A DNA stretch of 64,000 nucleotides from Leptospiraceae bacterium (GTDB lineage Bacteria > Spirochaetota > Leptospiria > Leptospirales > Leptospiraceae): contig JABTUZ010000002.1 of the NCBI GenBank assembly GCA_015075105.1, forward strand, positions 282,001 to 346,000, written 5' to 3'. This document shows positions 1 through 64,000 of this stretch, piece after piece (position 1 is the stretch's first letter; every line of letters begins with the position of its first letter). The notes under the pieces are model-generated. The model saw nothing but the letters and a program-made list of their open reading frames with translations, made no database searches and was not told the origin of the DNA. The translations under genes were made by a program, and so were the position numbers.

Positions 1-1239
1 AAATTTGACAAATCAAAATCTTCTGCTCAAGATGGACGTTATGCGAAACCTATTTCTTTATCTGAAGTAAGTGAGTCGAAAACTCATAGAACCCCTACTG
101 GAATGAATGAATTGGATATAGTTCTTGGGGGTGGAATCGTTTCCGGCAGTTTAGTTTTGATCGGAGGAGAACCCGGAGTTGGCAAGTCCACACTTATCTT
201 AGAAATTTGTAGAAAACTATCGCAATATAAAACAGTGATCTATGTTTCGGGAGAAGAATCGTCCTCTCAAATCTTCATTCGTGCAAAAAGAATGAAAATT
301 GAGTCTAAGTCGATTCTATTATCATCGGAATGTATTGCAGAAAGAATTGTAGCCATGATAGAAAAAGAACTTCCTGATGCAGTTTTCATCGACTCGATCC
401 AGACTGTTTCTAAAGAATCAATCCCCGGTCAACCCGGAACAATCTCTCAATTAAGAGAATGTACTCAGCTAATGTTAGAGACTGCAAAAAGAACAGGTGT
501 TCCGATTTTTCTTATTGGTCACATCACAAAAGACGGCAATATTGCCGGACCGAAAATTTTAGAGCATCTCGTAGATACAGTTTTGTATTTTGAAGCAGAC
601 AAACTAAATTACTACAGAATGCTTCGAGGTATAAAAAATAGATTTGGTGCGGTAGGCGACATTGCTGTTTTTGAAATGGTAACAGATGGACTTATAGAAG
701 TAAAAGAAAAAAGAGATTTGTTTTTATCTGCTGACGAAGAGCGTATCGGCTCTGTAGTCTCCGCCGTCATGGAAGGAAGTCGTGCTTTATCGGTTGAAGT
801 TCAAGCACTTGTGTCAAGATCCACTTTTTCTCAAGCAAGAAGAATGGCAGAAGGTTTAGACAACAGAAGACTCGTACTCATAGCTGCAGTTCTTGAAAAG
901 TTTATGGGTGTAAAAACAAACGAATGCGATATATTTGCAAACCTTGCGGGGGGACTAACTATTGATGAGCCTGCACTCGATCTTGCTCTTTCTATTGCCA
1001 TCGTATCGAGTTACTTAGAAAAACCTCTTCCAAGAAAAACTGGGGTTATCGGGGAAGTAGGTCTATCCGGTGAAGTTAGAAGTGTTGGACAGTTGAATCT
1101 TCGATTGAAAGAACTGGCAGGAATAGGAATGGAAAGAGTTATCCTGCCCGAAAGAAATCTAAAAGAAATTTCTGAAAAAGAATTCTCTATGAATATTCAA
1201 GGAATTTCTCGAATTCAAGAAATAGAAAAATTTTTTTAA
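1..1239 (+). CDS. radA: DNA repair protein RadA, 5' end outside window
   Basis: RadA is a RecA-like ATPase that helps process recombination intermediates by promoting branch migration. The frame is open from base 1, so the N-terminal zinc finger lies outside the window; the first internal ATG (103) is not the true start. Visible: Walker A GGEPGVGKST, the RadA-specific KNRFG motif (GIKNRFGAVGD), and a C-terminal Lon-protease-like domain (TNECDIFANLAGGL through VGLSGEVRSVGQ). The end is normal, followed by a hairpin shared with convergent pckA. Identification is firm; only the 5' end is missing. Confidence 0.96.
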   Translation, partial: KFDKSKSSAQDGRYAKPISLSEVSESKTHRTPTGMNELDIVLGGGIVSGSLVLIGGEPGVGKSTLILEICRKLSQYKTVIYVSGEESSSQIFIRAKRMKIESKSILLSSECIAERIVAMIEKELPDAVFIDSIQTVSKESIPGQPGTISQLRECTQLMLETAKRTGVPIFLIGHITKDGNIAGPKILEHLVDTVLYFEADKLNYYRMLRGIKNRFGAVGDIAVFEMVTDGLIEVKEKRDLFLSADEERIGSVVSAVMEGSRALSVEVQALVSRSTFSQARRMAEGLDNRRLVLIAAVLEKFMGVKTNECDIFANLAGGLTIDEPALDLALSIAIVSSYLEKPLPRKTGVIGEVGLSGEVRSVGQLNLRLKELAGIGMERVILPERNLKEISEKEFSMNIQGISRIQEIEKFF

Positions 1240-1265
1240 AAGGATACCTTCAACAGTACCCTTTT
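1238..1265. terminator. Putative bidirectional terminator between radA and pckA
   Basis: AAAAGGATAC (1238-1247) and GTACCCTTTT (1256-1265) form a stem with one mismatch and an 8-nt loop, flanked by T and A runs. It lies between the convergent ends of radA and pckA, where a shared terminator is expected. Function is inferred from structure and position. Confidence 0.6.
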
Positions 1266-1284
1266 AATAGAGAGTTTTCTAAAT

Positions 1285-2874
1285 TCAAATCTTAGGTCCG
1301 TAAGCCGTAAAATCAAAATCTTTAGAACCAGAAACATATTTCTTGAAATTCTCAATAAACATTCCGGCGAGTTTCTTTGCAGTTTCATCGTAAGCATTTT
1401 TATCTGCCCACGCCTCTCTTGGATTTAAGAGTGCCGAATCAACACCTTCTATTGACTTTGGAAATTCTACCTGAAAAATCGGATGCTTCTCAAAATCACC
1501 GGTTAATTTTCCATTTAAAATTGCAGTGATGATTGCCCTCGTAGCAGGAAGATTCATTCTTTTTCCTACTCCATAGGATCCTCCAACCAAACCGGTATTT
1601 AATAAGTAGGCTTTAACGTTATGCTTTTTCATTTTCTCACCAAGCAATTTTGCATAGTGAGTAGGATGAAGAGTCATAAACGCCTGTCCAAAACAAGCAG
1701 AAAAAGTAGCCTGTGGCTCCTTCACTCCTCTTTCAGTTCCAGCAACTTTTGCTGTGTAACCGGATAGGAAGTGGTACATTGCCTGTTCGATGGATAGCTT
1801 GGAAACAGGAGGTAAGACTCCAAAAGCGTCATAAGTCAAGAATATTATATTAGACGGATGACCAGCCTTAGACGGGGTTTGAATATTATCAATGTGGAAT
1901 ATCGGATAAGACACTCTAGTATTTTCAGTTTTGGCAGCAGAAGAGTAATCTACCTTTTTCGTCTTTTCATCATACACGACATTTTCCAAAAGAGCGTCTC
2001 TTTTAATCGCAGCATAAATATCAGGCTCTGTTTTTGGGTCTAGATTAATTGTTTTTGCGTAACAACCCCCCTCTAAATTAAAAATACAATTATCGTCCCA
2101 ACCATGCTCATCGTCACCGATTAGTTTTCTATTTGGATCAGTGGATAAGGTAGTTTTTCCTGTTCCTGACAATCCAAAAAATAGTGCTGTGTCACCTTTT
2201 TCTCCTACATTTGCAGAGCAGTGCATGGTAAGAATTCCTTTCAAAGGAAGGAAATAATTCATTACAGAGAAAATTCCTTTTTTCATTTCTCCACCATAGT
2301 GAGTTCCACCTATGATAGCGATTTCTTTTTTTAAGTGAAAGATTACGAATACTTCTGAATTCAACCCGTGCTTTTTGAAGTCTTCATTTTTTACTTCACA
2401 CGCATTGATAATTGTAAATTCAGGTTTGAAATTTTTTAATTCATCTTGTGTCGGGCGTATAAACATATTTGTGCAAAAGTGGTGTTGCCATGCTTTTTCT
2501 GTTACAACACGAATAGGCATAGTAGAACTTGGTTCGGCTCCACAAAATCCATCAAATACATAAATATCTTTTCCTTTAAAATGCTTTGTGGCTTTTGCAT
2601 AAAGCTCATCAAAAACAGCTTCTGAAACTTTTGTATTTACCGGACCCCACCATACATTGTTGTTGGATGAAGATTCATCTACAAAATACTTATCTTTGGG
2701 TGATCGACCGGTAAAAATTCCAGTATCTACCATCATAGTACCGTTGTCCGAAACGACCCCTTCTTTATTCTTTACTTCGTGATCAAATATTTCGTTATAG
2801 GAAAGATTGTGAAATATATCTTTTGGCTCAAGTCCTAACTCTTTTAACCCATTCAATTGTTGTGTTTTACTCAT
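1285..2874 (-). CDS. pckA: Phosphoenolpyruvate carboxykinase (ATP)
   Basis: Converts oxaloacetate and ATP to phosphoenolpyruvate, CO2 and ADP, the entry to gluconeogenesis in the cytoplasm. The 529-residue protein is close to the usual family length of about 530-540. Visible are the substrate-binding segment TGRSPKDKY (about residue 55), the phosphate-binding loop [11 protein letters not shown] (about 235), the metal site [11 protein letters not shown] just after it, and the family-typical [15 protein letters not shown]. The ATG is preceded by AGAGGAAA at good spacing. Fits an organism living on fatty acids, with beta-oxidation-type genes nearby. Confidence 0.97.
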
Positions 2875-3080
2875 AATTTCCTCTTTAGTTTAATCCTCGA
2901 TAAACGATGAATTAAAAAGGATTCTTACAAAAAAAATTGAATCCTTGAATTTATTTCATTGATTTTCAAGATTTTCCCTGATATAACCAATTCTTGAATT
3001 GAAGGCTGTACTGTCAATACGAAAACAGATTCAGACACTCGCATCAAATATGATTTTTTTAATATAGAATAGCAATTTTT

Positions 3081-4637
3081 TTATTTATTTATATTAATTT
3101 TGGGTAAAGGTTGAGGGTTGCTCTTTGAATTCTGGGGATTTTCTTCTTTTTTTGAAGGGGGAATTTGTGGCGACGAAACGACTCCTTTATTATCTATGAA
3201 TTTTACAAATTCCGGATCTTTTTTAAATTCTTGGAAATAGGTTTCATTTTTTGCTTTTTTCCAATAGATTTCTTTTTTTGCACCTGCTCTTTTTAATGAC
3301 TCTTTTGTTAAATTTAGATTATGATGCAAGGCGAATGATTTAGCCATAAGATAATATGCACTTGAGAAATCCAATTTCTGCAATAAACGAACTGCATTCT
3401 CAGGCTCTTTTGAATATAAATAATTTTTCCCAAGATAGAAAAGATATTCCTTAGTGTTTTCTTTTGTGTTCTCCACAGACTTGAAATATTTTCTTGCTAA
3501 TTTGTATTTTTTTCTATTGGTATAAAATCGGGCTAATTTAATAATTCCATCGTGGTACTTTTCAGGAATATCGTCTAACGTACCTTCTTTTTTAAGAAGA
3601 AATTTTCTAAATTTTAATAAATTAGCCATGCCTTGTTTTTTTTGTTTTAGTTTTAACTGACTCAATCCCTTAAACATCATAGACTCAGGCTCTTCAGTAG
3701 ATTTCTCCAAAACTGTATCCGCAGTTTTGATACAATTCTCCCAATCTCCTGCATCGTATTTTATTCTTGTGAGTGCAATCACCGGAACAATACTGTTTTC
3801 AAGGGCCAATGCTTTTCTATAGAATTTTGCTGCTGTTGCAAGATTTTTTAGCTTATGATAAGCTACGCCTTCATTTAAGTTATTGTAGAATAATAATTTT
3901 GTGTCTTTTTCTGTAGAATTGGCAATGGACTCCTCAAATAAATCAATCGCTTCCTGATAACTTCCCAATCTTATTTTTGCAATCCCTGCTTTGTATAAAT
4001 AGTTTTTATTTTTTGGTTTTTTACTTATCAGCCATTGCAATGTAGCGTCTGCTTTGCTGTAATTTTCAGTCTTCATATACAAAAGAGCCAACTCCCAACG
4101 AACATCTTCTCCTGCTCTATTTTCATTAATTGCTTTTTCAAGAAAGTATATTGCTTTTTCGGGGTCATTGCTATGTTTCTTTAAATTTGAAACGTCAGGC
4201 GAAACTGTATTAGAATTTGTCGAAGAGTTCCCGCGGTTCAACTCAGCTCTATCTCTGATTTTTTGTCCGTCTTTACTCTTTGGATTTACCTTCAAAAGTC
4301 TATTCGCATAAATCCCTGCAAGTTCCCAATCCTGATGGTAATTATAATACAACGCTATTTTCAAATAAATTATTTGTTTGTACTTTGTGCTTATATTCAA
4401 GTCGGCTGCTTTACGAAACATAAGAATTGATTTCGGAAAATTTTTCAAGGATTCATAAATATAACCAAGATACATATATGCTTCACCGTTATTTGGGTGC
4501 TCTTCAATATGCTCTTGGAATAGCTTAATTGCTTTTTGGAATTGTTTTTGTGAGTAAGCTTTTTTTGCATCTTTCATAGATGCGAATAATGGCAGAGTAA
4601 TTACTAAGAATAGTATTGTAAAAAAATATTTTCTCAT
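3081..4637 (-). CDS. Secreted tetratricopeptide-repeat protein
   Basis: A 518-residue protein with an N-terminal signal peptide (MRKYFFTILFLVITLPLFAS) followed by many TPR-like helix pairs, for example AKKAYSQKQFQKAIKLFQEH near residue 25 and GEAYMYLGYIYESLKNFPKS near 50, with further units to about residue 460. The tail is proline- and lysine-rich (PPSKKEENPQ). TPR proteins are protein-binding scaffolds; no enzyme motif is visible. It lies 13 bp upstream (transcription order: downstream) of the DUF192 gene and may be the last gene of that operon. Partner and specific role cannot be told from sequence. Confidence 0.85.
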   Translation of the reverse strand: MRKYFFTILFLVITLPLFASMKDAKKAYSQKQFQKAIKLFQEHIEEHPNNGEAYMYLGYIYESLKNFPKSILMFRKAADLNISTKYKQIIYLKIALYYNYHQDWELAGIYANRLLKVNPKSKDGQKIRDRAELNRGNSSTNSNTVSPDVSNLKKHSNDPEKAIYFLEKAINENRAGEDVRWELALLYMKTENYSKADATLQWLISKKPKNKNYLYKAGIAKIRLGSYQEAIDLFEESIANSTEKDTKLLFYNNLNEGVAYHKLKNLATAAKFYRKALALENSIVPVIALTRIKYDAGDWENCIKTADTVLEKSTEEPESMMFKGLSQLKLKQKKQGMANLLKFRKFLLKKEGTLDDIPEKYHDGIIKLARFYTNRKKYKLARKYFKSVENTKENTKEYLFYLGKNYLYSKEPENAVRLLQKLDFSSAYYLMAKSFALHHNLNLTKESLKRAGAKKEIYWKKAKNETYFQEFKKDPEFVKFIDNKGVVSSPQIPPSKKEENPQNSKSNPQPLPKININK

Positions 4638-4650
4638 TGCAAAAAATAAA

Positions 4651-5088
4651 TTACCTTGCCCTCACTTCTTTAGGCAGCTCAAGAACACTAAACTTTTGAA
4701 TTCCTTTTTTTTGAAACCAACCTTGATTTACCTCTAAAGCATAGATTACTTTTTCTGTAGCATTATAAAACTCTTTTATCTGGTTGGGCTTCATATCATA
4801 CATATCCACTAATCTTCTGTCCTCATTAAAATAAGCGATGGATAGTGGAATGTAAGTATTTTTCATCCAAAAAGAAAGATAATCAGCTCTCGGAAATACA
4901 AATAACATTCCTTCGTTTTCTTTTAGATTCTTTCTATACATTAAACCAATTCTTCTCTTTGCTTCTGTATCAGCAATCTCTACCTGCAATAAATTGCCAT
5001 CAACACGAATAGAAAGAATCTCATTTTTAGTATTGAGTTCCCCAAAGACAGGAACTACAAAAAAGAAAATTAAAAAAATTTTATACAT
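4651..5088 (-). CDS. DUF192 family exported protein
   Basis: A 145-residue protein with a signal peptide (MYKIFLIFFFVVPVFG) and a single DUF192 domain: RRIGLMYRKNLKENEGMLFVF, then FWMKNTYIPLSIAYF and YALEVNQGWFQKKGI. These are the most conserved stretches of the family. DUF192 proteins are small beta proteins of unknown biochemical role, usually exported. The gene abuts the enoyl-CoA hydratase gene (its start is directly adjacent to that gene's stop), so they are probably co-transcribed, but no functional link is known. Confidence 0.88.
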   Translation of the reverse strand: MYKIFLIFFFVVPVFGELNTKNEILSIRVDGNLLQVEIADTEAKRRIGLMYRKNLKENEGMLFVFPRADYLSFWMKNTYIPLSIAYFNEDRRLVDMYDMKPNQIKEFYNATEKVIYALEVNQGWFQKKGIQKFSVLELPKEVRAR

Positions 5089-5853
5089 TTAAAAATTAGG
5101 TTTTCTTTTTTCTAAAAAAGCAGAAAGCCCTTCCTTAGTTTCTTTTGTTTCAAAAAGCTCTCCAAATTTTATTCTCTCTAATTCAAGTCCATTGGGTAGA
5201 GTTTTATCGAGCCCTTCTCTTGTGACACGTTTTGCAATTTTTACTGCATTAGTTCCTTTTTTCAAAATAGATGCCGCCATAGAATTTGCAGAATTCAAAA
5301 GCTCTTCCGGACTCACCAATTTATTTACAAGTCCAAAATGAAGAGCTTCTTCGGCAGTTATCATATCCCCTGTAAGAATAAGCTCATTTGCCTTGCCCAG
5401 ACCAACAAGCCTCGAAAGTCTTTGAGTGCCGCCAAAACCAGGTATCAATCCAAGGGATACCTCAGGGAGACCCAACTTTGCGTTCGTACTAGCAATACGA
5501 ATATCACAAGATAGGGCAAGCTCCAAACCACCACCCAAAGCAAACCCATTAATCGCTGCAATAGAAACTAAATCTGAATTCTGAATTGAATTAAAAACTC
5601 TTTGTCCGAAATCAGAAAATTTGTGACCTCCATTGGAATCAAAATCTTTCATTTTTGCAATATCGGCTCCTGCAACAAATGCTTTTCCGGCCCCGGTTAG
5701 AATCATCACTCTAATATTCGAGTCTTTTTCTAAATCTTTTGTATTCTCTTCGATTTCAGAAAGTAATTCTTCATTTAAAGCGTTAAGCGCTTCCGGTCTA
5801 TTAATTTCGACTTTAGCTACTGCATCTTTTTTTTCGATTTTTAAAAATTTCAT
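5089..5853 (-). CDS. Enoyl-CoA hydratase/isomerase family protein
   Basis: A crotonase-fold protein of 254 residues, the normal family length, expected to hydrate trans-2-enoyl-CoA in beta-oxidation. The oxyanion-hole motifs are present: AFVAGADIAKM near residue 60 and GFALGGGLELALSCDIRIAS near 105-124. The acid/base Glu pair is suggested by GLPEVSLGLIPGFGGTQRL (about 128-147). Substrate range cannot be assigned; crotonase paralogues are numerous. A role in fatty-acid use fits the thiolase, hydroxyacyl-CoA dehydrogenase and MaoC genes elsewhere in the window. Confidence 0.93.
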   Translation of the reverse strand: MKFLKIEKKDAVAKVEINRPEALNALNEELLSEIEENTKDLEKDSNIRVMILTGAGKAFVAGADIAKMKDFDSNGGHKFSDFGQRVFNSIQNSDLVSIAAINGFALGGGLELALSCDIRIASTNAKLGLPEVSLGLIPGFGGTQRLSRLVGLGKANELILTGDMITAEEALHFGLVNKLVSPEELLNSANSMAASILKKGTNAVKIAKRVTREGLDKTLPNGLELERIKFGELFETKETKEGLSAFLEKRKPNF

Positions 5854-5934
5854 TTTCCCTCTACTTATATATATGCAAAAAAAATTGTTTCTTTTCCATG
5901 AAATTTCAATTTATTCAATTAGAAAACCGATTTT

Positions 5935-7029
5935 TTATTCTGTGAAAAAATACTGAAAGAATTTTCTTGTTTCATTGTGGCTCAATTCTTTTCCGACATA
6001 TTCTCCATCAACCCAGATTTCTAAATGTAGATGAGTTCTGTCTGAATTTTTCAGTGCATCACCGAGAAGGCCGGAATTTCCTGCCTTGCCAATCTCTTCT
6101 CCCTTTTTCACTCTTAATCCTTGCTTCATAGAAGGGTGAATTGAAGAAAGATGGTTGTAGCTCGACATCACTCCATTTTCATGATCAATCCAAATTTGCC
6201 TTCCACCAAAATCTCTGTCAACATAAGTTACAGGATGAGTCTGATTATAAGAAGTTATTTCATCGTATTCAGATTTTGTCATAGGCTGATAATTTTTATC
6301 TACACGAACAATTACTCCAGATTGAATCGCATAAATCGAATCTTCCTTTGTTACTTCTACAATACCGTCAGATGAGTTTTTGTAAAAAAAATCTAAACCC
6401 TTGTGAGTTCCATTTCTATATTTTCTGGGAGCTCCGGGTAATCTATTTTCATCATCTGGAATTACAGCAAACTGAATCGGCAATCTGTACCCTGTCAATC
6501 TCTCATCTACTCCTGTTAGATTTTTTCGATTCAGTGTAAATCTTAAATTTCCAGCAATGTAGGTTCGACTTTCTTTTTTTGGAAATAAAACTCTAAATAT
6601 GGAAGCGTCAAGATTCCCAATAAAATTTACGTTTCTAAATTCCGGTTTCTTATTCTCAAAAATCGTTCGCCAATTATTGCGATGCAAAACTTGAATCTTG
6701 TAAGAAGGAATAGCACGCCTATTCTTATAAGTGGGGATTTCTATTTCAAATCCGTTTACAAGTCTCTTAGAGCCAAAATCAACAATTACCCATTCATCAA
6801 GAGATGTATTTTCAGAATACCAGTAAGAATTAATATTGGAATCAAATAAATTTTCAGCACCTCGATTTTTCTCACCAACAGATGAAGTTTCGTATTTGAA
6901 TGAAGTTACCGCTAACGGCACAAAATGGATAGAATCTGTTTTCGGATGAAAAAAGCTATTTTGATTTGTTTTTGCTGCAACAGAAAAAGTCATCATCACA
7001 AAAATAGTAATAAAAATTTTCTTAACCAT
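5935..7029 (-). CDS. M23 metallopeptidase with N-terminal discoidin-like domain
   Basis: A 364-residue exported protein: signal peptide (MVKKIFITIFVMMTFSVAAK), a jelly-roll F5/8 type C-like carbohydrate-binding domain about residues 45-150 (ENLFDSNINSYWYSEN, EWVIVDFGSKRLVNGFEIEI), and a C-terminal LytM/M23 domain about 215-350. Zinc ligands are visible as GTHKGLDFFY (HxxxD) and THLHLEIWVDG (HxH). It probably cleaves or binds peptidoglycan in the periplasm. Its start overlaps the end of the NeuB-type gene by 8 bp, so the two are translationally coupled, which may link surface-glycan synthesis with cell-wall remodelling. This is a backbone gene, not part of the toxin array. Confidence 0.88.
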   Translation of the reverse strand: MVKKIFITIFVMMTFSVAAKTNQNSFFHPKTDSIHFVPLAVTSFKYETSSVGEKNRGAENLFDSNINSYWYSENTSLDEWVIVDFGSKRLVNGFEIEIPTYKNRRAIPSYKIQVLHRNNWRTIFENKKPEFRNVNFIGNLDASIFRVLFPKKESRTYIAGNLRFTLNRKNLTGVDERLTGYRLPIQFAVIPDDENRLPGAPRKYRNGTHKGLDFFYKNSSDGIVEVTKEDSIYAIQSGVIVRVDKNYQPMTKSEYDEITSYNQTHPVTYVDRDFGGRQIWIDHENGVMSSYNHLSSIHPSMKQGLRVKKGEEIGKAGNSGLLGDALKNSDRTHLHLEIWVDGEYVGKELSHNETRKFFQYFFTE

Positions 7030-8050
7030 GCAAATCTTTAAAATATATCGGGCTATCTGCTTTTAATTCCAAAAAAGAAGGCTTGGTTTCTTGAAGCTTT
7101 ATATAATCTTTTGAATCAAGAATTGCTCTATCCTTTACACTCAGGTTTGGGCGTAAAGCAATCGGATTTTTATTTTTATCAATATATAAAGATCTTCTAC
7201 CAAAAAATTTACTTTCTTTTTCTTTCTCGTGTAACACTTTTGCTTTTTTACCTCTTGCTAAAAATGCTTCTTTACAATTTTTAGAAAATACACGAAACTC
7301 TTCAGGGGACACTGAGATACAATGGTCAGGTCCGGGAAGACTCTTATCTAATGTGAAATGTTTTTCTATTACAGATGCGTTATACGCTATTGCTATCGTA
7401 GCTCCAATACTCCCTTCCGAATGGTCCGAAAATCCTACAGGACAATTTGCTATCTCTTGAAGAAGAAGAATTGTTTTTAAATTCAAAGACTCTATCGGAG
7501 CAGGATAAACAGAAACACAGTGCATTAGGCAAAGCTCACTAACTTCATTTTCTTGTAAATACTCAAGAGATTTCACTATTTCCGAAAGCTCGGCAGCACC
7601 GGTCGATAAAAAAATAGGAATTTTCGTAGATGCACATTTTTCCAATAGCTGAAAATTTACAATATCCCCAGACGCTATTTTTAAAATAGGAACATTTAGA
7701 GATACCAAAAAATCTACAGAAGTCTCACATAATGGTGTAGAAAAAAATTCTAATCCTTCGTCGAGTGCAGTCTTTTGAAATTCTCTGTGCATTTTTTCAG
7801 ATAGTTCGTATTGTTTAAAAATATCGAATAGAAATTTTGCATCTGGATTGGATTTGTTTATAAATTCTTCTGTAATATAGGATTGAAACTTCACCGCAGT
7901 AGCACCACATTTCCCCGCTTCTGCAATTGTCCTTTTTCCTATGTCTAAGTCCCCATTATGATTCAATCCAATTTCAGCTATTAGAAAAGGACTGAGGTCT
8001 CCACCAATAGTATGAGATTGCTTCCCTATTTTAAAATAATCTTTTAACAT
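7022..8050 (-). CDS. neuB: NeuB-type sialic/nonulosonic acid synthase
   Basis: Condenses phosphoenolpyruvate with an N-acetylated hexosamine to a nine-carbon nonulosonic acid (sialic, legionaminic or pseudaminic type). The 342-residue length is normal. Visible: FLIAEIGLNHNGDLDIGK near the start, ATAVKFQSY, FSTPLCETSVDFL, LMHCVSVYPAP and GFSDHSEGSIGATIA, EKHFTLDKSLPGPDH in family order. The C-terminal SAF (antifreeze-like) region starting RRSLYIDKNKNP is recognisable but diverged. Which sugar is made cannot be decided. No other nonulosonate genes are adjacent; the next gene overlapping its end is an M23 peptidase. Confidence 0.88.
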   Translation of the reverse strand: MLKDYFKIGKQSHTIGGDLSPFLIAEIGLNHNGDLDIGKRTIAEAGKCGATAVKFQSYITEEFINKSNPDAKFLFDIFKQYELSEKMHREFQKTALDEGLEFFSTPLCETSVDFLVSLNVPILKIASGDIVNFQLLEKCASTKIPIFLSTGAAELSEIVKSLEYLQENEVSELCLMHCVSVYPAPIESLNLKTILLLQEIANCPVGFSDHSEGSIGATIAIAYNASVIEKHFTLDKSLPGPDHCISVSPEEFRVFSKNCKEAFLARGKKAKVLHEKEKESKFFGRRSLYIDKNKNPIALRPNLSVKDRAILDSKDYIKLQETKPSFLELKADSPIYFKDLHG

Positions 8051-8149
8051 ACAATGAATTTACAAATATTGAAATACTTTAAAAAAACTTAAACAAACAA
8101 GAATGCTTCTTTCGATAGTATTTATCAAATCAACCTTTGATTCTATTAA

Positions 8150-8190
8150 AAAAGTTTTCAGTAGAACTAAATTTCATTCTGAAAACTTTT
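8150..8190 (-). terminator. Putative terminator downstream of the MaoC gene pair
   Basis: A perfect 12-bp inverted repeat, AAAAGTTTTCAG (8150-8161) and CTGAAAACTTTT (8179-8190), with a 17-nt loop lies 8 bp beyond the stop of the minus-strand MaoC gene, followed on that strand by T-rich sequence. Position and symmetry fit a rho-independent terminator. Confidence 0.7.
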
Positions 8191-8197
8191 CAAAATT

Positions 8198-8611
8198 TCA
8201 ACAAGAAATTATTAGCTCCCCTCCTGCTTTTACTTCTCCAATTTGATCAACTGCTTCTACATCCACAGTGACTAACTTTTCGCCATTGTCTTCTTTCTTG
8301 CGTTTGATTTTTCCTTTGCAAGTGAGAGTCTGACCGGGCTTAGTCATCGCTTTAAACTTTACTCCAAAGTATTTAAATTGCTTTTGATCTGCCCAATTTG
8401 TACAAAGCCGTCCAATATACGCCATTACAAGCATACCGTGAGCAATCGTTCCATCTAACCCTTGTGAAATTGCAAACTCTTTGTCGTTGTGAATAGGGTT
8501 AAAATCCCCACTCGCTCCCGCATAACGCACCAAGTCCGCATGGGTAATCGGACCCATAGTGATTTGTGGAATTTCTTGACCTACTTCTACTTTATCAAAT
8601 TCTATTTTCAT
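8198..8611 (-). CDS. MaoC-like hot-dog dehydratase (HadB-like subunit)
   Basis: A 137-residue single hot-dog domain of the MaoC/(R)-specific enoyl hydratase type. The hydratase-2 motif is clear: YAGASGDFNPIHNDKEFA near residues 30-47, containing the catalytic Asp and His, then GLDGTIAHGMLVMAYIGR. It follows the HadA-like gene by 9 bp on the same strand. In actinobacteria such pairs form the HadAB (3R)-hydroxyacyl-ACP dehydratase heterodimer; here a similar dimer acting on hydroxyacyl-ACP or -CoA is inferred. Confidence 0.9.
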   Translation of the reverse strand: MKIEFDKVEVGQEIPQITMGPITHADLVRYAGASGDFNPIHNDKEFAISQGLDGTIAHGMLVMAYIGRLCTNWADQKQFKYFGVKFKAMTKPGQTLTCKGKIKRKKEDNGEKLVTVDVEAVDQIGEVKAGGELIISC

Positions 8612-8620
8612 GATCTCTCC

Positions 8621-9067
8621 TCACTTTGGTCTGATTACGATTGCCATTTCTGCAGCAATCAAAGGCTCGTTCTTATCGTTATGATAGGTAGTTCTAAATG
8701 TCACCATATCCATCTTTCCGGTCTTTACATCTACAACCTCAGACTGTGCCCAAACTTTTCCGGGATACATTTGTTTTAAATATGTATATTCTTCTTTCAA
8801 GTGCAAAATTCTGCCAATGTCAATTCCAAAGGACTTCATATCTTCCCATATTTTAGGATAGCCCCAAAACTGAATAGAAGTTTGAAAAGTTGGTGGAACA
8901 GGAGTGTCCGAAAATCCTTTGCTTTTTGCGATATCCAATTCCCAATAAACTGAATCCTTTTCACCGATTGCTATGCAGAATTCTTTTACCTTTCCTCTCT
9001 CTACTACAAATTCAAACTTATCCATTTTTTTCCCAACAATGTCTTTGGATATTGTACTTTCACTCAT
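8621..9067 (-). CDS. MaoC N-terminal-like hot-dog protein (HadA-like subunit)
   Basis: A 148-residue protein of the FAS1-type/MaoC N-terminal hot-dog family: GKKMDKFEFVVERGKVKEFC, DTPVPPTFQTSIQFW, LKEEYTYLKQMYPGKVWAQS. These domains lack the catalytic Asp/His pair and partner a catalytic MaoC subunit, here the gene 9 bp downstream. RBS AAGGAGAA precedes the ATG. The array of toxin cassettes begins about 280 bp upstream of this gene, so its promoter region marks the left chromosomal junction. Confidence 0.85.
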   Translation of the reverse strand: MSESTISKDIVGKKMDKFEFVVERGKVKEFCIAIGEKDSVYWELDIAKSKGFSDTPVPPTFQTSIQFWGYPKIWEDMKSFGIDIGRILHLKEEYTYLKQMYPGKVWAQSEVVDVKTGKMDMVTFRTTYHNDKNEPLIAAEMAIVIRPK

Positions 9068-9348
9068 AAGATTCTCCTTTTTTATTTTTGCAAAGTATCT
9101 TTATAAAAAATCATTTCCATTACTATTAAAAGTGCCTATTCAAATTTTCTTTTATTTTCTGCCTTACATCTCGATAAAACACGACTCTTTTAATCTTACA
9201 TTACTTAGCTCATTTAGTATTTTTTAGATTTGTGTTAATTGTCAAGGCTTTTATATTGCTCTTCCCCTGTTCAGAGAAACCCCTTTGAATTTCAAACGAA
9301 GTGGTAAGATAAAAAAGTGTATTCCCTCATTTAATACATACCAATCAT
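9068..9348. other. Intergenic left junction, no gene seen
   Basis: A+T-rich DNA upstream of the HadA-like gene. It must hold the promoter for that minus-strand operon, but I see no unambiguous -35/-10 pair and no convincing small ORF. Array-derived sequence starts at its right end. Confidence 0.5.
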
Positions 9349-9380
9349 AAAACTTTTTGAGGATAGAGTAGAATTAATGT
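9349..9380 (+). repeat. Left-end remnant of a gamma-type Hint segment
   Basis: AAAACTTTTTGAGGATAGAG followed by TAGAATTAATG closely matches the start of the T11 and T14 fragments (AAACTTTTTGAGAATGAAG, TAGAATTATTG), which encodes LFENEVELL inside a Hint domain. It is too short to be coding and marks the left edge of the array. The same AAAACTTTTTGA string occurs at the right edge (50934-50945). Confidence 0.55.
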
Positions 9381-10089
9381 ATGAAAGGGACTACGCTAAA
9401 GGAAATATTCAAATCCATCGCAGACGAATTAGAAAAACTCGGAGGGGGGAATTTCCCGAAGTAAAGCTGAATTCTGGGCAAGAGACCAGACCAGCAAGTT
9501 TTTCGGAACGTTAACCATGATGGATCAGACTGCCTCCGGAATTCCCGGATACATCTGGAGAATCACGGGCTTTCACACACGCGACCAGCACTCCAAACTC
9601 GCCGACACTTTTCACTCATGGGACAAACGTCCGAAAATTCTCTACGGCACAAAAACGATTCAGGCACATCCGGGAGAAGATTACAACTGCAGATGCTGGG
9701 CAGAGCCCATCTCACGGCGACGAAGAAGACCTGCAAAACGCAAAACTCTGGAAGGACGAGTGGGTTGCTACTGCGAGCGAACAAAGTCTTAGAGGAACTA
9801 ATGTTTTAGTGGATGGAATAGTGGAGCGGTCGCAAAAAATTCAAATTTTAAAAGCTACAAAATCAATCAATGATAAGCTGGATATTATCTCAACGACAGA
9901 TTAGCAGAAATTTGAATTTCATACCATGGATAAATCTCATCCTGGATTTTTGACATAAGCCAAATTTTATGATCCGTTAACCGGAAAAATTTACATCCGT
10001 CCAGACATTGACGATGCTGGTTTAATAGCTATTCATGAAAGTTTTCACAAGTTAGACAATAAATATCTTTCCGATTCCAAAACAAGAGG
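9381..10089 (+). pseudogene. Broken Mu F-like head-morphogenesis/zincin gene remnant
   Basis: The translation around 9448-9710 (FWARDQTSKFFGTLTMMDQ, HTRDQHSKLADTFHSWD, TIQAHPGEDYNCRCWAEPI) matches the C-terminal part of Mu gpF/SPP1 gp7-type minor head proteins, including the diagnostic HPGxDYNCRC. A one-base frameshift near 9715 moves the frame to DEEDLQNAKLWKDEWVATA. That frame then runs through in-frame stops TAG (9902) and TAA (9956) into FYDPLTGKIYIRPD and GLIAIHESFHKLD, where HESFH fits a zincin HExxH site. Several mutations make it a pseudogene. Mu F-like domains also occur in polymorphic toxins, so it may be an old toxin cassette rather than a prophage. It ends where the T1 Hint domain begins, in another frame. 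Confidence 0.65.
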
Positions 10090-11271
10090 AATCCAATCGA
10101 GTCACTGCAACTTGGCGAGAAAGCGCTGTCCAGAAACGAAATCACGGGTGAGCTTGAATACAAGCCGATTACGAAACTTTTCGAGAATGAAGTAGAATTA
10201 TTGTTTGACGTGGAAGTCGGAGGTATGGTAATTTCAACAACGTGGAATCATCCGTTTTGGGTAGAAACAAATTCCACAGGGCTGAAAATTCAAAAATGGA
10301 CTGAGGTGAAAGACCTCCGGGTTGGGGACGTCGTGACGCTGAAAAACAAATCTGAACACCCGATAAAAAACATCCGGCAATACAAAGTTCCACCGACGAA
10401 GGTTTACAACATCGAAGTCGAAAACGACCATACATATTTTGTGACTAAGAGCGACGTGTTGGTGCATAATTATGATCCGGATAAAAAAGGAGAAAATGGT
10501 ATAGTGAAATATGCTTCTTTTGCGAAAGATAGCTTGGTTAGCTTAGCGGATAGTGTTATCGGATATTTCAAAGGAGATGAGGAAAAAAATCAATTGAGCA
10601 TGAAGAAAGGAGAGACCATTAGAATTCAAGGAGATGATGGTATTGAGCATGAAATGACTCTTTCTAAAGATGGGAAAACAAAAAGCGTTAAAGTTTTTAA
10701 GGATGGAGAAAAGATTAGCGAATTCTCAGCGTGGAATCGAGAAGGTCAAGGTAGAGATAAGCAATTTGCAATAATGGATGGTCCGGAACATCCGGAATTG
10801 CAACCAAAAAAAAATGAAAGTGGCCATTATTCACCATTAAGCGGAAAAATTCAAGTTAATGACAGTGTTCATGGCGGAAAAGGATCGGATGATTTTCCGG
10901 ATACACCTGCGCACAGAAAAGATAAAAAACCTATTCATTCTTCAGGGCATAAAGGATCTGATTATCAAGTTCGAGAAAAAGGATTCAACCGTGACTTATA
11001 CGCTAATGAATCTGGAAAAGTTGATTTTGCAGGAGGGTATAATACTATCATTTTAAAATACGATTCTGGAAAAGAAGCAAAATATATGCACACTTCCGGA
11101 ATTGCTACAAATGTTTATCCTGGCTCGAAAATAAAGGCAGGGCAATATATCGGAAGAGCTGGAGGGACTGGCGGGGATAAAGGATATGACTCACATTTAC
11201 ACCAAGAAATTCGAGATAAAAAAGGGAAAGTATATAGTACTGATCAAGTAAGGAGGATATATGGTTACTAA
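10090..11271 (+). CDS. T1: Hint domain plus M23 (LytM) toxin tip, no start codon
   Basis: A 394-codon open frame beginning inside a Hint domain (PIESLQLGEKALSRNE) with no ATG or RBS at the junction; a TTG at 10201 is the first possible start. The gamma-type Hint keeps TTWNHPF (TxxH block) and ends VLVHN near residue 128, but the N-terminal Cys block is missing. After a linker (YDPDKKGENGIVKY) comes an M23 domain with zinc ligands in SGHKGSDYQV (HxxxD) and SHLHQEIRD (HxH). The enzyme would cleave peptidoglycan cross-bridges of a target cell after Hint self-cleavage. The last 11 bases overlap the immunity gene. Probably a silent cassette needing recombination with a full toxin. Confidence 0.85.
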   Translation, partial: NPIESLQLGEKALSRNEITGELEYKPITKLFENEVELLFDVEVGGMVISTTWNHPFWVETNSTGLKIQKWTEVKDLRVGDVVTLKNKSEHPIKNIRQYKVPPTKVYNIEVENDHTYFVTKSDVLVHNYDPDKKGENGIVKYASFAKDSLVSLADSVIGYFKGDEEKNQLSMKKGETIRIQGDDGIEHEMTLSKDGKTKSVKVFKDGEKISEFSAWNREGQGRDKQFAIMDGPEHPELQPKKNESGHYSPLSGKIQVNDSVHGGKGSDDFPDTPAHRKDKKPIHSSGHKGSDYQVREKGFNRDLYANESGKVDFAGGYNTIILKYDSGKEAKYMHTSGIATNVYPGSKIKAGQYIGRAGGTGGDKGYDSHLHQEIRDKKGKVYSTDQVRRIYGY

Positions 11272-11722
11272 GAAACAAATAATACTTTTGGCAGTATTCA
11301 CTATTTTGAGTTGGAATGTGGCTACATGTAAGGGACAAAAATTACCTTATCTTGATCCCGAGATCGAAATAGGAAAAAAAGAGTGCAATAAATTTCCAGA
11401 GCTTTCAGGTGTATGGAGAAATGAAAAAGTAGCAGTATGTATTTGCTTAAAGGATTATCCTTCTTTGACATTTAATTGTGACTATGATTATGTAGTAGGT
11501 AGTTTGCAAACTATTATTAGTATTAAAAAAGATGAAAAGCAATTCTTCATAGAAGGTGGGGAAGGAACTGAAACAGAAGAGCCGACTATATACAAAATGG
11601 AATTTTTAGACGAAAATTTAATCAAAATATGGTTTTTACCAAATAAAATATTACTCTTAAATAAAACTACCGAAACAGAAATGCCTAAACAAAAAAAAGG
11701 AGAGAATCCATATTGGAAATAA
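11261..11722 (+). CDS. I1: putative immunity protein for T1 (exported)
   Basis: A 153-residue protein with a signal sequence (KKQIILLAVFTILSWNVATC) and a possible relaxed lipobox ending ATC, rich in Cys and acidic residues; no known domain is recognised. It overlaps the T1 stop by 11 bases and has a strong RBS, AAGGAGG at 11250-11256, so it can be translated even if the toxin fragment is silent. The position and export signal fit periplasmic protection against the M23 enzyme. Function is inferred from context. Confidence 0.7.
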   Translation: MVTKKQIILLAVFTILSWNVATCKGQKLPYLDPEIEIGKKECNKFPELSGVWRNEKVAVCICLKDYPSLTFNCDYDYVVGSLQTIISIKKDEKQFFIEGGEGTETEEPTIYKMEFLDENLIKIWFLPNKILLLNKTTETEMPKQKKGENPYWK

Positions 11723-11735
11723 TTTTCCCCATGCC

Positions 11736-11935
11736 CACCTGCAAAATCCAATCGCACTCACTGCTAAAAGCCCTGATTGCAGATTCGCTCATTTGTTTGG
11801 AGGAGAAAATCGGTGTTTCACAGCACCACAAGACTCACCTAACGGCTCGTTTGTAGTGGTGGTGCTGGACAAGTCTAACAGTGGACTAAAGCCCAAGGCA
11901 AATAGTGCGTAGAAGGACGTCAGGCGAAATATTAT
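11736..11935 (+). repeat. Repeated KIQSHSLLKALIADS gene fragment plus hairpin
   Basis: From 11736 the sequence encodes KIQSHSLLKALIADSLICLE, nearly identical to 35104-35190, and is cut after IGV. It runs into a hairpin with arms CAGCACCAC (11821-11829) and GTGGTGCTG (11859-11867) whose loop carries CACCTAACGG, a variant of the spacer core. The source gene is unknown; the fragment appears to be hitch-hiking spacer material. Confidence 0.6.
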
Positions 11936-12232
11936 TCAGATTTTGATGTGCCTTACAATATCAAGAGATCCATGAAACACACCTAAAATAGAGCAGTCGC
12001 GCGACTCTGATACGAGATATGCAATTCTATAGTGGCCATACAGCAATATACGAACATTACGGGAAGATTCTTCAAAGCGATAACCAATTTCCGGAAATTG
12101 GGAAAGAATTTGAACACGATCGTAAATACCGCGAACAACTTTTTTCGCTGCTACCGGATTATCCAATGCAATATAATCGTAGATTTCAGTTATCCAGCGT
12201 TCAGCTTCAGAAGTCCAAATTATTTTAGCCAT
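11936..12232 (-). CDS. ParE/RelE family toxin
   Basis: A 98-residue type II toxin of the RelE/ParE superfamily: IIWTSEAERWITEIYDYIAL, AAKKVVRGIYDRVQIL, FPEIGYRFEES, VRILLYGHYRIAYLV. The EIYDYIA and PEIGY motifs favour ParE (gyrase inhibitor) over RelE (ribosome-dependent mRNase), but this is not certain. It overlaps the upstream antitoxin by 13 bases in a standard antitoxin-toxin operon. It is transcribed against the toxin-tip cassettes, so it is an independent cassette. Confidence 0.88.
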   Translation of the reverse strand: MAKIIWTSEAERWITEIYDYIALDNPVAAKKVVRGIYDRVQILSQFPEIGYRFEESSRNVRILLYGHYRIAYLVSESRDCSILGVFHGSLDIVRHIKI

Positions 12233-12411
12233 TTAGCTAAACGGTCTGACATTTCTTCATTCGAAATAGTTCGACCAGAATCATAATCAGCTAAACCACG
12301 ATCTATCATTCGAGCAAATGCCAACTCTCTCAAAATTTCTTCGTAAGAAGAGTCATCCGGTTGTTTATTTAAAATTTGTGCAATTTGGTCTTTTGCAGTG
12401 ATCATATTCAA
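12220..12411 (-). CDS. Antitoxin of the ParE-like module
   Basis: A 63-residue protein (MNMITAKDQIAQILNKQPDD, YEEILRELAFARMIDRGLAD, SNEEMSDRLAKWLK) directly upstream of and overlapping the ParE-like gene. Short helical antitoxins with the ISNEEM..RLAKW tail commonly accompany ParE/RelE toxins. It should bind and neutralise the toxin and repress the operon. Confidence 0.82.
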   Translation of the reverse strand: MNMITAKDQIAQILNKQPDDSSYEEILRELAFARMIDRGLADYDSGRTISNEEMSDRLAKWLK

Positions 12412-12696
12412 AAAATAACATCCATTCGCGAAATGTCAAGCAAATAGCCTTGCGAAAGCGACCGGACATCCGCCACAGCTTCCGCAAACAGGAGGATATA
12501 ACGCCTTATAGCGAGAGGGATCGAACGGAAACCCCACAGCCCCGTAATATCTGGATGTGAAGCATTACAGGTCAGAATTCAAGGGGCGAGGAGTTGGAGA
12601 GAGAGCCCGACCCCAGCCCTTGCCTTTCCAAAATTACGCAAGGGCTGGGGACTCGCCCTACTAACTTCTATCCACTAACAACTATCTTCTAAATGC
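12412..12696. repeat. Spacer with 13-bp perfect hairpin
   Basis: No gene seen. The clearest element is a perfect hairpin, CCCCAGCCCTTGC (12611-12623) and GCAAGGGCTGGGG (12638-12650), with a 14-nt loop. A weaker CACAGCCCC segment and ATAACGCCTTATAGCG lie upstream. At the right edge, just before the T2 coding homology, is GCGTTAGTTAC, matching the CGTTAG found at other toxin entry points. Confidence 0.55.
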
Positions 12697-14900
12697 GTTA
12701 GTTACTCTTACGAAGGAGGATTCGGCGCAAGCGTATCAGTTGGAATCGGAATCGGCCCTGCAAGGGCAGAGGTTGGGCTCAACTATTCGGAGCAAAACGG
12801 ATTTAGCGGAAGCGTCGGTGCGTCGTTTGGCATTGGTAAGACAAAAGTCGGAGTCAAAGCCAGCTACAGCCGGGACGGCGGACTTGGACTTGAGGCAAGC
12901 GCAATACGGAAATTACAAAGCTGGAATGAGCTATTCGCAAAGCGACGGATTCGGAGTCGTTGCAGGACTTACGAATTCAGATGGAACGAAAACAGTAGGA
13001 ATTGGCTACAGTGAGAAATCCGGAGTGGAGGCTTACGCGAAGGTAAGCTCGGACAGCGCGAGCGGGAAATTGTCCTACTCAAAATCGGAAGGGTTCGGAG
13101 TAGCGGTCACTGCAAAGACAAGCTATGCAAACGCAAGTGCGAGCTTCACTCAGAAAAGCGGACTAACGGTAAGCGTCAGCAAGCAGATGTCCACTGCGCT
13201 GACCGAGGGATTCAGAGGCAATGCGAATGCTGAAGTAAGTTACAATACGAAGACAGGATTTTCGGCAAGCCTTGGAATGACACTAACGTCCACAAGTCCG
13301 GTTTATGAAAAAGGAAAGTTTGGCGAAGTCGATAACGGAAGCGTTAGTGGAAATGTCCGGCTTGACCGAACAGGTTTCCAGGGTTCGACGACTGTAAACA
13401 CAGGACAGAATCTGGATATTGCATCCAACCTCAGTAGCATGGAGTCGAGCCTCGATGCGATGGCGGAAAGAAATCGTGAAGTAGTGAAGGAAAAAGCGCA
13501 GGCAGAGGCTGATAAGGATTTCAAAAAGAAATACAAAGATGTGATACCCGGAGTCGAAAATATGACTTCGGAGGAAATTGCTGCCACCAGAAAATCATTG
13601 GCTAAAGACAGCGGCGTTGTCACTGATCCTTTAGCAGATGGAACTTCGAGAGAAAGTATAGGATCAGAGATATTCGGAGCTCTTAGCGATCTTGGAAATA
13701 TTGTCACAGGTAACTATCGTGGAGGGGGAAATGATTTCTTCATCGACGCACAGGGCAACTACCACCAGAGGACTTGTTTTGTGAAGGGAACTCCTGTTTC
13801 CACTCTGTCCGGAAAAAAACCTGTTGAGGAAATCAAAGACGGCGATATTGTATTTGCCAAAGATGAGAAGACCGGAAAAATCGTCTTAAGCAAAGTGCAA
13901 CAGACATACATTAGAAAGACTGACAGGATTTACAAACTCGAATACGAAGACGGAATGGTAATCGAAACAACCCCGACACACCCTTTCAGGATACAAAGAG
14001 TCGAAAGCGACGGGCATATTACGGAAGACTGGATCGAAGCGCGATTCTTAAGAGAAGGAGACCGCTCTGTCCGAATCAACTCGAGGACGCTTGCGATTTC
14101 GCATATCGCATTCGAAGACCGCGAAGAGACTGTTTACAACTTCACAGTCGAGGAGAATCATAACTACTTCGTGGGTGATGCGGAAGTGCTTGTGCATAAT
14201 GAAGAGTATGCAGTAGAAGTAAAAGTTGTAAAAAAAATTGCTAGACTCAAAAGAATGAGGTGCCCATTTGAAATACAAGCCATGGATCAATTTCAACCCT
14301 GAATATGAGGCGCAAATGAAAGCAATAAAATCTGGAAAATATGTTGAGAGAAGTGTTGGTGATACGATTTTTTATCCTGGTAGCAACGCTACTAAAACCA
14401 TGCCAGAAAGCGTCGCAAAATTACAAAGGTCACGCAAAAAGTAACAATTGATGCTAATAAACTAGCCTCAACAAGAAAACTGGGAGGGAATTGATAAGTT
14501 GAACGGTAATCATGTTCGTGTTAAAGATAAAATAGTAGCAGGGATTAAAGTCGGAGAGGATAGAGTTGAGCAAACTTGGAGAGGAGACATTAGTTCACAA
14601 AAAACCTGGTATGGACCTGCTTCTGATTTTAAAGTAGTCAATGCCGGAGTAATGTCCCCCTATGGGGGGGTTGTCGATATTCAGTTATCAAACGGGCAAA
14701 AAGTTAGAATGGGTCATTTTGATAAAATTAATGTTGATGTAATGAATGCATACAGAAAAGGGGAATCGCTTCCAGCAGGAACTTATATTGGAGAAACAGG
14801 TAGCAAGATTGGATTTACTACCGGAGCTCATTTACATATAAAATCTTTAGATCAAAAATTTACAAGACAACAGGTGTTAAAATGGATGCAAAAGAAATAA
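12697..14900 (+). pseudogene. T2: longest toxin fragment (repeat body, Hint, M23-like), frameshifted
   Basis: Starts in a glycine/serine-rich body in frame 1 (SYEGGFGASVSVGIGIG, NYSEQNGFSGSVGASFG). Near 12899, GCAAGCGCAATACGG lacks two bases present in T8 (GCAAGCGCGCAATACGG), so the frame changes. The body then continues (YSQSDGFGVVAGLTN, YNTKTGFSASLGMTL) through a charged segment (SMESSLDAMAERNREVVKEK) to a Hint domain from NYHQRTCFVKG (about 13760) to VLVHN (about 14205). Two further shifts, near 14240 and 14480, separate the Hint from an M23-like domain (RMGHFDKINVDVM, TTGAHLHIKS), which keeps HLH but shows no clear HxxxD ligand pair. At least three indels make it non-functional as it stands. 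The body resembles very long Leptospira surface proteins, but I cannot name the family safely. Confidence 0.8.
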
Positions 14901-15399
14901 GAGCAAATTTTAAATTTATGTTATTAGTTGCGATTCTTACATTTTCTTCAGATTGTAAAGAAAAAGTAATCACGGAAAAGAAAATGGAGCTAACTGATTC
15001 TTCTAAAACAATTCTCGAACTTTTAAAAAAAAATAATGTTGAAGGAATTGTGAAAATGCTAAATGAGGGAGGGCTAACATATATATTCGGCGATGCAGTA
15101 ATCGATTTAAATTATGATAAAGCAAAAGACGATTTCTCAAAAACAACTTCCATAACGCATTTGTAAAATTCAACAGAAAAGTGAAAAAAAAAGCAAAATA
15201 ACAGTCCAGATTTAAAAACTTTCTTCAGGAAGCATTTTCCCATTCAGAGAAAATTAAAGAATGCTCTAAGAAGCCGTGCCATAATCAAAATAACTTTTAT
15301 ATTCATGCTGAATATGGGTTTTTTAATTACTATATCTATTATGATTGTTTTGAAAAATATGGTTGTATCATATTATCATTTTATACTAATCCTAAATAG
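14882..15399 (+). pseudogene. I2: frameshifted lipoprotein immunity gene
   Basis: Begins MDAKEIRANFKFMLLVAILT with lipobox-like FSSDC, overlapping the end of T2. The frame stops at 15166, but the -1/+1 frame continues with FSHSEKIKECSKKPCHNQNN and YYIYYDCFEKYGCIILSFY to a stop at 15397-15399, so a frameshift near 15150 splits it. The N-terminal half (ILELLKKNNVEGIVKMLNE) weakly resembles I14 (IIGAILAEDLILLKEMFDK), whose toxin T14 is also the closest relative of T2. Inferred immunity to the M23-like tip. Confidence 0.65.
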
Positions 15400-15420
15400 T
15401 TTTTCTGAAATTCAATACTG

Positions 15421-17690
15421 TTGCTCTTCGCAAAAATAAGATTTAACCCTGAAAAAGACAGGGTTTTGCGAGAAGATGGAAAAATTGTCCCGAAAAAAAA
15501 ACCCATTCAAATAGAAAGAGTTTGCATTTTTATCAAAAGGCCAGTAAAAACGAGCAGTAACAGCAACAACAAAACGTTAAATGCCATCAAAAAAATTTTC
15601 TTTCTGCCGTGAAGAAAACCACCATTACTAAATCGCCTAACGCTCTCTCGACACAGTGAGGCTGTAGCAATTTTCCAAAAAAACAGCCTCGCCAAAACCA
15701 TATCATCAGGCACTAACGCATCATGGGAAGAAGGCCAAGCCAAATTTTACCACCTGACAAAAAAAAGCACAAAAGCAATTTACCTGAGGATCCAATGGGT
15801 TACCCAACAAAAGCAATTTTCTTTTGCATTTTAAAGCAAAAAAAAATAACACTTCGAAAAGCTTTATGCAAAACTACTCGGCAGTCTGTCCGACATCGGA
15901 AATCTTGCGACAAAAACCTACCGTAAGCAACCAAACAAAATATATCGACGAAAACGGGCAACTACCACCAACGTCATGTTTTGCCAAGGGACGTTAGCCA
16001 AATACTGCGAAACGGTCAAAAACCCTATCGAAACATATCAACTTGCCAAAAACTCTATCCAGAAACGAAATCACGGCAATGCAAAACACCGGTACATTAC
16101 GAAACTTTGCCGAATTATTGTTTGACGCAAAACGCCCGGAAATAATTTCAACTACGTGCAATCACCATTCTGGGTTGAAAAGATTTTCCATTGAAAATCC
16201 AAAAAAAAACAGCAAGACCAAAACATGGCATCAACCGAAAAAATTATCTGAAACACCATTTAAAACATCCACCAATACAACGTCTCTCCGACAAAAAAAA
16301 TACATCATCAACGAAACAACCACAACCACTTCGCCGGCGAGGCCGAGTCTGGCGTACATTATCTACTTACTGCCACGAAAACAGCAAAACTCTTGAAAAG
16401 CTTGATGCCATTTAGGGAAGAAAGCTTTAATTCACAAAAAATGGATACCGCATCTTTCAAAAAAAAAGTTGATTCAAAAAAAAAAAATAGAAGAGCAAAA
16501 AACAATCTTCAAAACCAACTCACAAACTTGCGCACCCTATCGAAAAATCAATTTGAAAATAACTGCAAATATCGATCAATCAAGATCAAAAATAAATTAT
16601 ATGCAAACAAGGAAGAACAAAAAAGGCGGGCCATGCAACAAAAAAAGTGATAGTTTCACCAATTAAAACTTTCGCAATAGACAACAGCATTGATAAAAAG
16701 CCCAAAAACAATCACGGGAAAATAAAAAATCGAATCGGCGAAAAAGCAAAACAAATTTTGAATGGGCAACAATTGGAAGAATTTTGAAAACCAACCGCCG
16801 CATTTCAACATCATCACAATGCAAAAAAAATTCGCACAAAAAACAAAAAGGGCAGTAAAAAAAAAACAGTTAAATATCGTATTATTGCCATGCCGCCAAG
16901 CAAAATGAAAAACTGGCTGGCTTCGCCCAGAAATTGATAATAATTTATTAACCTCTGCCAATCAAATCTTGCGCTTAAAAATTCAAAAATCAAAAATACC
17001 GCAAAAAAACAAAAAAAACGCTTGAAAAGCAGCCAAACTGCAGGAATATAAACAAAAAACTTCTTTATCAAAATTAGCATTTTAGAGAACGAAATCAACT
17101 GAAAAATGTTTGCATCAACAACAATCTGGGCCATGCAAAGAAAACAGTTTCATACTATACCGAATGGCATTATAAACAGCAACAACAAATCTCGGTTCAT
17201 GCCAAGATTGCAATTTTTCTTTCCAAAAACAGCAACTGCGGCCGCCGTCGCATCGGCAACAACCGCCTTATATTGCCATCTCTGAAAAAACCACGAAAAA
17301 CAAAATATTTCACCCATTCTTATATAGCCAAACAAAAAAAACAAATCAAAATCTACAAAACCATACGCCACCATCACGCAAAGCATCATCCAGCACGTCT
17401 GATGAAGCCAAATGGATAAATCGCCACACATGAAGCCAAAGTCAAAATCTAAACATGTAAAAAAACATGAACTGATTCAAGGGTTTCAAAAAAAGGAACC
17501 TATTCAACAATCATTTAAAACGCACCGGCAAATGCAAAAGAAGCTATCACGTCTTGAAAGCAAATTTTCTTTTGCCTAGAGACTAAATGGAACAGTAAAC
17601 CATACAAAACAAAAGAAGTTAACTGCATTTGTTGAAAAAACAAAAATTGTCATTAGAACACCACATAGGCATTTTTCGCAAAAGACAGAA
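15421..17690 (+). pseudogene. T3: G-depleted, heavily degraded spacer and toxin-tip copy
   Basis: The first 70 bases match the standard spacer element (as at 27090) exactly; similarity then decays. At 15847-15990 the sequence aligns with the DGTSRESFGAELLGSLSD...NYHQRTCF region, and at 16020-16380 with a gamma-type Hint domain, but positions that are G in sister copies (especially GG) are usually A or C. Example: GACGTGGAAGTCGGAGG in T1 against GACGCAAAACGCCCGGA here. From about 16400 to 17690 there is only A/C-rich sequence with no credible ORF, presumably the former tip and immunity gene. The minus-strand frames open here are products of composition. Either strongly strand-biased decay or poor sequence quality. 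Confidence 0.6.
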
Positions 17691-17693
17691 ACG

Positions 17694-17930
17694 ATGCAAC
17701 TCAAATATGATAAAAACTTGATAATACAATACATATCTCAAAAAACAAAAAGTGACCACAAAACAGCTAAGTGAGGATTTGGCGGTTGATTATGATGCGG
17801 CAGGAAAAATCGTCGGAATAGAAATTTTAGATGCGTCTGAAAACTTTGATTCAAGGAATCTTCAATCAATTGTAAAAAATAAGATACTATCTAAATCTAC
17901 TATACCTGTGTCTCGCAAAAAGAGGATTTG
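17694..17930 (+). pseudogene. DUF2283 gene remnant
   Basis: MQLKYDKN at 17694 starts like a DUF2283 protein, then a frameshift leads to TTKQLSEDLAVDYDAAGKIV and GIEILDASENFD, the highly conserved DUF2283 core, ending near 17930. DUF2283 proteins are small (about 60-80 residues), of unknown function, often beside toxin-antitoxin genes. The frame is broken in the G-depleted part; the intact right half has normal base composition, which places the border of that anomaly near 17750. Confidence 0.65.
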
Positions 17931-18348
17931 AGGCTACAAGACGTGGTTTTGCGAGAAGATGGGAAAGTTGTCCCGAAAAAATCGGATTTTGGAACGGAAA
18001 GAGTTTGGATTTTTGCGAAAATAGAATTCGAAGATGGCAAAAAAAGCGAAAACAAAGGGGTTAGTAATCAAAATTTTTTTCTAATTTGAAAACCACAGCC
18101 CCACTAAATCGCCTAACGGCTCTCTTGACGCTGTGAGGCTGGGCAGACAGTTTTCCAAATTCAGGAGCCTTCTCGTGAATCACGATATCGCCTAACGTAT
18201 CATGGGAAGTTAGGCGAAGCCGAATTTTACTGCTACTGAAAAGCCTAAGGGAGCGGTTCTGCTCGATTTACCTGAGGATGCAGTAAGCGGGTTTTTCTTT
18301 TTTTGCAAGCATTTTTTTCTTTTTAAAAGAAAAAAGCGAAAAAGCAGA
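17908..18348 (+). repeat. Cassette spacer with type B core (before T4)
   Basis: Contains in order: CTCGCAAAAAGAGGATTT with TTTTGCGAG arms; the long conserved element (CCCGAAAAAATCGGATTTTG, GAGTTTGGATTTTTGCGAAA); a hairpin (AATTTGAAAAC/GTTTTCCAAATT outer arms) with GCCTAAC at 18111 in its loop; the type B palindrome TCGCCTAAC-N12-GTTAGGCGA (18188-18217); GAGCGGTTCTGCTC; and a T-rich/A-rich stem. From GCCTAAC 18111 to GTTAGGC 18209-18215 is 105 bp, the size and box pattern of an integron attC site. Confidence 0.75.
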
Positions 18349-18350
18349 AT

Positions 18351-19538
18351 ATGGGCACTTCGAGAGAAAGCTTTGGAGCAGAACTACTCGGCAGTCTGTC
18401 CGACATCGGAAATCTTGCGACGGGAGCCTACCGTGGTGGCAACCAAACAGGATATATCGACGAGGCGGGCAACTACCACCAGAGGACGTGTTTTATAAAG
18501 GGGACTATGATTACAACGCTTGAAGGAGAAAAGACAATCGAGACTCTAAAACTCGGAGAGAAAGCTCTCAGTTGGAATCCTGAAACCGGAAAGCTCGAAT
18601 ACAGAACGATTACAAATCTGTTTGTTCGCAAAACCGACCTGATTTACAAGCTTACATTCTCCAGCGGTCGAACGGTTGAGACTACGTGGAATCACCCGTT
18701 CTACATCAAAGATCGTGGATTCATAGAGACAAAGGATTTGAAAGTTGGCGACGAACTGAAAACAGCGAACTCAAATCCCCTGTTCATCTCTGCGATTTCA
18801 ACTAACGCACGCGAGGAGACTGCTTACAACTTCGAGGTTGAGGGTAATCACACCTACTTTGTTGGAGAAGACGGGGTCTTGGTGCATAACGAAGCGCAGT
18901 TTTATGGGAGTTTGGCGGGGAAGAATAGTATCGCAAGCGATGTTGGTAATTTAGCAAAGAAAGCGATGGACGGGGTGAAGTCTTTCTTGTTTGGATCAGA
19001 AAATCTTAAAGATAAAGCTATTGACAATTTAAAAGAAGTTGGAAAGAATAAATACACCACTGAGCTAAATGGTGCAATAATTGAAATAGATGAAGATTCA
19101 TGGGCTACTGCAAGAGCGAAAGGATATTCAATTAACGATGTTTTAAAAAAGCAATCTCCTGAATCGTTTAATTATTTAAGTGAACTTGCTGGCGAATTTG
19201 ATACAAAAAGAATTAATCTTTCCGGTTTATGGCGCCCATCAGGGGGATCGAAAGTTCATCCATCTGGGAATGGTATTGATATTCGAACAATTGAAACAGA
19301 TACAGGAAAGATAGTTAATTTTAATAATCAAAACGGAAGTATTAAACGGGAACCTGATTTAGCAAGACGAGTTAGGGAGTGGTCATGGAAGCAAGACAAC
19401 GTAAGTCAGGTTATCGGACCTTGGCAAATGATAGGAGTCAGAGGCCAGCCTAAAGATACTTGGACGAAAAACTATGGCAAAACAAAAAATGAAAAACTCC
19501 ATAACAATCATCTGCATATTACAAATAAAGGAGAATAA
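18351..19538 (+). CDS. T4: Hint domain plus M15/M74-like peptidoglycan peptidase tip
   Basis: A 395-residue frame starting GTSRESFGAELLGSLSD. Unlike its sister copies it has an ATG at the entry (ATGGGCACT where others read GATGGCACT), though without a strong RBS. An alpha-type Hint runs from NYHQRTCFIKG (Cys47) through VETTWNHPFYI to GVLVHN (about 179). The tip (about 200-395) has LWRPSGGSKVHPSGNGIDIR (HxxxxxxD zinc site) and HNNHLHIT, the LAS-peptidase (M15/M74) pattern, so it probably cleaves peptidoglycan peptides. The linker NEAQFYGSLAG is shared with T15. The immunity gene starts 5 bp downstream. Confidence 0.84.
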   Translation: MGTSRESFGAELLGSLSDIGNLATGAYRGGNQTGYIDEAGNYHQRTCFIKGTMITTLEGEKTIETLKLGEKALSWNPETGKLEYRTITNLFVRKTDLIYKLTFSSGRTVETTWNHPFYIKDRGFIETKDLKVGDELKTANSNPLFISAISTNAREETAYNFEVEGNHTYFVGEDGVLVHNEAQFYGSLAGKNSIASDVGNLAKKAMDGVKSFLFGSENLKDKAIDNLKEVGKNKYTTELNGAIIEIDEDSWATARAKGYSINDVLKKQSPESFNYLSELAGEFDTKRINLSGLWRPSGGSKVHPSGNGIDIRTIETDTGKIVNFNNQNGSIKREPDLARRVREWSWKQDNVSQVIGPWQMIGVRGQPKDTWTKNYGKTKNEKLHNNHLHITNKGE

Positions 19539-19543
19539 CTAAT

Positions 19544-20170
19544 ATGAAGAAAAATATAATATTGCTTATCACTTATTTGACTATTATTTTATCTTGTAAA
19601 CCTGAAACAGGAAAAAATGAAACAGTTACTGTCAGTGAAAGCAAATGTTTCATTGTAAAAAAGGATATGTCCCCAGAATACATTGCTCCAAATATAAACA
19701 GAGAAGTAAGAAAATTATTGCCTATATATGCAAGTGTTTGCACTGAAAAAATCGCTTCATCAGATAAATGGATTCAAGACGGAAGAACGCAATATTGGGT
19801 AGAAACTTCTAACTTAGAAGAACACCCAAGTGGAAAATTAAAAAAACTACTTACAGATATTACTGGCGAATATATTTTAAAGAGTAAAGAAAAGGAAGAA
19901 CTTTTAATATCAACATCTGAGATTTTGCATAGGGTGTCTGAATCCGAACTATACTATTCGTTTGGAAGGATAATAGACGTCAAGATTTTAAAAGAAAATG
20001 TTTATGAGTTAAAACTTTTTGGCACAACCAATACCAATTTACAAGATGAACTTGAATACACTGAAAGTGATATCGATGAAAAGAACAGCAAAATTTGGTA
20101 TGCCCGCATAGAATTTGGTGAAGCCTGGATTAAGTATAAAGGAAAGAACTTTATAAAAAATAAACCCTAA
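19544..20170 (+). CDS. I4: putative lipoprotein immunity protein for T4
   Basis: A 208-residue lipoprotein: signal MKKNIILLITYLTIIL with lipobox LSC at about residue 18. No domain is recognised; the body is mixed alpha/beta with conserved-looking stretches YWVETSNLEEHPSGKLKKLL and KIWYARIEFGEAWIKYKGK. It begins 5 bp after the T4 stop with GGAGAA upstream. A membrane-anchored periplasmic location fits protection of the peptidoglycan. Confidence 0.72.
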   Translation: MKKNIILLITYLTIILSCKPETGKNETVTVSESKCFIVKKDMSPEYIAPNINREVRKLLPIYASVCTEKIASSDKWIQDGRTQYWVETSNLEEHPSGKLKKLLTDITGEYILKSKEKEELLISTSEILHRVSESELYYSFGRIIDVKILKENVYELKLFGTTNTNLQDELEYTESDIDEKNSKIWYARIEFGEAWIKYKGKNFIKNKP

Positions 20171-20365
20171 ATTGTCCTAGTTTGGCCCTCGCGAAATAAG
20201 ATTTGAGCATTCAAAGACGGGGGTTTCGTGGAAAAGCGGAAAAAGTTATCTGGGAATATGGCACCTGCCCTGCCCGCCCAAGTGCTGGACAGACCGTTTC
20301 GGTAGTAAGTCATTCGTGAACAAAAAAACACTCGCTAAAAAAATCATATCCTCGAACCTAACCCA
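20171..20365 (+). repeat. Short spacer before the Rpn-like gene
   Basis: Starts with the usual CCCTCGCGAAATAAGATTTG element and contains GCACCTGCCC and GCCCGCCCAAGTGCTGGAC, the CCTGCCC...CGCCCAAGTG hairpin loop also found at 31139, 35368 and 46875. A degenerate core, CGAACCTAACCCA, lies at 20347, just before the Rpn-like ATG. Confidence 0.6.
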
Positions 20366-21157
20366 ATGCAATACGACATCGCGCTCAAGACCCTCTTGGA
20401 AAATTCCAAGTTTGTGTTCTTTAAAGAAATTCTTGGAGTGACGATTACCGAAGCCGAAATTTTGGAAGAGCTTCCGCAGGAAACTGTCTCCGTAAAACGG
20501 ACAGATTATCCTGTGCTTGTGAAAGACGGTAAAGGGAAGGAAGAAATTTATCTTGTGGAATTTCAGACCGAATGGTCGGAAGAGAAAATCCTCGACATGT
20601 TGGAATACAAAGCGAGATACATGAGAAAGTTTCACAAGCCGGTTCACTCGGTGTATGTTCTACTCAATTCAAACAAGAACAGCACGAACGAATATTCAGA
20701 TGAAGAAGTGAAATTTCAATTTCAGCTGGTTAAAATATGGGAATTGGAAGCTGAGAAATATCTGAATTTGGACGAATCGCTTTTGCCATTGATTCCACTG
20801 TTCCGAAATGGATTAAATTATGTCAAAGAGATAGAGCGCAAATTGTATGAGAGCCGGAACAAAAATCATCTTGACATGCTGACGATTTTTGGGTTACTAT
20901 TGGGACTACGGAATAAAGAAGCTGTCGGGGAATTTTTTAGAAGGAGAAAAGATATTATGATTCAATCACCAATGTATGACATGATTCTGGAAGAAGGAAT
21001 AGAAAAAGGTAAACTTGAAGGTAAGCTTGAAGGTAAACTTGAAGGTAAACTCGACGACGCTAGAAAGATGATTGCGAAAGGTTCTGACCTCGAGTTTGTC
21101 TTTGAAATCACGGGTCTCACAATGGAGGACTTGCGAAGAGAAGGGATTGTTGATTAA
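20366..21157 (+). CDS. Rpn-like PD-(D/E)XK nuclease family protein
   Basis: A 263-residue protein of the Rpn/transposase_31-like (PDDEXK) family: opening MQYDIALKTLLENSKFVFFK, nuclease-like YPVLVKDGKGKEEIYLVEFQ with E and Q positions, then a helical C-terminus. In-frame tandem repeats of LEGK (GKLEGKLEGKLEGKLDD, about residues 214-230) precede the family-typical tail FEITGLTMEDLRREG. Rpn proteins are nucleases that promote RecA-independent recombination; such an activity inside a cassette array is suggestive. It is the only long non-toxin gene in the array and has its own spacer on each side. Confidence 0.8.
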   Translation: MQYDIALKTLLENSKFVFFKEILGVTITEAEILEELPQETVSVKRTDYPVLVKDGKGKEEIYLVEFQTEWSEEKILDMLEYKARYMRKFHKPVHSVYVLLNSNKNSTNEYSDEEVKFQFQLVKIWELEAEKYLNLDESLLPLIPLFRNGLNYVKEIERKLYESRNKNHLDMLTIFGLLLGLRNKEAVGEFFRRRKDIMIQSPMYDMILEEGIEKGKLEGKLEGKLEGKLDDARKMIAKGSDLEFVFEITGLTMEDLRREGIVD

Positions 21158-21553
21158 TAATTCAAATTCGGTCGCCCATAGCCCCTTTTTCAAGAAAAGT
21201 AGAAAATGCGATGGGTTAGGAATGGAAAAATTCTCCATGATTTGGCAATTGGATTGCCAAATTAGGCAACTCTACACAAATCACAGTGTCGCCTAACGCA
21301 TCATAAAAGACTTCTCGCTTGCAAGCGAAAAGGATCGAAGCGGGGTCACAAAAATCGTGAATGCGATTTTTTGACCGTAGCTGAGAGCCTGACCGTTCGT
21401 AAGACAGAAGTGCTCCTCTTAGGAAGAAATAAAATCGTGCGTTAAGCGACATGTTGAACGGATTCGCCCCACCGACAACTGAACCCTCAGTCTTCTGTCA
21501 TCGGGCAGTGTTTTTTTAGCGAAGCGTAAAAAACGCGTTCTGTCCTCCGAACC
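21158..21553 (+). repeat. Cassette spacer with type A core (before T5)
   Basis: Includes the hairpin ATTTGGCAATTGGATTGCCAAAT near 21240-21262 (inner part lost) and a 165-bp unit bounded by imperfect inverted repeats TGTCGCCTAACGCAT (21287-21301) and GTGCGTTAAGCGACA (21437-21451). Inside are nested stems (CGCTTGCAAGCG; GGTCACAAAAATCG with CGATTTTTTGACC). The right part, TCTGTCATCGGGCAGTG then GTTTTTTTAGCGAAGCGTAA, is repeated before T8, T10 and T12, and ends CGTTAGTGG at the toxin entry. Confidence 0.75.
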
Positions 21554-23155
21554 GTTAGTGGCTACGTCGCTGGTGGCAAACAGAAACTCACCTACAGCAA
21601 GAACGATGGTTTTGGTGTGAACATCACTGCCGGAGCATTGAACATCGTGGCGTCGCAGCACGGGGACACTGTGATCGGGGCGACAATCGGCAACGGAAAG
21701 TTTTCCTACAACACATCGAAGGGGACAATGTCTTCGAGCCTGACAGGCAATAGCGGTAACCAAATCACAGCCGGGGAAAATCTAATCACGAGTATGGACG
21801 ATCTCATGTCCAAGACAGATGCAATCGCAGAGGCGAATCGCCAGAGGGCAATGGACGAGAAGAAGAATGCGTTTTTGAAACAAAAAGGTGGTTACACTGA
21901 CGAAGAGATTTCGAACATGTCGCCCGAAGAAAAAGCAACAAAACTTCACGATGTCGGACTCAACGAGCAAGCGAGAGGCGTTATCGACGAAGGTCAAAAC
22001 ACTTCCCGAGATGAAGACGAGGGATTTTTGTCGAGAACTCTGAACGACATGAAGGACGACCTTGTTGGTGCGATAGGCGTAACGTCTGATAAAGATGGTT
22101 TCATCGACGCACAGGGCAACTACCACCAGAGGACTTGTTTTGTGGCCGGAACCAAAGTTCATACAATAAGCGGTGTAAAGAACATCGAAGACATCAAATT
22201 TAACGATATCGTACTCTCATGGAATGAGAAAACGCATACGATCGAATACAACAGAGTTCTCAATACTCATATCCGCCAGACCGATGCTATCTACAAAATC
22301 AGATATTCAAACGCAAGACTCATCGAAACAACGGCGACGCATCCATTCTATATCCCGGGACGTGGATGGATTGAAGCGAAGGATTTGAAAGTGGGAAACA
22401 GATCAACACTCGCAAACGATTTGACTTTGGAAATTGTTTCGATTGAAATCGAGAAGAGATCGGAAACCGTTTACAATTTCGAAGTAGAAAATGCGCACAC
22501 GTATTTTGTGACAGAGGATGCGGTGCTGGTGCATAATGCGGGGTATGACCCCGACAGGAACAAGGGTTTCGGGGAGTACGTGAACTTCGCTAAAAAAGCA
22601 TTTTCTAATGGACTGGATAAAGTGAAATCTTGGTTTGGTTTTGATGAGAAAGAACAAAGTAAAGATGTTGATATTAAATATTCAAAGGACGTTGATAAGT
22701 CTGCTATTGATGAAAAAACATTGGATAAAGTAAAAGATATAGCAAAGAATTCAGGAGTTGATAAGTTAAAAATAACTAGTGCGGGCAGAAATTCCAATGA
22801 ACAAACTGACGCCATGTTTAATAATCTACAAAATCAAGGAGTTCAGAAACAAAGGGATTTATACGGTCAAAAAGGTGAGATGGTAATTGATGTATATGAA
22901 GAAGGAAAGAGAAAAAACAAATCTAATTCTGAAATCAAATCAGATATGAACAAAAAAATTAATGAACTGGGGTGTTCAAGTGTGAGTCGGCATTGTAGTA
23001 ACGACGGAAAAGTTATTGATATCGCACCATCATCAATTGATAATGATAAGAGGAAGGAATTTGTTAAGCAAATCAAAGAGGGAAAGAAGAATGGTTTAAT
23101 TAAAAATTATTATCTTCCCCCCAAGGATCCTGCTTATCATATTGAATTTAAATAG
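21554..23155 (+). CDS. T5: toxin body, Hint domain and M15-like tip
   Basis: A 534-codon frame entered at VSGYVAGGKQKLTYSK, with no ATG at the entry (first usable start GTG 21617). Body ASQHGDTVIGATIGNGKFSY, a charged segment (MDDLMSKTDAIAEANRQRA; YTDEEISNMSPEEKATKLHD), then a Hint domain from NYHQRTCFVAG to VLVHN. The tip (IKYSKDVDKSAIDEKTLDKV onward) has SRHCSNDGKVIDIAPSS and DPAYHIEFK, matching an M15-like H...D...HxE zinc pattern. It is homologous to the T13 tip (DVAPSSIPADKRKSF, DPGIHFEIP). Likely a peptidoglycan peptidase; the exact bond is unknown. Confidence 0.8.
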   Translation, partial: VSGYVAGGKQKLTYSKNDGFGVNITAGALNIVASQHGDTVIGATIGNGKFSYNTSKGTMSSSLTGNSGNQITAGENLITSMDDLMSKTDAIAEANRQRAMDEKKNAFLKQKGGYTDEEISNMSPEEKATKLHDVGLNEQARGVIDEGQNTSRDEDEGFLSRTLNDMKDDLVGAIGVTSDKDGFIDAQGNYHQRTCFVAGTKVHTISGVKNIEDIKFNDIVLSWNEKTHTIEYNRVLNTHIRQTDAIYKIRYSNARLIETTATHPFYIPGRGWIEAKDLKVGNRSTLANDLTLEIVSIEIEKRSETVYNFEVENAHTYFVTEDAVLVHNAGYDPDRNKGFGEYVNFAKKAFSNGLDKVKSWFGFDEKEQSKDVDIKYSKDVDKSAIDEKTLDKVKDIAKNSGVDKLKITSAGRNSNEQTDAMFNNLQNQGVQKQRDLYGQKGEMVIDVYEEGKRKNKSNSEIKSDMNKKINELGCSSVSRHCSNDGKVIDIAPSSIDNDKRKEFVKQIKEGKKNGLIKNYYLPPKDPAYHIEFK

Positions 23156-23182
23156 TTAATGACTTTATAGGAGATTGGTTTC

Positions 23183-23794
23183 ATGAAAGAGATATTCTTA
23201 AAGGAAAAAATAAAATATTATGGATTGCTTATATTGATTTTTTTTGTAACACAATATTGTAGAGATGAATCCATGAATAAAGAGTTAAAAAATAATCATC
23301 AAAACATGGTGGGTGTATATGAATTTCAAAGAAAGGGAGGCCATTGCAACGAAAACCAATATATTATTTTAAGAATTGTTAATGAGAGTATTGAAGGAAG
23401 TTATATTGGAACATCTGATGAGTTTGATCAAGCAAGGGAAGGCTATAAACCAAAATTTTTTAGAATCAAAATTGATAATATGAAGTTTTCAAATTCAGGA
23501 ATAAGCAGTATATCATTTCGCATCAAAGTTACAGATAGCGATTTTCATGATACTCCTATGGATGTAAATGATAAGCAAAAAAGTAAAGATGAATTTAGTT
23601 TTATGTGGGAAATAAATCAGTATTTTGGCAAAATTGAAAATGGAAATATTTTGATTAACGAAATAAAGGGAGATACTCAAGGAGAGTCAGTTGATGTTTT
23701 AGATGTAAATGGAGATAAAGAAAGGCTATATAAAAAAATTTCAAATAATCCAGAAAGTAAAATAAAGTGTTATTCCACCGATTGTAAATGCTGA
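23183..23794 (+). CDS. I5: lipoprotein immunity protein for T5 (I5/I13 family)
   Basis: A 203-residue lipoprotein (signal KYYGLLILIFFVTQYC). Its core VGVYEF...GSYIGTSDEFDQAREGYKPK matches I13 (LGVYQY...GYYYGTSDDFDRTREGYLPG). The toxins T5 and T13 are likewise homologous, so the two pairs co-diverge, which is the best internal evidence that these genes are cognate immunity genes. It ends in a Cys-rich tail (KCYSTDCKC). It starts 27 bp after T5 with GGAGA as RBS. Confidence 0.78.
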   Translation: MKEIFLKEKIKYYGLLILIFFVTQYCRDESMNKELKNNHQNMVGVYEFQRKGGHCNENQYIILRIVNESIEGSYIGTSDEFDQAREGYKPKFFRIKIDNMKFSNSGISSISFRIKVTDSDFHDTPMDVNDKQKSKDEFSFMWEINQYFGKIENGNILINEIKGDTQGESVDVLDVNGDKERLYKKISNNPESKIKCYSTDCKC

Positions 23795-23837
23795 ATTGTA
23801 ATAGCCAAGACAAAATCTGACACTCATGCTTAAAAAT

Positions 23838-23990
23838 TTAAGCCACTTGTATGGTGTCCAAATACTTTTCTGTCGCCAAGCGCTTCGAATCAATGAAAGT
23901 CTGCAATGGAGTTTTTCCATAACAGTATTTTCCCTGATGCGTTCTTTCTGAATTGTATTCCTCCAGTGCAGAATCCACGCCGAAACGAGA
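23838..23990 (-). mobile_element. 3' remnant of an IS481-like transposase
   Basis: Read on the minus strand, about 50 codons encode FGVDSALEEYNSERTHQGKY, CYGKTPLQTFIDSKRLATEK and a short tail to TAA at 23838. This HQGKxCxGKTPxxTF segment is the typical C-terminus of IS481-family (rve fold) transposases. TCTGACACTC just beyond the stop could be the element's terminal repeat. The rest of the element is gone, so it is immobile. Confidence 0.72.
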
Positions 23991-24467
23991 AAAAGATGTA
24001 CGGATATCCGTACACAGTTAAAAGAGGTAAATGGATGAAAACTAAGTTGTCGCCTAACTTATGAAAAATGAAATTCAAATTCGGTACACCACAGCCCCAC
24101 AAGCTCGGAAGATGTGAGGCTGGACAGGCAGTCGCCCGAATTCAGGAGATGCGGAAAACAATTTGGTTTATTTAGTGATGCGAGAATTGAAAAAGAACCA
24201 ATAAATTATTGGCTGGAAGTGAGGTTTGAGGGTATCATGGGATACTAAAAGATTCCGCAGACTGCGTGCGGAATCTTTGGGAAAGAGATTGATTTGCTGC
24301 GCCACCTAACGCACGACAAAGAGGAAGTTAGGCGAAGCCGAATTTTACTGCTACTGAAAAGCCTAAGGGAGCGGTTCTGCTCGATTTACCTGAGGATGCA
24401 GTAAGCGGGTTTTTCTTTTTTTGCGAGCATTTTTTTCTTTTTACAGAAAAAGAAAAAAAGCGAAAAA
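23991..24467 (+). repeat. Composite spacer before T6 (palindrome, gene scrap, hairpins, type B core)
   Basis: Holds GTACGGATATCCGTAC (23998-24013, a perfect 16-bp palindrome), TCGCCTAACTTATG at 24051, a CAGCCCCAC/GTGAGGCTG hairpin (about 24090-24120), and a 3' gene scrap encoding EKEPINYWLEVRFEGIMGY with stop near 24248. A strong hairpin AAGATTCCGCA/TGCGGAATCTT (about 24250-24280) follows. The type B core here is diverged on its left arm (CCACCTAAC ... GTTAGGCG, 24303-24334), and the T/A hairpin is at 24430-24459. Confidence 0.65.
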
Positions 24468-25979
24468 ACACTAACGTCCACGAGTCCGGTCTATGAAAAA
24501 GGAAAGTTTGGTGAAGTCGATAACGGAAGCGTTAGTGGAAATGTCCGGATTGACAGGACTGGAGCCACTGGTTCTACTAGCGTAAACACGGGACAGAATC
24601 TGGATATTGCATCCAACCTCAGTAGCATGGAGTCGAGCCTCGATGCGATGGCACAGGAAAACAGGGACTTCAATTCGAGAATGGCGATGAACGCTTACTT
24701 GCAGAAACAAAAGGATTTGCACTCTGAATTTGCAGGCTTGTCTGACGAAGAAATCAAAGCTCAAATCAAAAAACGTGAAGAAGCTGGTGAAGACTTAGAC
24801 TCCGGCGCAAGAGGTGAATCAAGAGACAGTTTTGCGTCTGAATTATTGGGAAGCTTAAGCGACATCGGAAATCTTGCGACGGGAGCCTACCGTGGTGGCA
24901 ACCAAACAGGATATATCGACGAGAAAGGCGAATATCATCAGAGGACTTGTTTTGTGGCGGGGACGTTAGTTTGGACGAAAACTGGTTTTGTTGAAATAGA
25001 GAAGATTAAAGTCGGCGATGAGGTGATGTCTCTGAATGAAAAGACTGGCGAAATTTCTTCGCACAGAGTCACAGAGACTTTTATTCATGATGTGAAGCTA
25101 CTCTACCGCCTAACGTATGAAAATGGGACAGTTGTGGAGACTACATGGAATCACCCGTTTTACATTCGGGGACGTGGTTGGATTGAAGTAAAAGACTTGT
25201 ATGAAAAGGACAGGTCGGTTACAATGTCCAGTGTGAAAAATTCACAAAGGAAGCCAAACCTTGTATTCGCATCGATTAATTCATCCAATGAAAATATATC
25301 GTGGGCAGAAGAAATCAAAGGCACGCTTGGAATCGCAAAGATTGAACAAATTCACAGAGCCGACAAGGTGTACAATATCGAAGTCGAAAACGACCATACT
25401 TATTTCGTGACAAAGGGAGAGATGTTGGTGCATAATTATCCACTTACTGGCACGAACAGCATGGGTCTTGGGGAAACCTTGGTGAATTTAGGAAAGAATA
25501 TAGTAAAAAATATTATGGGCGACAATTCAGAAATCGATTTAAAGAATGGAGCTAAAGTGCCGTATAAGAATTCAAAAATAACATCTAAATCTGGACAAAG
25601 AGTTGATCCGGTTACTAAAAAAGTTGCTCAACACGGAGGGCTTGACTATGCAATTCCAAAAGGAACTGAAGTACGCGTAGTTGAAGATGGTGAGGTTGTG
25701 AGGGCCGAAGGTAGTACGAAAAATGATAAGCAAGCGGTAGGAACGAAAGCATATGGAGCTTTTATTGAAGTGAAGCATTCCAATGGTATTTCAACATTGT
25801 ATGCGCATAATTCGAAATTACTAGTAAGCCCTGGTCAAAAAATAAAAGCCGGTGATGTTATTGCATTGAGTGGTAATTCAGGGAAATCAATAGGAAAAAA
25901 TGGAGGTTACCATTTGCATTACGAAGTTAGGCAGGATGGTAAGAAGCAAAATCCATTAACATATGGATGGTACAGGTGA
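24468..25979 (+). CDS. T6: short body, beta-type Hint domain and M23 tip
   Basis: Entered at TLTSTSPVYEKGKF directly after the T/A hairpin, at ACACTAACGTCC. The charged segment NLSSMESSLDAMAQENRDFN leads to GNLATGAYRGGNQTGYIDE and a Hint domain from YHQRTCFVAG to MLVHN (about residues 165-325). The tip (VPYKNSKITSKSGQRVDP) has a complete M23 site: AQHGGLDYAIP (HxxxD), TLYAHNSKLLVSPG and GYHLHYEVRQ (HxH). The linker PLTGTNSMGLGETLVNLGK is shared with T14. An intact ATG lies at 24627 but without a clear RBS. Confidence 0.85.
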   Translation, partial: TLTSTSPVYEKGKFGEVDNGSVSGNVRIDRTGATGSTSVNTGQNLDIASNLSSMESSLDAMAQENRDFNSRMAMNAYLQKQKDLHSEFAGLSDEEIKAQIKKREEAGEDLDSGARGESRDSFASELLGSLSDIGNLATGAYRGGNQTGYIDEKGEYHQRTCFVAGTLVWTKTGFVEIEKIKVGDEVMSLNEKTGEISSHRVTETFIHDVKLLYRLTYENGTVVETTWNHPFYIRGRGWIEVKDLYEKDRSVTMSSVKNSQRKPNLVFASINSSNENISWAEEIKGTLGIAKIEQIHRADKVYNIEVENDHTYFVTKGEMLVHNYPLTGTNSMGLGETLVNLGKNIVKNIMGDNSEIDLKNGAKVPYKNSKITSKSGQRVDPVTKKVAQHGGLDYAIPKGTEVRVVEDGEVVRAEGSTKNDKQAVGTKAYGAFIEVKHSNGISTLYAHNSKLLVSPGQKIKAGDVIALSGNSGKSIGKNGGYHLHYEVRQDGKKQNPLTYGWYR

Positions 25980-25980
25980 A

Positions 25981-26460
25981 ATGCAAAATTACATACTAAT
26001 GAAAGCCTTATTTATCGTGTCTTTTCTAATCTTAAAAAGTAGCATATATGGCAACCCAGAAGTAGAGCAATGGAAAGTTCTGTTTGCGGGTGAATGGTAT
26101 TTGCAAATAAATTCCAGTGACCATGTGGATAAAGAATGCGGATTCAAATTTCAAGGAAATCAAAAAAAAGCACGAATACTTTTCATCAATGCTACAGATA
26201 ATACATTGTTTGAAGATAGAAAAATAATTTGTAAAAAAAATATTTGCAAGATATTTTTACAGAGAGACAAAAAACCTGATATTATTCTTAAAATACAAAC
26301 AAAAAATAAGATTATAATAATTGACTCGAATTCTAATAAAATTATAGACAATGAATCAGGGAATGACTATCTTCAAGGGGAGTTAATCAAAAAGGGTTCA
26401 ATTTTTGTAAAACACAAAGAGAATTCTGGTGGAGATTTTAGTCAGCTCAATCAAAAGTGA
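25981..26460 (+). CDS. I6: putative exported immunity protein for T6
   Basis: About 160 residues with a signal peptide (MQNYILMKALFIVSFLILKS); starts at 25981 or 25999 are possible, and I prefer 25981, overlapping the T6 stop region. No lipobox is seen, so it is probably soluble in the periplasm. Body: WKVLFAGEWYLQINSSDHVD and a lysine-rich beta region (IILKIQTKNKIIIIDSNSNK). No family is recognised. Position supports immunity to the M23 tip. Confidence 0.65.
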   Translation: MQNYILMKALFIVSFLILKSSIYGNPEVEQWKVLFAGEWYLQINSSDHVDKECGFKFQGNQKKARILFINATDNTLFEDRKIICKKNICKIFLQRDKKPDIILKIQTKNKIIIIDSNSNKIIDNESGNDYLQGELIKKGSIFVKHKENSGGDFSQLNQK

Positions 26461-26518
26461 GGTTATCCCTCGCAAAAAAAAGATTTGAGTCAATAAAGTC
26501 AGTTGTTATTGTTAACGT

Positions 26519-26842
26519 TTAAATATCTTGAAGAAGTTGAGATATTTCCAAATCAGAAATATTTGGAATTTCAGATTTGTCATAGATGGAAAGAAGATAA
26601 ACTGAATTTTCACTGACATGAACATGGGTGATGATTCTTGCGCCGCCCGATTTACCTTTTCCTTTTGAAGAAATGGAAAATCGAATTTTGTAGCATTCAT
26701 TTCCTAATTTTGTTCCTTGAGTCGGATTTTTTTCCAGAGAAGAAATTAGATTTCCGTATTCTTTTTTTAATGAGTGGTATTTTTTAGCTAAACGTTTGAA
26801 TTCTTTATCAAAATTAGGTATAGTGAAAACTTTAAAGTTCAT
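26519..26842 (-). CDS. RelE-like type II toxin
   Basis: A 107-residue RelE/HigB-type toxin: FTIPNFDKEFKRLAKKYHSL, LGNECYKIRFSISSKGKGKS, GGARIITHVHV, VYLLSIYDKSEIPNISD. The GKSGGAR and IYDKSE motifs are typical of this RelE subfamily, which cleaves mRNA on the ribosome. It overlaps the upstream antitoxin gene by 11 bases, and the operon is opposite to the toxin cassettes. Confidence 0.88.
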   Translation of the reverse strand: MNFKVFTIPNFDKEFKRLAKKYHSLKKEYGNLISSLEKNPTQGTKLGNECYKIRFSISSKGKGKSGGARIITHVHVSENSVYLLSIYDKSEIPNISDLEISQLLQDI

Positions 26843-27038
26843 TTAGCAATTTTTTTGCAGGTCTGGCTTTTATTTTACCTGATTTAGCTAGATTTACTTG
26901 GGTTACAGCTTCTTTGAGAGTACATAAGAATTCGGCTTTTGATTCAGTAATAGTTTCGGTTTTCACAAAAGATAATTCTCTCAAGAAATTTATGAGCGGG
27001 AGAGCTTTTTCGTCCTTTACTTCAAGTAAAATTTTCAT
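26832..27038 (-). CDS. Antitoxin of the RelE-like module
   Basis: A 68-residue protein beginning MKILLEVKDEKALPLINFLR and ending KIKARPAKKLLNEL, upstream of and overlapping the RelE-like toxin. This type of small antitoxin (KALPLINFLREL, LKEAVTQVNLAKSGK, ARPAKKLLNEL) regularly pairs with GKSGGAR-type toxins. It should neutralise the toxin and autoregulate. Confidence 0.83.
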   Translation of the reverse strand: MKILLEVKDEKALPLINFLRELSFVKTETITESKAEFLCTLKEAVTQVNLAKSGKIKARPAKKLLNEL

Positions 27039-27538
27039 ATTCTTATTTTCATTATTACAATAAAAATGTCAAGAGGATTTACACTTTCGCACCCTGCAAA
27101 AATAAGATTTAACCCTGAAAAAGACAGGGTTTTGCGAGAAGATGGAAAAATTGTCCCGAAAAAATCGGATTTTGGAATGGAAAGAGTTTGGATTTTTGCG
27201 AAAATAGAATTCGAAGATGGCAAGAAACAGCGAAAACAAAGGGGTTAGTAATCAAAATTTTTTTCTAATTTGGAAAACCACAGCCCCACTAAATCGCCTA
27301 ACGGCTCTCTTGACGCTGTGAGGCTGGGCAGACAGTTTTCCAAATTCAGGGAGCCTTCTCGTGAATCACGATATCGCCTAACGTATCATGGGAAGTTAGG
27401 CGAAGCCGAATTTTACTGCTACTGAAAAGCCTAAGGGAGCGGTTCTGCTCGATTTACCTGAGGATGCAGTAAGCGGGTTTTTCTTTTTTTGCAAGCATTT
27501 TTTTCTTTTTACAGAAAAAGAAAAAAAGCGAAAAAGCA
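27039..27538 (+). repeat. Cassette spacer with type B core (before T7), best-preserved copy
   Basis: Reference copy of the spacer. Element 1 from 27090 (CCTGCAAAAATAAGATTT, AACCCTG/CAGGGTT inner stem). Element 2 is a hairpin with outer arms AATTTGGAAAAC (27267-27278) and GTTTTCCAAATT (27335-27346), inner CAGCCCCAC/GTGAGGCTG, and GCCTAAC 27296-27302 in the loop. Element 3 is the palindrome TCGCCTAAC-N12-GTTAGGCGA (27374-27403). Element 4 is GAGCGGTTCTGCTC. Element 5 is a 13-bp T/A stem TTTTTTTCTTTTT (27498-27510) with AAAAAGAAAAAAA (27515-27527). The toxin fragment starts 11 bp later. Confidence 0.8.
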
Positions 27539-28993
27539 GATGGCACTTCGAGAGAAAGCTTTGGCGCAGAACTACTCGGCAGTCTGTCCGACATCGGAAA
27601 TCTTGCGACGGGAGCCTACCGTGGTGGCAACCAAACAGGATATATCGACGAGGCGGGCAACTATCACCAGAGGACGTGTTTTACAAAGGGGACGTTAGTT
27701 TCTGTTCATCCAGAAACGTTAGGCGCGGTTGAGAAAAGCGGAAAGTGGTTTAAGAAGATTGAGGAAATTAAAGAAGGAGATTATGTATTAAGCTGGAACG
27801 AAAAATCCGGTGTAATAAGCTACAATAAAGTGCAACAGACTTTTATCAGAAAAGCGGATCAAATTTATACGATTCAATACAAAAATGGAACGACAGTTGA
27901 GACAACATGGAGTCACAGATTCTATGTAAAAGATAAAGGCTGGGTTGAGGCGAAAGATTTACAGCCCGGGTTTTTATCGCATACAGCCTTCGGGGAAATG
28001 GGCGAAATTAAAAATGTAACAAAAGAAGACCGAAACGAAAGAGTTTACAATTTTATGGTTGAAAAAGACAATACTTATTTTGTGACAGAAAATCAAATTC
28101 TGGTTCATAATGATGCGTATAATTTTACTTATAACAGCGGGGTATTGCAAAATGTCTCAACAACGTTTATGGGAAGAACCTACAACTCAAACAATGGAGA
28201 TTTAACCGTAGCGCAGGATGCGAGTGGAAGCTACAGCGTAACTCTTGTTGACGAAAACGGAAATGAAATTGTAGCTAATAATATGGAGGTTGATAAGCCG
28301 ATGGAAGGAACATCTCAAGTGCGACCGATTAACTTGACAATCAATAACACAACGTTGCAGGATGGAGGGTTGGTGCAAATGAATAATAGCGGGAGAATGG
28401 CAGTTGTTGGACAAAATAATGTTGCCAACGGCTCACAGGTAATGGTTTTGGGACAGGATAACGATGGATTGGATTCTTTGCAAAGTCTGAGCGCAACTAC
28501 TCAGGGAACAAACAGGACGACATATATGGTTTACAATCCAACCAGAGGATTTATAACAGACACAAGTGATTCAAGAGCAATGCAATCCAATCCGAATAAT
28601 ATAACTCAAAGACCAGCGATTGGAACTTTGACAAGTTTGATGAATAATGGAAATTCTAACACGTATATTTGCCATAGTCAGGGAGGCGCAATTTGCGCTA
28701 ATGCCGCTCAAAATGCATTAGATAATCGTCGATCCATGGCTAACACAAATATGATTTATATTGGAGGAGCTCAGAGCCATGTTCCGAACACTGGGGAGCG
28801 CGCGAGGGTTAGGGTAATTTATAACAGTTGGGATCCTGTTAGACATGCTCCAAATGTTAATACAACCCAAAATTCAGATAGAAATATTTACAGACAAGGG
28901 CAGGGAAACGGACATGGATATACAAATTACCTTCAGGATATTAGATGTCAGTCTTCAAGACGAGAGACTACTGCGGGTGGCGTATGTCGCTAA
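27539..28993 (+). CDS. T7: Hint domain plus alpha/beta-hydrolase (lipase-like) tip
   Basis: A 485-codon frame entered at DGTSRESFGAELLGSLSD with no ATG. The Hint domain runs from NYHQRTCFTKG (Cys47) through VETTWSHRFYV to QILVHN (about residue 190). It is a distinct Hint allele, with SHRF replacing NHPF. The tip begins AYNFTYNSGVLQNVST, is rich in Asn and Thr, and contains TYICHSQGGAICANAAQNAL, a nucleophile-elbow-like HSQGG. YNSWDPVRHAP and GNGHGYTNYL are candidates for the Asp and His of the triad. A lipase or phospholipase acting on membranes is likely. The only clear non-peptidoglycan enzyme among the tips apart from T8. Confidence 0.78.
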   Translation, partial: DGTSRESFGAELLGSLSDIGNLATGAYRGGNQTGYIDEAGNYHQRTCFTKGTLVSVHPETLGAVEKSGKWFKKIEEIKEGDYVLSWNEKSGVISYNKVQQTFIRKADQIYTIQYKNGTTVETTWSHRFYVKDKGWVEAKDLQPGFLSHTAFGEMGEIKNVTKEDRNERVYNFMVEKDNTYFVTENQILVHNDAYNFTYNSGVLQNVSTTFMGRTYNSNNGDLTVAQDASGSYSVTLVDENGNEIVANNMEVDKPMEGTSQVRPINLTINNTTLQDGGLVQMNNSGRMAVVGQNNVANGSQVMVLGQDNDGLDSLQSLSATTQGTNRTTYMVYNPTRGFITDTSDSRAMQSNPNNITQRPAIGTLTSLMNNGNSNTYICHSQGGAICANAAQNALDNRRSMANTNMIYIGGAQSHVPNTGERARVRVIYNSWDPVRHAPNVNTTQNSDRNIYRQGQGNGHGYTNYLQDIRCQSSRRETTAGGVCR

Positions 28994-29664
28994 AGTTTAC
29001 AGTAATCATTTCTTTTATTCTGATAGCTTGTTTTAACTGCAAGGAAGAACCAAAAGACCCAATTTGCGGAATGGAAGAATTTTTCAAGAATGATATCATT
29101 GATTACAAATACGATGATTTTATTTTTAATCCCAAATTACTTCCAATAAAAAGAAAAACCAAAAGGGATGAATTATACAAGCTAGACAGCAGAGGTCCTA
29201 GTCGTAAATGGACAAATAAAAAACCATTTGTGAAAACTATCTATAAAGAAAAATTTGAAGTGGATGAAATCTGGGAGTTAACTTCCATAAAAAGAAAATA
29301 CATTGAATACAAGCATGACAATACAATCGTTACGGGTTCCGATCCTCTGGAATCTTTCAGTTTATTTATATTTCTAAATAAAGGAATTGTTCAGAATTAT
29401 TTTATTAACCATGAGTTAACTGATGATAAAGGCGCCACATGGAGACCCGGTAAGTTCAACTCCGGCCCACTTAAAAACTCAGACGGTATTTATCCTGGCG
29501 CCGTAGATGATGCAAAAAGATACTGGGCTCAAAGGAGTATCGGTGTTCGCATTACAAGATCAGCTATGCAAGTTACAGATGAGGAAATACAAATTTACAA
29601 AGAAAAATGTTGGTCAAAAAATGAGAAAGTTTTCAATTTTATTTTAAATTTGTTCAGAAAATGA
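28984..29664 (+). CDS. I7: lipoprotein immunity protein for T7
   Basis: 227 residues from the ATG at 28984, which gives a clean signal MSLKFTVIISFILIA and lipobox FNC; an in-frame start at 28945 would put coding sequence ahead of the signal. It overlaps T7 by 10 bases. Body DPICGMEEFFKNDIIDYKYD, GATWRPGKFNSGPLKNSDG; no domain is recognised. Periplasm-facing membrane anchoring fits protection against a lipase. Confidence 0.72.
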   Translation: MSLKFTVIISFILIACFNCKEEPKDPICGMEEFFKNDIIDYKYDDFIFNPKLLPIKRKTKRDELYKLDSRGPSRKWTNKKPFVKTIYKEKFEVDEIWELTSIKRKYIEYKHDNTIVTGSDPLESFSLFIFLNKGIVQNYFINHELTDDKGATWRPGKFNSGPLKNSDGIYPGAVDDAKRYWAQRSIGVRITRSAMQVTDEEIQIYKEKCWSKNEKVFNFILNLFRK

Positions 29665-30089
29665 AGGGTCGTGCATCGCAAAAATCAAAAAATAAACTGG
29701 ACAGATAAAGAATCCGAAATCATGAATTGCGATAAAGGACAATATCTCTGTAACTCTCGTGAACGAAGATTTTATTTTAGCTGAACGAAAACGAAAACTA
29801 CTTGCAGGAAAACAGAAGCGAAGGGAGTATTCATTAAATATGAATATGGTTTTTTAGACAGTAAGCAGGAAAATGGCTTAGCTTATTTTGATACATCAGA
29901 AATTCCGTTTTTTGCTGAACTAAGACAATGCAAGGAAGCAATTTCGGAAATACCAGCCAAGCGAATCCCGCTTTGAACCCGGTAACTTCAGCATTTCAGC
30001 TTGGATTGAATAAAAATAAGAAAACGCTTTTGGAATTAGGCCAACAGCATCAAAATCATGGACACTTTAGTTCAGGAAGGTTGCCTTAA
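29665..30089 (+). pseudogene. Scraps of an immunity gene and a toxin 3' end (T7b)
   Basis: After a weak CATCGCAAAAATC element there are fragments in different frames: SEIMNCDKGQYLCNSRERRF, then YGFLDSKQENGLAYFDTSEI to a stop at 29976 (immunity-like, Cys-containing), and GNTSQANPALNPVTSAFQLG to KTLLELGQQHQNHGHFSSGR ending TAA 30087-30089. The last is probably the 3' end of a toxin whose Hint and domain start were deleted, as the next gene starts 1 bp later as in intact pairs. Confidence 0.5.
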
Positions 30090-30090
30090 T

Positions 30091-30828
30091 ATGAAAAATT
30101 TCATTACAATTATTTTATTCCTAATAATTCTTTTTTACTCATTTCAACAAAATTTATTTGCAAGACCTGCCGCCGTTCCTAAAGAGGCGGTATGGTTTCC
30201 TTTGGAAGGAGAAGAGGAAGGATTCTGGAGATTAGAAGTTATTAAAAATGGAAAAAAGCAGGAAACACTTTGGTTTAGCTCTGGCAAAATTAGAGCGACT
30301 GGTTTGCAGATTGATAAGTGGCAACTTACAAAAATTTTTTATGAAAATGGAAATTTAGAAGAATTTAGTCAAAGATTTTTTGGCAAAATTTGGACACAAG
30401 CTACAAACCAAACTCATGAAGGTTTATTAACTGTTGGAAAAACCTTTAGTTATTATCCAAACGGAAAGCTAAAAAACATATCCTGTAGTGATTTAGATAT
30501 TTATGAGCATGAAGTTGACGAAAATAACAATTGCGGAATTGAATACAAATTTGATGAATCCGGAAAATTGATTGAAACAATTGATCACAAACGAAAATGC
30601 AAAATGGGATGTGGTCGATTTCGTCCATTTTTAGGTCCTGGAAAATATATTTCTGCCACAAATAGTTTACGTATCCGGGAAAAGCCAAATAAATCAGCAA
30701 AGATAATCGGAACTTTGAAAAAAGGTGAAGAAGTCGAAATTACAAAAGACATGGGCAATGTCGAGACCATTGATGATGAACGAGCACCATGGGTTGAAAT
30801 TCGTTTCCAGAACGGATTGAAAGGATAA
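30091..30828 (+). CDS. I7b: exported MORN/SH3-like immunity protein, truncated by a stop
   Basis: 246 residues from ATG 30091 (signal MKNFITIILFLIILFYSFQQ). The middle has toxin_WDGXR/MORN-like repeats (KIFYENGNLEEFSQ, TFSYYPNGKLKNIS, YKFDESGKLIETI) and the end is a bacterial SH3 domain (ATNSLRIREKPNKSAKIIGT, LKKGEEVEITKDMG, PWVEIRFQNGLKG). Immediately after the TAA the same frame continues VFGGFLYEPNEYFP to a second TAA at 30873. SH3 domains of this type end GWVFGGFL, so the stop replaces the expected Trp codon. The partner toxin survives only as a scrap upstream. Confidence 0.7.
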   Translation: MKNFITIILFLIILFYSFQQNLFARPAAVPKEAVWFPLEGEEEGFWRLEVIKNGKKQETLWFSSGKIRATGLQIDKWQLTKIFYENGNLEEFSQRFFGKIWTQATNQTHEGLLTVGKTFSYYPNGKLKNISCSDLDIYEHEVDENNNCGIEYKFDESGKLIETIDHKRKCKMGCGRFRPFLGPGKYISATNSLRIREKPNKSAKIIGTLKKGEEVEITKDMGNVETIDDERAPWVEIRFQNGLKG

Positions 30829-30873
30829 GTATTTGGCGGATTTCTTTATGAGCCAAATGAGTATTTTCCGTAA

Positions 30874-31389
30874 TTTTTGGATTTGATGCTTCGCGCCCCT
30901 CGCAAAAAGAAGATTTTAGCCTGAAAAAGACAGGGCTTTGCGAGAAGATAGAAAAGTTGTCCCGAAAAAATCGGATTTTGGAACGGAAAGAGTTTGGATT
31001 TTTGCGAAAATAGAATTCGAAGATAGCAAAAAACAGCGAAAACAAGGAATTAGGAAACAAAATTTTTTCCTAATTTGGAAAATCACAGCATCGCCTAACG
31101 CACCGTATGTAAATCTTTCGTTTACAAGCGAAAAGGATCCCTCACCTGCCCTTTCCGCCCAAGTGAGGGACAGGTCGAAGGGCGAGGAGTTGAATACCTC
31201 ACCAGTTTTTGTATTTTGAAAAAGTAAAACTAATCTGCTTAAATAAAATCGCGAAACGCGATTTTAACTTTTCTGAAAAGAGAGACATTTACGTAGGATA
31301 AAAACTGGTGAGGGATTCGCCCCTCTGTCCTCCGTCATCGGGCAGTGTTTTTTTAGCGAAGCGTAAAAAACGCGTTCTGTCCTCTGAAC
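30874..31389 (+). repeat. Cassette spacer with type A core (before T8)
   Basis: CCCCTCGCAAAAAGAAGATT element at 30895; AATTTGGAAAATCACAG; type A core CATCGCCTAACGCA (31089-31102). Hairpin CCCTCAC (31139-31145)/GTGAGGG (31163-31169). A large nested cruciform follows: outer arms CCTCACCAGTTTTT (31197-31210)/AAAAACTGGTGAGG (31300-31313), inner AAAATCGCG/CGCGATTTT (31245-31265). Then GTGTTTTTTTAGCGAAGCG, and coding homology begins at 31390. Confidence 0.75.
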
Positions 31390-32667
31390 CGTGCGTCGTT
31401 TGGCATTGGTGAGACAAAAGTCGGAGTCAAAGCCAGCTACAGCCGGAACGGTGGACTTGGACTTGAGGCAAGCGCGCAATACGGAAATTACAAAGCTGGA
31501 ATGAGCTATTCGCAAAGCGACGGATTCGGAGTCGTTGCAGGACTTACGAATTCAGATGGAACGAAAACAGTTGGTATCGGGTACAGTGAGAAATCCGGAG
31601 TCGAGGCTTATGCAAAAGTAAGCTCGGATAGCGCTAGCGGGAAATTGTCCTACTCCAAATCGGAAGGGTTCGGAGTAGCGGTCACTGCAAAGACAAGCTA
31701 TGCAAACGCAAGCGCAACCTTCACACAGAAAAGCGGGCTAACGGTAAGCGTCAGCAAGCAGATGTCCACTGCACTGACCGAGGGATTCAGAGGCAATGCG
31801 AATGCTGAAGTAAGTTACAATACGAAGACAGGATTTTCAGCCAGCCTTGGAATGACACTAACGTCCACGAGTCCGGTTTATGAAAAAGGAAAGTTTAGTG
31901 AAGTCGATAATGGAAGCGTTAGTGGAAATGTCAGGATTGACAGGACTGGAGCCACTGGTTCTACTAGCGTAAACACGGGACAGAATCTGGATATTGCATC
32001 CAACCTCAGTAGCATGGAGTCGAGCCTCGATGCGATGGCGGAAAGAAATCGTGAAGTAGTGAAGGAAAAAGCGCAGGCAGAGCAGGAGCGCAAACAAAAA
32101 GAAGCCAATGATGAACACGGCGAAAATGTGATTGAAGGTGCAAGCATTGTAGTGAGTAATGAAGAAGAAAAAATCAGGCAGCAAACAAGTGAAAAATCCA
32201 ATGAAACGGGTCTCCCGGATTTACCATTGAAGGAAGGACTTGAAATGGCAGAAAATCAGCCAATGCGGAAAGACTTGCCCGAATTGGAGACAATTGCGAA
32301 ACATTTAGAAAAAGATATTGAAAAAGCTTGGGAAGATTCGAACCCTGATGGAAAACAAGACCATTCCCTAAAAGGAGAAAAATCTGAGCATGGATTTTGG
32401 ATACTTGAAGATAATAAAGCGGGATTTCTTTCTAAAATTGATTTTCCACGGGAAGGAGCTAAAAAAGATGAAATGACGCCAGGGACCAAGCCGCAAGTGA
32501 ATGGGAAAAGTGTAATTGCTTGGTTTCATACGCATCCCAATAAAATGTCTGAGGGTAAAGGATATGAACCTTGGGAAAGTTATAATGATAAAAAATTTTC
32601 AGAAAAAAATAAAATCCGAGGAATAATTAAATCCCACAATGGGATGTATTATTTTGGAGCAGAATAA
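31390..32667 (+). CDS. T8: toxin body joined directly to a JAB/MPN-like tip, no Hint domain
   Basis: A 426-codon frame entered at ASFGIGETKVGVKAS; first ATG 31501 (MSYSQSDGFGVV). The repeat body and charged segment match T2 (DAMAERNREVVKEKAQAE). After EQERKQKEANDEHGEN the sequence is unique, with no NYHQRTCF, TTWNHPF or VHN. The C-terminal part has SEHGFWILEDNKAGF, VIAWFHTHPNKMSEGKGYEP and a downstream S/D region (PWESYNDKKFSEKNKIRG), a JAMM/DUF4329-like HxHP metalloprotease pattern. Release of this tip must differ from the Hint mechanism. The immunity gene follows after 30 bp. Confidence 0.78.
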   Translation, partial: RASFGIGETKVGVKASYSRNGGLGLEASAQYGNYKAGMSYSQSDGFGVVAGLTNSDGTKTVGIGYSEKSGVEAYAKVSSDSASGKLSYSKSEGFGVAVTAKTSYANASATFTQKSGLTVSVSKQMSTALTEGFRGNANAEVSYNTKTGFSASLGMTLTSTSPVYEKGKFSEVDNGSVSGNVRIDRTGATGSTSVNTGQNLDIASNLSSMESSLDAMAERNREVVKEKAQAEQERKQKEANDEHGENVIEGASIVVSNEEEKIRQQTSEKSNETGLPDLPLKEGLEMAENQPMRKDLPELETIAKHLEKDIEKAWEDSNPDGKQDHSLKGEKSEHGFWILEDNKAGFLSKIDFPREGAKKDEMTPGTKPQVNGKSVIAWFHTHPNKMSEGKGYEPWESYNDKKFSEKNKIRGIIKSHNGMYYFGAE

Positions 32668-32697
32668 AGTGATTATTGACATAAGGATATCATATCA

Positions 32698-33048
32698 ATG
32701 AAAAATGTAATAAAATTCATTACAATAATATTGAAAAGTATAAAATTATTTTACACGTTAATTGTTATAATTTTATCATTAACTATATTTTGCAATAGTT
32801 CAGAAAAAAAGGAGGAAAATGATATGGGCATTGATTTAGAAAAAAAACTGTTTTTCATCGCTCAAGAATTTGTTAAAATTAAATCTCCAGAGGAGGCTAA
32901 TGATCCTAAATATCGCTTAATATTAGAAGATAAAGGGAATCATTGGCGAGTAATATATATGCTACCAGATGATATGATAGGTGGCGGACCTATTGTTTTG
33001 ATAGATAAAAAAACTTTAAAGGTAATAAGAATGCTTCATGGTCAATGA
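32698..33048 (+). CDS. I8: NTF2-fold-like lipoprotein immunity protein
   Basis: A 116-residue lipoprotein (hydrophobic IKLFYTLIVIILSLTIF followed by C). The mature part YRLILEDKGNHWRVIYMLPD and GGGPIVLIDKKTLKVIRM strongly resembles NTF2-fold immunity proteins of polymorphic toxin systems, where the GGGPxVxIDKKTGKV motif is characteristic. An independent family-level pointer that these downstream genes are immunity genes. Confidence 0.78.
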   Translation: MKNVIKFITIILKSIKLFYTLIVIILSLTIFCNSSEKKEENDMGIDLEKKLFFIAQEFVKIKSPEEANDPKYRLILEDKGNHWRVIYMLPDDMIGGGPIVLIDKKTLKVIRMLHGQ

Positions 33049-33209
33049 AAATACGTCATGCGCCACCGAATTTCCGCTAAACTGAAAAGCTAAAAGGAGC
33101 GATTCTGCCCGATTTTACTGAAGATGCAGTAAGCGGGTTTTTCTTTCTTTGCTTCATTTCTTTCTTTTTACAGAAAAAGAAAGAAAGAAGAAATAGCTGA
33201 ATCAAAAAA
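33049..33209 (+). repeat. Short cassette spacer (before T9)
   Basis: Only the right part of the spacer remains: GCCACCGAATTTCCGCTAA, CTGAAAAGCTAAAAGGAGCG, GATGCAGTAAGCGGGTTTTT and the T/A hairpin in a variant form (TTTCTTTCTTTTT with AAAAAGAAAGAAA). The T-to-C changes on one arm are matched by A-to-G on the other, so the stem is kept. Confidence 0.65.
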
Positions 33210-34547
33210 GACCTTGCGAAAAATCACGGAGTCTATACAGATGAAGCAGATGGCACTTCGAGAGAAAGCTTTGGCGCTGAACTACTCGGCAGTCTGTCCG
33301 ACATCGGAAATCTTGCGACGGGAGCCTACCGTGGTGGCAACCAAACAGGATATATCGACGAGGCGGGCAACTACCACCAGAGGACTTGTTTTACAAAGGG
33401 GACTATGATTACAACGCTTGAAGGAGAAAAGACAATCGAGACTCTAAAACTCGGAGAGAAAGCTCTCAGTTGGAATCCTGAAACCGGAAAGCTCGAATAC
33501 AGAACGATTACAAATCTGTTTATTCGCAAAACCGACCTGATTTACAAACTCAGTTTCTCAAGCGGAAAGACTGTTGAGACTACTTGGAATCACCCGTTCT
33601 ACATCAAAGATCGTGGATTCATAGAGACAAAGGATTTGAAAGTTGGCGACGAACTGAAAACAGCGAACTCAAATCCCCTGTTCATCTCTGCGATTGCAAC
33701 TAACGCACGCGAGGAGACTGTTTACAACTTTGAGGTTGAGGGTAATCACACCTACTTTGTTGGAGAAGATGGGGTCTTGGTGCATAATGATAGCTATGGG
33801 AACAATTTAAATAAAGTTCTTGGAGCCTACTACTCAAAAGACCCGAAGGCCAGCGCAAGAGCAGAGCTAGAAAAATCTTTAAAAGACCCCAATTTAAGCG
33901 AAGCCGAGAGAACAAAATTAAAAGCTGATTTAGCACGAGAAAAAAAACTAGCATTGAAAGAAGGATATTCAAAGCGTCAAGGAGAGTATCAAAATAGTCT
34001 TTCTGGGTCGGAGAATCTTTGGGACAAAGCAGTCAGCATTGGAAAATCTGTTTTTAATTCTGCAATGGATTTAATTCCTTCATGGGGAGCGAAAAGTGTA
34101 ATTGATGCTGGAGCTTCTTTGACAGGGAAAGAAATTAAATACGGATGGGGAAAAAATGACCCTCGTCCAGGAGGTGAAGGTATGGATTGCAGTCATTTTA
34201 CAAACTATGTTACCAATGAAAGCAGAAAGACAGAAGGGAAGTCTCCAATTCCATATAATACGACTGAAAGTCTATTGAGTTCCAAAGATTATAAACAAAT
34301 TGATTTAAATTCAATGAAAAAAGGAGACCAATTTGTTTGGCGATATGATTATACTGATAAAAAAGGGAACACTGCCCCAGGTGGTCATACCGCATTTTTT
34401 AATGAAAAAAATGGAGATAAAGCAATATTGCATTCTGATTTTGGGCATGGACCTAGATATTCGAATAATTATTTGGATGACCCAAATTGGAGAAAAGCAA
34501 ATCCTCAATATTCAAATATAAGAACATATGCAATAAGGGTAAAATAA
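33210..34547 (+). CDS. T9: Hint domain plus NlpC/P60-like tip
   Basis: A 446-codon frame entered slightly upstream of sister copies (DLAKNHGVYTDEADGTSRES, comparable to SLAKDSGVVTDPLADGTSRE in T2). The alpha-type Hint runs from NYHQRTCFTKG to GVLVHN. The linker (ARAELEKSLKDPNLSEAERT) is helical. The tip, about residues 330-446, has GEGMDCSHFTNYVTNES (Cys nucleophile) and PGGHTAFFNEK (catalytic His), the NlpC/P60 arrangement, so it probably cleaves peptidoglycan peptides. The tip T15 is of the same class. The immunity gene starts 1 bp after the stop. Confidence 0.82.
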   Translation, partial: DLAKNHGVYTDEADGTSRESFGAELLGSLSDIGNLATGAYRGGNQTGYIDEAGNYHQRTCFTKGTMITTLEGEKTIETLKLGEKALSWNPETGKLEYRTITNLFIRKTDLIYKLSFSSGKTVETTWNHPFYIKDRGFIETKDLKVGDELKTANSNPLFISAIATNAREETVYNFEVEGNHTYFVGEDGVLVHNDSYGNNLNKVLGAYYSKDPKASARAELEKSLKDPNLSEAERTKLKADLAREKKLALKEGYSKRQGEYQNSLSGSENLWDKAVSIGKSVFNSAMDLIPSWGAKSVIDAGASLTGKEIKYGWGKNDPRPGGEGMDCSHFTNYVTNESRKTEGKSPIPYNTTESLLSSKDYKQIDLNSMKKGDQFVWRYDYTDKKGNTAPGGHTAFFNEKNGDKAILHSDFGHGPRYSNNYLDDPNWRKANPQYSNIRTYAIRVK

Positions 34548-34548
34548 T

Positions 34549-35070
34549 ATGGGAAAAAAAATAACTTTAATTTCATTAGTAATTTTAACTTTGATCAATT
34601 GTGAAAACAAAGACTGGTTAAATGGGAAACTTACAAAGGAAGATGAAAATTCAATTCATCTTCTAGTAAATAATTATATTCTTGAAAGCACAAATGATGA
34701 CTTCCAAGAAAATCGAAAAAAACTTGATAAATTCTTTTCTCCAGATTTTGATTTTTTCTTTCCTGGAGAAATATTTGAAGCTTATGTTTATGATAGTTAC
34801 TCTATTAAAAGAATTGAATTTGATACCGAAAGAAAAGAATACAAAGTAAGTGTCGTATTTCATTTAAGTTGGGGTATTGATAAAAGAACTATTGAAAAAA
34901 TTCAGATTAGTTCTCCTCAAAATTTATGGATAACCAAAAGCAAAGGTAAATGGAAAATAAAATCTATCTATAAACCTGATATTTTTTCAAAAGAGGGAAT
35001 AAAAAAATTTGCCATAAGATATCAAAAAGATTTCCCGGAAATGAGTAAGGATATTTTGGAGAAGTTTTGA
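34549..35070 (+). CDS. I9: lipoprotein immunity protein for T9 (I9/I15 family)
   Basis: A 173-residue lipoprotein (MGKKITLISLVILTLINC) with an NTF2-like look: FEAYVYDSYSIKRIEFDTER, YKVSVVFHLSWGIDK, LWITKSKGKWKIKSIYK. It aligns with I15 (LTLYVIDSYEISAIKEFEYV, GVIKEGGEWKVATEY), and their toxins share the NlpC/P60 class. Overlap or near-contact with T9 implies a coupled pair. Confidence 0.75.
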   Translation: MGKKITLISLVILTLINCENKDWLNGKLTKEDENSIHLLVNNYILESTNDDFQENRKKLDKFFSPDFDFFFPGEIFEAYVYDSYSIKRIEFDTERKEYKVSVVFHLSWGIDKRTIEKIQISSPQNLWITKSKGKWKIKSIYKPDIFSKEGIKKFAIRYQKDFPEMSKDILEKF

Positions 35071-35103
35071 GTCCATGAAAATCACCATGACTAACGTCCA
35101 CAT

Positions 35104-35278
35104 ATGGCCACTTACAAAATCCAATCGCACTCACTGCTAAAAGCCCTGATTGCAGATTCGCTCATTTGTTTGGAGGAGAAAATCGGTGTTTTACCCAAAG
35201 ATGTATTTGCAAGATTAGAAAAAACTATCTATGAGGAATTTGCCCAGCACTATCCCTTCCCGCCCAAGTGCTGGACAG
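35104..35278 (+). pseudogene. Second KIQSHSLLKALIADS fragment, cut by spacer
   Basis: Begins ATGGCCACTTACAAAATCC: MATYKIQSHSLLKALIADSL, then EKIGVLPKDVFARLEKTIYE and EEFAQH, where it passes into the spacer hairpin (CCAGCAC...GTGCTGG). It shares the first 80 or so bases with 11736-11815 but goes further. The parent gene is not recognised. Truncation by spacer DNA suggests that the spacer replaced its 3' end. Confidence 0.55.
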
Positions 35279-35642
35279 GTAGATTGCCAAATTAGATTAC
35301 TCTACACGAATCACAGCATCGCCTAACGCACCGTAAGTAAATCTTCCGCATACACGCGAAAAGGATTCCCTCACCTGCCCTTTCCGCCCAAGTGAGGGAC
35401 AGACCGAAGGGCGAGGAGTTGAATCCCTCACCAGTTTTTGTATTCGCTTGAGCATAACAAAATAGATTAAGTGAAATCGTGATACGATTTCAAATCACTG
35501 AATTGTTCTGCAATCCTTTCGAGAAAAAGTGGTGAGGGATGGTGCTGGAATTCGCCCCACCGACAACTAAACCTTCAGTCTTCTGTCATCGGGCAGTGTT
35601 TTTTTAGCGAAGCGTAAAAAACGCGTTCTGTCCTCTGAACGC
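35279..35642 (+). repeat. Cassette spacer with type A core (before T10)
   Basis: GATTGCCAAATTAG arm, type A core CATCGCCTAACGCA (35317-35330), hairpin CCCTCAC (35368-35374)/GTGAGGG (35392-35398), CCTCACCAGTTTTTGTATTC, stem GAAATCGTGATACGATTTC, then CATCGGGCAGTGTTTTTTTA and GCGTTAGTGG at the toxin entry. Confidence 0.75.
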
Positions 35643-37271
35643 GTTAGTGGCTACGTTGCTGGTGGCAAACAGAAACTAACCTACAGCAAGAACGATGGTT
35701 TCGGGGTAAACATCACTGCCGGAGCATTGAACATCGTGGCGTCACAACATGGAGACACTGTAATCGGAGCGACAATTGGAACCGGAAAGTTTTCCTACAA
35801 CACTTCGAAGGGGACAATGTCTTCGAGTCTGACAGGCAATAGCGGCAACCAGATCACAGCTGGTGAAAATCTAATCACGAGTATGGACGATCTCATGTCC
35901 AAGACAGACTCAATCGCTGAGGCAAACCGTCAGAGGGCAATGGACGAGAAGAAGAATGCGTTTTTAAAACAAAAAGGTGGTTACACCGACGAAGAGATTT
36001 CGAACATGTCGCCCGAAGAAAAAGCAACCAAACTTCACGATGTCGGACTCAACGAGCAATCGAGAGGCGTTATTGACGAAGGACAAAACACTTCCCGAGA
36101 TGAAGACGAAGGCTTCTTGTCAAAAACCCTGAACGACATGAAGGACGATCTTGTGGGTGCGATAGGCGTGACGTCTGATAAGGATGGGTTCATCGACGCA
36201 CAGGGCAACTACCACCAGAGGACTTGCTTTACAAAAAACACAAAAATTGTTGTTGAAGAAAAAACCGCAGGCGTGATAGAATTGAACGGGAAGTATTTCA
36301 AGAAAATCATGGATATACAATTGCAAGATCGGGTTCTGTCCTGGGATGAAAAAACCGGAACGATGAGTTTCAAGCCTGTTATGAACTTGTTTGTAAGAAA
36401 GGCAGATTTGATCTACAAGCTTACATTTTCCAGCGGTCGAACGGTTGAGACAACGTGGAATCATCCGTTCAGGGTTGAAGCTGGTTTTGTTGGGAAGTGG
36501 ATTCAGGCGAAAGATCTGAAAGTCGGAGATATGCTGAAGACAGCGAGTCCAAAACCTGTGAGCGTTGTTGCGATTTCGACTAACGCACGCGAGGAGACCG
36601 TTTACAATTTCGAGGTGGAAGGAAATCACACCTATTTTGTCGAGGAAGATGGGGTGCTGGTGCATAACCAGAGTGCATCGTATGGTGCAGGGGAAATTAA
36701 ACTTGGGAATGAAGGCTATTCTGTAACTGTTGGGCAGTTAGCCAAAGATCTCGGAAAAAGTATCTGGAATTCGGTGACAGGCTTGTTTAAAGGTGAAAAG
36801 GAAGTGATTAAAAAACAAGGTGAAAATGCGATACACCCAAATGGGGGCTTACTACCTTTAGAAAATTGTAATAGTGATTGCATCAGTTCTAGTTTTAGAC
36901 CATCTAATCGACCTAACCACGACGGATTAGATATTAAAACTGGAGGGAGATCGTTACCGGTTTTGGCTACCAAAGATGGAAAAGTTATCCATTCTGGTAA
37001 AAGCGATACTTACGGTAATTGGATAGTGTTGGAACATCCGAATAATATGTACACTGTTTATGCACATAATACAAAAAATATAGTAAAACCCGGAGCAAAC
37101 GTAAAGACAGGGCAGCAGATCGCAATTTCAGGGTCAACAGGTCGATCCGACGGACCGCATATACACTATGAAGTTATTGCGGGAACTTCAGGAAAACCGT
37201 GGACCGAACACTTTGACAAAACAAGAACAAGACCCAGTCCGGACAGAAGAGACCCGAGTCGACCATGGTAA
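35643..37271 (+). CDS. T10: toxin body, hybrid Hint domain and M23 tip
   Basis: A 543-codon frame entered at VSGYVAGGKQKLTYSK as in T5 and T12. After the charged segment comes a Hint domain from NYHQRTCFTKN to GVLVHN. Its first half (VVEEKTAGVIELNGKYFKKI) is like T7 and its second half (AISTNAREETVYNFEVEGNH) is alpha type, so it is mosaic. The tip has all M23 ligands: SNRPNHDGLDIKTGG (HxxxD), YTVYAHNTKNIVKPG, GPHIHYEVIAG (HxH). The basic C-terminus (TRTRPSPDRRDPSRPW) is unusual. The end lies 11 bp before the immunity start. Confidence 0.84.
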   Translation, partial: VSGYVAGGKQKLTYSKNDGFGVNITAGALNIVASQHGDTVIGATIGTGKFSYNTSKGTMSSSLTGNSGNQITAGENLITSMDDLMSKTDSIAEANRQRAMDEKKNAFLKQKGGYTDEEISNMSPEEKATKLHDVGLNEQSRGVIDEGQNTSRDEDEGFLSKTLNDMKDDLVGAIGVTSDKDGFIDAQGNYHQRTCFTKNTKIVVEEKTAGVIELNGKYFKKIMDIQLQDRVLSWDEKTGTMSFKPVMNLFVRKADLIYKLTFSSGRTVETTWNHPFRVEAGFVGKWIQAKDLKVGDMLKTASPKPVSVVAISTNAREETVYNFEVEGNHTYFVEEDGVLVHNQSASYGAGEIKLGNEGYSVTVGQLAKDLGKSIWNSVTGLFKGEKEVIKKQGENAIHPNGGLLPLENCNSDCISSSFRPSNRPNHDGLDIKTGGRSLPVLATKDGKVIHSGKSDTYGNWIVLEHPNNMYTVYAHNTKNIVKPGANVKTGQQIAISGSTGRSDGPHIHYEVIAGTSGKPWTEHFDKTRTRPSPDRRDPSRPW

Positions 37272-37282
37272 AGGTAAAATCT

Positions 37283-37987
37283 ATGAAAGCTATTTTTATT
37301 TTATTAATTTTTACTTTGTGCTCGGTGCCGAATCAAAAACAAGGACAGGTCATAATACTTAATAAAAGTTCAAAACTTTTTCACGATCGACAATGCCAAA
37401 AAGAAAATCAAAATACCAGATTGAAATTTCTTGAGGAGGTTACGATTAGCGAAAGGAGTGAAAAAGTTGTAGGTATCAAGAAAGGTGTCACTTTGATCGG
37501 CTGGACGAATTCAGAAAACACATCACTTATTCCAGAAAGTTGGGGCTATTATAATATGCATGTCTTAAAATTACGTGTTCCACCTGAAAGTAAATTTAAT
37601 TTCATTGAGGCAGATAGCATTAATGAAAAAGATGAAAAAACAAAGGAATATAAATTGTTTAATGATGACTATTTCATCCAAGTAGAACGGTTGAATTCTA
37701 ACATTGAATCCTACATTCAGAAAAACCCACCTGAAGAAATTCTATTTACAAGTCCAAAAGTAAATTTAAAGTATAATAGTTTATTATTTAATGGGAAAAA
37801 ATATTTTTATTTTACTAGCATAGATGTAATGGATGGGAGAAAATTCCATAAAATCGTTTTTGAAGGGAATGACAATGAAGTAATTAGTATAATAATTACT
37901 CTTAACAAAAAAAGTTACTCTGAGTTTTTTGAAATGGATGCTTTAAAGATATTATTTTCTGCTGAGCCAAGAAAAAATAAATTCTGA
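37283..37987 (+). CDS. I10: putative lipoprotein immunity protein for T10
   Basis: 235 residues from ATG 37283 (MKAIFILLIFTLCSVPNQ, lipobox-like TLC); an in-frame ATG at 37265 overlaps the toxin. Near the start is KLFHDRQCQKENQNTRLKFL, then KKGVTLIGWTNSENTSLIPE and a mixed alpha/beta C-terminus (SLLFNGKKYFYFTSIDVMDG). No family is recognised. Position and export signal indicate immunity. Confidence 0.7.
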   Translation: MKAIFILLIFTLCSVPNQKQGQVIILNKSSKLFHDRQCQKENQNTRLKFLEEVTISERSEKVVGIKKGVTLIGWTNSENTSLIPESWGYYNMHVLKLRVPPESKFNFIEADSINEKDEKTKEYKLFNDDYFIQVERLNSNIESYIQKNPPEEILFTSPKVNLKYNSLLFNGKKYFYFTSIDVMDGRKFHKIVFEGNDNEVISIIITLNKKSYSEFFEMDALKILFSAEPRKNKF

Positions 37988-38406
37988 TTATGGGAACATA
38001 AGGACTTTTTCAAAAACTGTACCTCTCAAAAACAAGATTTTAGCCAATAAAGACTGATTGTTTTACGAAAGTGAGAGAAGTTTCGTGAAACAGTAGGCTT
38101 ACGGAAACAAGAAAATTGAATTTTTAGGAAAGATCGTTTAAAAAAAATGAAAATGCAATGGTCTAAGAATGGAAAATTTCTCCATGATTTGGCAAACCAC
38201 AGCACCTTCTCAACCGCCCAAGTGCTGGACAGGTAGATTGCCAAATTAGGGAACTCTGCACGAATCACAGCATCGCCTAACGCATTAGAGGAAATTTTTC
38301 GATCACAAGTGAAAACTTGTCCCTCACCTGCCCACCCGCCCAAGTGAGGGACAAGTTTTCTTTGCGAGCATTTTTTTCTTTTTACAGAAAAAGAAAAAAA
38401 GCGAAA
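37988..38406 (+). repeat. Cassette spacer with type A core (before T11)
   Basis: CTCTCAAAAACAAGATTTTA element; ATTTGGCAAACCACAGCACC ... AAGTGCTGGAC; GATTGCCAAATTAGG; type A core CATCGCCTAACGCA (38272-38285); a 14-bp perfect stem AACTTGTCCCTCAC (38314-38327)/GTGAGGGACAAGTT (38344-38357); T/A hairpin TTTTTTTCTTTTT (38371-38383)/AAAAAGAAAAAAA (38388-38400). The toxin fragment follows at 38407. Confidence 0.75.
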
Positions 38407-39407
38407 AAACTTTTTGAGAATGAAGTAGAATTATTGTTTGACGTGGAAGTCGGAGGAATGATAATTTCAACAACATGGAATCATCCGTTTTGGGCGTTAG
38501 TCCCTCACCATTTAGCGAGCACTCAAGCGTGAAAAATGGTGAGTGGATTGAAAGAGATTCCACCGGACTGAAAATTCAAAAATGGACAGAGGTGAAAGAC
38601 CTTCGGGTTGGGGACATCGTGGCACTAAAAAATAAATCCGAACACCCGATTAAAAATATCCGGCAATACAAGGTTTCACCGACGAAGGTTTACAACATCG
38701 AAGTCGAGGACAACCACAACTATTTTGTGGGCGAGGTCGGTGTCTGGGTGCATAATTATCCGGGGGAGAAAATTATGGATACGGCAATTGATAAAAGTCC
38801 TCGCACTGTGTCTAAAGTATTACAAAAGATTGATATTTTCTTTAACGAAATGATAGACGGTGTTCGACCAAATCCTGGTACAACGAATAATCGAACAGTA
38901 AAAAACTCAAATCCGGAGACAATTAACGGGGAAGAAATAATGCTTCCGACAGAGACAGTTAGAGGAAATGATGGCGATTTTGGGTGTGGAAAATTTGAAT
39001 GTTCTCGTGGAAAAAAACGACCAGATGGTCATCAGTCAATAGATACAATCGCGAAGCCTAAAGAAATTGCTGTAGCACCATTTTCAGGGAAAGTAACTGA
39101 AATAGCGAAATCTGACTCAAATGCCATTTACATACGTAGCTCGGACGGTAAAGCTACGGCGAAAATACTATATTTGCAACCATTCTCTAATATTCAGGGA
39201 GGCAAGAACGGAACTGAAGTGACGCGAGGTCAGGCTATTGGAGTAGCAAAAGACATCCGAGAATTCAAGAATCCAGATGGAACATCGAAATATGGAAAAG
39301 ATATCACAAATCATGTACATACTGAGATTAAAGTCAACGGTAGAAAAGTCGATCCATTGCAATATACAGTCGAATATAAAATAGCGGATCGAAAAGGCAA
39401 AAGGTGA
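38407..39407 (+). pseudogene. T11: Hint fragment split by a hairpin insertion, plus M23 tip
   Basis: Entered inside a gamma-type Hint at KLFENEVELLFDVEVGG. At TTWNHPFW the frame runs into a hairpin insertion of about 60 bp (arms CTCACCATTT 38504-38513 and AAATGGTGAG 38534-38543) that ends the first frame at 38532. The rest of the Hint (STGLKIQKWTEVKDLRVGDI to GVWVHN) is open in another frame from 38475. The tip keeps M23 ligands DGHQSIDTIA (HxxxD) and TNHVHTEIKV (HxH). As it stands the Hint cannot be made in one piece; the tip and immunity gene are intact. Confidence 0.78.
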
Positions 39408-40246
39408 AATTGAAAAAACTGTTAATTCCTGTGTTAATATGTCAATTGTTGTCTTTATGTAAAAAGCAAGAAGAGACTGAAAACTCATTTATGGGTATGG
39501 TAATTTCGGAAAGAACAATGAAAATGAGCACACCATCTCGAAGCGGTACCCCGATTGGCTTTCTAACAAGAGGTCAAATCATGACTTTTGAACAATGTGA
39601 AAAAATCGACAAGATAGAAGATAACATTTGGTGTCGCTATATGGACAAAAGCGAAGATGATGTTCTCAAAAAGGTATGGGTAAATAAAGAATGGTTGGGC
39701 GAAGTAAAAAAATTAAAAGAAAAAACAATCATTGAATGCAATTTGCGTGTAATGGGCAAGCATTCTAACAGTATGATCATCGATTTAATCAGTAGAGAAA
39801 AAAAAATATACGAAAAATATACTTTTTATAAAGGAACGACTAAAATTGTATCCTTCGAGTATGAGTTTGGCGGAGATGGTGCTCGATTTTGGGAACATAG
39901 ACTTCAACAAATTGCGGATATCAATAACGATGGAAACGACGATTTCATATTTTACTTATCAGATGATACAACTTCCGAATACCTGGTATTTATTAGTTCG
40001 GTAGCAGGTTATTCTAAATATGAATTATATTCTTTATTTAAAAAGTTAATCAAAGTTGACTATGATTTGGACGGCATAGATAATTCCGAAATAGTCTTTG
40101 ATAACAATAATAAAACCTTCACAATTCATTATTCAAATATTTATGGACAAGAACATGATCAATATCTTACTTTGGGATATTCAAAAAAAAAGTTTGTTGT
40201 GAAGAAAAAAAGTGCTAATCCTGATTCAGTAAATGGGGGCGAATAA
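39404..40246 (+). CDS. I11: large lipoprotein immunity protein for T11
   Basis: 280 residues, signal MKLKKLLIPVLICQLLSLC with lipobox SLC; it overlaps T11 by 4 bases (ATGA type). An SH3-like region (MKMSTPSRSGTPIGFLTRGQ) precedes a calcium-site-like DINNDGNDDFIFYL as in FG-GAP/VCBS proteins. The C-terminal tail NPDSVNGGE is shared with the otherwise unrelated I12 (NPDSVKGGE). Confidence 0.72.
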   Translation: MKLKKLLIPVLICQLLSLCKKQEETENSFMGMVISERTMKMSTPSRSGTPIGFLTRGQIMTFEQCEKIDKIEDNIWCRYMDKSEDDVLKKVWVNKEWLGEVKKLKEKTIIECNLRVMGKHSNSMIIDLISREKKIYEKYTFYKGTTKIVSFEYEFGGDGARFWEHRLQQIADINNDGNDDFIFYLSDDTTSEYLVFISSVAGYSKYELYSLFKKLIKVDYDLDGIDNSEIVFDNNNKTFTIHYSNIYGQEHDQYLTLGYSKKKFVVKKKSANPDSVNGGE

Positions 40247-40340
40247 AGACAGGATCAGACATGTGAAATGTTACAGTTAAAAAAATCCAAAAAATATTAA
40301 ACACTCAGAGTTTTAAAATGAGAATTTTTTAGTTGAAAAT

Positions 40341-40529
40341 ATGAAAGTTAAAGAGATAATTAAAATGATTGAGGAGGATGGTTGGTATTTGGTTCGAACA
40401 CGAGGGAGTCATCGCCACTACAACCACCCCACAAAAACGGGAACAGTAACTGTGGCAGGGCAACCTAGTCTCGATTTGCATCCCAAAACCCAGAATTCTA
40501 TTTTAAAGCAAGCTGGTCTAAAGGAGTGA
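40341..40529 (+). CDS. hicA: HicA-type mRNA interferase toxin
   Basis: A 62-residue dsRBD-like HicA: VKEIIKMIEEDGWYLVRTRG, SHRHYNHPTKTGTVTVAGQP, then KTQNSILKQAGL. The catalytic His lies in GSHRHY. The toxin gene precedes hicB by 7 bp, the usual HicAB order. A GATCAGACATG sequence near 40252 upstream resembles an insertion-sequence end. Confidence 0.93.
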   Translation: MKVKEIIKMIEEDGWYLVRTRGSHRHYNHPTKTGTVTVAGQPSLDLHPKTQNSILKQAGLKE

Positions 40530-40536
40530 GAGCAAT

Positions 40537-40740
40537 ATGGAATATTTAGTAATTTTAGAATTTGGATCCAATAATTGGAGTGCCTATGTTCCGGATCTTC
40601 CTGGATGCGTAGCTGTTGCTGAAACCCGAGAAGAAACTTTAGAACTCATGAAAGATGCTATTCAGGGACATTTAGAAGTTATGCGCATGAATGGCGAAGA
40701 AATTCCGCAACCATCACAAAGTGCACTTGTGAAAGTCTGA
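40537..40740 (+). CDS. hicB: HicB-type antitoxin
   Basis: A 67-residue HicB N-terminal domain (YLVILEFGSNNWSAYVPDLP, GCVAVAETREETLELMKDAI) that binds and inactivates HicA. It lacks a separate C-terminal DNA-binding domain, as in short HicB forms. Translated from AGGAGTGAGAG upstream. Confidence 0.92.
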   Translation: MEYLVILEFGSNNWSAYVPDLPGCVAVAETREETLELMKDAIQGHLEVMRMNGEEIPQPSQSALVKV

Positions 40741-41274
40741 GGTAATTTTCAATTTTTGTCCTTTGCAAAAACAAGATTTGAGTCTGAAAAAGACGTGGTT
40801 TTGGAAAAAGAGAAGAAAAGTTTTTCAAAAATTGTGTTTTTGGGCTGCAAGAGTTTAGAATTTTTTGAAAACGAGATCAGAAAAACGAAAAAAATGAGCG
40901 GTTAGGAGCCAAAAAATTTTTCTGAATTTTGCACCCTCACCAGCCCTTTCCGCCCAAGTGCTGGACAGGTGGATTGCCAAATTAGGGAACTCCAGACGAA
41001 TCACAGCATCGCCTAACGCACCGTATGTAAATCTTTCGTTTACTAGCGAAAAGGATCGAAGCGGGGTCAGAAAAATCATGAATGCGATTTTTTGACCGTA
41101 GCTGAGAGCCTGGCCGTTCGTGGGACAGAAGTGTTTCTCTCAGGAAAAAATAAAATCGTGCGTCATGCGACATGCTGAACGGATTCGCCCCACCGACAAC
41201 TGAACCCTCAGTCTTCTGTCATCGGGCAGTGTTTTTTTAGCGAAGTGTAAAAAACGCGTTCTGCCCTCTGAACC
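40741..41274 (+). repeat. Cassette spacer with type A core (before T12)
   Basis: TTTGCAAAAACAAGATTTGA element at 40764; CCTCACCAGCCC ... AAGTGCTGGACAGG; GATTGCCAAATTAGG; 165-bp core unit bounded by CATCGCCTAACGCA (41007-41020) and GTGCGTCATGCGACATG (about 41158-41174), a sister of the unit at 21287-21451; then CATCGGGCAGTGTTTTTTTA and CGTTAGTGG at the toxin entry. Confidence 0.75.
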
Positions 41275-43065
41275 GTTAGTGGCTACGTAGCGGCAGGCAA
41301 ACAAAAACTCACCTACAGCAAGAACGATGGTTTTGGTGTGAATATCACAGCCGGAGGTTTGAACATCGTGGCGTCGCAACATGGAGACACAGTGATCGGG
41401 GCGACAATCGGTAACGGAAAGTTTTCCTACAACACATCGAAGGGGACAATGTCTTCGAGCCTGAATCCCGGAAACAGCAACCAGATCACAGCTGGGGAAA
41501 ATCTAATCACGAGCATGGACGACCTCATGTCCAAGACAGATTCCATCGCAGAGGCAAACCGTCAGAGGGCAATGGACGAGAAGAAGAATGCGCTTTTGAA
41601 ACAAAAAGGTGGTTACACCGACGAAGAGATTTCGAACATGTCGCCCGAAGAAAAAGCAACCAAACTTCACGATGTCGGACTCAACGAGCAAGCGAGAGGC
41701 GTTATCGACGAAGGACAAAACACTTCCCGAGATGAAGACGAAGGCTTCCTGTCGAGAACTCTGAACGAAATGAAGGACGATCTTGTGGGTGCGATAGGTG
41801 TAACGTCTGACAAGGACGGATTCACGGATTCCGAGGGCAACTACCACCAGAGGACGTGCTTTGTTGCCGGGACGTTAGTTCGGACGAAAACTGGTTTTGT
41901 TGAAATAGAGAAGATTAAAGTCGGCGATGAGGTGATGTCTCTGAATGAAAAGACCGGCGAAATTTCTTCGCGCAGAGTCACAGAGACTTTTATTCATGAT
42001 GTGAAGCTACTCTACCGCCTAACGTATGAAAATGGGACAGTTGTGGAGACTACATGGAATCACCCGTTTTACATTCGGGGACGTGGTTGGATTGAAGTAA
42101 AAGACTTGTATGAAAAGGACAGGTCGGTTACAATGTCCAGTGTGAAAAATTCACAAAGGAAGCCCGCCCTTGTGTTAGCATCGATTAACTCTGCCAATAA
42201 TGAAAATATATCGTGGGCAGAAGAAATCAAAGGCACGCTCGGAATCGCAAAGATCGAACAAATTCACAGAGCCGACAAGGTTTACAATATCGAAGTCGAA
42301 GACGACCACACATATTTTGTGACTAAGGGAGAGATGTTGGTGCATAATTATCCTGGTGAGAAAATTGTGAATAAAGCGGTTGAGTGGGGAAAAGAAACTG
42401 CAAAGGATTTGGCAAGAGGCGGACGTAATGCAATTGGCTATATAATGGATGAAGGTTATATTGAAAGAAGTTCTGATGAGATGGAGTCTGATCTACAAAA
42501 AGCAAAAAAAACAAAAGATTCAAAAGGTCGATCAGCGGCGTCTTTGAAATCAGAAATTTCTGACGAAGATTCTAAATATCAATTAAGAGAGAATTCTAAC
42601 ATTAAAAATTATGGGAATACAGGCCCGTTTCATCAATATGGGGATCGAGCGCTTTTAGAAATGGTTGACGAGATGGCAGATGATCTTCCAAAGGGACAAA
42701 AGCTCTATATAAATGATATTTCTTTGCCTGGAGGAGTGCAAACGAAATGGCATTTAGGTGAAGCGCATAGGAAAACCGGATTAGGGATCGATGTAAAAAT
42801 GCCTACTAAAAACAATACGCCACCAAATAGCGGGTCAACATATCGAAGCAAAGATTATGATTTTAATAAAACAGTAAACCTAATTGATAGTGCAGCTAAA
42901 AATACACCCAGAGGACATGACCTGATAGTCAATTTCAATGATCCAAAAATTAAAAAACAATATAAAGGAACCAATATTGAAATTCGGCCAGATAAACCAA
43001 ACAAACCTATTGTACATGACAATCATCTCCATTTCGAATTAGTAAAACAGAAACCAAAAAAATAA
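41275..43065 (+). CDS. T12: toxin body, beta-type Hint domain and M74/MepA-like tip
   Basis: A 597-codon frame, the longest intact one in the array, entered at VSGYVAAGKQKLTYSK. Body and charged segment as T5, then a Hint domain from NYHQRTCFVAG to MLVHN. The tip (LLEMVDEMADDLPKGQKLYI) shows INDISLPGG, EAHRKTGLGIDVKMP (HxxxxxxxD) and HDNHLHFEL, the LAS zinc-peptidase pattern of MepA-type (M74) murein endopeptidases, which also have a conserved S-L-P-x-G segment. Linker YPGEKIVNK resembles T11 (YPGEKIMDT). The immunity gene follows after 17 bp. Confidence 0.84.
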   Translation, partial: VSGYVAAGKQKLTYSKNDGFGVNITAGGLNIVASQHGDTVIGATIGNGKFSYNTSKGTMSSSLNPGNSNQITAGENLITSMDDLMSKTDSIAEANRQRAMDEKKNALLKQKGGYTDEEISNMSPEEKATKLHDVGLNEQARGVIDEGQNTSRDEDEGFLSRTLNEMKDDLVGAIGVTSDKDGFTDSEGNYHQRTCFVAGTLVRTKTGFVEIEKIKVGDEVMSLNEKTGEISSRRVTETFIHDVKLLYRLTYENGTVVETTWNHPFYIRGRGWIEVKDLYEKDRSVTMSSVKNSQRKPALVLASINSANNENISWAEEIKGTLGIAKIEQIHRADKVYNIEVEDDHTYFVTKGEMLVHNYPGEKIVNKAVEWGKETAKDLARGGRNAIGYIMDEGYIERSSDEMESDLQKAKKTKDSKGRSAASLKSEISDEDSKYQLRENSNIKNYGNTGPFHQYGDRALLEMVDEMADDLPKGQKLYINDISLPGGVQTKWHLGEAHRKTGLGIDVKMPTKNNTPPNSGSTYRSKDYDFNKTVNLIDSAAKNTPRGHDLIVNFNDPKIKKQYKGTNIEIRPDKPNKPIVHDNHLHFELVKQKPKK

Positions 43066-43082
43066 GGAAACGGAAAATTAAC

Positions 43083-43586
43083 ATGAAAAAATATAAGAGT
43101 GTATTTAATTACTTAATTGTAATTCTATTTCCAATTTTATTTTTTTGGTTTTGCGAAAAACCAGAGAAAGTAAAGGAGAGAAAAGTATATTCCCAAGAAG
43201 AATTAAAAGAGATACGGAAAAAATTCGGTATTTTTAAAACTAATTTGATAAGAGAACTGGATCACCAAAAAAGCGTTTCAGCCTTGCTACCCTTCATTAA
43301 GGAAGGATTGCAGCTCCGCTGGGACTACAATGAAACTGGCGGTAGTGAGTTTCTTGATGATATCCCTGAAGTAGAAAAACATATAACATCTAAAGAAATA
43401 ATTCATTTATTAAAAAAAGGAGATTTGATGGATTATGAAGATAGTATTGATTATATTGTTAGTTCAGAAATAGATCAAGAGATTGATTTAAGAATATCTT
43501 TTCTATATAACGATCAATTAAAAAAGTGGGAAATTACTTATTTATCTAAAACCGTCAACCCTGATTCAGTCAAAGGAGGCGAGTAA
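43083..43586 (+). CDS. I12: lipoprotein immunity protein for T12
   Basis: A 167-residue lipoprotein (NYLIVILFPILFFWFC). Helical body YSQEELKEIRKKFGIFKTNL, then ISFLYNDQLKKWEITYLSK. The C-terminal NPDSVKGGE matches I11 although the rest does not, suggesting that this 3' tail is part of the shared spacer side of the junction. No family is recognised. Confidence 0.7.
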   Translation: MKKYKSVFNYLIVILFPILFFWFCEKPEKVKERKVYSQEELKEIRKKFGIFKTNLIRELDHQKSVSALLPFIKEGLQLRWDYNETGGSEFLDDIPEVEKHITSKEIIHLLKKGDLMDYEDSIDYIVSSEIDQEIDLRISFLYNDQLKKWEITYLSKTVNPDSVKGGE

Positions 43587-43956
43587 ATAGAAGTGATTAG
43601 CTATTCCTTGCAAAAAGAAGATTTGAAGCTGAAAAAGACAGGATTTTGTGAATTTGTGAAAAAGCAATAGGTAGGAACCGAATTTTTTTTCAGATTTGGA
43701 AAACCACAGTCCCACTAAATCGCCTAACGGCTCTCTTGAGGCTGGGCAGGCAGCTTTCCAAACTCAGCAAGTCTTTTTGTGAATCACGATATCGCCTAAC
43801 GTATTATGGGAAGTTAGGCGATACCGAATCTCTGCTAAACTGAAAAGCCAAAAGGAGCGGTTCTGCCCGATTTTCCTGAGGATGCAGTAAGCGGGTTTTT
43901 CTTTTTTTGCGAGCATTTTTTTCTTTTTACAGAAAAAGAAAAAAAGCGAAAAAGCA
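43587..43956 (+). repeat. Cassette spacer with type B core (before T13)
   Basis: CTTGCAAAAAGAAGATTTGA; hairpin GATTTGGAAAACCACAG ... CAGCTTTCCAAAC with GCCTAAC 43722-43728 in its loop; palindrome TCGCCTAAC-N12-GTTAGGCGA (43792-43821, loop with one change); GGAGCGGTTCTGCCC; T/A hairpin at about 43918-43946. GCCTAAC to GTTAGGC spans 98 bp. Confidence 0.77.
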
Positions 43957-45177
43957 GATGGCACTTCGAGAGAAAGCTTTGGCGCAGAACTACTCGGCAG
44001 TCTGTCCGACATCGGAAATCTTGCGACGGGAGCCTACCGTGGTGGCAACCAAACAGGATATATCGACGAGGCGGGCAACTACCACCAGAGGACGTGCTTT
44101 GTTGCCGGGACGTTAGTTCGGACGAAAACTGGCTTTGTTGAAATTGAAAAAATAAAAATTGGCGATGAGGTGATGTCTCTGAATGAAAAGACTGGCGAAA
44201 TCTCTTCGCACAAAGTAACGGAGACTTTTATTCATGATGTGAAGCTACTCTACCGCCTAACGTATGAAAATGGGACAGTTTTGGAGACTACATGGAATCA
44301 CCCGTTTTACATTCGGGGACGTGGTTGGATTGAAGTAAAAGACTTGTATGAAAAGGACAGGTCGGTTACAATGTCCAGTGTGAAAAATTCACAAAGGAAG
44401 CCCGCCCTTGTGTTAGCATCGATTAACTCTGCCAATAATGAAAATATTTTGTGGGCAGAGGAAATCAAAGGCACACTTGGAATCGTGAAGATAGAAAAAG
44501 TTCACAGAGCCGACAAGGTTTACAATATCGAAGTCGAAAACGACCACACATATTTTGTGACTAAGGGTGAGATGCTGGTGCATAATTATCCCGGTCAAAA
44601 TTTGGTTAGAGGAGTTGCATCGTTATTTCCAAAAGGAAATATTATTGAAAAATTGGACAAGAATTTAACTGTTTCCGAATTTAAAGAATCAGTTGTATTT
44701 GGCGAGGGAGCCAATCCTGAGCATATTCCGGATGATGCAATGTATGAACTGTCGCGGGTAGCCGAGAAATCTGGAGTAAAAAACCTTATTATTTCGAGCA
44801 CAAGGAGAGATGCTAAAGATCAAGCAAGGGTAATGTATAATAATTTGGAATCGGAAGGTGTAGATGCTCAAAGAGAATTATACAAAAAGGCTGATGACCA
44901 GGTAATTGATGTATATGTAGCAGGAAAAAAATCTGGAGAATCAAAGTCAGAAATTAAATCTGCAATGGAGAAAAAAATATCAGCATTAGGTCCATCAAAA
45001 GTATCCAATCATGCAGCCGACCCAAATAAAGTGACTACATTTGACGTAGCTCCATCATCAATTCCTGCGGACAAGCGAAAATCATTTATTAAGGCTGCTA
45101 AAGCCAACCCGAATATTCAAAAAGTAATCCCGCCACCAAAGGATCCAGGGATTCATTTTGAGATACCAAGACATTAA
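43957..45177 (+). CDS. T13: beta-type Hint domain plus M15-like tip (T5 family)
   Basis: A 407-codon frame entered at DGTSRESFGAELLGSLSD, no ATG at entry. The Hint runs from NYHQRTCFVAG to MLVHN and is nearly identical to T12 and T6. The tip contains MYELSRVAEKSGVKNLIISS, KVSNHAADPNKVTTFDVAPS and DPGIHFEIP, homologous to T5 (SRHCSNDGKVIDIAPSS, DPAYHIEFK), so H, D and HxE are the likely zinc and catalytic residues. M15-like peptidoglycan peptidase inferred. Confidence 0.8.
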   Translation, partial: DGTSRESFGAELLGSLSDIGNLATGAYRGGNQTGYIDEAGNYHQRTCFVAGTLVRTKTGFVEIEKIKIGDEVMSLNEKTGEISSHKVTETFIHDVKLLYRLTYENGTVLETTWNHPFYIRGRGWIEVKDLYEKDRSVTMSSVKNSQRKPALVLASINSANNENILWAEEIKGTLGIVKIEKVHRADKVYNIEVENDHTYFVTKGEMLVHNYPGQNLVRGVASLFPKGNIIEKLDKNLTVSEFKESVVFGEGANPEHIPDDAMYELSRVAEKSGVKNLIISSTRRDAKDQARVMYNNLESEGVDAQRELYKKADDQVIDVYVAGKKSGESKSEIKSAMEKKISALGPSKVSNHAADPNKVTTFDVAPSSIPADKRKSFIKAAKANPNIQKVIPPPKDPGIHFEIPRH

Positions 45178-45196
45178 AAGATGGAGACTGTGAATT

Positions 45197-45778
45197 ATGA
45201 ATAATGACACTCAATATTATGCACCAATAAAATGTATAATATCATTGATATTTTTTCTTCTTCTTAGCGTAACGTGTAAACAAAAAGAACCTGAAAAGAA
45301 AGTCGAAGATGTGAAAGTAGAAAGGATTAGTTTGAGCGAACTGGAAAAATTTCTTGGGGTCTATCAATACTTCTATGAATATCCCGCTAAAAATCTAAGC
45401 GAAGATCATTTTATACTATTAGAAAAGGAGAAAAATGAAATTAAAGGCTATTACTATGGGACAAGTGATGATTTTGATCGGACAAGAGAAGGATATCTTC
45501 CTGGATTCTTTGTGGCTGAAATGAAAAATATGCGCCTTCATGATGGGAATTTTAGCTTTTCTTTGTTTGTCAAAGATGAAGAGGTCTTTGACAAAGCGAT
45601 TTCTCTTGAATATAGAAGTTCTATACAATTGCCGAAGGGCAAGTTCAAAATATGGAAGTATGGTATTGAAACTCATCAAAGAGAATATAAAGGCAAGATT
45701 GAAGCTGGTAAGATAACATTATATTTTGACCCTGAGGATCCAATAGAAACCGAAAGATTATTCAAAAAGATTAAATAG
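45197..45778 (+). CDS. I13: lipoprotein immunity protein for T13 (I5/I13 family)
   Basis: 193 residues, signal KCIISLIFFLLLSVTC. The core FLGVYQYFYEYP and GYYYGTSDDFDRTREGYLPG aligns with I5, while T5 and T13 tips also align, supporting specific pairing. The family itself is not recognised by name. Confidence 0.78.
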   Translation: MNNDTQYYAPIKCIISLIFFLLLSVTCKQKEPEKKVEDVKVERISLSELEKFLGVYQYFYEYPAKNLSEDHFILLEKEKNEIKGYYYGTSDDFDRTREGYLPGFFVAEMKNMRLHDGNFSFSLFVKDEEVFDKAISLEYRSSIQLPKGKFKIWKYGIETHQREYKGKIEAGKITLYFDPEDPIETERLFKKIK

Positions 45779-45966
45779 CCCATTATTTATTGTCCCTCGC
45801 AAAATAGGATTTTAGTCAATAAAGACAGGGTTTGCGAGAAGCTGAGAAAATTGTTCTAAAAAAATCGGATTTTTAGGATTGAAAGAGTTAGAATTTTTGC
45901 GAAAATAGAATCCGAAAAGTCTAAAAAATATTGGACGTTGAAAAACTTTGAAAAAATTATAACAGT
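45779..45966 (+). repeat. Spacer element 1 and upstream region of HicB
   Basis: CCCTCGCAAAATAGGATTTT with CAGGGTTTGCGAG, the AAAAAAATCGGATTTTT segment, then AAAAAATATTGGACGTTG and AAAACTTTGAAAAAAT just before hicB. The last 45 bp closely match 49993-50040 upstream of the 50042 antitoxin, so they may be a shared promoter/operator. Confidence 0.55.
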
Positions 45967-46188
45967 ATGAAGCAACTAAAAATCATTATTGAAAAGCATT
46001 CAGACGGTTATATCGGATATCCTCTTGGATTAAAGGGCACAGTCGTTGGTCAAGGTAATAGCTATGACGAGGCTCTTAGCGATGTGAAATCTGCAATTCG
46101 GTTTCATATTGAAACTTTTGGCAAAGAAGTTTTTGAAGAAGAGTCGCCGGTTATTGAAGCATTTGTCGCAGAAACAGTAACTGCTTAA
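45967..46188 (+). CDS. hicB: HicB-family antitoxin
   Basis: A 73-residue HicB-like protein: LKIIIEKHSDGYIGYPLGLK, VGQGNSYDEALSDVKSAIRF, with the compact HicB fold. It precedes the HicA-like gene by 5 bp, the reverse order of the first HicAB module, so the two modules are of independent origin. Confidence 0.85.
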   Translation: MKQLKIIIEKHSDGYIGYPLGLKGTVVGQGNSYDEALSDVKSAIRFHIETFGKEVFEEESPVIEAFVAETVTA

Positions 46189-46193
46189 TATCT

Positions 46194-46436
46194 TTGTCCA
46201 GAAAATTTCCTGTTGATGCTCCTAAGGCTAAGGTTATCCGAGCGCTTGAAAGCCTCGGTTTTGAAATTGTTAGAGAGAGGGAGCACATTGCAATGCTACG
46301 AACCAACTCGGATGGCACAAAAACGCCATTAACTTTACCAAATCATTCCAAAATTAAAGGCTCTACTCTTCGCTCAATTTGTTCACAATCGGGAATTGCG
46401 CGAGATGATTTTATTGAAGCGTATGATAACGGATAA
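46194..46436 (+). CDS. hicA: HicA-family toxin (TTG start)
   Basis: An 80-residue HicA-like protein: RKFPVDAPKAKVIRALESLG, REREHIAMLRTNSDGTKTPL, NHSKIKGSTLRSICSQSGI. The active His is probably in REHIAM. No ATG is available, and TTG at 46194 follows the hicB stop by 5 bp, so translational coupling is likely. Confidence 0.85.
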   Translation: MSRKFPVDAPKAKVIRALESLGFEIVREREHIAMLRTNSDGTKTPLTLPNHSKIKGSTLRSICSQSGIARDDFIEAYDNG

Positions 46437-46967
46437 AATTGCGTTATCTAAAATGTCCCTCGCAAAAATAAGATTTAACCCTGAAAAAGACGTGGTTTTG
46501 CGAGAAGAAGGGAAAATTGTCCCGAAAAAATCGGATTTTGGAATTGAAAGAGTTTGGATTTTTGCGAAAATAGAATTCGAAGATAGCAAGAAACAGTGAG
46601 AACAAAGGGGTTAGAAGCGGAATTTTTTTTCTAATTTGGCAATTCACAGCACCAGCCCTTCCCGCCCAAGTGCTGGACAGGTGGATTGCCAAATTCAGAG
46701 AGCCTTTTGATGAGTCACAATATCGCCTAACGTATCATGGGAAGTTAGGCGAAGCCGAATTCTTCTATTCCTGAAAAGCCAAAGGGAGCCACAGCACCAC
46801 CAACTCGGAAACAGTGGTGCTGGACAGGCTGTTCTGCCCGATTTTCCTGAGGATGCAGTAAGCGGGTCTTTTTCCCAGCACCTGCCCTTTCCGCCCAAGT
46901 GCTGGACAGGCTTTCTTTGCGAGCCTTTCTTTTTTTTCTACAGAGAAAAAGAAAGAAAGCGAAAAAA
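46437..46967 (+). repeat. Cassette spacer with type B core (before T14)
   Basis: CCCTCGCAAAAATAAGATTT at 46457; hairpin AATTTGGCAAT (46633-46643)/ATTGCCAAATT (46685-46695) with inner CAGCACC ... GTGCTG; palindrome TCGCCTAAC-N12-GTTAGGCGA (46723-46752); CAGCACCAC (46792-46800)/GTGGTGCTG (46814-46822); CCAGCAC (46875-46881)/GTGCTGG (46899-46905); a T/A hairpin variant at about 46925-46960. Confidence 0.77.
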
Positions 46968-48000
46968 ATTTTTGAGAACGAAGTAGAATTATTGTTTGAC
47001 GTGGAAGTCGGAGGAATGATAATTTCAACAACGTGGAATCACCCGTTTTGGGCATTAGTCCCTCACCATTTATCGAGCTTGTTCAGTGTCTATAAAAGGT
47101 ACTGCGGTATGTGAGCGAGAAAAATGGTGAGTGGATTGAAAGAGACTCCACCGGGCTGAAGATTCAAAGATGGACAGAGGTGAAAGACCTCCGGGTTGGG
47201 GATATCGTGACGCGGAAAAATAAATCCGGGCAGACGATTAAAAATATCCGGCAATACAAAGTTCCACCGACGAAAGTTTACAACATCGAAGTCGAGGACA
47301 ACCACAACTATTTCGTGGGTGAGGCTGGTGTCTGGGTGCATAATTACCCGCTTACGGGTACGAACAGTATGGGTCTTGGAGAAACTTTGGTAAATTTAGG
47401 GAAGAAAGCAATTGATGGGGTGGTGAATTTATTTGACTCAAAAAGTAATAATAAAGAAAAATTAAAAACCTACGGAATTCCTGATGAATTACCAGAGTAT
47501 GACACCATTGAATACACACCAAAAGAAAAATCGAAAACTGATATAAGAGGAACATTTCCAAATATTGCGAATACAGTAGAATTTGAAGATATCAGAGATA
47601 TAAAAACAGACTATTATAAAAATAAAATTGGTAAAAATGGTCATACAACTCCAGCGTTGGATTTTGGAAAGAACGCAAATAAAACGACTGAATGGTTGGA
47701 CCGAATCAAGAATTTATACCAACTTTTGTCGGCACAGTGGAGGGCTTTGGTGGAACAGTCTATTTTAAAACTAACGATGGCACTATATTGAGAGCTGGAC
47801 ATTTTACAAAAATAAATTCTGTGGTTAAATACGCAGCTGAAAATAACAAAAAACTGCCACCCGGTACTTATTTAGGATCGACTAAGGGATTAATAGGCTA
47901 TACAAGTAACTCTCATCTACATGTTGACGGACGACGAGGCAATAAATCTGTTCCGAGTCAAGAAAAAATAAAAACTATTTTAAATGGAGAAAATAAATGA
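46968..48000 (+). pseudogene. T14: Hint split by hairpin insertion, frameshifted M23-like tip
   Basis: Entered at FENEVELLFDVEVGG. The first frame ends at 47114 inside an insertion after NHPFW with arms CTCACCATTT (47062-47071)/AAATGGTGAG (47122-47131), the same element as in T11 but with a longer loop. The Hint resumes from 47111 (GEWIERDSTGLKIQRWTEVK) to GVWVHN. The tip shifts frame near 47692: upstream NGHTTPALDFGKNANKTTE, downstream GFGGTVYFKTNDGTILRAGH and SNSHLHVDGRR (HLH). TPALDFG sits where HxxxD should be. Relative of the T2 tip. Not functional as a single protein. Confidence 0.76.
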
Positions 48001-48470
48001 AATCAAGAAAAATCATCATGGCTTTCTTATTATTCTTTTTTATATTCTCAACTTTTGACCTATATTCACAGAAATCAAATGTAAAAGAAAGTATAATTGG
48101 TGCAATTTTAGCTGAAGACCTAATTTTATTAAAGGAGATGTTTGATAAAGAAGTTTATATTTCGAATGGGTTTGAAACTCAATTTTCGAATGAAAACGGA
48201 TATGATGGGTTTATTCAAAAAAAAGGAGATTTATACAAAGTTCTTTTTAATTCAATATTTGCCAAGGATTACTTTGGGATTGAAAAAGTTCAATCCTTCC
48301 GAGAAGTTATGAAGATGATACCTAAGAAAGGGAAATTTTTTGAAAATCAAAAAGAAGGCTCAGCTGAATTGGTTTTTCAAAATAAAAACCTCATATATAG
48401 TATTACTTTGCTATGTTCAAAAAAGGGTAATTGTAAAATTACGGTGTTCAGTATCAGTGAGTGGCATTAA
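47997..48470 (+). CDS. I14: putative secreted immunity protein for T14
   Basis: 157 residues with a signal peptide (KIIMAFLLFFFIFSTFDLYS) and no lipobox; overlaps the T14 end by 4 bases. Helical start (IIGAILAEDLILLKEMFDKE), then SAELVFQNKNLIYSITLLCS. Distantly similar to I2, as T14 is to T2. Confidence 0.68.
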   Translation: MKSRKIIMAFLLFFFIFSTFDLYSQKSNVKESIIGAILAEDLILLKEMFDKEVYISNGFETQFSNENGYDGFIQKKGDLYKVLFNSIFAKDYFGIEKVQSFREVMKMIPKKGKFFENQKEGSAELVFQNKNLIYSITLLCSKKGNCKITVFSISEWH

Positions 48471-48488
48471 TTATAGTAAACAAAAACA

Positions 48489-49418
48489 ATGTCATACCGT
48501 AAAGTTGGCGACGAACTGAAAACTGCAAACTCAAGTCCCCTGTTTATCTCAGCAATTTCGACTAACGCACGCGAAGAAACCGTTTACAACTTCGAGGTTG
48601 AGGGTAATCACACCTACTTTGTTGGGGAAGACGGGGTCTTGGTGCATAACGAAGCGCAGTTCTACGGAAGTTTTGATGTTTCTGCAGGGTTAAAAAGATT
48701 ATTCGGAAGTAAACAAAATAACCCTCAGAAAGGCGCACAGGATAGCGCGAGTCAAAATGCAAAAGACGCAATGCTTGGTGCATCGACTTTGACCGGCCGC
48801 AGACGAGAAGGCGAGGAAGGGGATTCTGAGAATTATTTTCCAGAAGGTTTAAGCGATGAAACAAGACAAAATATTTTATCTCAAGCGGAAAAAATGAATA
48901 AACTGCCTTATGTTTGGGGAGGTGATGGAAAAAATGCAGTCACACTAACAAAAGACTATACTTTTGAAGAAAAAGATGGTGTGGTGAATAAAGTCAAAAC
49001 AGCAGATGGCAAGAAAGTCTCGCAGAGCGTTATCGGTGCTGACTGCACTCATTACGGAACAAAATTGTATAATGATGCCGGAGTCCCTGCCAAGTATCAC
49101 ACAACGGCAGATTACTATGAAGGCAATGCAAAAGATTATGTACAGATTTCAGAAAAGGATTTAAAGCCTGCTGACAAGATTATCCATCGAGTGGAAAAAA
49201 TAAATGGTGGATATTCCGGACACGAGACAATTTTTATCAAAAAAGATGCAAAAGGAAACAATATCGTGACCCAATCTACAGATACAGATAAAAATAATGG
49301 GGTTAGGGTAAGCGGAGTAGATAATTCTAAAACTGCATACACTATTAACGCAGATTCCTATAAAGCCAATACTTACGAAGTGAAATATTTTAGATATGTA
49401 GGAAATAGAAAAAAATGA
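48489..49418 (+). CDS. T15: C-terminal Hint piece plus NlpC/P60-like tip, with ATG
   Basis: Begins 18 bp after I14 with no spacer. ATGTCATACCGT opens MSYRKVGDELKTANSSPLFI, the last third of an alpha-type Hint ending GVLVHN. No Cys or TxxH block remains, so it cannot self-cleave. The linker NEAQFYGSFDV is like T4. The tip (KLPYVWGGDGKNAV, SQSVIGADCTHYGTKLYNDA, GGYSGHETIFIKK) has the NlpC/P60 Cys and His. Because it has a start codon it might be expressed as a free cytosolic enzyme, without its delivery parts. Confidence 0.8.
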   Translation: MSYRKVGDELKTANSSPLFISAISTNAREETVYNFEVEGNHTYFVGEDGVLVHNEAQFYGSFDVSAGLKRLFGSKQNNPQKGAQDSASQNAKDAMLGASTLTGRRREGEEGDSENYFPEGLSDETRQNILSQAEKMNKLPYVWGGDGKNAVTLTKDYTFEEKDGVVNKVKTADGKKVSQSVIGADCTHYGTKLYNDAGVPAKYHTTADYYEGNAKDYVQISEKDLKPADKIIHRVEKINGGYSGHETIFIKKDAKGNNIVTQSTDTDKNNGVRVSGVDNSKTAYTINADSYKANTYEVKYFRYVGNRKK

Positions 49419-49945
49419 AAAAAAAAGAAATATTAAATTTCAAGCTTTCAGTATTTTTAGTATTCTTATTTATCTTTGCCATCGCAGACTGCAATAAAAA
49501 GGAGATAGGTGTGCAACCAAAGATAAAGTTAGAAGCAAAAAATGTTACTCAGGAAGATGTTTTGGCGATTGAAAAATTGACGAAAATGTATGTTGATCAG
49601 ATTATAAAAGAATATCCGCCCGATATGAAGCCGATCGATCATCTATATATGAAAGATGCTGATCCCGGACCAAAATCAGATGATTTGACTTTGTATGTAA
49701 TTGATAGTTACGAAATTTCAGCTATTAAGGAATTTGAATATGTTGATGATAAAAATATAAAATGTGTTGAAATAAAATTCAAAGTAATAGCAGAAGATAA
49801 AGGCGATGATTTTAAAAATGTTTCCCCATATATTAGAGAGCAAACTATGGGCGTAATAAAAGAAGGAGGCGAATGGAAAGTTGCAACTGAATATGCCGAC
49901 CGTCTCGTTTATAAAAATTCTAAGGTGAAAAGAGTTTCGTATTGA
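49415..49945 (+). CDS. I15: lipoprotein immunity protein for T15 (I9/I15 family)
   Basis: 176 residues (signal LSVFLVFLFIFAIADC). The mature part TLYVIDSYEISAIKEFEYVD and TMGVIKEGGEWKVATEY aligns with I9, while T9 and T15 share the NlpC/P60 tip. Overlaps T15 by 4 bases (ATGA type). Confidence 0.76.
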   Translation: MKKKEILNFKLSVFLVFLFIFAIADCNKKEIGVQPKIKLEAKNVTQEDVLAIEKLTKMYVDQIIKEYPPDMKPIDHLYMKDADPGPKSDDLTLYVIDSYEISAIKEFEYVDDKNIKCVEIKFKVIAEDKGDDFKNVSPYIREQTMGVIKEGGEWKVATEYADRLVYKNSKVKRVSY

Positions 49946-50041
49946 GATGGGATTGTAGAAAAATATTTGCTCGTAGAAGCGGAAGACGAAAAAGTTTAAA
50001 AAATATTGGACATTTGGAAACTTTGATAAAAAAATAGAAAT

Positions 50042-50251
50042 ATGAGCGCGACATCAATCAAAAGACAATATATAACAAGCCCTTCAGGGAAAAAAGTAGC
50101 CGTAGTTATTAATCTGCGCACATTTAAAAAGTTGCTGGAAGAATCTGAGGAGCTGGCATCGATTAAATCCTTTGACGAAGGTATGAAGGAAAAGATGAAG
50201 GCAATTCCGTTTCAAAAGGCAATATCCAGAATCGAAAAAATAAAATATTGA
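50042..50251 (+). CDS. Antitoxin of the second RelE module (Phd/RelB-like)
   Basis: 69 residues: RQYITSPSGKKVAVVINLRT, FKKLLEESEELASIKSFDEG, a Phd/RelB-type layout with an N-terminal beta/helix DNA-binding part and C-terminal helix. It overlaps the toxin gene by 4 bases. The 45 bp upstream matches the sequence before the HicB gene at 45967. Confidence 0.83.
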   Translation: MSATSIKRQYITSPSGKKVAVVINLRTFKKLLEESEELASIKSFDEGMKEKMKAIPFQKAISRIEKIKY

Positions 50252-50502
50252 ACTATTCAATATCCATTGTACCGAGAGCAGAAAAAACTCTTTCAAAAAT
50301 CAATAGCCCTACTTATGAAAAAATAAAAAAAGAAATCGGAAAGCTGGAAAAAACACCTAAGCCGGTGGGCGTAAAGAAGTTAAAAGGACGAGAGGGATAT
50401 CGCATCAGGATTGGGAACTACCGAATTATATACTCAATTGATGATATAAAAAAGATGATTTTGATATTGGGTGTTGATCATCGTAAAGACATATATCGAT
50501 AA
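50248..50502 (+). CDS. RelE-family type II toxin
   Basis: 84 residues with the canonical RelE pattern: YSISIVPRAEKTLSKINSPT, KPVGVKKLKGREGYRIRIGN, YRIIYSIDDIKKMILILGVD, HRKDIYR. The GNYRIIY and HRKDIYR motifs are diagnostic. An mRNA interferase acting on the ribosome. Confidence 0.93.
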   Translation: MNYSISIVPRAEKTLSKINSPTYEKIKKEIGKLEKTPKPVGVKKLKGREGYRIRIGNYRIIYSIDDIKKMILILGVDHRKDIYR

Positions 50503-50790
50503 GAGTCTGCAAAAATAAGTTTTGAGCCAATGAAGACGGGGTCGGTTTTGCGAAAAATGGGAAAACTTTTAAAAAATGCGCACAGTGCGCAGTTTTTAAA
50601 TTTTGAAAATAAAACCACAATATCGCCAAACGTATCATGGAAAGTTAGGCGAAGCCGAATCTTACTGTTACTGAAAAGCCAAAGGGAGCCGCACCACCAA
50701 CTCGGAAACAGTGGTGCTGGACAAGCTTTCTTCGCGTAGAATTGAGAAAAAGCGAAGTCCCTCACAAATTCTGAAAGAATTGGTGAGGGA
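50503..50790 (+). repeat. Last spacer, with type B core and hairpins
   Basis: TCTGCAAAAATAAGTTTTGA; TGCGCACAGTGCGCA palindrome near 50577; TCGCCAAAC-N12-GTTAGGCGA (50623-50652, one change from the type B consensus); GCACCAC/GTGGTGC near 50694-50718; a stem TCCCTCACAAATT ... AATTGGTGAGGGA (about 50758-50790) directly before the last toxin fragment. Confidence 0.7.
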
Positions 50791-50955
50791 AACTACCACC
50801 AGAGGACTTGCTTTACAAAGGGGACGTTAGTGGATACGCAAACCGGACCTAAGGAAATTAAAAAATTGCAATTGGGTGAGAAAGCACTTACAAGGAATGA
50901 AAAAACCGGAAAGATGGAATACAAACCGACCACAAAACTTTTTGAAAACTATTAG
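50791..50955 (+). pseudogene. T16: N-terminal part of a gamma-type Hint domain, right end of array
   Basis: 55 codons: NYHQRTCFTKGTLVDTQTG, KLQLGEKALTRNEKTGKMEY, KPTTKLFENY then TAG. It is the N-terminal half of a gamma-type Hint and stops exactly where T11 and T14 begin (LFENEVELLF). Together they would make one Hint domain, so the breakpoint is the same and the array seems to have been cut and extended there. Confidence 0.75.
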
Positions 50956-51061
50956 TATGGGAATTTTGCAAAGTAGATCAAATTGATTTAAAATTTTTAA
51001 TAAAAAAATTACTTATACAATTATAATCACTTTTTTCAAAATGTGGATAATTTTATGCGAT

Positions 51062-51496
51062 TTATTCACTATCAGTAGATTCTATAAAAAAAATAGAAGT
51101 GGCTATTATTGTTTGGATACTTAAAACAATTGCGGTCATTAGTAGTGGAAACCGCGGGATTGTTGTAAAGGTCATTAATAGTAACGATGTAGAAAAATAA
51201 GCACCTAAACTAAAAAATATTCCAAAAAAAATCCCAGACGCAATCCCTCCCGAAGGCTCTCTTCTTGTAAAAACTGATACAAGTCCAATGAAGAAAACCT
51301 GAATCAAATCAACTAAAAAAGGAAAGGGCCAATAAATTTCTCCTACCGTTAAAAAATAAGATTTAAAAGACGTATCTTCATAAAGTTTTGCAAAAAATAA
51401 AATTCTAAGTGGAATTCCGAGTGCTTCCCAAAAAGTGAACGCAATTAAAAACCTGTTAAAAAATTTATTCCAAAACTCTGAAGATACGTAAATCAT
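51062..51496 (-). CDS. Small membrane protein of unknown function
   Basis: 144 residues from the ATG at 51494-51496, which overlaps the thiolase stop (TAATG); an upstream in-frame start would lie inside the thiolase gene. About four membrane segments (FLIAFTFWEALGIPLRILFF, FPFLVDLIQVFFIGLVSVF, GIFFGIFFSLGAYFSTSLLL, LLMTAIVLSIQTIIATSIFF). No family is recognised. The overlap implies co-transcription with thiolase and the dehydrogenase. Confidence 0.75.
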   Translation of the reverse strand: MIYVSSEFWNKFFNRFLIAFTFWEALGIPLRILFFAKLYEDTSFKSYFLTVGEIYWPFPFLVDLIQVFFIGLVSVFTRREPSGGIASGIFFGIFFSLGAYFSTSLLLMTFTTIPRFPLLMTAIVLSIQTIIATSIFFIESTDSE

Positions 51497-52761
51497 TATC
51501 GACCTACCACAAAAACCATATTTGTAGTTGCCGAGCCGCCAATATTCAACATAAGTCCGTTTTTCGCTCCTTCCACTTGGCAATCGCCCGCGTTTCCGGT
51601 AACTTGCTTATACAGGTCAAGCATCATTCTAACACCACTTGCACCTACAGGGTGACCGACTCCAATTAACCCCCCTGTTGCATTGATTGGCTTTTTCCCT
51701 TTAAAGTCAATAGTACCTGCTTCAATTGCAAGGTGCTCTTTGCCGGGTTCTGAAATTCCAAATGCAGAAATAGCAGCGTACTCGCTCGAAGTAAAACAAT
51801 CGTGTGTTTCAAAAACGTCTATGTCTTTTACAGTCAGTTTTGCTCTTACGTAAGCGTCCTTTACAGTTTCACGGGTCCAAGGAAGAATGAATTTGTTACC
51901 TTCTGATTCTTTTACCTTTTCAGCAAAAGTCATGGGTGCAACTCTATGCCCCCAGCCTTTGATTTGTGGAATGGTAGAAGTTTTTATTTTTCTTTTCTTT
52001 GCATACTCTTCTGCATAACCTTTAGAAGCAAGAACTACCACAGCAGCGCCATCGGTTACTTGAGAGCAATCTGTAATACAAAGTCTTCCACCCACAGCCA
52101 TATTATTATCTCCACCTCGAAGGACTGCATGCTCTTTATTCATAAACCAGCTTCTGGTCTGGGCTTTAGGATTTCTTTTTGCGTTTGCATAATTGATCCT
52201 TGAGATTTCGGCTAACGCATCCATGAACGTACTTTCCTTGATCTTGTAACGATCTATGATTACATCTGCAAGTTTACCAAATAGTTTTGGAAAAGGAAAC
52301 TGCACACCCTTAGCTTCTTTTTCGTAATAAGCTGCAGTTCCAAGAAAGTCACCACCAACGGCAGAGTTTACTGTTTTCATTACTTCAATTCCGAGAACGA
52401 TTGCAACATCGTAATCTTTTGCTTTGATCTTAGTTTGCGCAGCGTCTAACGCAATTGATCCTGATGCACAAGCGGCTTCATATCTTGCGCCCGGTACTCC
52501 ATAAAAAGCTGGATTTACTTCGGTTAAAAATGCACCGAGATGTCCTTGATTTGCATACTGCTCTGCATCAAAATTTCCTACAAATACACCAATACGATTG
52601 TCTTTATTTAACTTTTTTATTTCTGCGTAATCTATTCCCACTTTTTGAAGAGAGTCGTCTATTACTTCTCTCATCATAGAAAGGAAATTTTTACCTTCCT
52701 TAGTCCAGTTTCTCTGAAAATCTGTTTGCTCTCCACCAAGTATAAAAACTTTTTCGCTCAT
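51496..52761 (-). CDS. Thiolase family protein (acetyl-CoA acetyltransferase/SCP-x type)
   Basis: 421 residues. Catalytic Cys in [13 protein letters not shown] near residue 96; His loop [20 protein letters not shown] near 370; [14 protein letters not shown] near the end; [18 protein letters not shown] in the middle. It is nearer the SCP-x/acetyl-CoA acetyltransferase branch than classic FadA. It should cleave 3-ketoacyl-CoA or condense acyl-CoAs. The hydroxyacyl-CoA dehydrogenase gene lies 22 bp upstream in the same operon. Confidence 0.92.
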
Positions 52762-52783
52762 AGCCTTTCTCCTATTTATATTC

Positions 52784-54094
52784 TTATGCTCTAAATAAAC
52801 TTCTTGCGTCTAACTTGTTGCCTAACTGATAAAATTTCTCCTTTGGGTTTGCTTTTGCAAGAACAGAGGGAATCTCTATTTTAGACTTTTCTAAAAATTT
52901 CTTTGCTTCGTTTACGCCACCAAGGAAGTCAACAAAAGCGCTTGCAGGAACCCAATTAAAACCAAATCCCATAGCGGCATCTGCATTTTCCTTAGTATCA
53001 ACTACTTCCCCTACAATAGAAAGAGAATAGCTAATGTATCTTGCCATAAAATATCTGCAAAGATCTGCCTCAAATCCTTTCGCTTCTTTGATTACGTTCA
53101 TAGCACCTGCATAGTCCGATGATGCAATTTTTTGCTTGGCTTCTTTTGCAAAAGGTATGTCAAACTTTGGATAAGGGTCGTAATTTCCTGTTTGGATATT
53201 GTACACAAATTTTTCTCTTTTGCCGTCCGGTGATTTGGTTCTTTTCAAAAGTCCCTGCCCGCTTTTTGCTCCAAGATTACCTGCATCGATTAATTTTTGA
53301 ATATAATCAGGTAGTTTAAAAGTTTCATGTGCAGAATCTTTAGTTTCTTTATAAAGATTGTCAACTATCGCCTTGTGTACATCTAATCCCACAAAGTCTA
53401 TTGTTGCAAGTGGTCCCATAGCTCGGCCTGTGTATCCCCCCATGATTTCATCCATGAGAGCAATCCCACCCTTGTCAGCGTATTTCTCTGCAAACTGTGC
53501 AATCTCATTCATCAATTGAAAACCGATTCTATTTCCAGCAAACGCCGGAGTGTCGTTGGTATAAACAACTGCCCTTCTTAGTTTTGAATCAAGATAGGCT
53601 CCAAGTTCTTTTGTGATTTTAGGGTCTGATCCTTTATGACTCACAAGCTCACATAAAATCATCTTGTACGGAGGATTAAAAAAATGAGTTCCAAAATAGT
53701 GCTTTTGTCCGTCTTCGTCAAAAGCCTTTGCAAGCCTTGCAATAGAAAGCCCTGACGAAACAGTGGATACGATAGTTCCGGGTTTACGAGCTTTTGAAAT
53801 TCTTGCGTTCATTGGCTCTTTTACTTCATAGCTTTCTGCTACAAGCTCAAAAACCCAATCCGACTCAGAAACACATCTTTCTAAATCGTTATCATAAGTT
53901 CCTGCAATTAAACGTGGTTTTATAGTGTCTGTTTTTACGGACTTTATAGCTTTATCAATTCCTTCCTGAGCTTTGTCAAGCGAGCGTGCAAGCATATAGA
54001 CTTTTGCTTCTCCGAAAGCTGCAATCACACCTGCACTTCCGGATCCCATTGAGCCGTTGGCTCCTACAATTGTAACAGTTTTAATTTCTCTCAT
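52784..54094 (-). CDS. 3-hydroxyacyl-CoA dehydrogenase
   Basis: 436 residues. N-terminal Rossmann domain with [20 protein letters not shown] (NAD-binding loop), then [40 protein letters not shown] with the catalytic-type His, and [15 protein letters not shown] leading into the helical C-terminal dimerisation domains. It oxidises 3-hydroxyacyl-CoA with NAD before the thiolase step coded next. Start supported by position; first gene of the operon. Confidence 0.93.
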
Positions 54095-54420
54095 AGATAT
54101 TTTCCAAATTTATATGGTTTTAGTCATTGATATTATTACTAAGTACCCCGAAAAGATTTTTTTTGTAAGAAATCCATGAAAAGATTTAGAAATTGTAAAA
54201 ATTTTTATATTTTCCCCTATTCCAATCCGATTCATACAAGGCTCCCAACAAAAATCTTATTATTTTATCTACAATTCATAAAAATGATTTTTCAAATTAG
54301 GTAGATTTATCCTTATAGTATTAAATTTTTTTTAAGAGGTCTCGAATAAGAAAACACTTTATTTTAATTTTTAGTTTTCTTTTGTTTCATTTTTTATGGC
54401 AATCAATCTAAAACAGTATA
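54095..54420. other. Divergent intergenic region
   Basis: 326 bp between the minus-strand dehydrogenase operon and a plus-strand membrane-protein gene. It is A+T-rich and must hold two divergent promoters. I see no unambiguous operator, hairpin or small ORF. Confidence 0.5.
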
Positions 54421-56007
54421 ATGAGAATATTTAATCCCGTATTGAAAAAAGTTTTTTTAAAAGGAATAGTGTTTTGTATTTTTACTTATTCTGTAGTTTC
54501 AGCTTATAAGTTAAAATGGATTTCGGATGACGCATTTATATCTTTACGCTATGCTAAAAATTTTGTAAATGGGTTTGGTCTGGTATTCAACCAATCAGAA
54601 AAAATAGAAGGATACACAAATTTTCTTTGGACAATTCTTTTAACGATACCACACTACTTCCAATTGGATCCGGTTTTATTCTCTGAAATTCTAGGAATTA
54701 TTTTTTATGCGAGTACTTTACTTGTTTTATTTTTTTTCTCAAGAAAAATTCAAACAAATAGTATTTTTATTCCAATTGCTTTTCTTGGTTTTTCCTTTCA
54801 CAGGCATTCTCAAATTTTTGCTACAAGCGGACTCGAAACTTCCCTATTCACTTTTTTAATAGTTTTCAGTTTTTCGATTCTGATTTTTTCAAAAAATATT
54901 TCTTCTTTAGTGGTAGGTTTTTTTCTTTTGGCTTTAGCTGTACTTACTCGAATGGATGGGATGATTTTTTATATTTCAGGAGTTTTTGCTATTTTTGTTA
55001 AAAGTATTTCAAACGCCAAAAACTCTAAAAATCCAATTTTCCAAATCGTTAAAATTTTTCTAATTACCCAAATTCCTTTTCTTTTCCTAGTTATTCCGTA
55101 TTGGACTATAAAAACTATATACTACGATTCTTTTTTTCCAAATACCTACTATGCAAAATCAGCTAACTTGTCATATTTTTCACAAGGGTTCAAGTATTTT
55201 TTTCTATACTTTAATTCTTATTACGTTTTTTATTTACTTCCCATATTTTTTATTTTTATAATTATTAAAAATAGAAACTTCAACCTTTGGTTTCAAAATT
55301 TTAAACTTAACAATTTACAAAACCAAAATAGTTTTACTTACCTTTTATTATTTCCAGCAATACTCGGCTATATTTTCTATGTATTAAAAATTGGTGGAGA
55401 TTTTATGTTTTCCAGATTTTTTATTCCTATCACCCCACTTTTCTATATTTTATTGGAAATTTCTATTCTAAATATTTTTCATAATTCAAGAAAATGGATT
55501 TTCTTATCTACGATTTTTATTACAGTGCTTACCCTACTTCGTTTTAATCCCTACAAAGGAAAACCTATTCCAATCATTGAAGGAATTTCTGATGAAAGCG
55601 AAATTTACAAAAGAAAGTCGGTTGAAGAATTAACCGTAAAATTAAAAAGCTGGAGAGAGGTTTTTATAAAAAATCAAATCCGTATTGCATTTGGGGGATC
55701 TCAAGCAATTTTCGCTTATTATACGGATTCTCCTTTTGCTATAGAAGTCGAAACAGGTTTGACTGACTCATATATCGCTCGTTTGCCTTTAAACAAAAGA
55801 GGCAGGATTGGACACGAAAAAAATTCTCCACTGAATTATTTACTCGAAAGAAAAATCCATTTCCACCTGAATCCACCTGAGGATCCGAAATACAACCAAT
55901 TTCGTATTGTTCAAATCAAAGGATTTCCCGGATTCTGGAAAATATTAAATGAAGATGAGTACGTTATGCGAAACCTATCAACAATGGAAGATTTTTTAAT
56001 CAAATGA
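54421..56007 (+). CDS. GT-C fold membrane glycosyltransferase-like protein
   Basis: 528 residues with about ten membrane segments and a C-terminal soluble part. The first loop has WISDDAFISLRYAKNFVNG and EGYTNFLWTILL, typical of lipid-linked-sugar GT-C enzymes (AftB-like/DUF2029 neighbours), with the DD pair as candidate catalytic acids. It probably transfers a sugar from a polyprenyl-phosphate donor to an envelope glycan. It overlaps the next gene by 4 bases. Confidence 0.75.
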   Translation: MRIFNPVLKKVFLKGIVFCIFTYSVVSAYKLKWISDDAFISLRYAKNFVNGFGLVFNQSEKIEGYTNFLWTILLTIPHYFQLDPVLFSEILGIIFYASTLLVLFFFSRKIQTNSIFIPIAFLGFSFHRHSQIFATSGLETSLFTFLIVFSFSILIFSKNISSLVVGFFLLALAVLTRMDGMIFYISGVFAIFVKSISNAKNSKNPIFQIVKIFLITQIPFLFLVIPYWTIKTIYYDSFFPNTYYAKSANLSYFSQGFKYFFLYFNSYYVFYLLPIFFIFIIIKNRNFNLWFQNFKLNNLQNQNSFTYLLLFPAILGYIFYVLKIGGDFMFSRFFIPITPLFYILLEISILNIFHNSRKWIFLSTIFITVLTLLRFNPYKGKPIPIIEGISDESEIYKRKSVEELTVKLKSWREVFIKNQIRIAFGGSQAIFAYYTDSPFAIEVETGLTDSYIARLPLNKRGRIGHEKNSPLNYLLERKIHFHLNPPEDPKYNQFRIVQIKGFPGFWKILNEDEYVMRNLSTMEDFLIK

Positions 56008-57341
56008 AAAAAGTTTTTCCAAAGAAAAATATTGTAATTAGAAATATTTTATCTAATCTAAAAGGAGAAGGAGTTTTAGAAGATACTCCGTACTCTTTTC
56101 CCTATACTAATATTGGAGATGAGGTGATATTTGAAGAAAGAGGTAGAGGAAAAAGAAAGCATTTTGTAGTTAGTGCAATTATCCGAAAAAAGGAAATCCA
56201 ACCTAAATGTTCACACTTTACTCATTGTGGAGGCTGCGCCGGTCAGCACTTTTCCTACGAAGAGCAATTTGAGTTAAAAACGAATTTCTATAAGGAAAAA
56301 ATTTTTAATGAATTTTCTATTACTCCGATTTTGATTTCTGCAAATAAAGAATACAATTATAGAAACAGAATGGACTTTGCTGTATTCCCGGGTAAAATTG
56401 TGGGTCTTCATCAAGCGGGAAATTTCAGGAAAATTATAGATATTGAACACTGCCACCTTCAAAATGACTTTGCAAATAATGAGCTAACAAAGTTCAAAAA
56501 TACGTTACACAACTTTCCTGAAATAATCTACAATCGAAAAACAGAAGAAGGATTTCTAAAATATATAACTTTTAGGAGGGGTGTATTTTCTAGCGATAAT
56601 ATCGCCATTCTAACTTTTGTAAAAGGCTTTGAAAACACGAATGAATTTACAAAATTGAAAAGCGCAATTTTACAAAGTTTAGAATCTAAAAATATCGTAT
56701 TTTGTTTTAATAGAAAAAAAGCAGAAGTTTCTGCGAGTGGGGAATTTATCGCAATTCGAGGTAATCATTTTTACGAAGAAATTCTATTTGAAAAAGTTTT
56801 TAAAATCCCGTTTGACTCGTTTTTTCAGCCTAATCCAAAAGGTTTTTTACCCATTTTACAATTTATAAAAGACAAAATCAAATCGGAAAAAAAAATATTG
56901 GTGGATCTTTTTTGTGGAAGCGGCTTTTTCTCCAGAATATTCGGAGAGAATTTTTTACAAATCTACGGTTTCGATTTTACAGAAAGCTCTATTCAGGAAG
57001 GTGCCAAAATTTTAAAAGAAGAATTTCCCGAAAAGCACATTCAATTAAAATGCACAAATTTATTTAGCGTACAAATAGATTTTTTTGAGAGGATGCAAAT
57101 TCCAGATAAGAGTCTACTTATATTAGATCCTCCTAGGAATGGAGCCGGAAAAAATCTTTCTACAATTATTAGAGACTCAAATTTTGAAGAAATCTTTTAT
57201 ATTTCTTGTAACCCTAAAACTCAATTAGAAGACCTAAAAATAATTACGGAGAGTTTTCAATTAAAAGAATTTATTTTAACCGACCCGTACCCACAAACTC
57301 CACACATTGAGTCTATAGCGTACTTGCAGAAAAAAATATGA
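56004..57341 (+). CDS. RlmD/TrmA-family RNA 5-methyluridine methyltransferase
   Basis: 445 residues. TRAM-like N-terminus, then a 4Fe-4S cluster motif (CSHFTHCGGCAGQHF; fourth Cys in DIEHCHLQ near residue 150), SAM motif I LVDLFCGSGFFSRIFG, LILDPPRNGAGKNLS, and catalytic Cys in FYISCNPKTQLEDL. It methylates uridine-5 in rRNA or tRNA; which substrate cannot be told from sequence. The start overlaps the upstream GT-C gene (ATGA), an unexpected pairing. Confidence 0.92.
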   Translation: MKKVFPKKNIVIRNILSNLKGEGVLEDTPYSFPYTNIGDEVIFEERGRGKRKHFVVSAIIRKKEIQPKCSHFTHCGGCAGQHFSYEEQFELKTNFYKEKIFNEFSITPILISANKEYNYRNRMDFAVFPGKIVGLHQAGNFRKIIDIEHCHLQNDFANNELTKFKNTLHNFPEIIYNRKTEEGFLKYITFRRGVFSSDNIAILTFVKGFENTNEFTKLKSAILQSLESKNIVFCFNRKKAEVSASGEFIAIRGNHFYEEILFEKVFKIPFDSFFQPNPKGFLPILQFIKDKIKSEKKILVDLFCGSGFFSRIFGENFLQIYGFDFTESSIQEGAKILKEEFPEKHIQLKCTNLFSVQIDFFERMQIPDKSLLILDPPRNGAGKNLSTIIRDSNFEEIFYISCNPKTQLEDLKIITESFQLKEFILTDPYPQTPHIESIAYLQKKI

Positions 57342-57398
57342 AGCTATATAGTTTTTCCTTTGCCTCCTGACACATAAACTCATTTTTCTAATACATTC

Positions 57399-58334
57399 TT
57401 ACTGCTCTGCACAAAGTATCGAATATGTATTATTACAATTCAAATTAGAAGTATTTGCAGAGGTTGACGACACAGAAGCTAAATCTCCACGATTGCCAAA
57501 AGGACCTATCGTACCATCACTCCATCCGTTGCATTCAGATGTCCCAGCTGTACTATACCCAAATTGAGGTGCAGTATTTTCTAACCCTGACCAATACAAC
57601 CCAGAAATTCCGAGTGATGCAGACAAACTAAAATTAAACACCCTATCAATTGTAGTCGTTCCGATAACTACAGAATCGCTTGCGCGTTTATAAGTTGTAT
57701 TTGCATACAATACCCAATTTTGAGAATTGTCTATACCATCTGAGCATTGTGCTGGTGCAGATGTGCATCCCCATCTTTGAGATCCATTCACAGAACCAAG
57801 GAGTGCTTTATACGTTGATTTGATGTCCGGCCTATTTGCATGAGAATTACAAATCGAATCGGCTCCTGTAATTCCGCCTAATCCACCTGTATAAGTAGGC
57901 GTAGTTAAATAAATAAATTTAAATGGGCGACAAAATAAAGTAACGTTTATATCTGAAGTCAAAACCTGACCTGAAGCGTTTGTAAAACTGCAAGTGTGGC
58001 TATCGGGCTTTGTAGTAATTGCGACGGAATAGGGTGTTCCTGAAGCTAAACTTGTACTAAACGAATATGAACCCGAACTTGTAATAGTCAACTGTTCAGA
58101 AGCATTCAAATTCACTACAATATTTCCAGTCATACCTGAGGCAGTAAGATTCACTTTGTATATAGCATTAGAAATACTTTCATGCGTAATGCAATTATAA
58201 TTCCTGTTCGTTGCACAACTTATTTCAGCCAATACCTCGGCAGAATTCTTTTGATGCGGAAGCTCTGCTCCACAATTCCACAACACTCCTGTTAAAAGGC
58301 TAAAAAGAATAAATTTAGAATTATTTCGTGACAT
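57399..58334 (-). CDS. DUF1554 lipoprotein
   Basis: 311 residues, signal NNSKFILFSLLTGVLWNC with spirochaetal lipobox. Middle: beta-sandwich-like region (LNASEQLTITSSGSYSFS). The C-terminal DUF1554 domain has GGITGADSICNSHANRPD, YKALLGSVNGSQRWGC, WVLYANTTY, SGLENTAPQFG and NNTYSILCAEQ with paired Cys residues, a fold related to C-type-lectin-like collagen-binding domains. The family is well represented in Leptospira and is the best taxonomic pointer here. Confidence 0.88.
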   Translation of the reverse strand: MSRNNSKFILFSLLTGVLWNCGAELPHQKNSAEVLAEISCATNRNYNCITHESISNAIYKVNLTASGMTGNIVVNLNASEQLTITSSGSYSFSTSLASGTPYSVAITTKPDSHTCSFTNASGQVLTSDINVTLFCRPFKFIYLTTPTYTGGLGGITGADSICNSHANRPDIKSTYKALLGSVNGSQRWGCTSAPAQCSDGIDNSQNWVLYANTTYKRASDSVVIGTTTIDRVFNFSLSASLGISGLYWSGLENTAPQFGYSTAGTSECNGWSDGTIGPFGNRGDLASVSSTSANTSNLNCNNTYSILCAEQ

Positions 58335-58601
58335 AAATTTTTATGACTCTAATGTAAAAATCCTAAAGCGGGTTTGATTAAATCAAATACTTGCAAAAAA
58401 TCAATCCTAATTAACTAAATAAATAATTGCCCTGAAAATGTTACAATGAAAAAATTTATTTCTCATTTTTTTTTTATAAATTTGCCTTTTATCAGTTGAG
58501 TCAAATAGAGAGGATGAATTTCATTTATTCAAGTTAATCCACTTTTTTCCTATTGAGGGATTTAGCCAATGCTCCGATTTTATAAATAGCGGGTAAACTA
58601 T

Positions 58602-59726
58602 ATGAAGACACTACAGAAAATTTTTACTATTATTTTTGTTTTAGGAATAACCAATTGCTCTACTTTAATTATAAAAACATGGGAGCCCCCTTTTAAAAGC
58701 AGGTCAGTGGATAAAATCCGAGTCTCTCTCGGAAAAACAAACTCGGATATATTCATTAAAACAGACGGTATGATCAAAGTATTTGATATAAACGATCTTC
58801 TAATTAAAAAAAGTATTGACTCTATTACAATCGACCCCTCCAATCTCAAAGCAAAAATTCGACTTAGCTTTGAAAAATCTCAGTTCAACTATAAAGGTGT
58901 GAACTATAGAGGAATTATAGAAATTCATCCTGATATAGAAGGAGTAGTTGTAGTCAACATACTTCGATTAGAGGATTATTTACTTGCAGTCGTTCCTTCA
59001 GAAATGCCTGCAAACTGGCCCGAAGAAGCATTGAAAGCTCAAGCTATATGCGCCAGAACTTACGCTGTAAACGAAATTTTGAAAACTGGAAATAAACGAG
59101 TTTACGATGTGGACGCTACAACAAATTCACAGGTTTATGGTGGAATAGATAAAGAAAACCCTAAGACAGATAAGGCAGTCAGAGACACAAAAGGAATTCT
59201 TGCAGTGTATGAAGGAAACCCTATTCAGTCTTTTTTTCACAGCAATAGTGGTGGAGTCACAGAGATGCCCGAAAATGTTTGGGGACAAAAGGTTGATTAT
59301 CTTACAAGTGTAGAATCCAAATATTGCAAAGAAGCCAAAAATTATTCATGGAAAGAAATTGTGTCGAACTCAACAATGAATCAAAAACTTGCTAACCTGG
59401 GAGTGGGAGATATTAAAGATATTCAAGTACTCGGCAGAACTTCTTCCGGGCGTGTGGACATGTTGGAAGTCAGCGGCAAAGACAGGTCTGTAAAAGTAAA
59501 AGGAACTGATTTCAGAAAACTACTCGGTGCGAATTTTTTAAAATCACTTCGATTTGGAATTAAAAAAGACTTAGAAGGATTTTTTATTAAAGGAGTTGGA
59601 TTCGGACACGGTGTGGGACTTAGCCAATGGGGAAGTTATGGAATGGCAAAAGATGATTATTCTTATTCAGAAATTCTTCACTACTATTACAAAGGAATCG
59701 ACCTTGCAAGAGTGATTGAAAAATAG
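58602..59726 (+). CDS. SpoIID/LytB-domain protein (putative lytic transglycosylase)
   Basis: 374 residues, possible lipoprotein (FTIIFVLGITNC). SpoIID domain: LRLEDYLLAVVPSEMPANWP, EALKAQAICARTYAVNEI, FFHSNSGGVTEMPENVWG, and FGHGVGLSQWGSYGMAKDDY near the end. In sporulating bacteria SpoIID cleaves denuded glycan strands; non-sporulating homologues act in cell-wall turnover. Intact length and all signature motifs are present. Confidence 0.92.
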   Translation: MKTLQKIFTIIFVLGITNCSTLIIKTWEPPFKSRSVDKIRVSLGKTNSDIFIKTDGMIKVFDINDLLIKKSIDSITIDPSNLKAKIRLSFEKSQFNYKGVNYRGIIEIHPDIEGVVVVNILRLEDYLLAVVPSEMPANWPEEALKAQAICARTYAVNEILKTGNKRVYDVDATTNSQVYGGIDKENPKTDKAVRDTKGILAVYEGNPIQSFFHSNSGGVTEMPENVWGQKVDYLTSVESKYCKEAKNYSWKEIVSNSTMNQKLANLGVGDIKDIQVLGRTSSGRVDMLEVSGKDRSVKVKGTDFRKLLGANFLKSLRFGIKKDLEGFFIKGVGFGHGVGLSQWGSYGMAKDDYSYSEILHYYYKGIDLARVIEK

Positions 59727-59748
59727 GCAATAAAGATTTACTATAAAC

Positions 59749-59770
59749 AAAAACTTATTTAGAAGTTTTT
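59749..59770. terminator. Putative bidirectional terminator
   Basis: AAAAACTT (59749-59756) pairs with AAGTTTTT (59763-59770) around a 6-nt loop, between the converging ends of the SpoIID-like and SGNH genes, with T-rich sequence following. Confidence 0.55.
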
Positions 59771-59779
59771 ATTCGAGTG

Positions 59780-60430
59780 CTATAAAATTCCAAGTATTAC
59801 AGATTTATATACTTCTCCCATAATCTCATACCCTATCGGCTCCGGATGGATATTGTCGTTAATAGGATACAATCTAAATTGACTTTTATTTTTTTCAAAT
59901 TCTGCTTCAATATCAGCGATGAAATATTTCCCTTTTAAAGTTCGAATATACGTATTATTTTGTTTAATTCTTTCTTGTAGAATAGGATTATCAGTCAAAG
60001 GAATTGCAGTTAAAATTATTTTTGCAGTAGTTCTTTTTTCAACTTCAATCAGAAGGTGGTTTAGGTGAGAGATAAATTCTGTGTTTGTAGAATTGACCGC
60101 ATCATTTGTACCAAGCTCAACGATTAAAATATCCGGGTTTGGATCCATTACCCTACTAATATCATTAATCCATTCAACTTGAGTTCTACCAGATACAGAA
60201 AAATCTTTCACTGAATAACCTGAGCCTAATTTCATTGAAAGAGAAAATCCACCCGATCTTTGAGAAAGTGAATCTCCTGCAATGTTTACTTTACGGACTC
60301 CAAGTTTTACTAAAGACAAGGCTGTAGCCGAAAAATTATCATCTTTTGATTTATAGCATGAAAAAAATAAAAATAATGCAAAAAATAAAAAAAATGTATT
60401 TTTAGCATGCAAAATTAATCTGAATTTCAT
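59780..60430 (-). CDS. SGNH/GDSL-type hydrolase lipoprotein
   Basis: 216 residues, signal ending FLFFSC (lipobox). SGNH blocks: NIAGDSLSQRSGG (Ser), Gly in a middle block, LIVELGTNDAVNS (Asn), and NDNIHPEPIGYEIM (DxxH). Likely an esterase or acetyl-hydrolase acting on envelope glycans or lipids. Only 3 bp separate it from the upstream GT-C gene, so they are co-transcribed. Confidence 0.9.
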   Translation of the reverse strand: MKFRLILHAKNTFFLFFALFLFFSCYKSKDDNFSATALSLVKLGVRKVNIAGDSLSQRSGGFSLSMKLGSGYSVKDFSVSGRTQVEWINDISRVMDPNPDILIVELGTNDAVNSTNTEFISHLNHLLIEVEKRTTAKIILTAIPLTDNPILQERIKQNNTYIRTLKGKYFIADIEAEFEKNKSQFRLYPINDNIHPEPIGYEIMGEVYKSVILGIL

Positions 60431-60433
60431 TGT

Positions 60434-61873
60434 CTATTTTCTGATATAGAGAAATGTTTCCAATTTTAGTTCTTTTTCATTTCCAGTATCTACTTGAATT
60501 ACTTTTCTTTCAAAATGGTTGGGATTTTCGCTTAAATATTTTTTAATATTTGGATTAATTAAGTCTTCATTATAAAACAAAAATGCCTCCTGTTTCTTTA
60601 TAGTGTCTAAATAATACTCTGGTGGCAAAGACAATTCTCCCGGAATAAACTCAAGATAAGTTTTTTCGGGAAATTTTTTCTTTAAATAAAAATACGGATC
60701 AGGGATAGACTGAATATAAATTTTGTTTTTATTGATTATTTCATTTTCAATCAATGAATAAAATTCATTCGTCTTCTTTGGTGTGTCTATGATTATAAAA
60801 TTTTGGATAACTACCCAAACTAAAATAAAAATATTTAACCCTATAGATAAAAATACTATACCTTTCGGAATTATTTCCTTTTTACCAAAAAATAAACCGG
60901 TTAGTATTGCAACAGGAGGTATAATATACACTACATACCAAGATTCAGAGGATATATATAAAAACAGTAAAATGGAAAGTAACCAAAATACTGCAAATTG
61001 AAATAGACCGTTATTTTCTGATTTTAAATTTTTCCGATATAGGAACAACCCCAGCCCTAAAACAAAAAATAAAAACAATCGCACGAAAGGAAATCTAAAA
61101 GACGATACAATGATTTTTATTTTTGTTATTTGTGAAAAGGTTGAAAATAATTCAGATTTTCTTGAAAACTGCGCCCCAAATTGTAAAAGAAATAAATCGT
61201 AGTATGGAATTATATAACTTGCCCAAACAAGTAACGGTAAAAGAAAACCAACCAAAAGAAAAATTAAACTTTTTAATTGAAAAAAGTTTTTCTCATACAA
61301 AAAATATAAAGATACAACTCCATAAACTGCACCAAAAGGATGAGACAAGAAGGAAAAAGAAAAAAATACACCGGCAAGAATCATTCCTAAAAATGATTTT
61401 TCTGAAATATATTTTCCCAGAATATTCAATCCACCTAAAGCAAAAAATAAACACAATGATTCCATTCGCGAAGAATGAGTAGTTTTAATAAAAAGAAAAT
61501 CTGTAAGAACAAGAACAAATATTAAGATTCTTTTTTTTTGTGAAATCTTCCACTGACCAAGAAATGTGTATAACAAAAAGGCAGACCCAAGAGCTGCTAA
61601 AGAACTTGCCATTCTTGCAATAAATATATCCGGAGAAAAAAAATGAAATACGCCAGAAAGATACAACATGTAAACCGGAGGCATCCAAAGCGTAACCTTC
61701 TCCATCCCCGGAATAAGACCACGTAGCACTTCTGTCTTTAGTATTCCTGTTAAATAAAATTCATGAGCAGGACTAAAAAACAATACCTCATCAGGCCATA
61801 TAGAAGGTACAGTTACACCAAATAAATAGTTGAGTAATAAAAAACCTACAGATAATATAAATAAGAATAGAAT
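60434..61873 (-). CDS. GT-C type membrane glycosyltransferase with unusual start
   Basis: At least 449 residues with 9-11 membrane segments. The N-terminus from the TTG at 61781-61783 would lose the first membrane helix (AILFLFILSVGFLLLNYLFG) and the conserved acidic pair in PSIWPDEVLFFSP, both encoded in frame upstream. No ATG, GTG or TTG lies in that extension; the only initiator-like codons are ATA overlapping the STAS stop (61877-61879) and ATT at 61871-61873, which I used. The WPDE motif is typical of ArnT/PMT-like GT-C enzymes. Sequence error or a rare start are both possible. Confidence 0.68.
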   Translation of the reverse strand: MLFLFILSVGFLLLNYLFGVTVPSIWPDEVLFFSPAHEFYLTGILKTEVLRGLIPGMEKVTLWMPPVYMLYLSGVFHFFSPDIFIARMASSLAALGSAFLLYTFLGQWKISQKKRILIFVLVLTDFLFIKTTHSSRMESLCLFFALGGLNILGKYISEKSFLGMILAGVFFSFSFLSHPFGAVYGVVSLYFLYEKNFFQLKSLIFLLVGFLLPLLVWASYIIPYYDLFLLQFGAQFSRKSELFSTFSQITKIKIIVSSFRFPFVRLFLFFVLGLGLFLYRKNLKSENNGLFQFAVFWLLSILLFLYISSESWYVVYIIPPVAILTGLFFGKKEIIPKGIVFLSIGLNIFILVWVVIQNFIIIDTPKKTNEFYSLIENEIINKNKIYIQSIPDPYFYLKKKFPEKTYLEFIPGELSLPPEYYLDTIKKQEAFLFYNEDLINPNIKKYLSENPNHFERKVIQVDTGNEKELKLETFLYIRK

Positions 61874-61875
61874 GG

Positions 61876-62214
61876 CTATTTTGAGAGTGAAGCAACAGCT
61901 TCACCCTCAGTTTCGTAAACATCGAATAGGTCTAAAAGTTCCACCACATCAAATACCTTTTTTACCGGAGGTGTTATCGCACAAAGTTTCAGCTTACGCT
62001 TTTGCTTCTCTAATTCACGAACCATCCCTACAAAAATTCTGATCCCGGAAGATGAGATATAAGAAATTGACTCTAAATTGATAACGATGTCCCCCTCTCC
62101 AGACTGAACATCATTCGCCATTTGTGATTCGACTTCATCGGCTTGGGTTATATCCAACCTGCCGTTCAAACGAACCAGAGTGTGCTTTCCGATTTTTTTG
62201 GTTTTAATCTCCAA
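61876..62214 (-). CDS. STAS-domain anti-sigma factor antagonist
   Basis: 112 residues, single STAS domain: VRLNGRLDITQADEVESQMA, VINLESISYISSSGIRIFVG with the phosphorylatable Ser in SSSG, then VFDVVELLDLFDVYET. SpoIIAA/RsbV-like partner-switching regulator of a sigma factor or other STAS target; no cognate anti-sigma kinase is next to it. Confidence 0.9.
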   Translation of the reverse strand: MEIKTKKIGKHTLVRLNGRLDITQADEVESQMANDVQSGEGDIVINLESISYISSSGIRIFVGMVRELEKQKRKLKLCAITPPVKKVFDVVELLDLFDVYETEGEAVASLSK

Positions 62215-62282
62215 TTAAATCTCCCATTTCATTTAAAAAGATATTTTCTATGGTAAAATTTTCAGTTTTTCTGTCAAGATAT

Positions 62283-62942
62283 TTAAGCAGCATTCTCTAG
62301 TATCTTATCAATCGGAAAATCTACTTGCAAATAAAATTTTCGATTACTTCCAATTAACTTTTTAGTCGTCCTCAAATGAGAATGTCCCAATAATTGTGTT
62401 ATACTTTTTTCTTCCCACCCACATTGCAATAAATGAATAGCTGTAGTTCTTCTAATTTTAGAAACACTCACCTCCATCCCTGTAAAATGGTACAATTTCT
62501 CAAATATTTTTTGAACTGTGCGAAGATGAATTTTTCCCTCCTTAGATCTACCTTTAAATAAAAGATCGTCCGGTGATTTGTGATTGGATTCTCTTTTCAA
62601 TTCATTATACAAACACTTAGGAAGCGGTAAAGTTCTATGTCGCATTTTTTTGCTTGAATTGATTTTGATTATGTTATTCTCAAAATCAATATCTCTAACA
62701 CGAATATTTACCAACTCACTCAACGTTAATCCATAAGCGAATAGAAGTTTTAACCAAATTCTATGCAAATAGTTATCTTTAACAACAGAGAAGATTCTAG
62801 TGATGTCACAAGGGGTGTAGAATTTTGTCTCTATTGATTTCTCTCTATTTTCCAATTTTGAAATTCTCTTTTCCATTTTTTTCTCCATTAACAACGCATA
62901 TTTTTCTTCATTCTCTCCATAAGGTTGTTTTTTATGAATCAA
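62283..62942 (-). CDS. Tyrosine-recombinase-like protein lacking key catalytic residues
   Basis: 219 residues, shorter than active recombinases (about 300), with little of the N-terminal SAM-like domain. The fold is recognisable: FAYGLTLSELVNIRVRDIDF (box I, but the usual Arg after GL is Thr), KKMRHRTLPLP (beta-hairpin Lys), SVSKIRRTTAIHLLQCG (box II: His to Ser, Arg kept) and ITQLLGHSHLRTTKKL (GH kept, no Tyr at the usual TTxxY position). It is probably not an active recombinase, or it uses displaced residues. Its nearness to the array is notable but unproven. Confidence 0.8.
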   Translation of the reverse strand: MIHKKQPYGENEEKYALLMEKKMEKRISKLENREKSIETKFYTPCDITRIFSVVKDNYLHRIWLKLLFAYGLTLSELVNIRVRDIDFENNIIKINSSKKMRHRTLPLPKCLYNELKRESNHKSPDDLLFKGRSKEGKIHLRTVQKIFEKLYHFTGMEVSVSKIRRTTAIHLLQCGWEEKSITQLLGHSHLRTTKKLIGSNRKFYLQVDFPIDKILENAA

Positions 62943-63498
62943 ATGACCTAACTGATTTTACTTTTTTTTAAAGTATGGATTTTAAATTGCAAGTAAAAGA
63001 TAAGCAAAAATTAAATTTTTAAAAAAATTTTTCAATAATTTACATATAATATCATTTTATCGAATTTTTATGAAATGAATTTCGTATAACACCTCTCCCT
63101 AATGCTACATAGTTAGCCAAATTTTTTATTTTATTAAAAAAATTTTCTAATTTAATCATACGTTATGTCACTTGCTAAAGAATAAAAAGTTCTTCATTAA
63201 AGAAGAAAAATAGAAATCAGAAAACAAAATGCAAACGAAATCGAGTTTACTTATTTCAGAAAAATATATGGATGAGTTTAGTAAAGAAGAAAGATTGCTT
63301 CAATAGAAGATTGCCCGCATGAGTTGTTAGAGAGAGAATAAAGTTTTATTCATGGGGGCTTTCAAAAAAAATGAAACACTCGAAAATAAAGTATATATCG
63401 GAAGAAGAAAATTTGCAGAAGAAAAATTTTATTCCGGACAACGAGGATTGGATAGACTATACAAATATTCCCCATTATTCGGCAATAAAACTCACCGA
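62943..63498. other. A+T-rich region without a convincing gene
   Basis: Long A and T runs. At 63229-63306 an ORF of about 25 codons (MQTKSSLLISEKYMDEFSKE) could be a scrap of a coding sequence. Plus-strand ORFs from 63352 and 63371 overlap the RHH gene antisense and show no family signal. Nothing else is seen. Confidence 0.45.
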
Positions 63499-63684
63499 TT
63501 ATGTCGTCTTAACTATGCCTTTTTTGACATTCACCGGCGGCATACATTTCTCTAAAAATTTTTTTAGGGCAAATCTTGCAACTTGCGATTTATCAGCTTG
63601 ATACAATTTTAGATAACTTTCAAACTGTTCATTTAATTCGTTATCTACTTTAAAATAAATTGATTTTTCTTTCGTAATCGCCAT
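63499..63684 (-). CDS. Ribbon-helix-helix-like DNA-binding protein
   Basis: 62 residues from the ATG at 63684: MAITKEKSIYFKVDNELNEQ, FESYLKLYQADKSQVARFAL, KKFLEK. A beta strand followed by two helices matches CopG/Arc-type RHH regulators. This start has AAGAAGG at good spacing, and the longer frame to 63813 has no better RBS. It may be an orphan antitoxin or plasmid-type regulator; no toxin is seen beside it. Confidence 0.65.
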   Translation of the reverse strand: MAITKEKSIYFKVDNELNEQFESYLKLYQADKSQVARFALKKFLEKCMPPVNVKKGIVKTT

Positions 63685-63863
63685 TCCGAAACCTTCTTTT
63701 GGGAGATTTCGGGGGCTTCTCATGTCAACCGCAGGAATTGAAGTTGTCCGATTCATACCCACATTATGACCATGCATTTTTTTTGTTAAGCGAAAAAATG
63801 TAAAAAGTTGCACTTTTTTTATAGGCTTAAAAAAAAATTTCAGTGGAATGGGTGTTTAGTGGG

Positions 63864-64000
63864 TTAGCCTTCCAATATTCTAAAATCATCAGTTAAACGA
63901 AAAACTGAATCCGAATGATCAAAAAGGAAAGTGTCCAATCTACCTTCTCCTGTAACTGTAATTTTCTTTCTTTGTGAAGGTTTCAATCTTTGAATTTCAG
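63864..64000 (-). CDS. 3' end of an unidentified gene running off the window
   Basis: The minus strand encodes RLKPSQRKKITVTGEGRLDT, FLFDHSDSVFRLTDDFRILE, then G and a TAA at 63864-63866. The frame is open to the window edge. No domain can be assigned from 44 residues. Confidence 0.55.
   Translation of the reverse strand, partial: EIQRLKPSQRKKITVTGEGRLDTFLFDHSDSVFRLTDDFRILEG

What the first reader, a model, noticed from the sequence alone, without database searches (positions are those of the whole stretch)
9349..50955. A 41-kb array of about 16 silent polymorphic-toxin tips with immunity genes
Seen: fragments T1-T16 share toxin body and Hint sequence but carry different C-terminal enzymes, most followed by an exported immunity-like gene. 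No copy has a toxin N-terminus and most have no start codon. Known: orphan cdiA-CT/immunity and Rhs-tip modules are stored downstream of full-length toxins and swapped in by recombination. Inference: this is a spirochaete toxin-tip reservoir much larger than usual, feeding a full-length acceptor elsewhere.
Basis: partly seen in the sequence, partly recalled or inferred. Interest (0 to 1): 0.92.

Follow-up and report, generated by a model that had tools for sequence, protein, structure and literature searches.

The report
Orphaned bank of toxin tips and immunities
A spirochaete-like bacterium carries about 17 truncated ends of a large bacterial toxin, mostly predicted cell-wall-cutting enzymes each followed by an exported protective protein, but the full-length toxin they would plug into was not found in the held genome, so the row looks like an orphaned archive of weapons and shields rather than a live magazine.

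Summary
Window 9335-50955 carries about 17 plus-strand units of toxin-body and/or Hint (PF07591) sequence, a varying C-terminal enzyme and usually a small exported gene. Nine run open from break to stop; eight are truncated, interrupted or decayed. No unit has an N-terminus. The missing N-terminus exists in relatives: eight frames of 1770-2226 aa combine NCBIfam TIGR04388 with this Hint. The key inference fails here: the held genome (99.97% complete) has no TIGR04388 match, and every body or Hint hit lies inside the array. Of 19 genomes with this Hint among 120 (own included), 12 lack TIGR04388 at 1e-5; this one has the most Hint matches (14; next 9).
Predicted tips: M23, M15/M74-like and NlpC-like wall enzymes (12 of 14, several on weak evidence), one alpha/beta-hydrolase-like, one JAB-like. 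Exported genes pass a signal criterion in 13-15 of 15. Body and Hint copies show dN/dS 0.02-0.25 and chimeric joints at GNYHQRTCF, so they diverged as working protein and recombined. Closest known: mafB-CT/mafI cassettes of Neisseria. I read it as an orphaned cassette archive whose immunities may still work. Separately, the spacers are rich in a dispersed, uptake-signal-like word, TTTCGYMTAACGYA.

The parts
9335..10192 (+). U1: decayed fragments; Phage_Mu_F-like piece 9433-9789, then an HExxH-containing piece 9959-10192; no intact frame
   Evidence: Pfam PF04233 E 3e-6, 28.4 bits against a cut-off of 29.6; frames
10063..11722 (+). U2: Hint remnant + M23 tip (10471-11268) + lipoprotein-like immunity 11261-11722
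   Evidence: PT-HINT and Peptidase_M23 over cut-off; SD and signal; HxxxD and HxH present
12665..15166 (+). U3: body C + tail + Hint, interrupted before an M23 tip piece (14466-14897); lipoprotein-like gene 14882-15166
15415..17900 (+). U4: decayed spacer, tail A and Hint remnants, no open tip
   Evidence: repeats to 17902-17981, 27096-27698 and others; frames broken
17902..20170 (+). U5: spacer + tail A + Hint type 1 + M15/M74-like tip (18891-19535) + lipoprotein-like immunity 19544-20170
   Evidence: the tip's family rests on HxxxxxxDI ... HLH motifs only; no Pfam match of note and the structure model failed
20339..21157 (+). inserted unrelated 272-aa frame, no Pfam match
21250..23794 (+). 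U6: spacer + body B + Hint + M15-like tip (22538-23152) + lipoprotein-like immunity 23183-23794
   Evidence: model pLDDT 82 with the M15 enzyme VanXYc on top, Z 5.5, mixed with unrelated rows
24269..26460 (+). U7: spacer + body C/tail A' + Hint type 2 + M23 tip (25437-25976) + Sec-signal-like immunity 25963-26460 (signal start about 25999)
   Evidence: M23 E 7e-25
27086..29664 (+). U8: spacer + tail A + Hint + alpha/beta-hydrolase-like tip with HSQGG (28112-28990) + lipoprotein-like immunity 28945-29664 (signal start about 28984)
   Evidence: weak, E 0.01; Hint
30058..30828 (+). exported MORN_2/SH3_3 protein, possible extra immunity
   Evidence: Pfam PF08239, PF07661
30890..33048 (+). U9: spacer + body C joined, without Hint, to a JAB-like tip (to 32664) + NTF2-fold-like lipoprotein immunity 32698-33048
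   Evidence: HTHP..S..D motif, no Pfam match for the tip; Imm-NTF2-2 E 1.6e-5, 25.4 bits against a cut-off of 26
33053..35070 (+). U10: spacer + tail A + Hint type 1 + NlpC/P60-like tip (33789-34544) + lipoprotein-like immunity 34549-35070
   Evidence: (under cut-off)
35236..37987 (+). U11: spacer + body B + Hint + M23 tip (36669-37268) + lipoprotein-like immunity 37265-37987
   Evidence: M23 E 2e-26
38214..40246 (+). U12: spacer + broken Hint + M23 tip (38757-39404) + lipoprotein-like immunity 39404-40246
   Evidence: M23 30.0 bits, over the cut-off of 28.7
40317..40737 (+). HicA/HicB toxin-antitoxin pair between units
40757..43586 (+). U13: spacer + body B + Hint type 2 + M74-like tip (42349-43062) + lipoprotein-like immunity 43083-43586; chimera of body B and Hint 2
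   Evidence: M74 E 0.008, under cut-off
43602..45778 (+). U14: spacer + tail A + Hint type 2 + M15-like tip (44587-45174) + lipoprotein-like immunity 45197-45778
   Evidence: 41% identical to the U6 tip; Hint
45952..46433 (+). second pair with a HicA toxin (46158-46433); partner 45952-46185 not identified
46454..48470 (+). U15: spacer + Hint remnant + interrupted M23-like tip (47345-47788 and 47692-47997) + Sec-signal-like immunity 47997-48470
   Evidence: M23 weak, E 0.017
48480..49945 (+). U16: C-terminal Hint remnant + NlpC/P60-like tip (48651-49415) + lipoprotein-like immunity 49415-49945
   Evidence: homologous to the U10 tip, E 4e-6 for the pair; no Pfam match of its own
50030..50499 (+). 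RelB-like/ParE toxin-antitoxin pair
   Evidence: ParE over cut-off, RelB-like just under
50560..50955 (+). U17: spacer + GNYHQRTCF + N-terminal Hint stub, no tip

Best explanation
This is an orphaned cassette array of a spirochaete Hint-type polymorphic toxin. In relatives the toxin is a long secreted protein (eight frames of 1770-2226 aa): a TIGR04388 N-terminus, a glycine-rich body, a GNYHQRTCF-type seam, a Hint domain presumed to cut itself, and a swappable tip. Here only the 3' halves are kept, each with its immunity gene, behind related spacers. The tips are untranslated or not exported, because they lack an N-terminus and signal peptide. The immunity genes look translatable and exported, mostly as lipoproteins, and would shield the periplasm against kin or competitors carrying the same wall-cutting tips. 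New cassettes enter and are reshuffled by homologous recombination in spacer, body and the GNYHQRTCF seam. Shown: anatomy, no detectable acceptor, purifying selection, mosaicism. Inferred: immunity expression and protective role, Hint cutting, and that divergence arose in full-length donors.
For: No TIGR04388 in own genome; 18 of 18 Hint hits, 12 of 12 body+Hint hits and 4 of 4 body hits lie inside the array. Relatives' long frames combine TIGR04388 with this Hint (E 1e-90 to 1e-112 in the three scanned). dN/dS of body and Hint pairs is 0.02-0.25; of 44 differences between two body-B copies, 40 are at third positions. Chimeras: U5, U8 and U14 differ at 0-1 of 90 sites in tail A and drop to about 38-64% identity past HQRTCF; U13 joins body B to a Hint 94-96% identical to those of U7 and U14. 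Exported genes pass the signal criterion in 13 of 15 at the first start codon and 15 of 15 at starts I chose, against 17 of 44 background genes; 12 of 15 have a cysteine placed as in lipoproteins.
Against: No expression data. Immunity genes lie directly behind silent tips, so they need a promoter that I could not show (in 17000-36900, 58 promoter-like sites against 45.6, sd 6.4, in shuffles). Their Shine-Dalgarno matches are often only 4 nt, the same as those of internal starts in the toxin frames. A 4-contig assembly could hide one gene in a gap. Strong purifying selection on truncated bodies fits equally well an acceptor lost only recently or still present in sister strains.
Confidence: 0.55

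Rival explanations
1. Live reservoir: a full-length acceptor exists in this species (assembly gap or other strains) and receives tips by recombination.
For: Relatives have full-length forms; cassette bodies are under strong purifying selection and recombine at the Hint seam; the genome is in four pieces.
Against: 0 TIGR04388 matches at E <= 0.1 and no body or Hint hit outside the array in a 99.97% complete genome. Twelve of 19 Hint-bearing genomes, own included, lack TIGR04388 at 1e-5, though several of the twelve are incomplete.
Confidence: 0.22
2. Graveyard: residue of a lost toxin locus, with no present function, decaying.
For: Eight of about 17 units are truncated, interrupted or decayed; acceptor gone.
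Against: Nine long frames and the exported genes are intact; paralogue divergence is overwhelmingly synonymous.
Confidence: 0.15
3. Each cassette makes its own short Hint-tip protein from an internal start, as considered possible for class 1 mafB-CT genes in Neisseria, and acts after lysis or in vesicles.
For: In-frame starts exist in all nine long frames, 6 of 9 with at least a 4-nt SD match.
Against: No signal peptide behind a start codon on the fragments; starts lie at different places inside body or Hint.
Confidence: 0.06
4. Integron-like cassette array moved by site-specific recombination at attC-like GCCTAAC/GTTAGGC sites in the spacers.
For: GCCTAAC and GTTAGGC core-like words in the spacers, hairpins at spacer ends (8 folded, z -0.9 to -3.6), interspersed TA pairs.
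Against: No integron integrase over the family cut-off in the genome (best 122 bits against 265); the same search also rings under the cut-off in all 14 control genomes. The word is solitary and genome-wide, largely in coding DNA. Mosaic joints lie inside the gene at HQRTCF, not only at a spacer site.
Confidence: 0.02

Closest known systems
Maf polymorphic toxins of Neisseria: mafB-CT cassettes and mafI in maf genomic islands (PMC4287609, passages seen)
   Same: Many truncated C-terminal cassettes, each followed by at least one immunity gene; a type without initiation codon called potentially silent; another type with an intein-like (BIL) domain; swapping supported by genome comparison; a competent genus with DNA uptake sequences.
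   Different: There the cassettes lie downstream of a full-length mafB; the cassettes with the intein-like domain are the ones that do have a start codon, and the silent ones carry a WDWVKN motif instead; N-terminus is DUF1020, not TIGR04388; tips named in the passages are EndoU-fold RNase and deaminase, here almost all wall or envelope enzymes with exported immunities.
Orphan cdiA-CT/cdiI and rhs-CT/rhsI modules (PMC3150448, start of abstract seen in the listing; rest recalled)
   Same: Toxin tip plus immunity stored without N-terminus.
   Different: Usually downstream of an intact cdiA or rhs; Hint is not their defining joint (recalled).
Polymorphic-toxin cassette arrays and polyimmunity loci of Zhang et al. 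2012 (PMC3482391, passages seen)
   Same: Loci with arrays of toxins or cassettes, often with adjacent immunity; HINT as a processing domain; spirochaetes among carriers; NlpC/P60 toxins predicted to attack walls.
   Different: Polyimmunity loci are described as never interrupted by toxin cassettes; here tips remain. The words Leptospira and M15 do not occur in the part of the text held.
TIGR04388 ('Lepto_longest') proteins
   Same: Same body-Hint layout; full-length parent form in relatives.
   Different: No full-length member in this genome. No paper in the library names TIGR04388. One paper notes a pretoxin HINT domain in the Leptospira protein LA_3725 (PMC4751964, passage).
Acquired interbacterial defence clusters of orphan immunity genes (PMC12247911 and PMC10470768, listings only)
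   Same: Proposed protective role of immunity genes kept without their own delivered toxin.
   Different: Those clusters keep immunities without tips (recalled) and concern T6SS toxins.

Membership tests
Polymorphic toxin cassette array | variable C-terminal toxin domains on a shared upstream part | tested here: met
   Shared body and Hint; at least M23, M15-like, NlpC-like and other tips
Polymorphic toxin cassette array | immunity gene directly behind each tip | tested here: met
   14 of the 14 units with a recognisable tip are followed by a small exported gene; pairing itself is untested, and of 9 scanned only one has a named immunity fold, slightly under cut-off
Polymorphic toxin cassette array | pretoxin processing domain (PT-HINT) | tested here: met
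   PF07591 over cut-off in 8 of 10 proteins scanned
Polymorphic toxin cassette array | full-length acceptor in the same genome | tested here: not met
   an assembly gap is not excluded
TIGR04388 proteins | TIGR04388 N-terminal model match | tested here: not met
   No match in own genome; met in relatives' long proteins. The window units are C-terminal halves only
Integron cassette array | IntI integrase in the genome | tested here: not met
   No match over the TIGR02249 cut-off
Integron cassette array | paired attC sites at every cassette joint | tested here: inconclusive
   Core-like words in spacers, but the same word is solitary and genome-wide
M15 peptidase (U6, U14 tips) | SxH...D and HxE zinc motifs (recalled) | tested here: met
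   U6 by pattern; U14 missed the pattern but has the same residues with two more in between
M15 peptidase (U6, U14 tips) | fold | tested here: inconclusive
   VanXYc ranks 1-3 and 5 (Z 5.2-5.5, 113-114 residues, rmsd 4.3-4.4), ChiX Z 4.6, VanYB Z 4.1-4.3, all under Z 8 and interleaved with unrelated rows at Z 4.7-5.3; Foldseek has no match at E <= 0.001, VanXYc at E 1.4
DNA uptake sequence (spacer word) | short word dispersed far above chance, both strands, coding DNA included | tested here: met
DNA uptake sequence (spacer word) | raises uptake in transformation | not testable with these tools
   needs a bench test

The most novel reading that the evidence does not exclude
The spacers tag toxin-tip/immunity cassettes with a spirochaete DNA-uptake word (TTTCGYMTAACGYA), so that a naturally competent population trades wall-cutting tips and their shields through an acceptor-less gene bank. 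This would be a DUS system outside Neisseriaceae and Pasteurellaceae, and a cassette economy that works for immunity alone.
Probability: 0.15. Interest if true: 0.8.

Novelty: new variant of a known kind. Interest (0 to 1): 0.56.

Why it matters
It links an unnamed giant-protein family (TIGR04388) to polymorphic toxins with recombining tips, gives a case where cassettes seem to outlive their acceptor (12 of 19 Hint-bearing genomes sampled lack TIGR04388 at 1e-5), and offers about a dozen predicted wall enzymes with candidate periplasmic inhibitors. Whether stored immunities alone are selected is an open question that this locus makes testable.

Tried and rejected
Integron idea (attC-like spacer words): dropped for lack of IntI and because the word is genome-wide and solitary. 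Rfam found nothing at gathering scores in the window. Array as an insertion that split a MaoC-thiolase operon: in six relatives the HCDH and thiolase genes are adjacent, but no MaoC match lies in the flanks held (1.5 kb, more in two), so the empty site was not found. PDB sequence searches with five tips gave no useful hit. PHROGs gave only a weak shared minor-tail hit (phrog_329) for the two NlpC-like tips and nothing useful for the other six; NCBIfam added only a weak murein-endopeptidase hit for U13. The second structure model (U5 tip) failed at pLDDT 31.6. The genome-contig scan with one Hint protein gave 2 distant hits and did not name the organism. Contig ends (6 kb each) showed no rRNA in Rfam and no toxin frame that I recognised; contig C4 read as N in the 1000 bases taken. 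A tblastx step inside one search printed nothing and was not used. The promoter scan covered 17000-36900 only and was close to chance. Spacer comparison is mixed: the last 92 nt before body B differ by JC 0.03-0.05 while the body behind has dS about 0.40-0.42, but a longer 304-nt stretch gives 0.11 and a fourth copy, before body C, 0.30-0.32; before tail A, spacers (0.04-0.16) and tail dS (0.05-0.10) agree. So import of diverged bodies behind a shared spacer is supported for one group only.


Full report
OBSERVATION. Between minus-strand housekeeping genes (MaoC-like 8198-9067; thiolase 51496-52761) lie about 41.6 kb in which all 94 BLASTN self-matches are direct and the units are on the plus strand. 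Translation of the plus strand gives about 17 units: spacer, piece of toxin body and/or Hint, tip, small exported gene. Nine frames run open from break to stop (18327-19535, 21530-23152, 24405-25976, 27473-28990, 31357-32664, 33201-34544, 35571-37268, 41272-43062, 43891-45174). Three more are open from inside the Hint (10063-11268, 38442-39404, 48480-49415). Two are interrupted before or in the tip (12665-14897, 47096-47997). Three are decayed or stubs (9335-10192, 15415-17900, 50560-50955).

PARENT PROTEIN. A search of 61 genomes with body plus Hint found long relatives. Five full frames of 1770-2115 aa were read in two genomes of the same order. The three given to NCBIfam match TIGR04388 at E 1e-90 to 1e-112 over their first half. 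They continue with the glycine-rich body, a GNYHQRTCF-type seam (variants occur), Hint and a unique C-terminus. Over, eight frames of 1770-2226 aa in G016, G023 and G027 hold both TIGR04388 and this Hint. So the window units are 3' halves of TIGR04388-type proteins. Among 120 genomes, TIGR04388 is found in 10 at 1e-5, 7 of them over the cut-off (in some genomes only part of the candidates was scored). The array's Hint alignment is found in 19 of 120 at 1e-5, own included. Seven genomes have both, but in G011, G013 and G021 the TIGR04388 match is weak, under cut-off and in other, giant frames. In G028 the two lie on different contigs. Twelve have the Hint without TIGR04388; of these G024, G062, G072 and G096 are 60-87% complete. 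In G016, G023 and G027 all 13 Hint matches lie in frames of at least 1770 aa. In G003, G007, G014, G015, G018 and G024 the frames are 51-703 aa apart from one of 1056. In the five remaining, phylum-level genomes they are 357-1138 aa. The own genome has 14 matches, the most; next are G023 with 9 and G007 with 6. Fragmented assemblies may be undercounted. In the same family, G001 and G002 have TIGR04388 frames (1664 and 1454 aa) but no Hint match.

NO ACCEPTOR HERE. TIGR04388 gives 0 matches at E <= 0.1 in the 99.97% complete own genome, all 3 candidates scored. Body (4 hits), body plus Hint (12) and Hint (18 stretches; 14 with the alignment) all fall within the array. The genome is in two large and two small contigs. 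A hidden gene in a gap cannot be excluded.

TIPS. M23 is over the Pfam cut-off in five units and weak in a sixth (47692-47997, E 0.017). The tips of U6 and U14 are 41% identical. The U6 model (pLDDT 82) has the M15 enzyme VanXYc on top (Z 5.5 over 113 residues), with ChiX and VanYB lower, interleaved with unrelated rows of similar Z. Foldseek alone gave no significant match. This is modest, but consistent with the SxH..D..HxE residues. U5 and U13 carry HxxxxxxD[IV]-type and HLH motifs; U13 also has a sub-threshold M74 hit. U10 and U16 are homologous (E 4e-6 for the pair) with G-x-D-C-[ST] and a later GH. U10 has sub-threshold NlpC/P60 and Amidase_5 hits; U16 has no Pfam hit. U8 has HSQGG and a weak Abhydrolase_1 hit (E 0.01); U9 has a JAB-like HTHP..S..D motif and no Pfam hit. 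The meaning of the motifs is recalled; the matches are. Tally of 14 tip-bearing units: M23 6, M15/M74-like 4, NlpC-like 2, alpha/beta-hydrolase-like 1, JAB-like 1. Only the five strong M23 assignments are above a curated cut-off. Active-site residues are not complete in all: U3 lacks the HxxxD motif in the open piece, and U15 is interrupted. By contrast, of ten relatives' proteins scanned, two have named nuclease tips (WHH/colicin-DNase in G003, Tox-REase-7 in G023), one DUF6973, and seven nothing beyond Hint domains or no match.

IMMUNITY GENES. Fifteen small genes (14 tip partners plus 30058-30828) have a hydrophobic stretch near the N-terminus. With the criterion used for the background (hydrophobicity and non-negative charge before it), 13 of 15 pass at the first start codon and 15 of 15 at starts I chose. 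In the background 17 of 44 SD-bearing 150-300-aa frames of the 400-kb sample pass. Twelve have a cysteine placed as in lipoproteins. Shine-Dalgarno matches of at least 4 nt precede 12 of 15 first starts and 14 of 15 chosen starts; some are strong (TAAGGAGG, AAGGAG), many only 4 nt. Of nine candidates given to Pfam, two have a sensible match: Imm-NTF2-2 for 32698-33045, just under cut-off, and MORN_2/SH3_3 for 30058-30825. Exported immunities fit tips that act on the wall or membrane; this is inference.

SELECTION AND RECOMBINATION. Pairwise dN/dS is 0.02-0.25 for the longer body and Hint comparisons (0-0.35 for the 31-codon tails). Two body-B copies differ at 44 sites, 40 of them third positions. 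Silent pseudogenes do not diverge like this, so most divergence arose while the sequence was translated as protein, presumably in full-length donors. Joints are mosaic. U5, U8 and U14 differ at 0-1 of 90 sites in tail A, their spacers at 4-15% of sites, and past HQRTCF they fall to about 38-64% identity. U13 joins body B to the Hint of U7 and U14 (94-96% identical). The last 92 nt of spacer before body B diverge far less (JC 0.03-0.05) than the synonymous sites behind (0.40-0.42), but a longer stretch gives 0.11, and in the tail-A group spacer and tail agree. G+C is 38.4% in the array, 34.7 and 32.9% in the window flanks and 34.2% in the 400-kb sample, in line with, but not proof of, foreign origin.

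MECHANISM. Best reading: an orphaned bank of tip/immunity cassettes. Tips are silent because no N-terminus or signal is attached; immunity lipoproteins may be made and shield the periplasm; recombination with incoming DNA renews and shuffles units. Shown: anatomy, lack of a detectable acceptor, mosaics, selection. Inferred: expression of immunities, shield role, Hint cutting, donor context.

UPTAKE-LIKE WORD. CGCCTAACG occurs 17 times in the window, all in the array (expected 0.07): 13 in spacers and 4 in Hint coding (positions held). Genome-wide WTCGCCTAACG has 76 copies against 1 for the reversed control, 12 of the 76 in the array. In the 400-kb sample CGCCTAACG, CGCATAACG and CGTCTAACG total 43. 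Of these, 36 lie in long frames (331 of 400 kb), in 4 of 6 frames, against a mean of 1.7 (maximum 5) in 60 synonymous-codon shuffles. Of 12 relatives searched, five are rich in the word (G005-G007, G016, G027: 36-72 against 3-9 control copies) and seven are not (0-8), G023 with its many full-length toxins having none. Spacer copies are not independent events because spacers are repeats. An uptake signal is the most familiar kind of such a word (recalled); a Chi-like function is equally open.

PLACE AMONG KNOWN SYSTEMS. The mafB-CT/mafI cassettes of Neisseria (PMC4287609, passages) are the nearest: truncated cassettes with immunity behind each, one type without start codon, another with an intein-like domain. 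Differences here are the lack of an acceptor in the genome, another N-terminal family, mostly wall-directed predicted tips with exported immunities, and Hint on cassettes without their own N-terminal start. Arrays of cassettes as such are known (PMC3482391, passages). No paper in the library names TIGR04388. A search for Leptospira with polymorphic toxin gave 6 papers; of these I read passages of one, PMC4751964, which notes a HINT domain in LA_3725. A narrower search (three of Leptospira, Hint domain, contact-dependent, toxin immunity) gave none.

Noticed in passing
genome-wide; window 15634-46724: Dispersed word TTTCG[CT][CA]TAACGYA, solitary, on both strands, mostly in coding DNA, far above codon-shuffle expectation; rich in the array spacers. 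Possible DNA-uptake or Chi-like signal.
   Followed up: partly
L097-L116 (400-kb sample): A second over-represented word, ATGTGGGAACTCC/GGAGTTCCCACAT (GTGGGAACTC 16 against 0.32 expected by order-2 Markov).
   Followed up: no
window 40317-40737, 45952-46433, 50030-50499: Two pairs with a HicA toxin and one RelB-like/ParE pair sit between cassettes.
   Followed up: partly
window 62283-62942 (minus): Phage_integrase-family recombinase, 219 aa, about 11 kb beyond the array.
   Followed up: no
window 9433-9789: Phage_Mu_F-like fragment at the array's start (E 3e-6, just under cut-off), a domain also used as a polymorphic-toxin carrier (PMC3482391 passage).
   Followed up: no
G013, G011, G021: Giant frames of 2752-5043 aa with a weak TIGR04388 match to model positions of about 25-195 (E 4e-9 to 5e-6).
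   Followed up: no
spacer ends, e.g. window 18310-18350, 27495-27535, 38370-38408: AT-rich near-perfect hairpins (TTTTTTTCTTTTT..GAAAAAGAAAAAAA) end several spacers at the point where different body fragments begin.
   Followed up: partly
window 20339-21157: A 272-aa frame between units with no Pfam match; it looks like a PD-(D/E)XK-type transposase relative (recalled resemblance).
   Followed up: no
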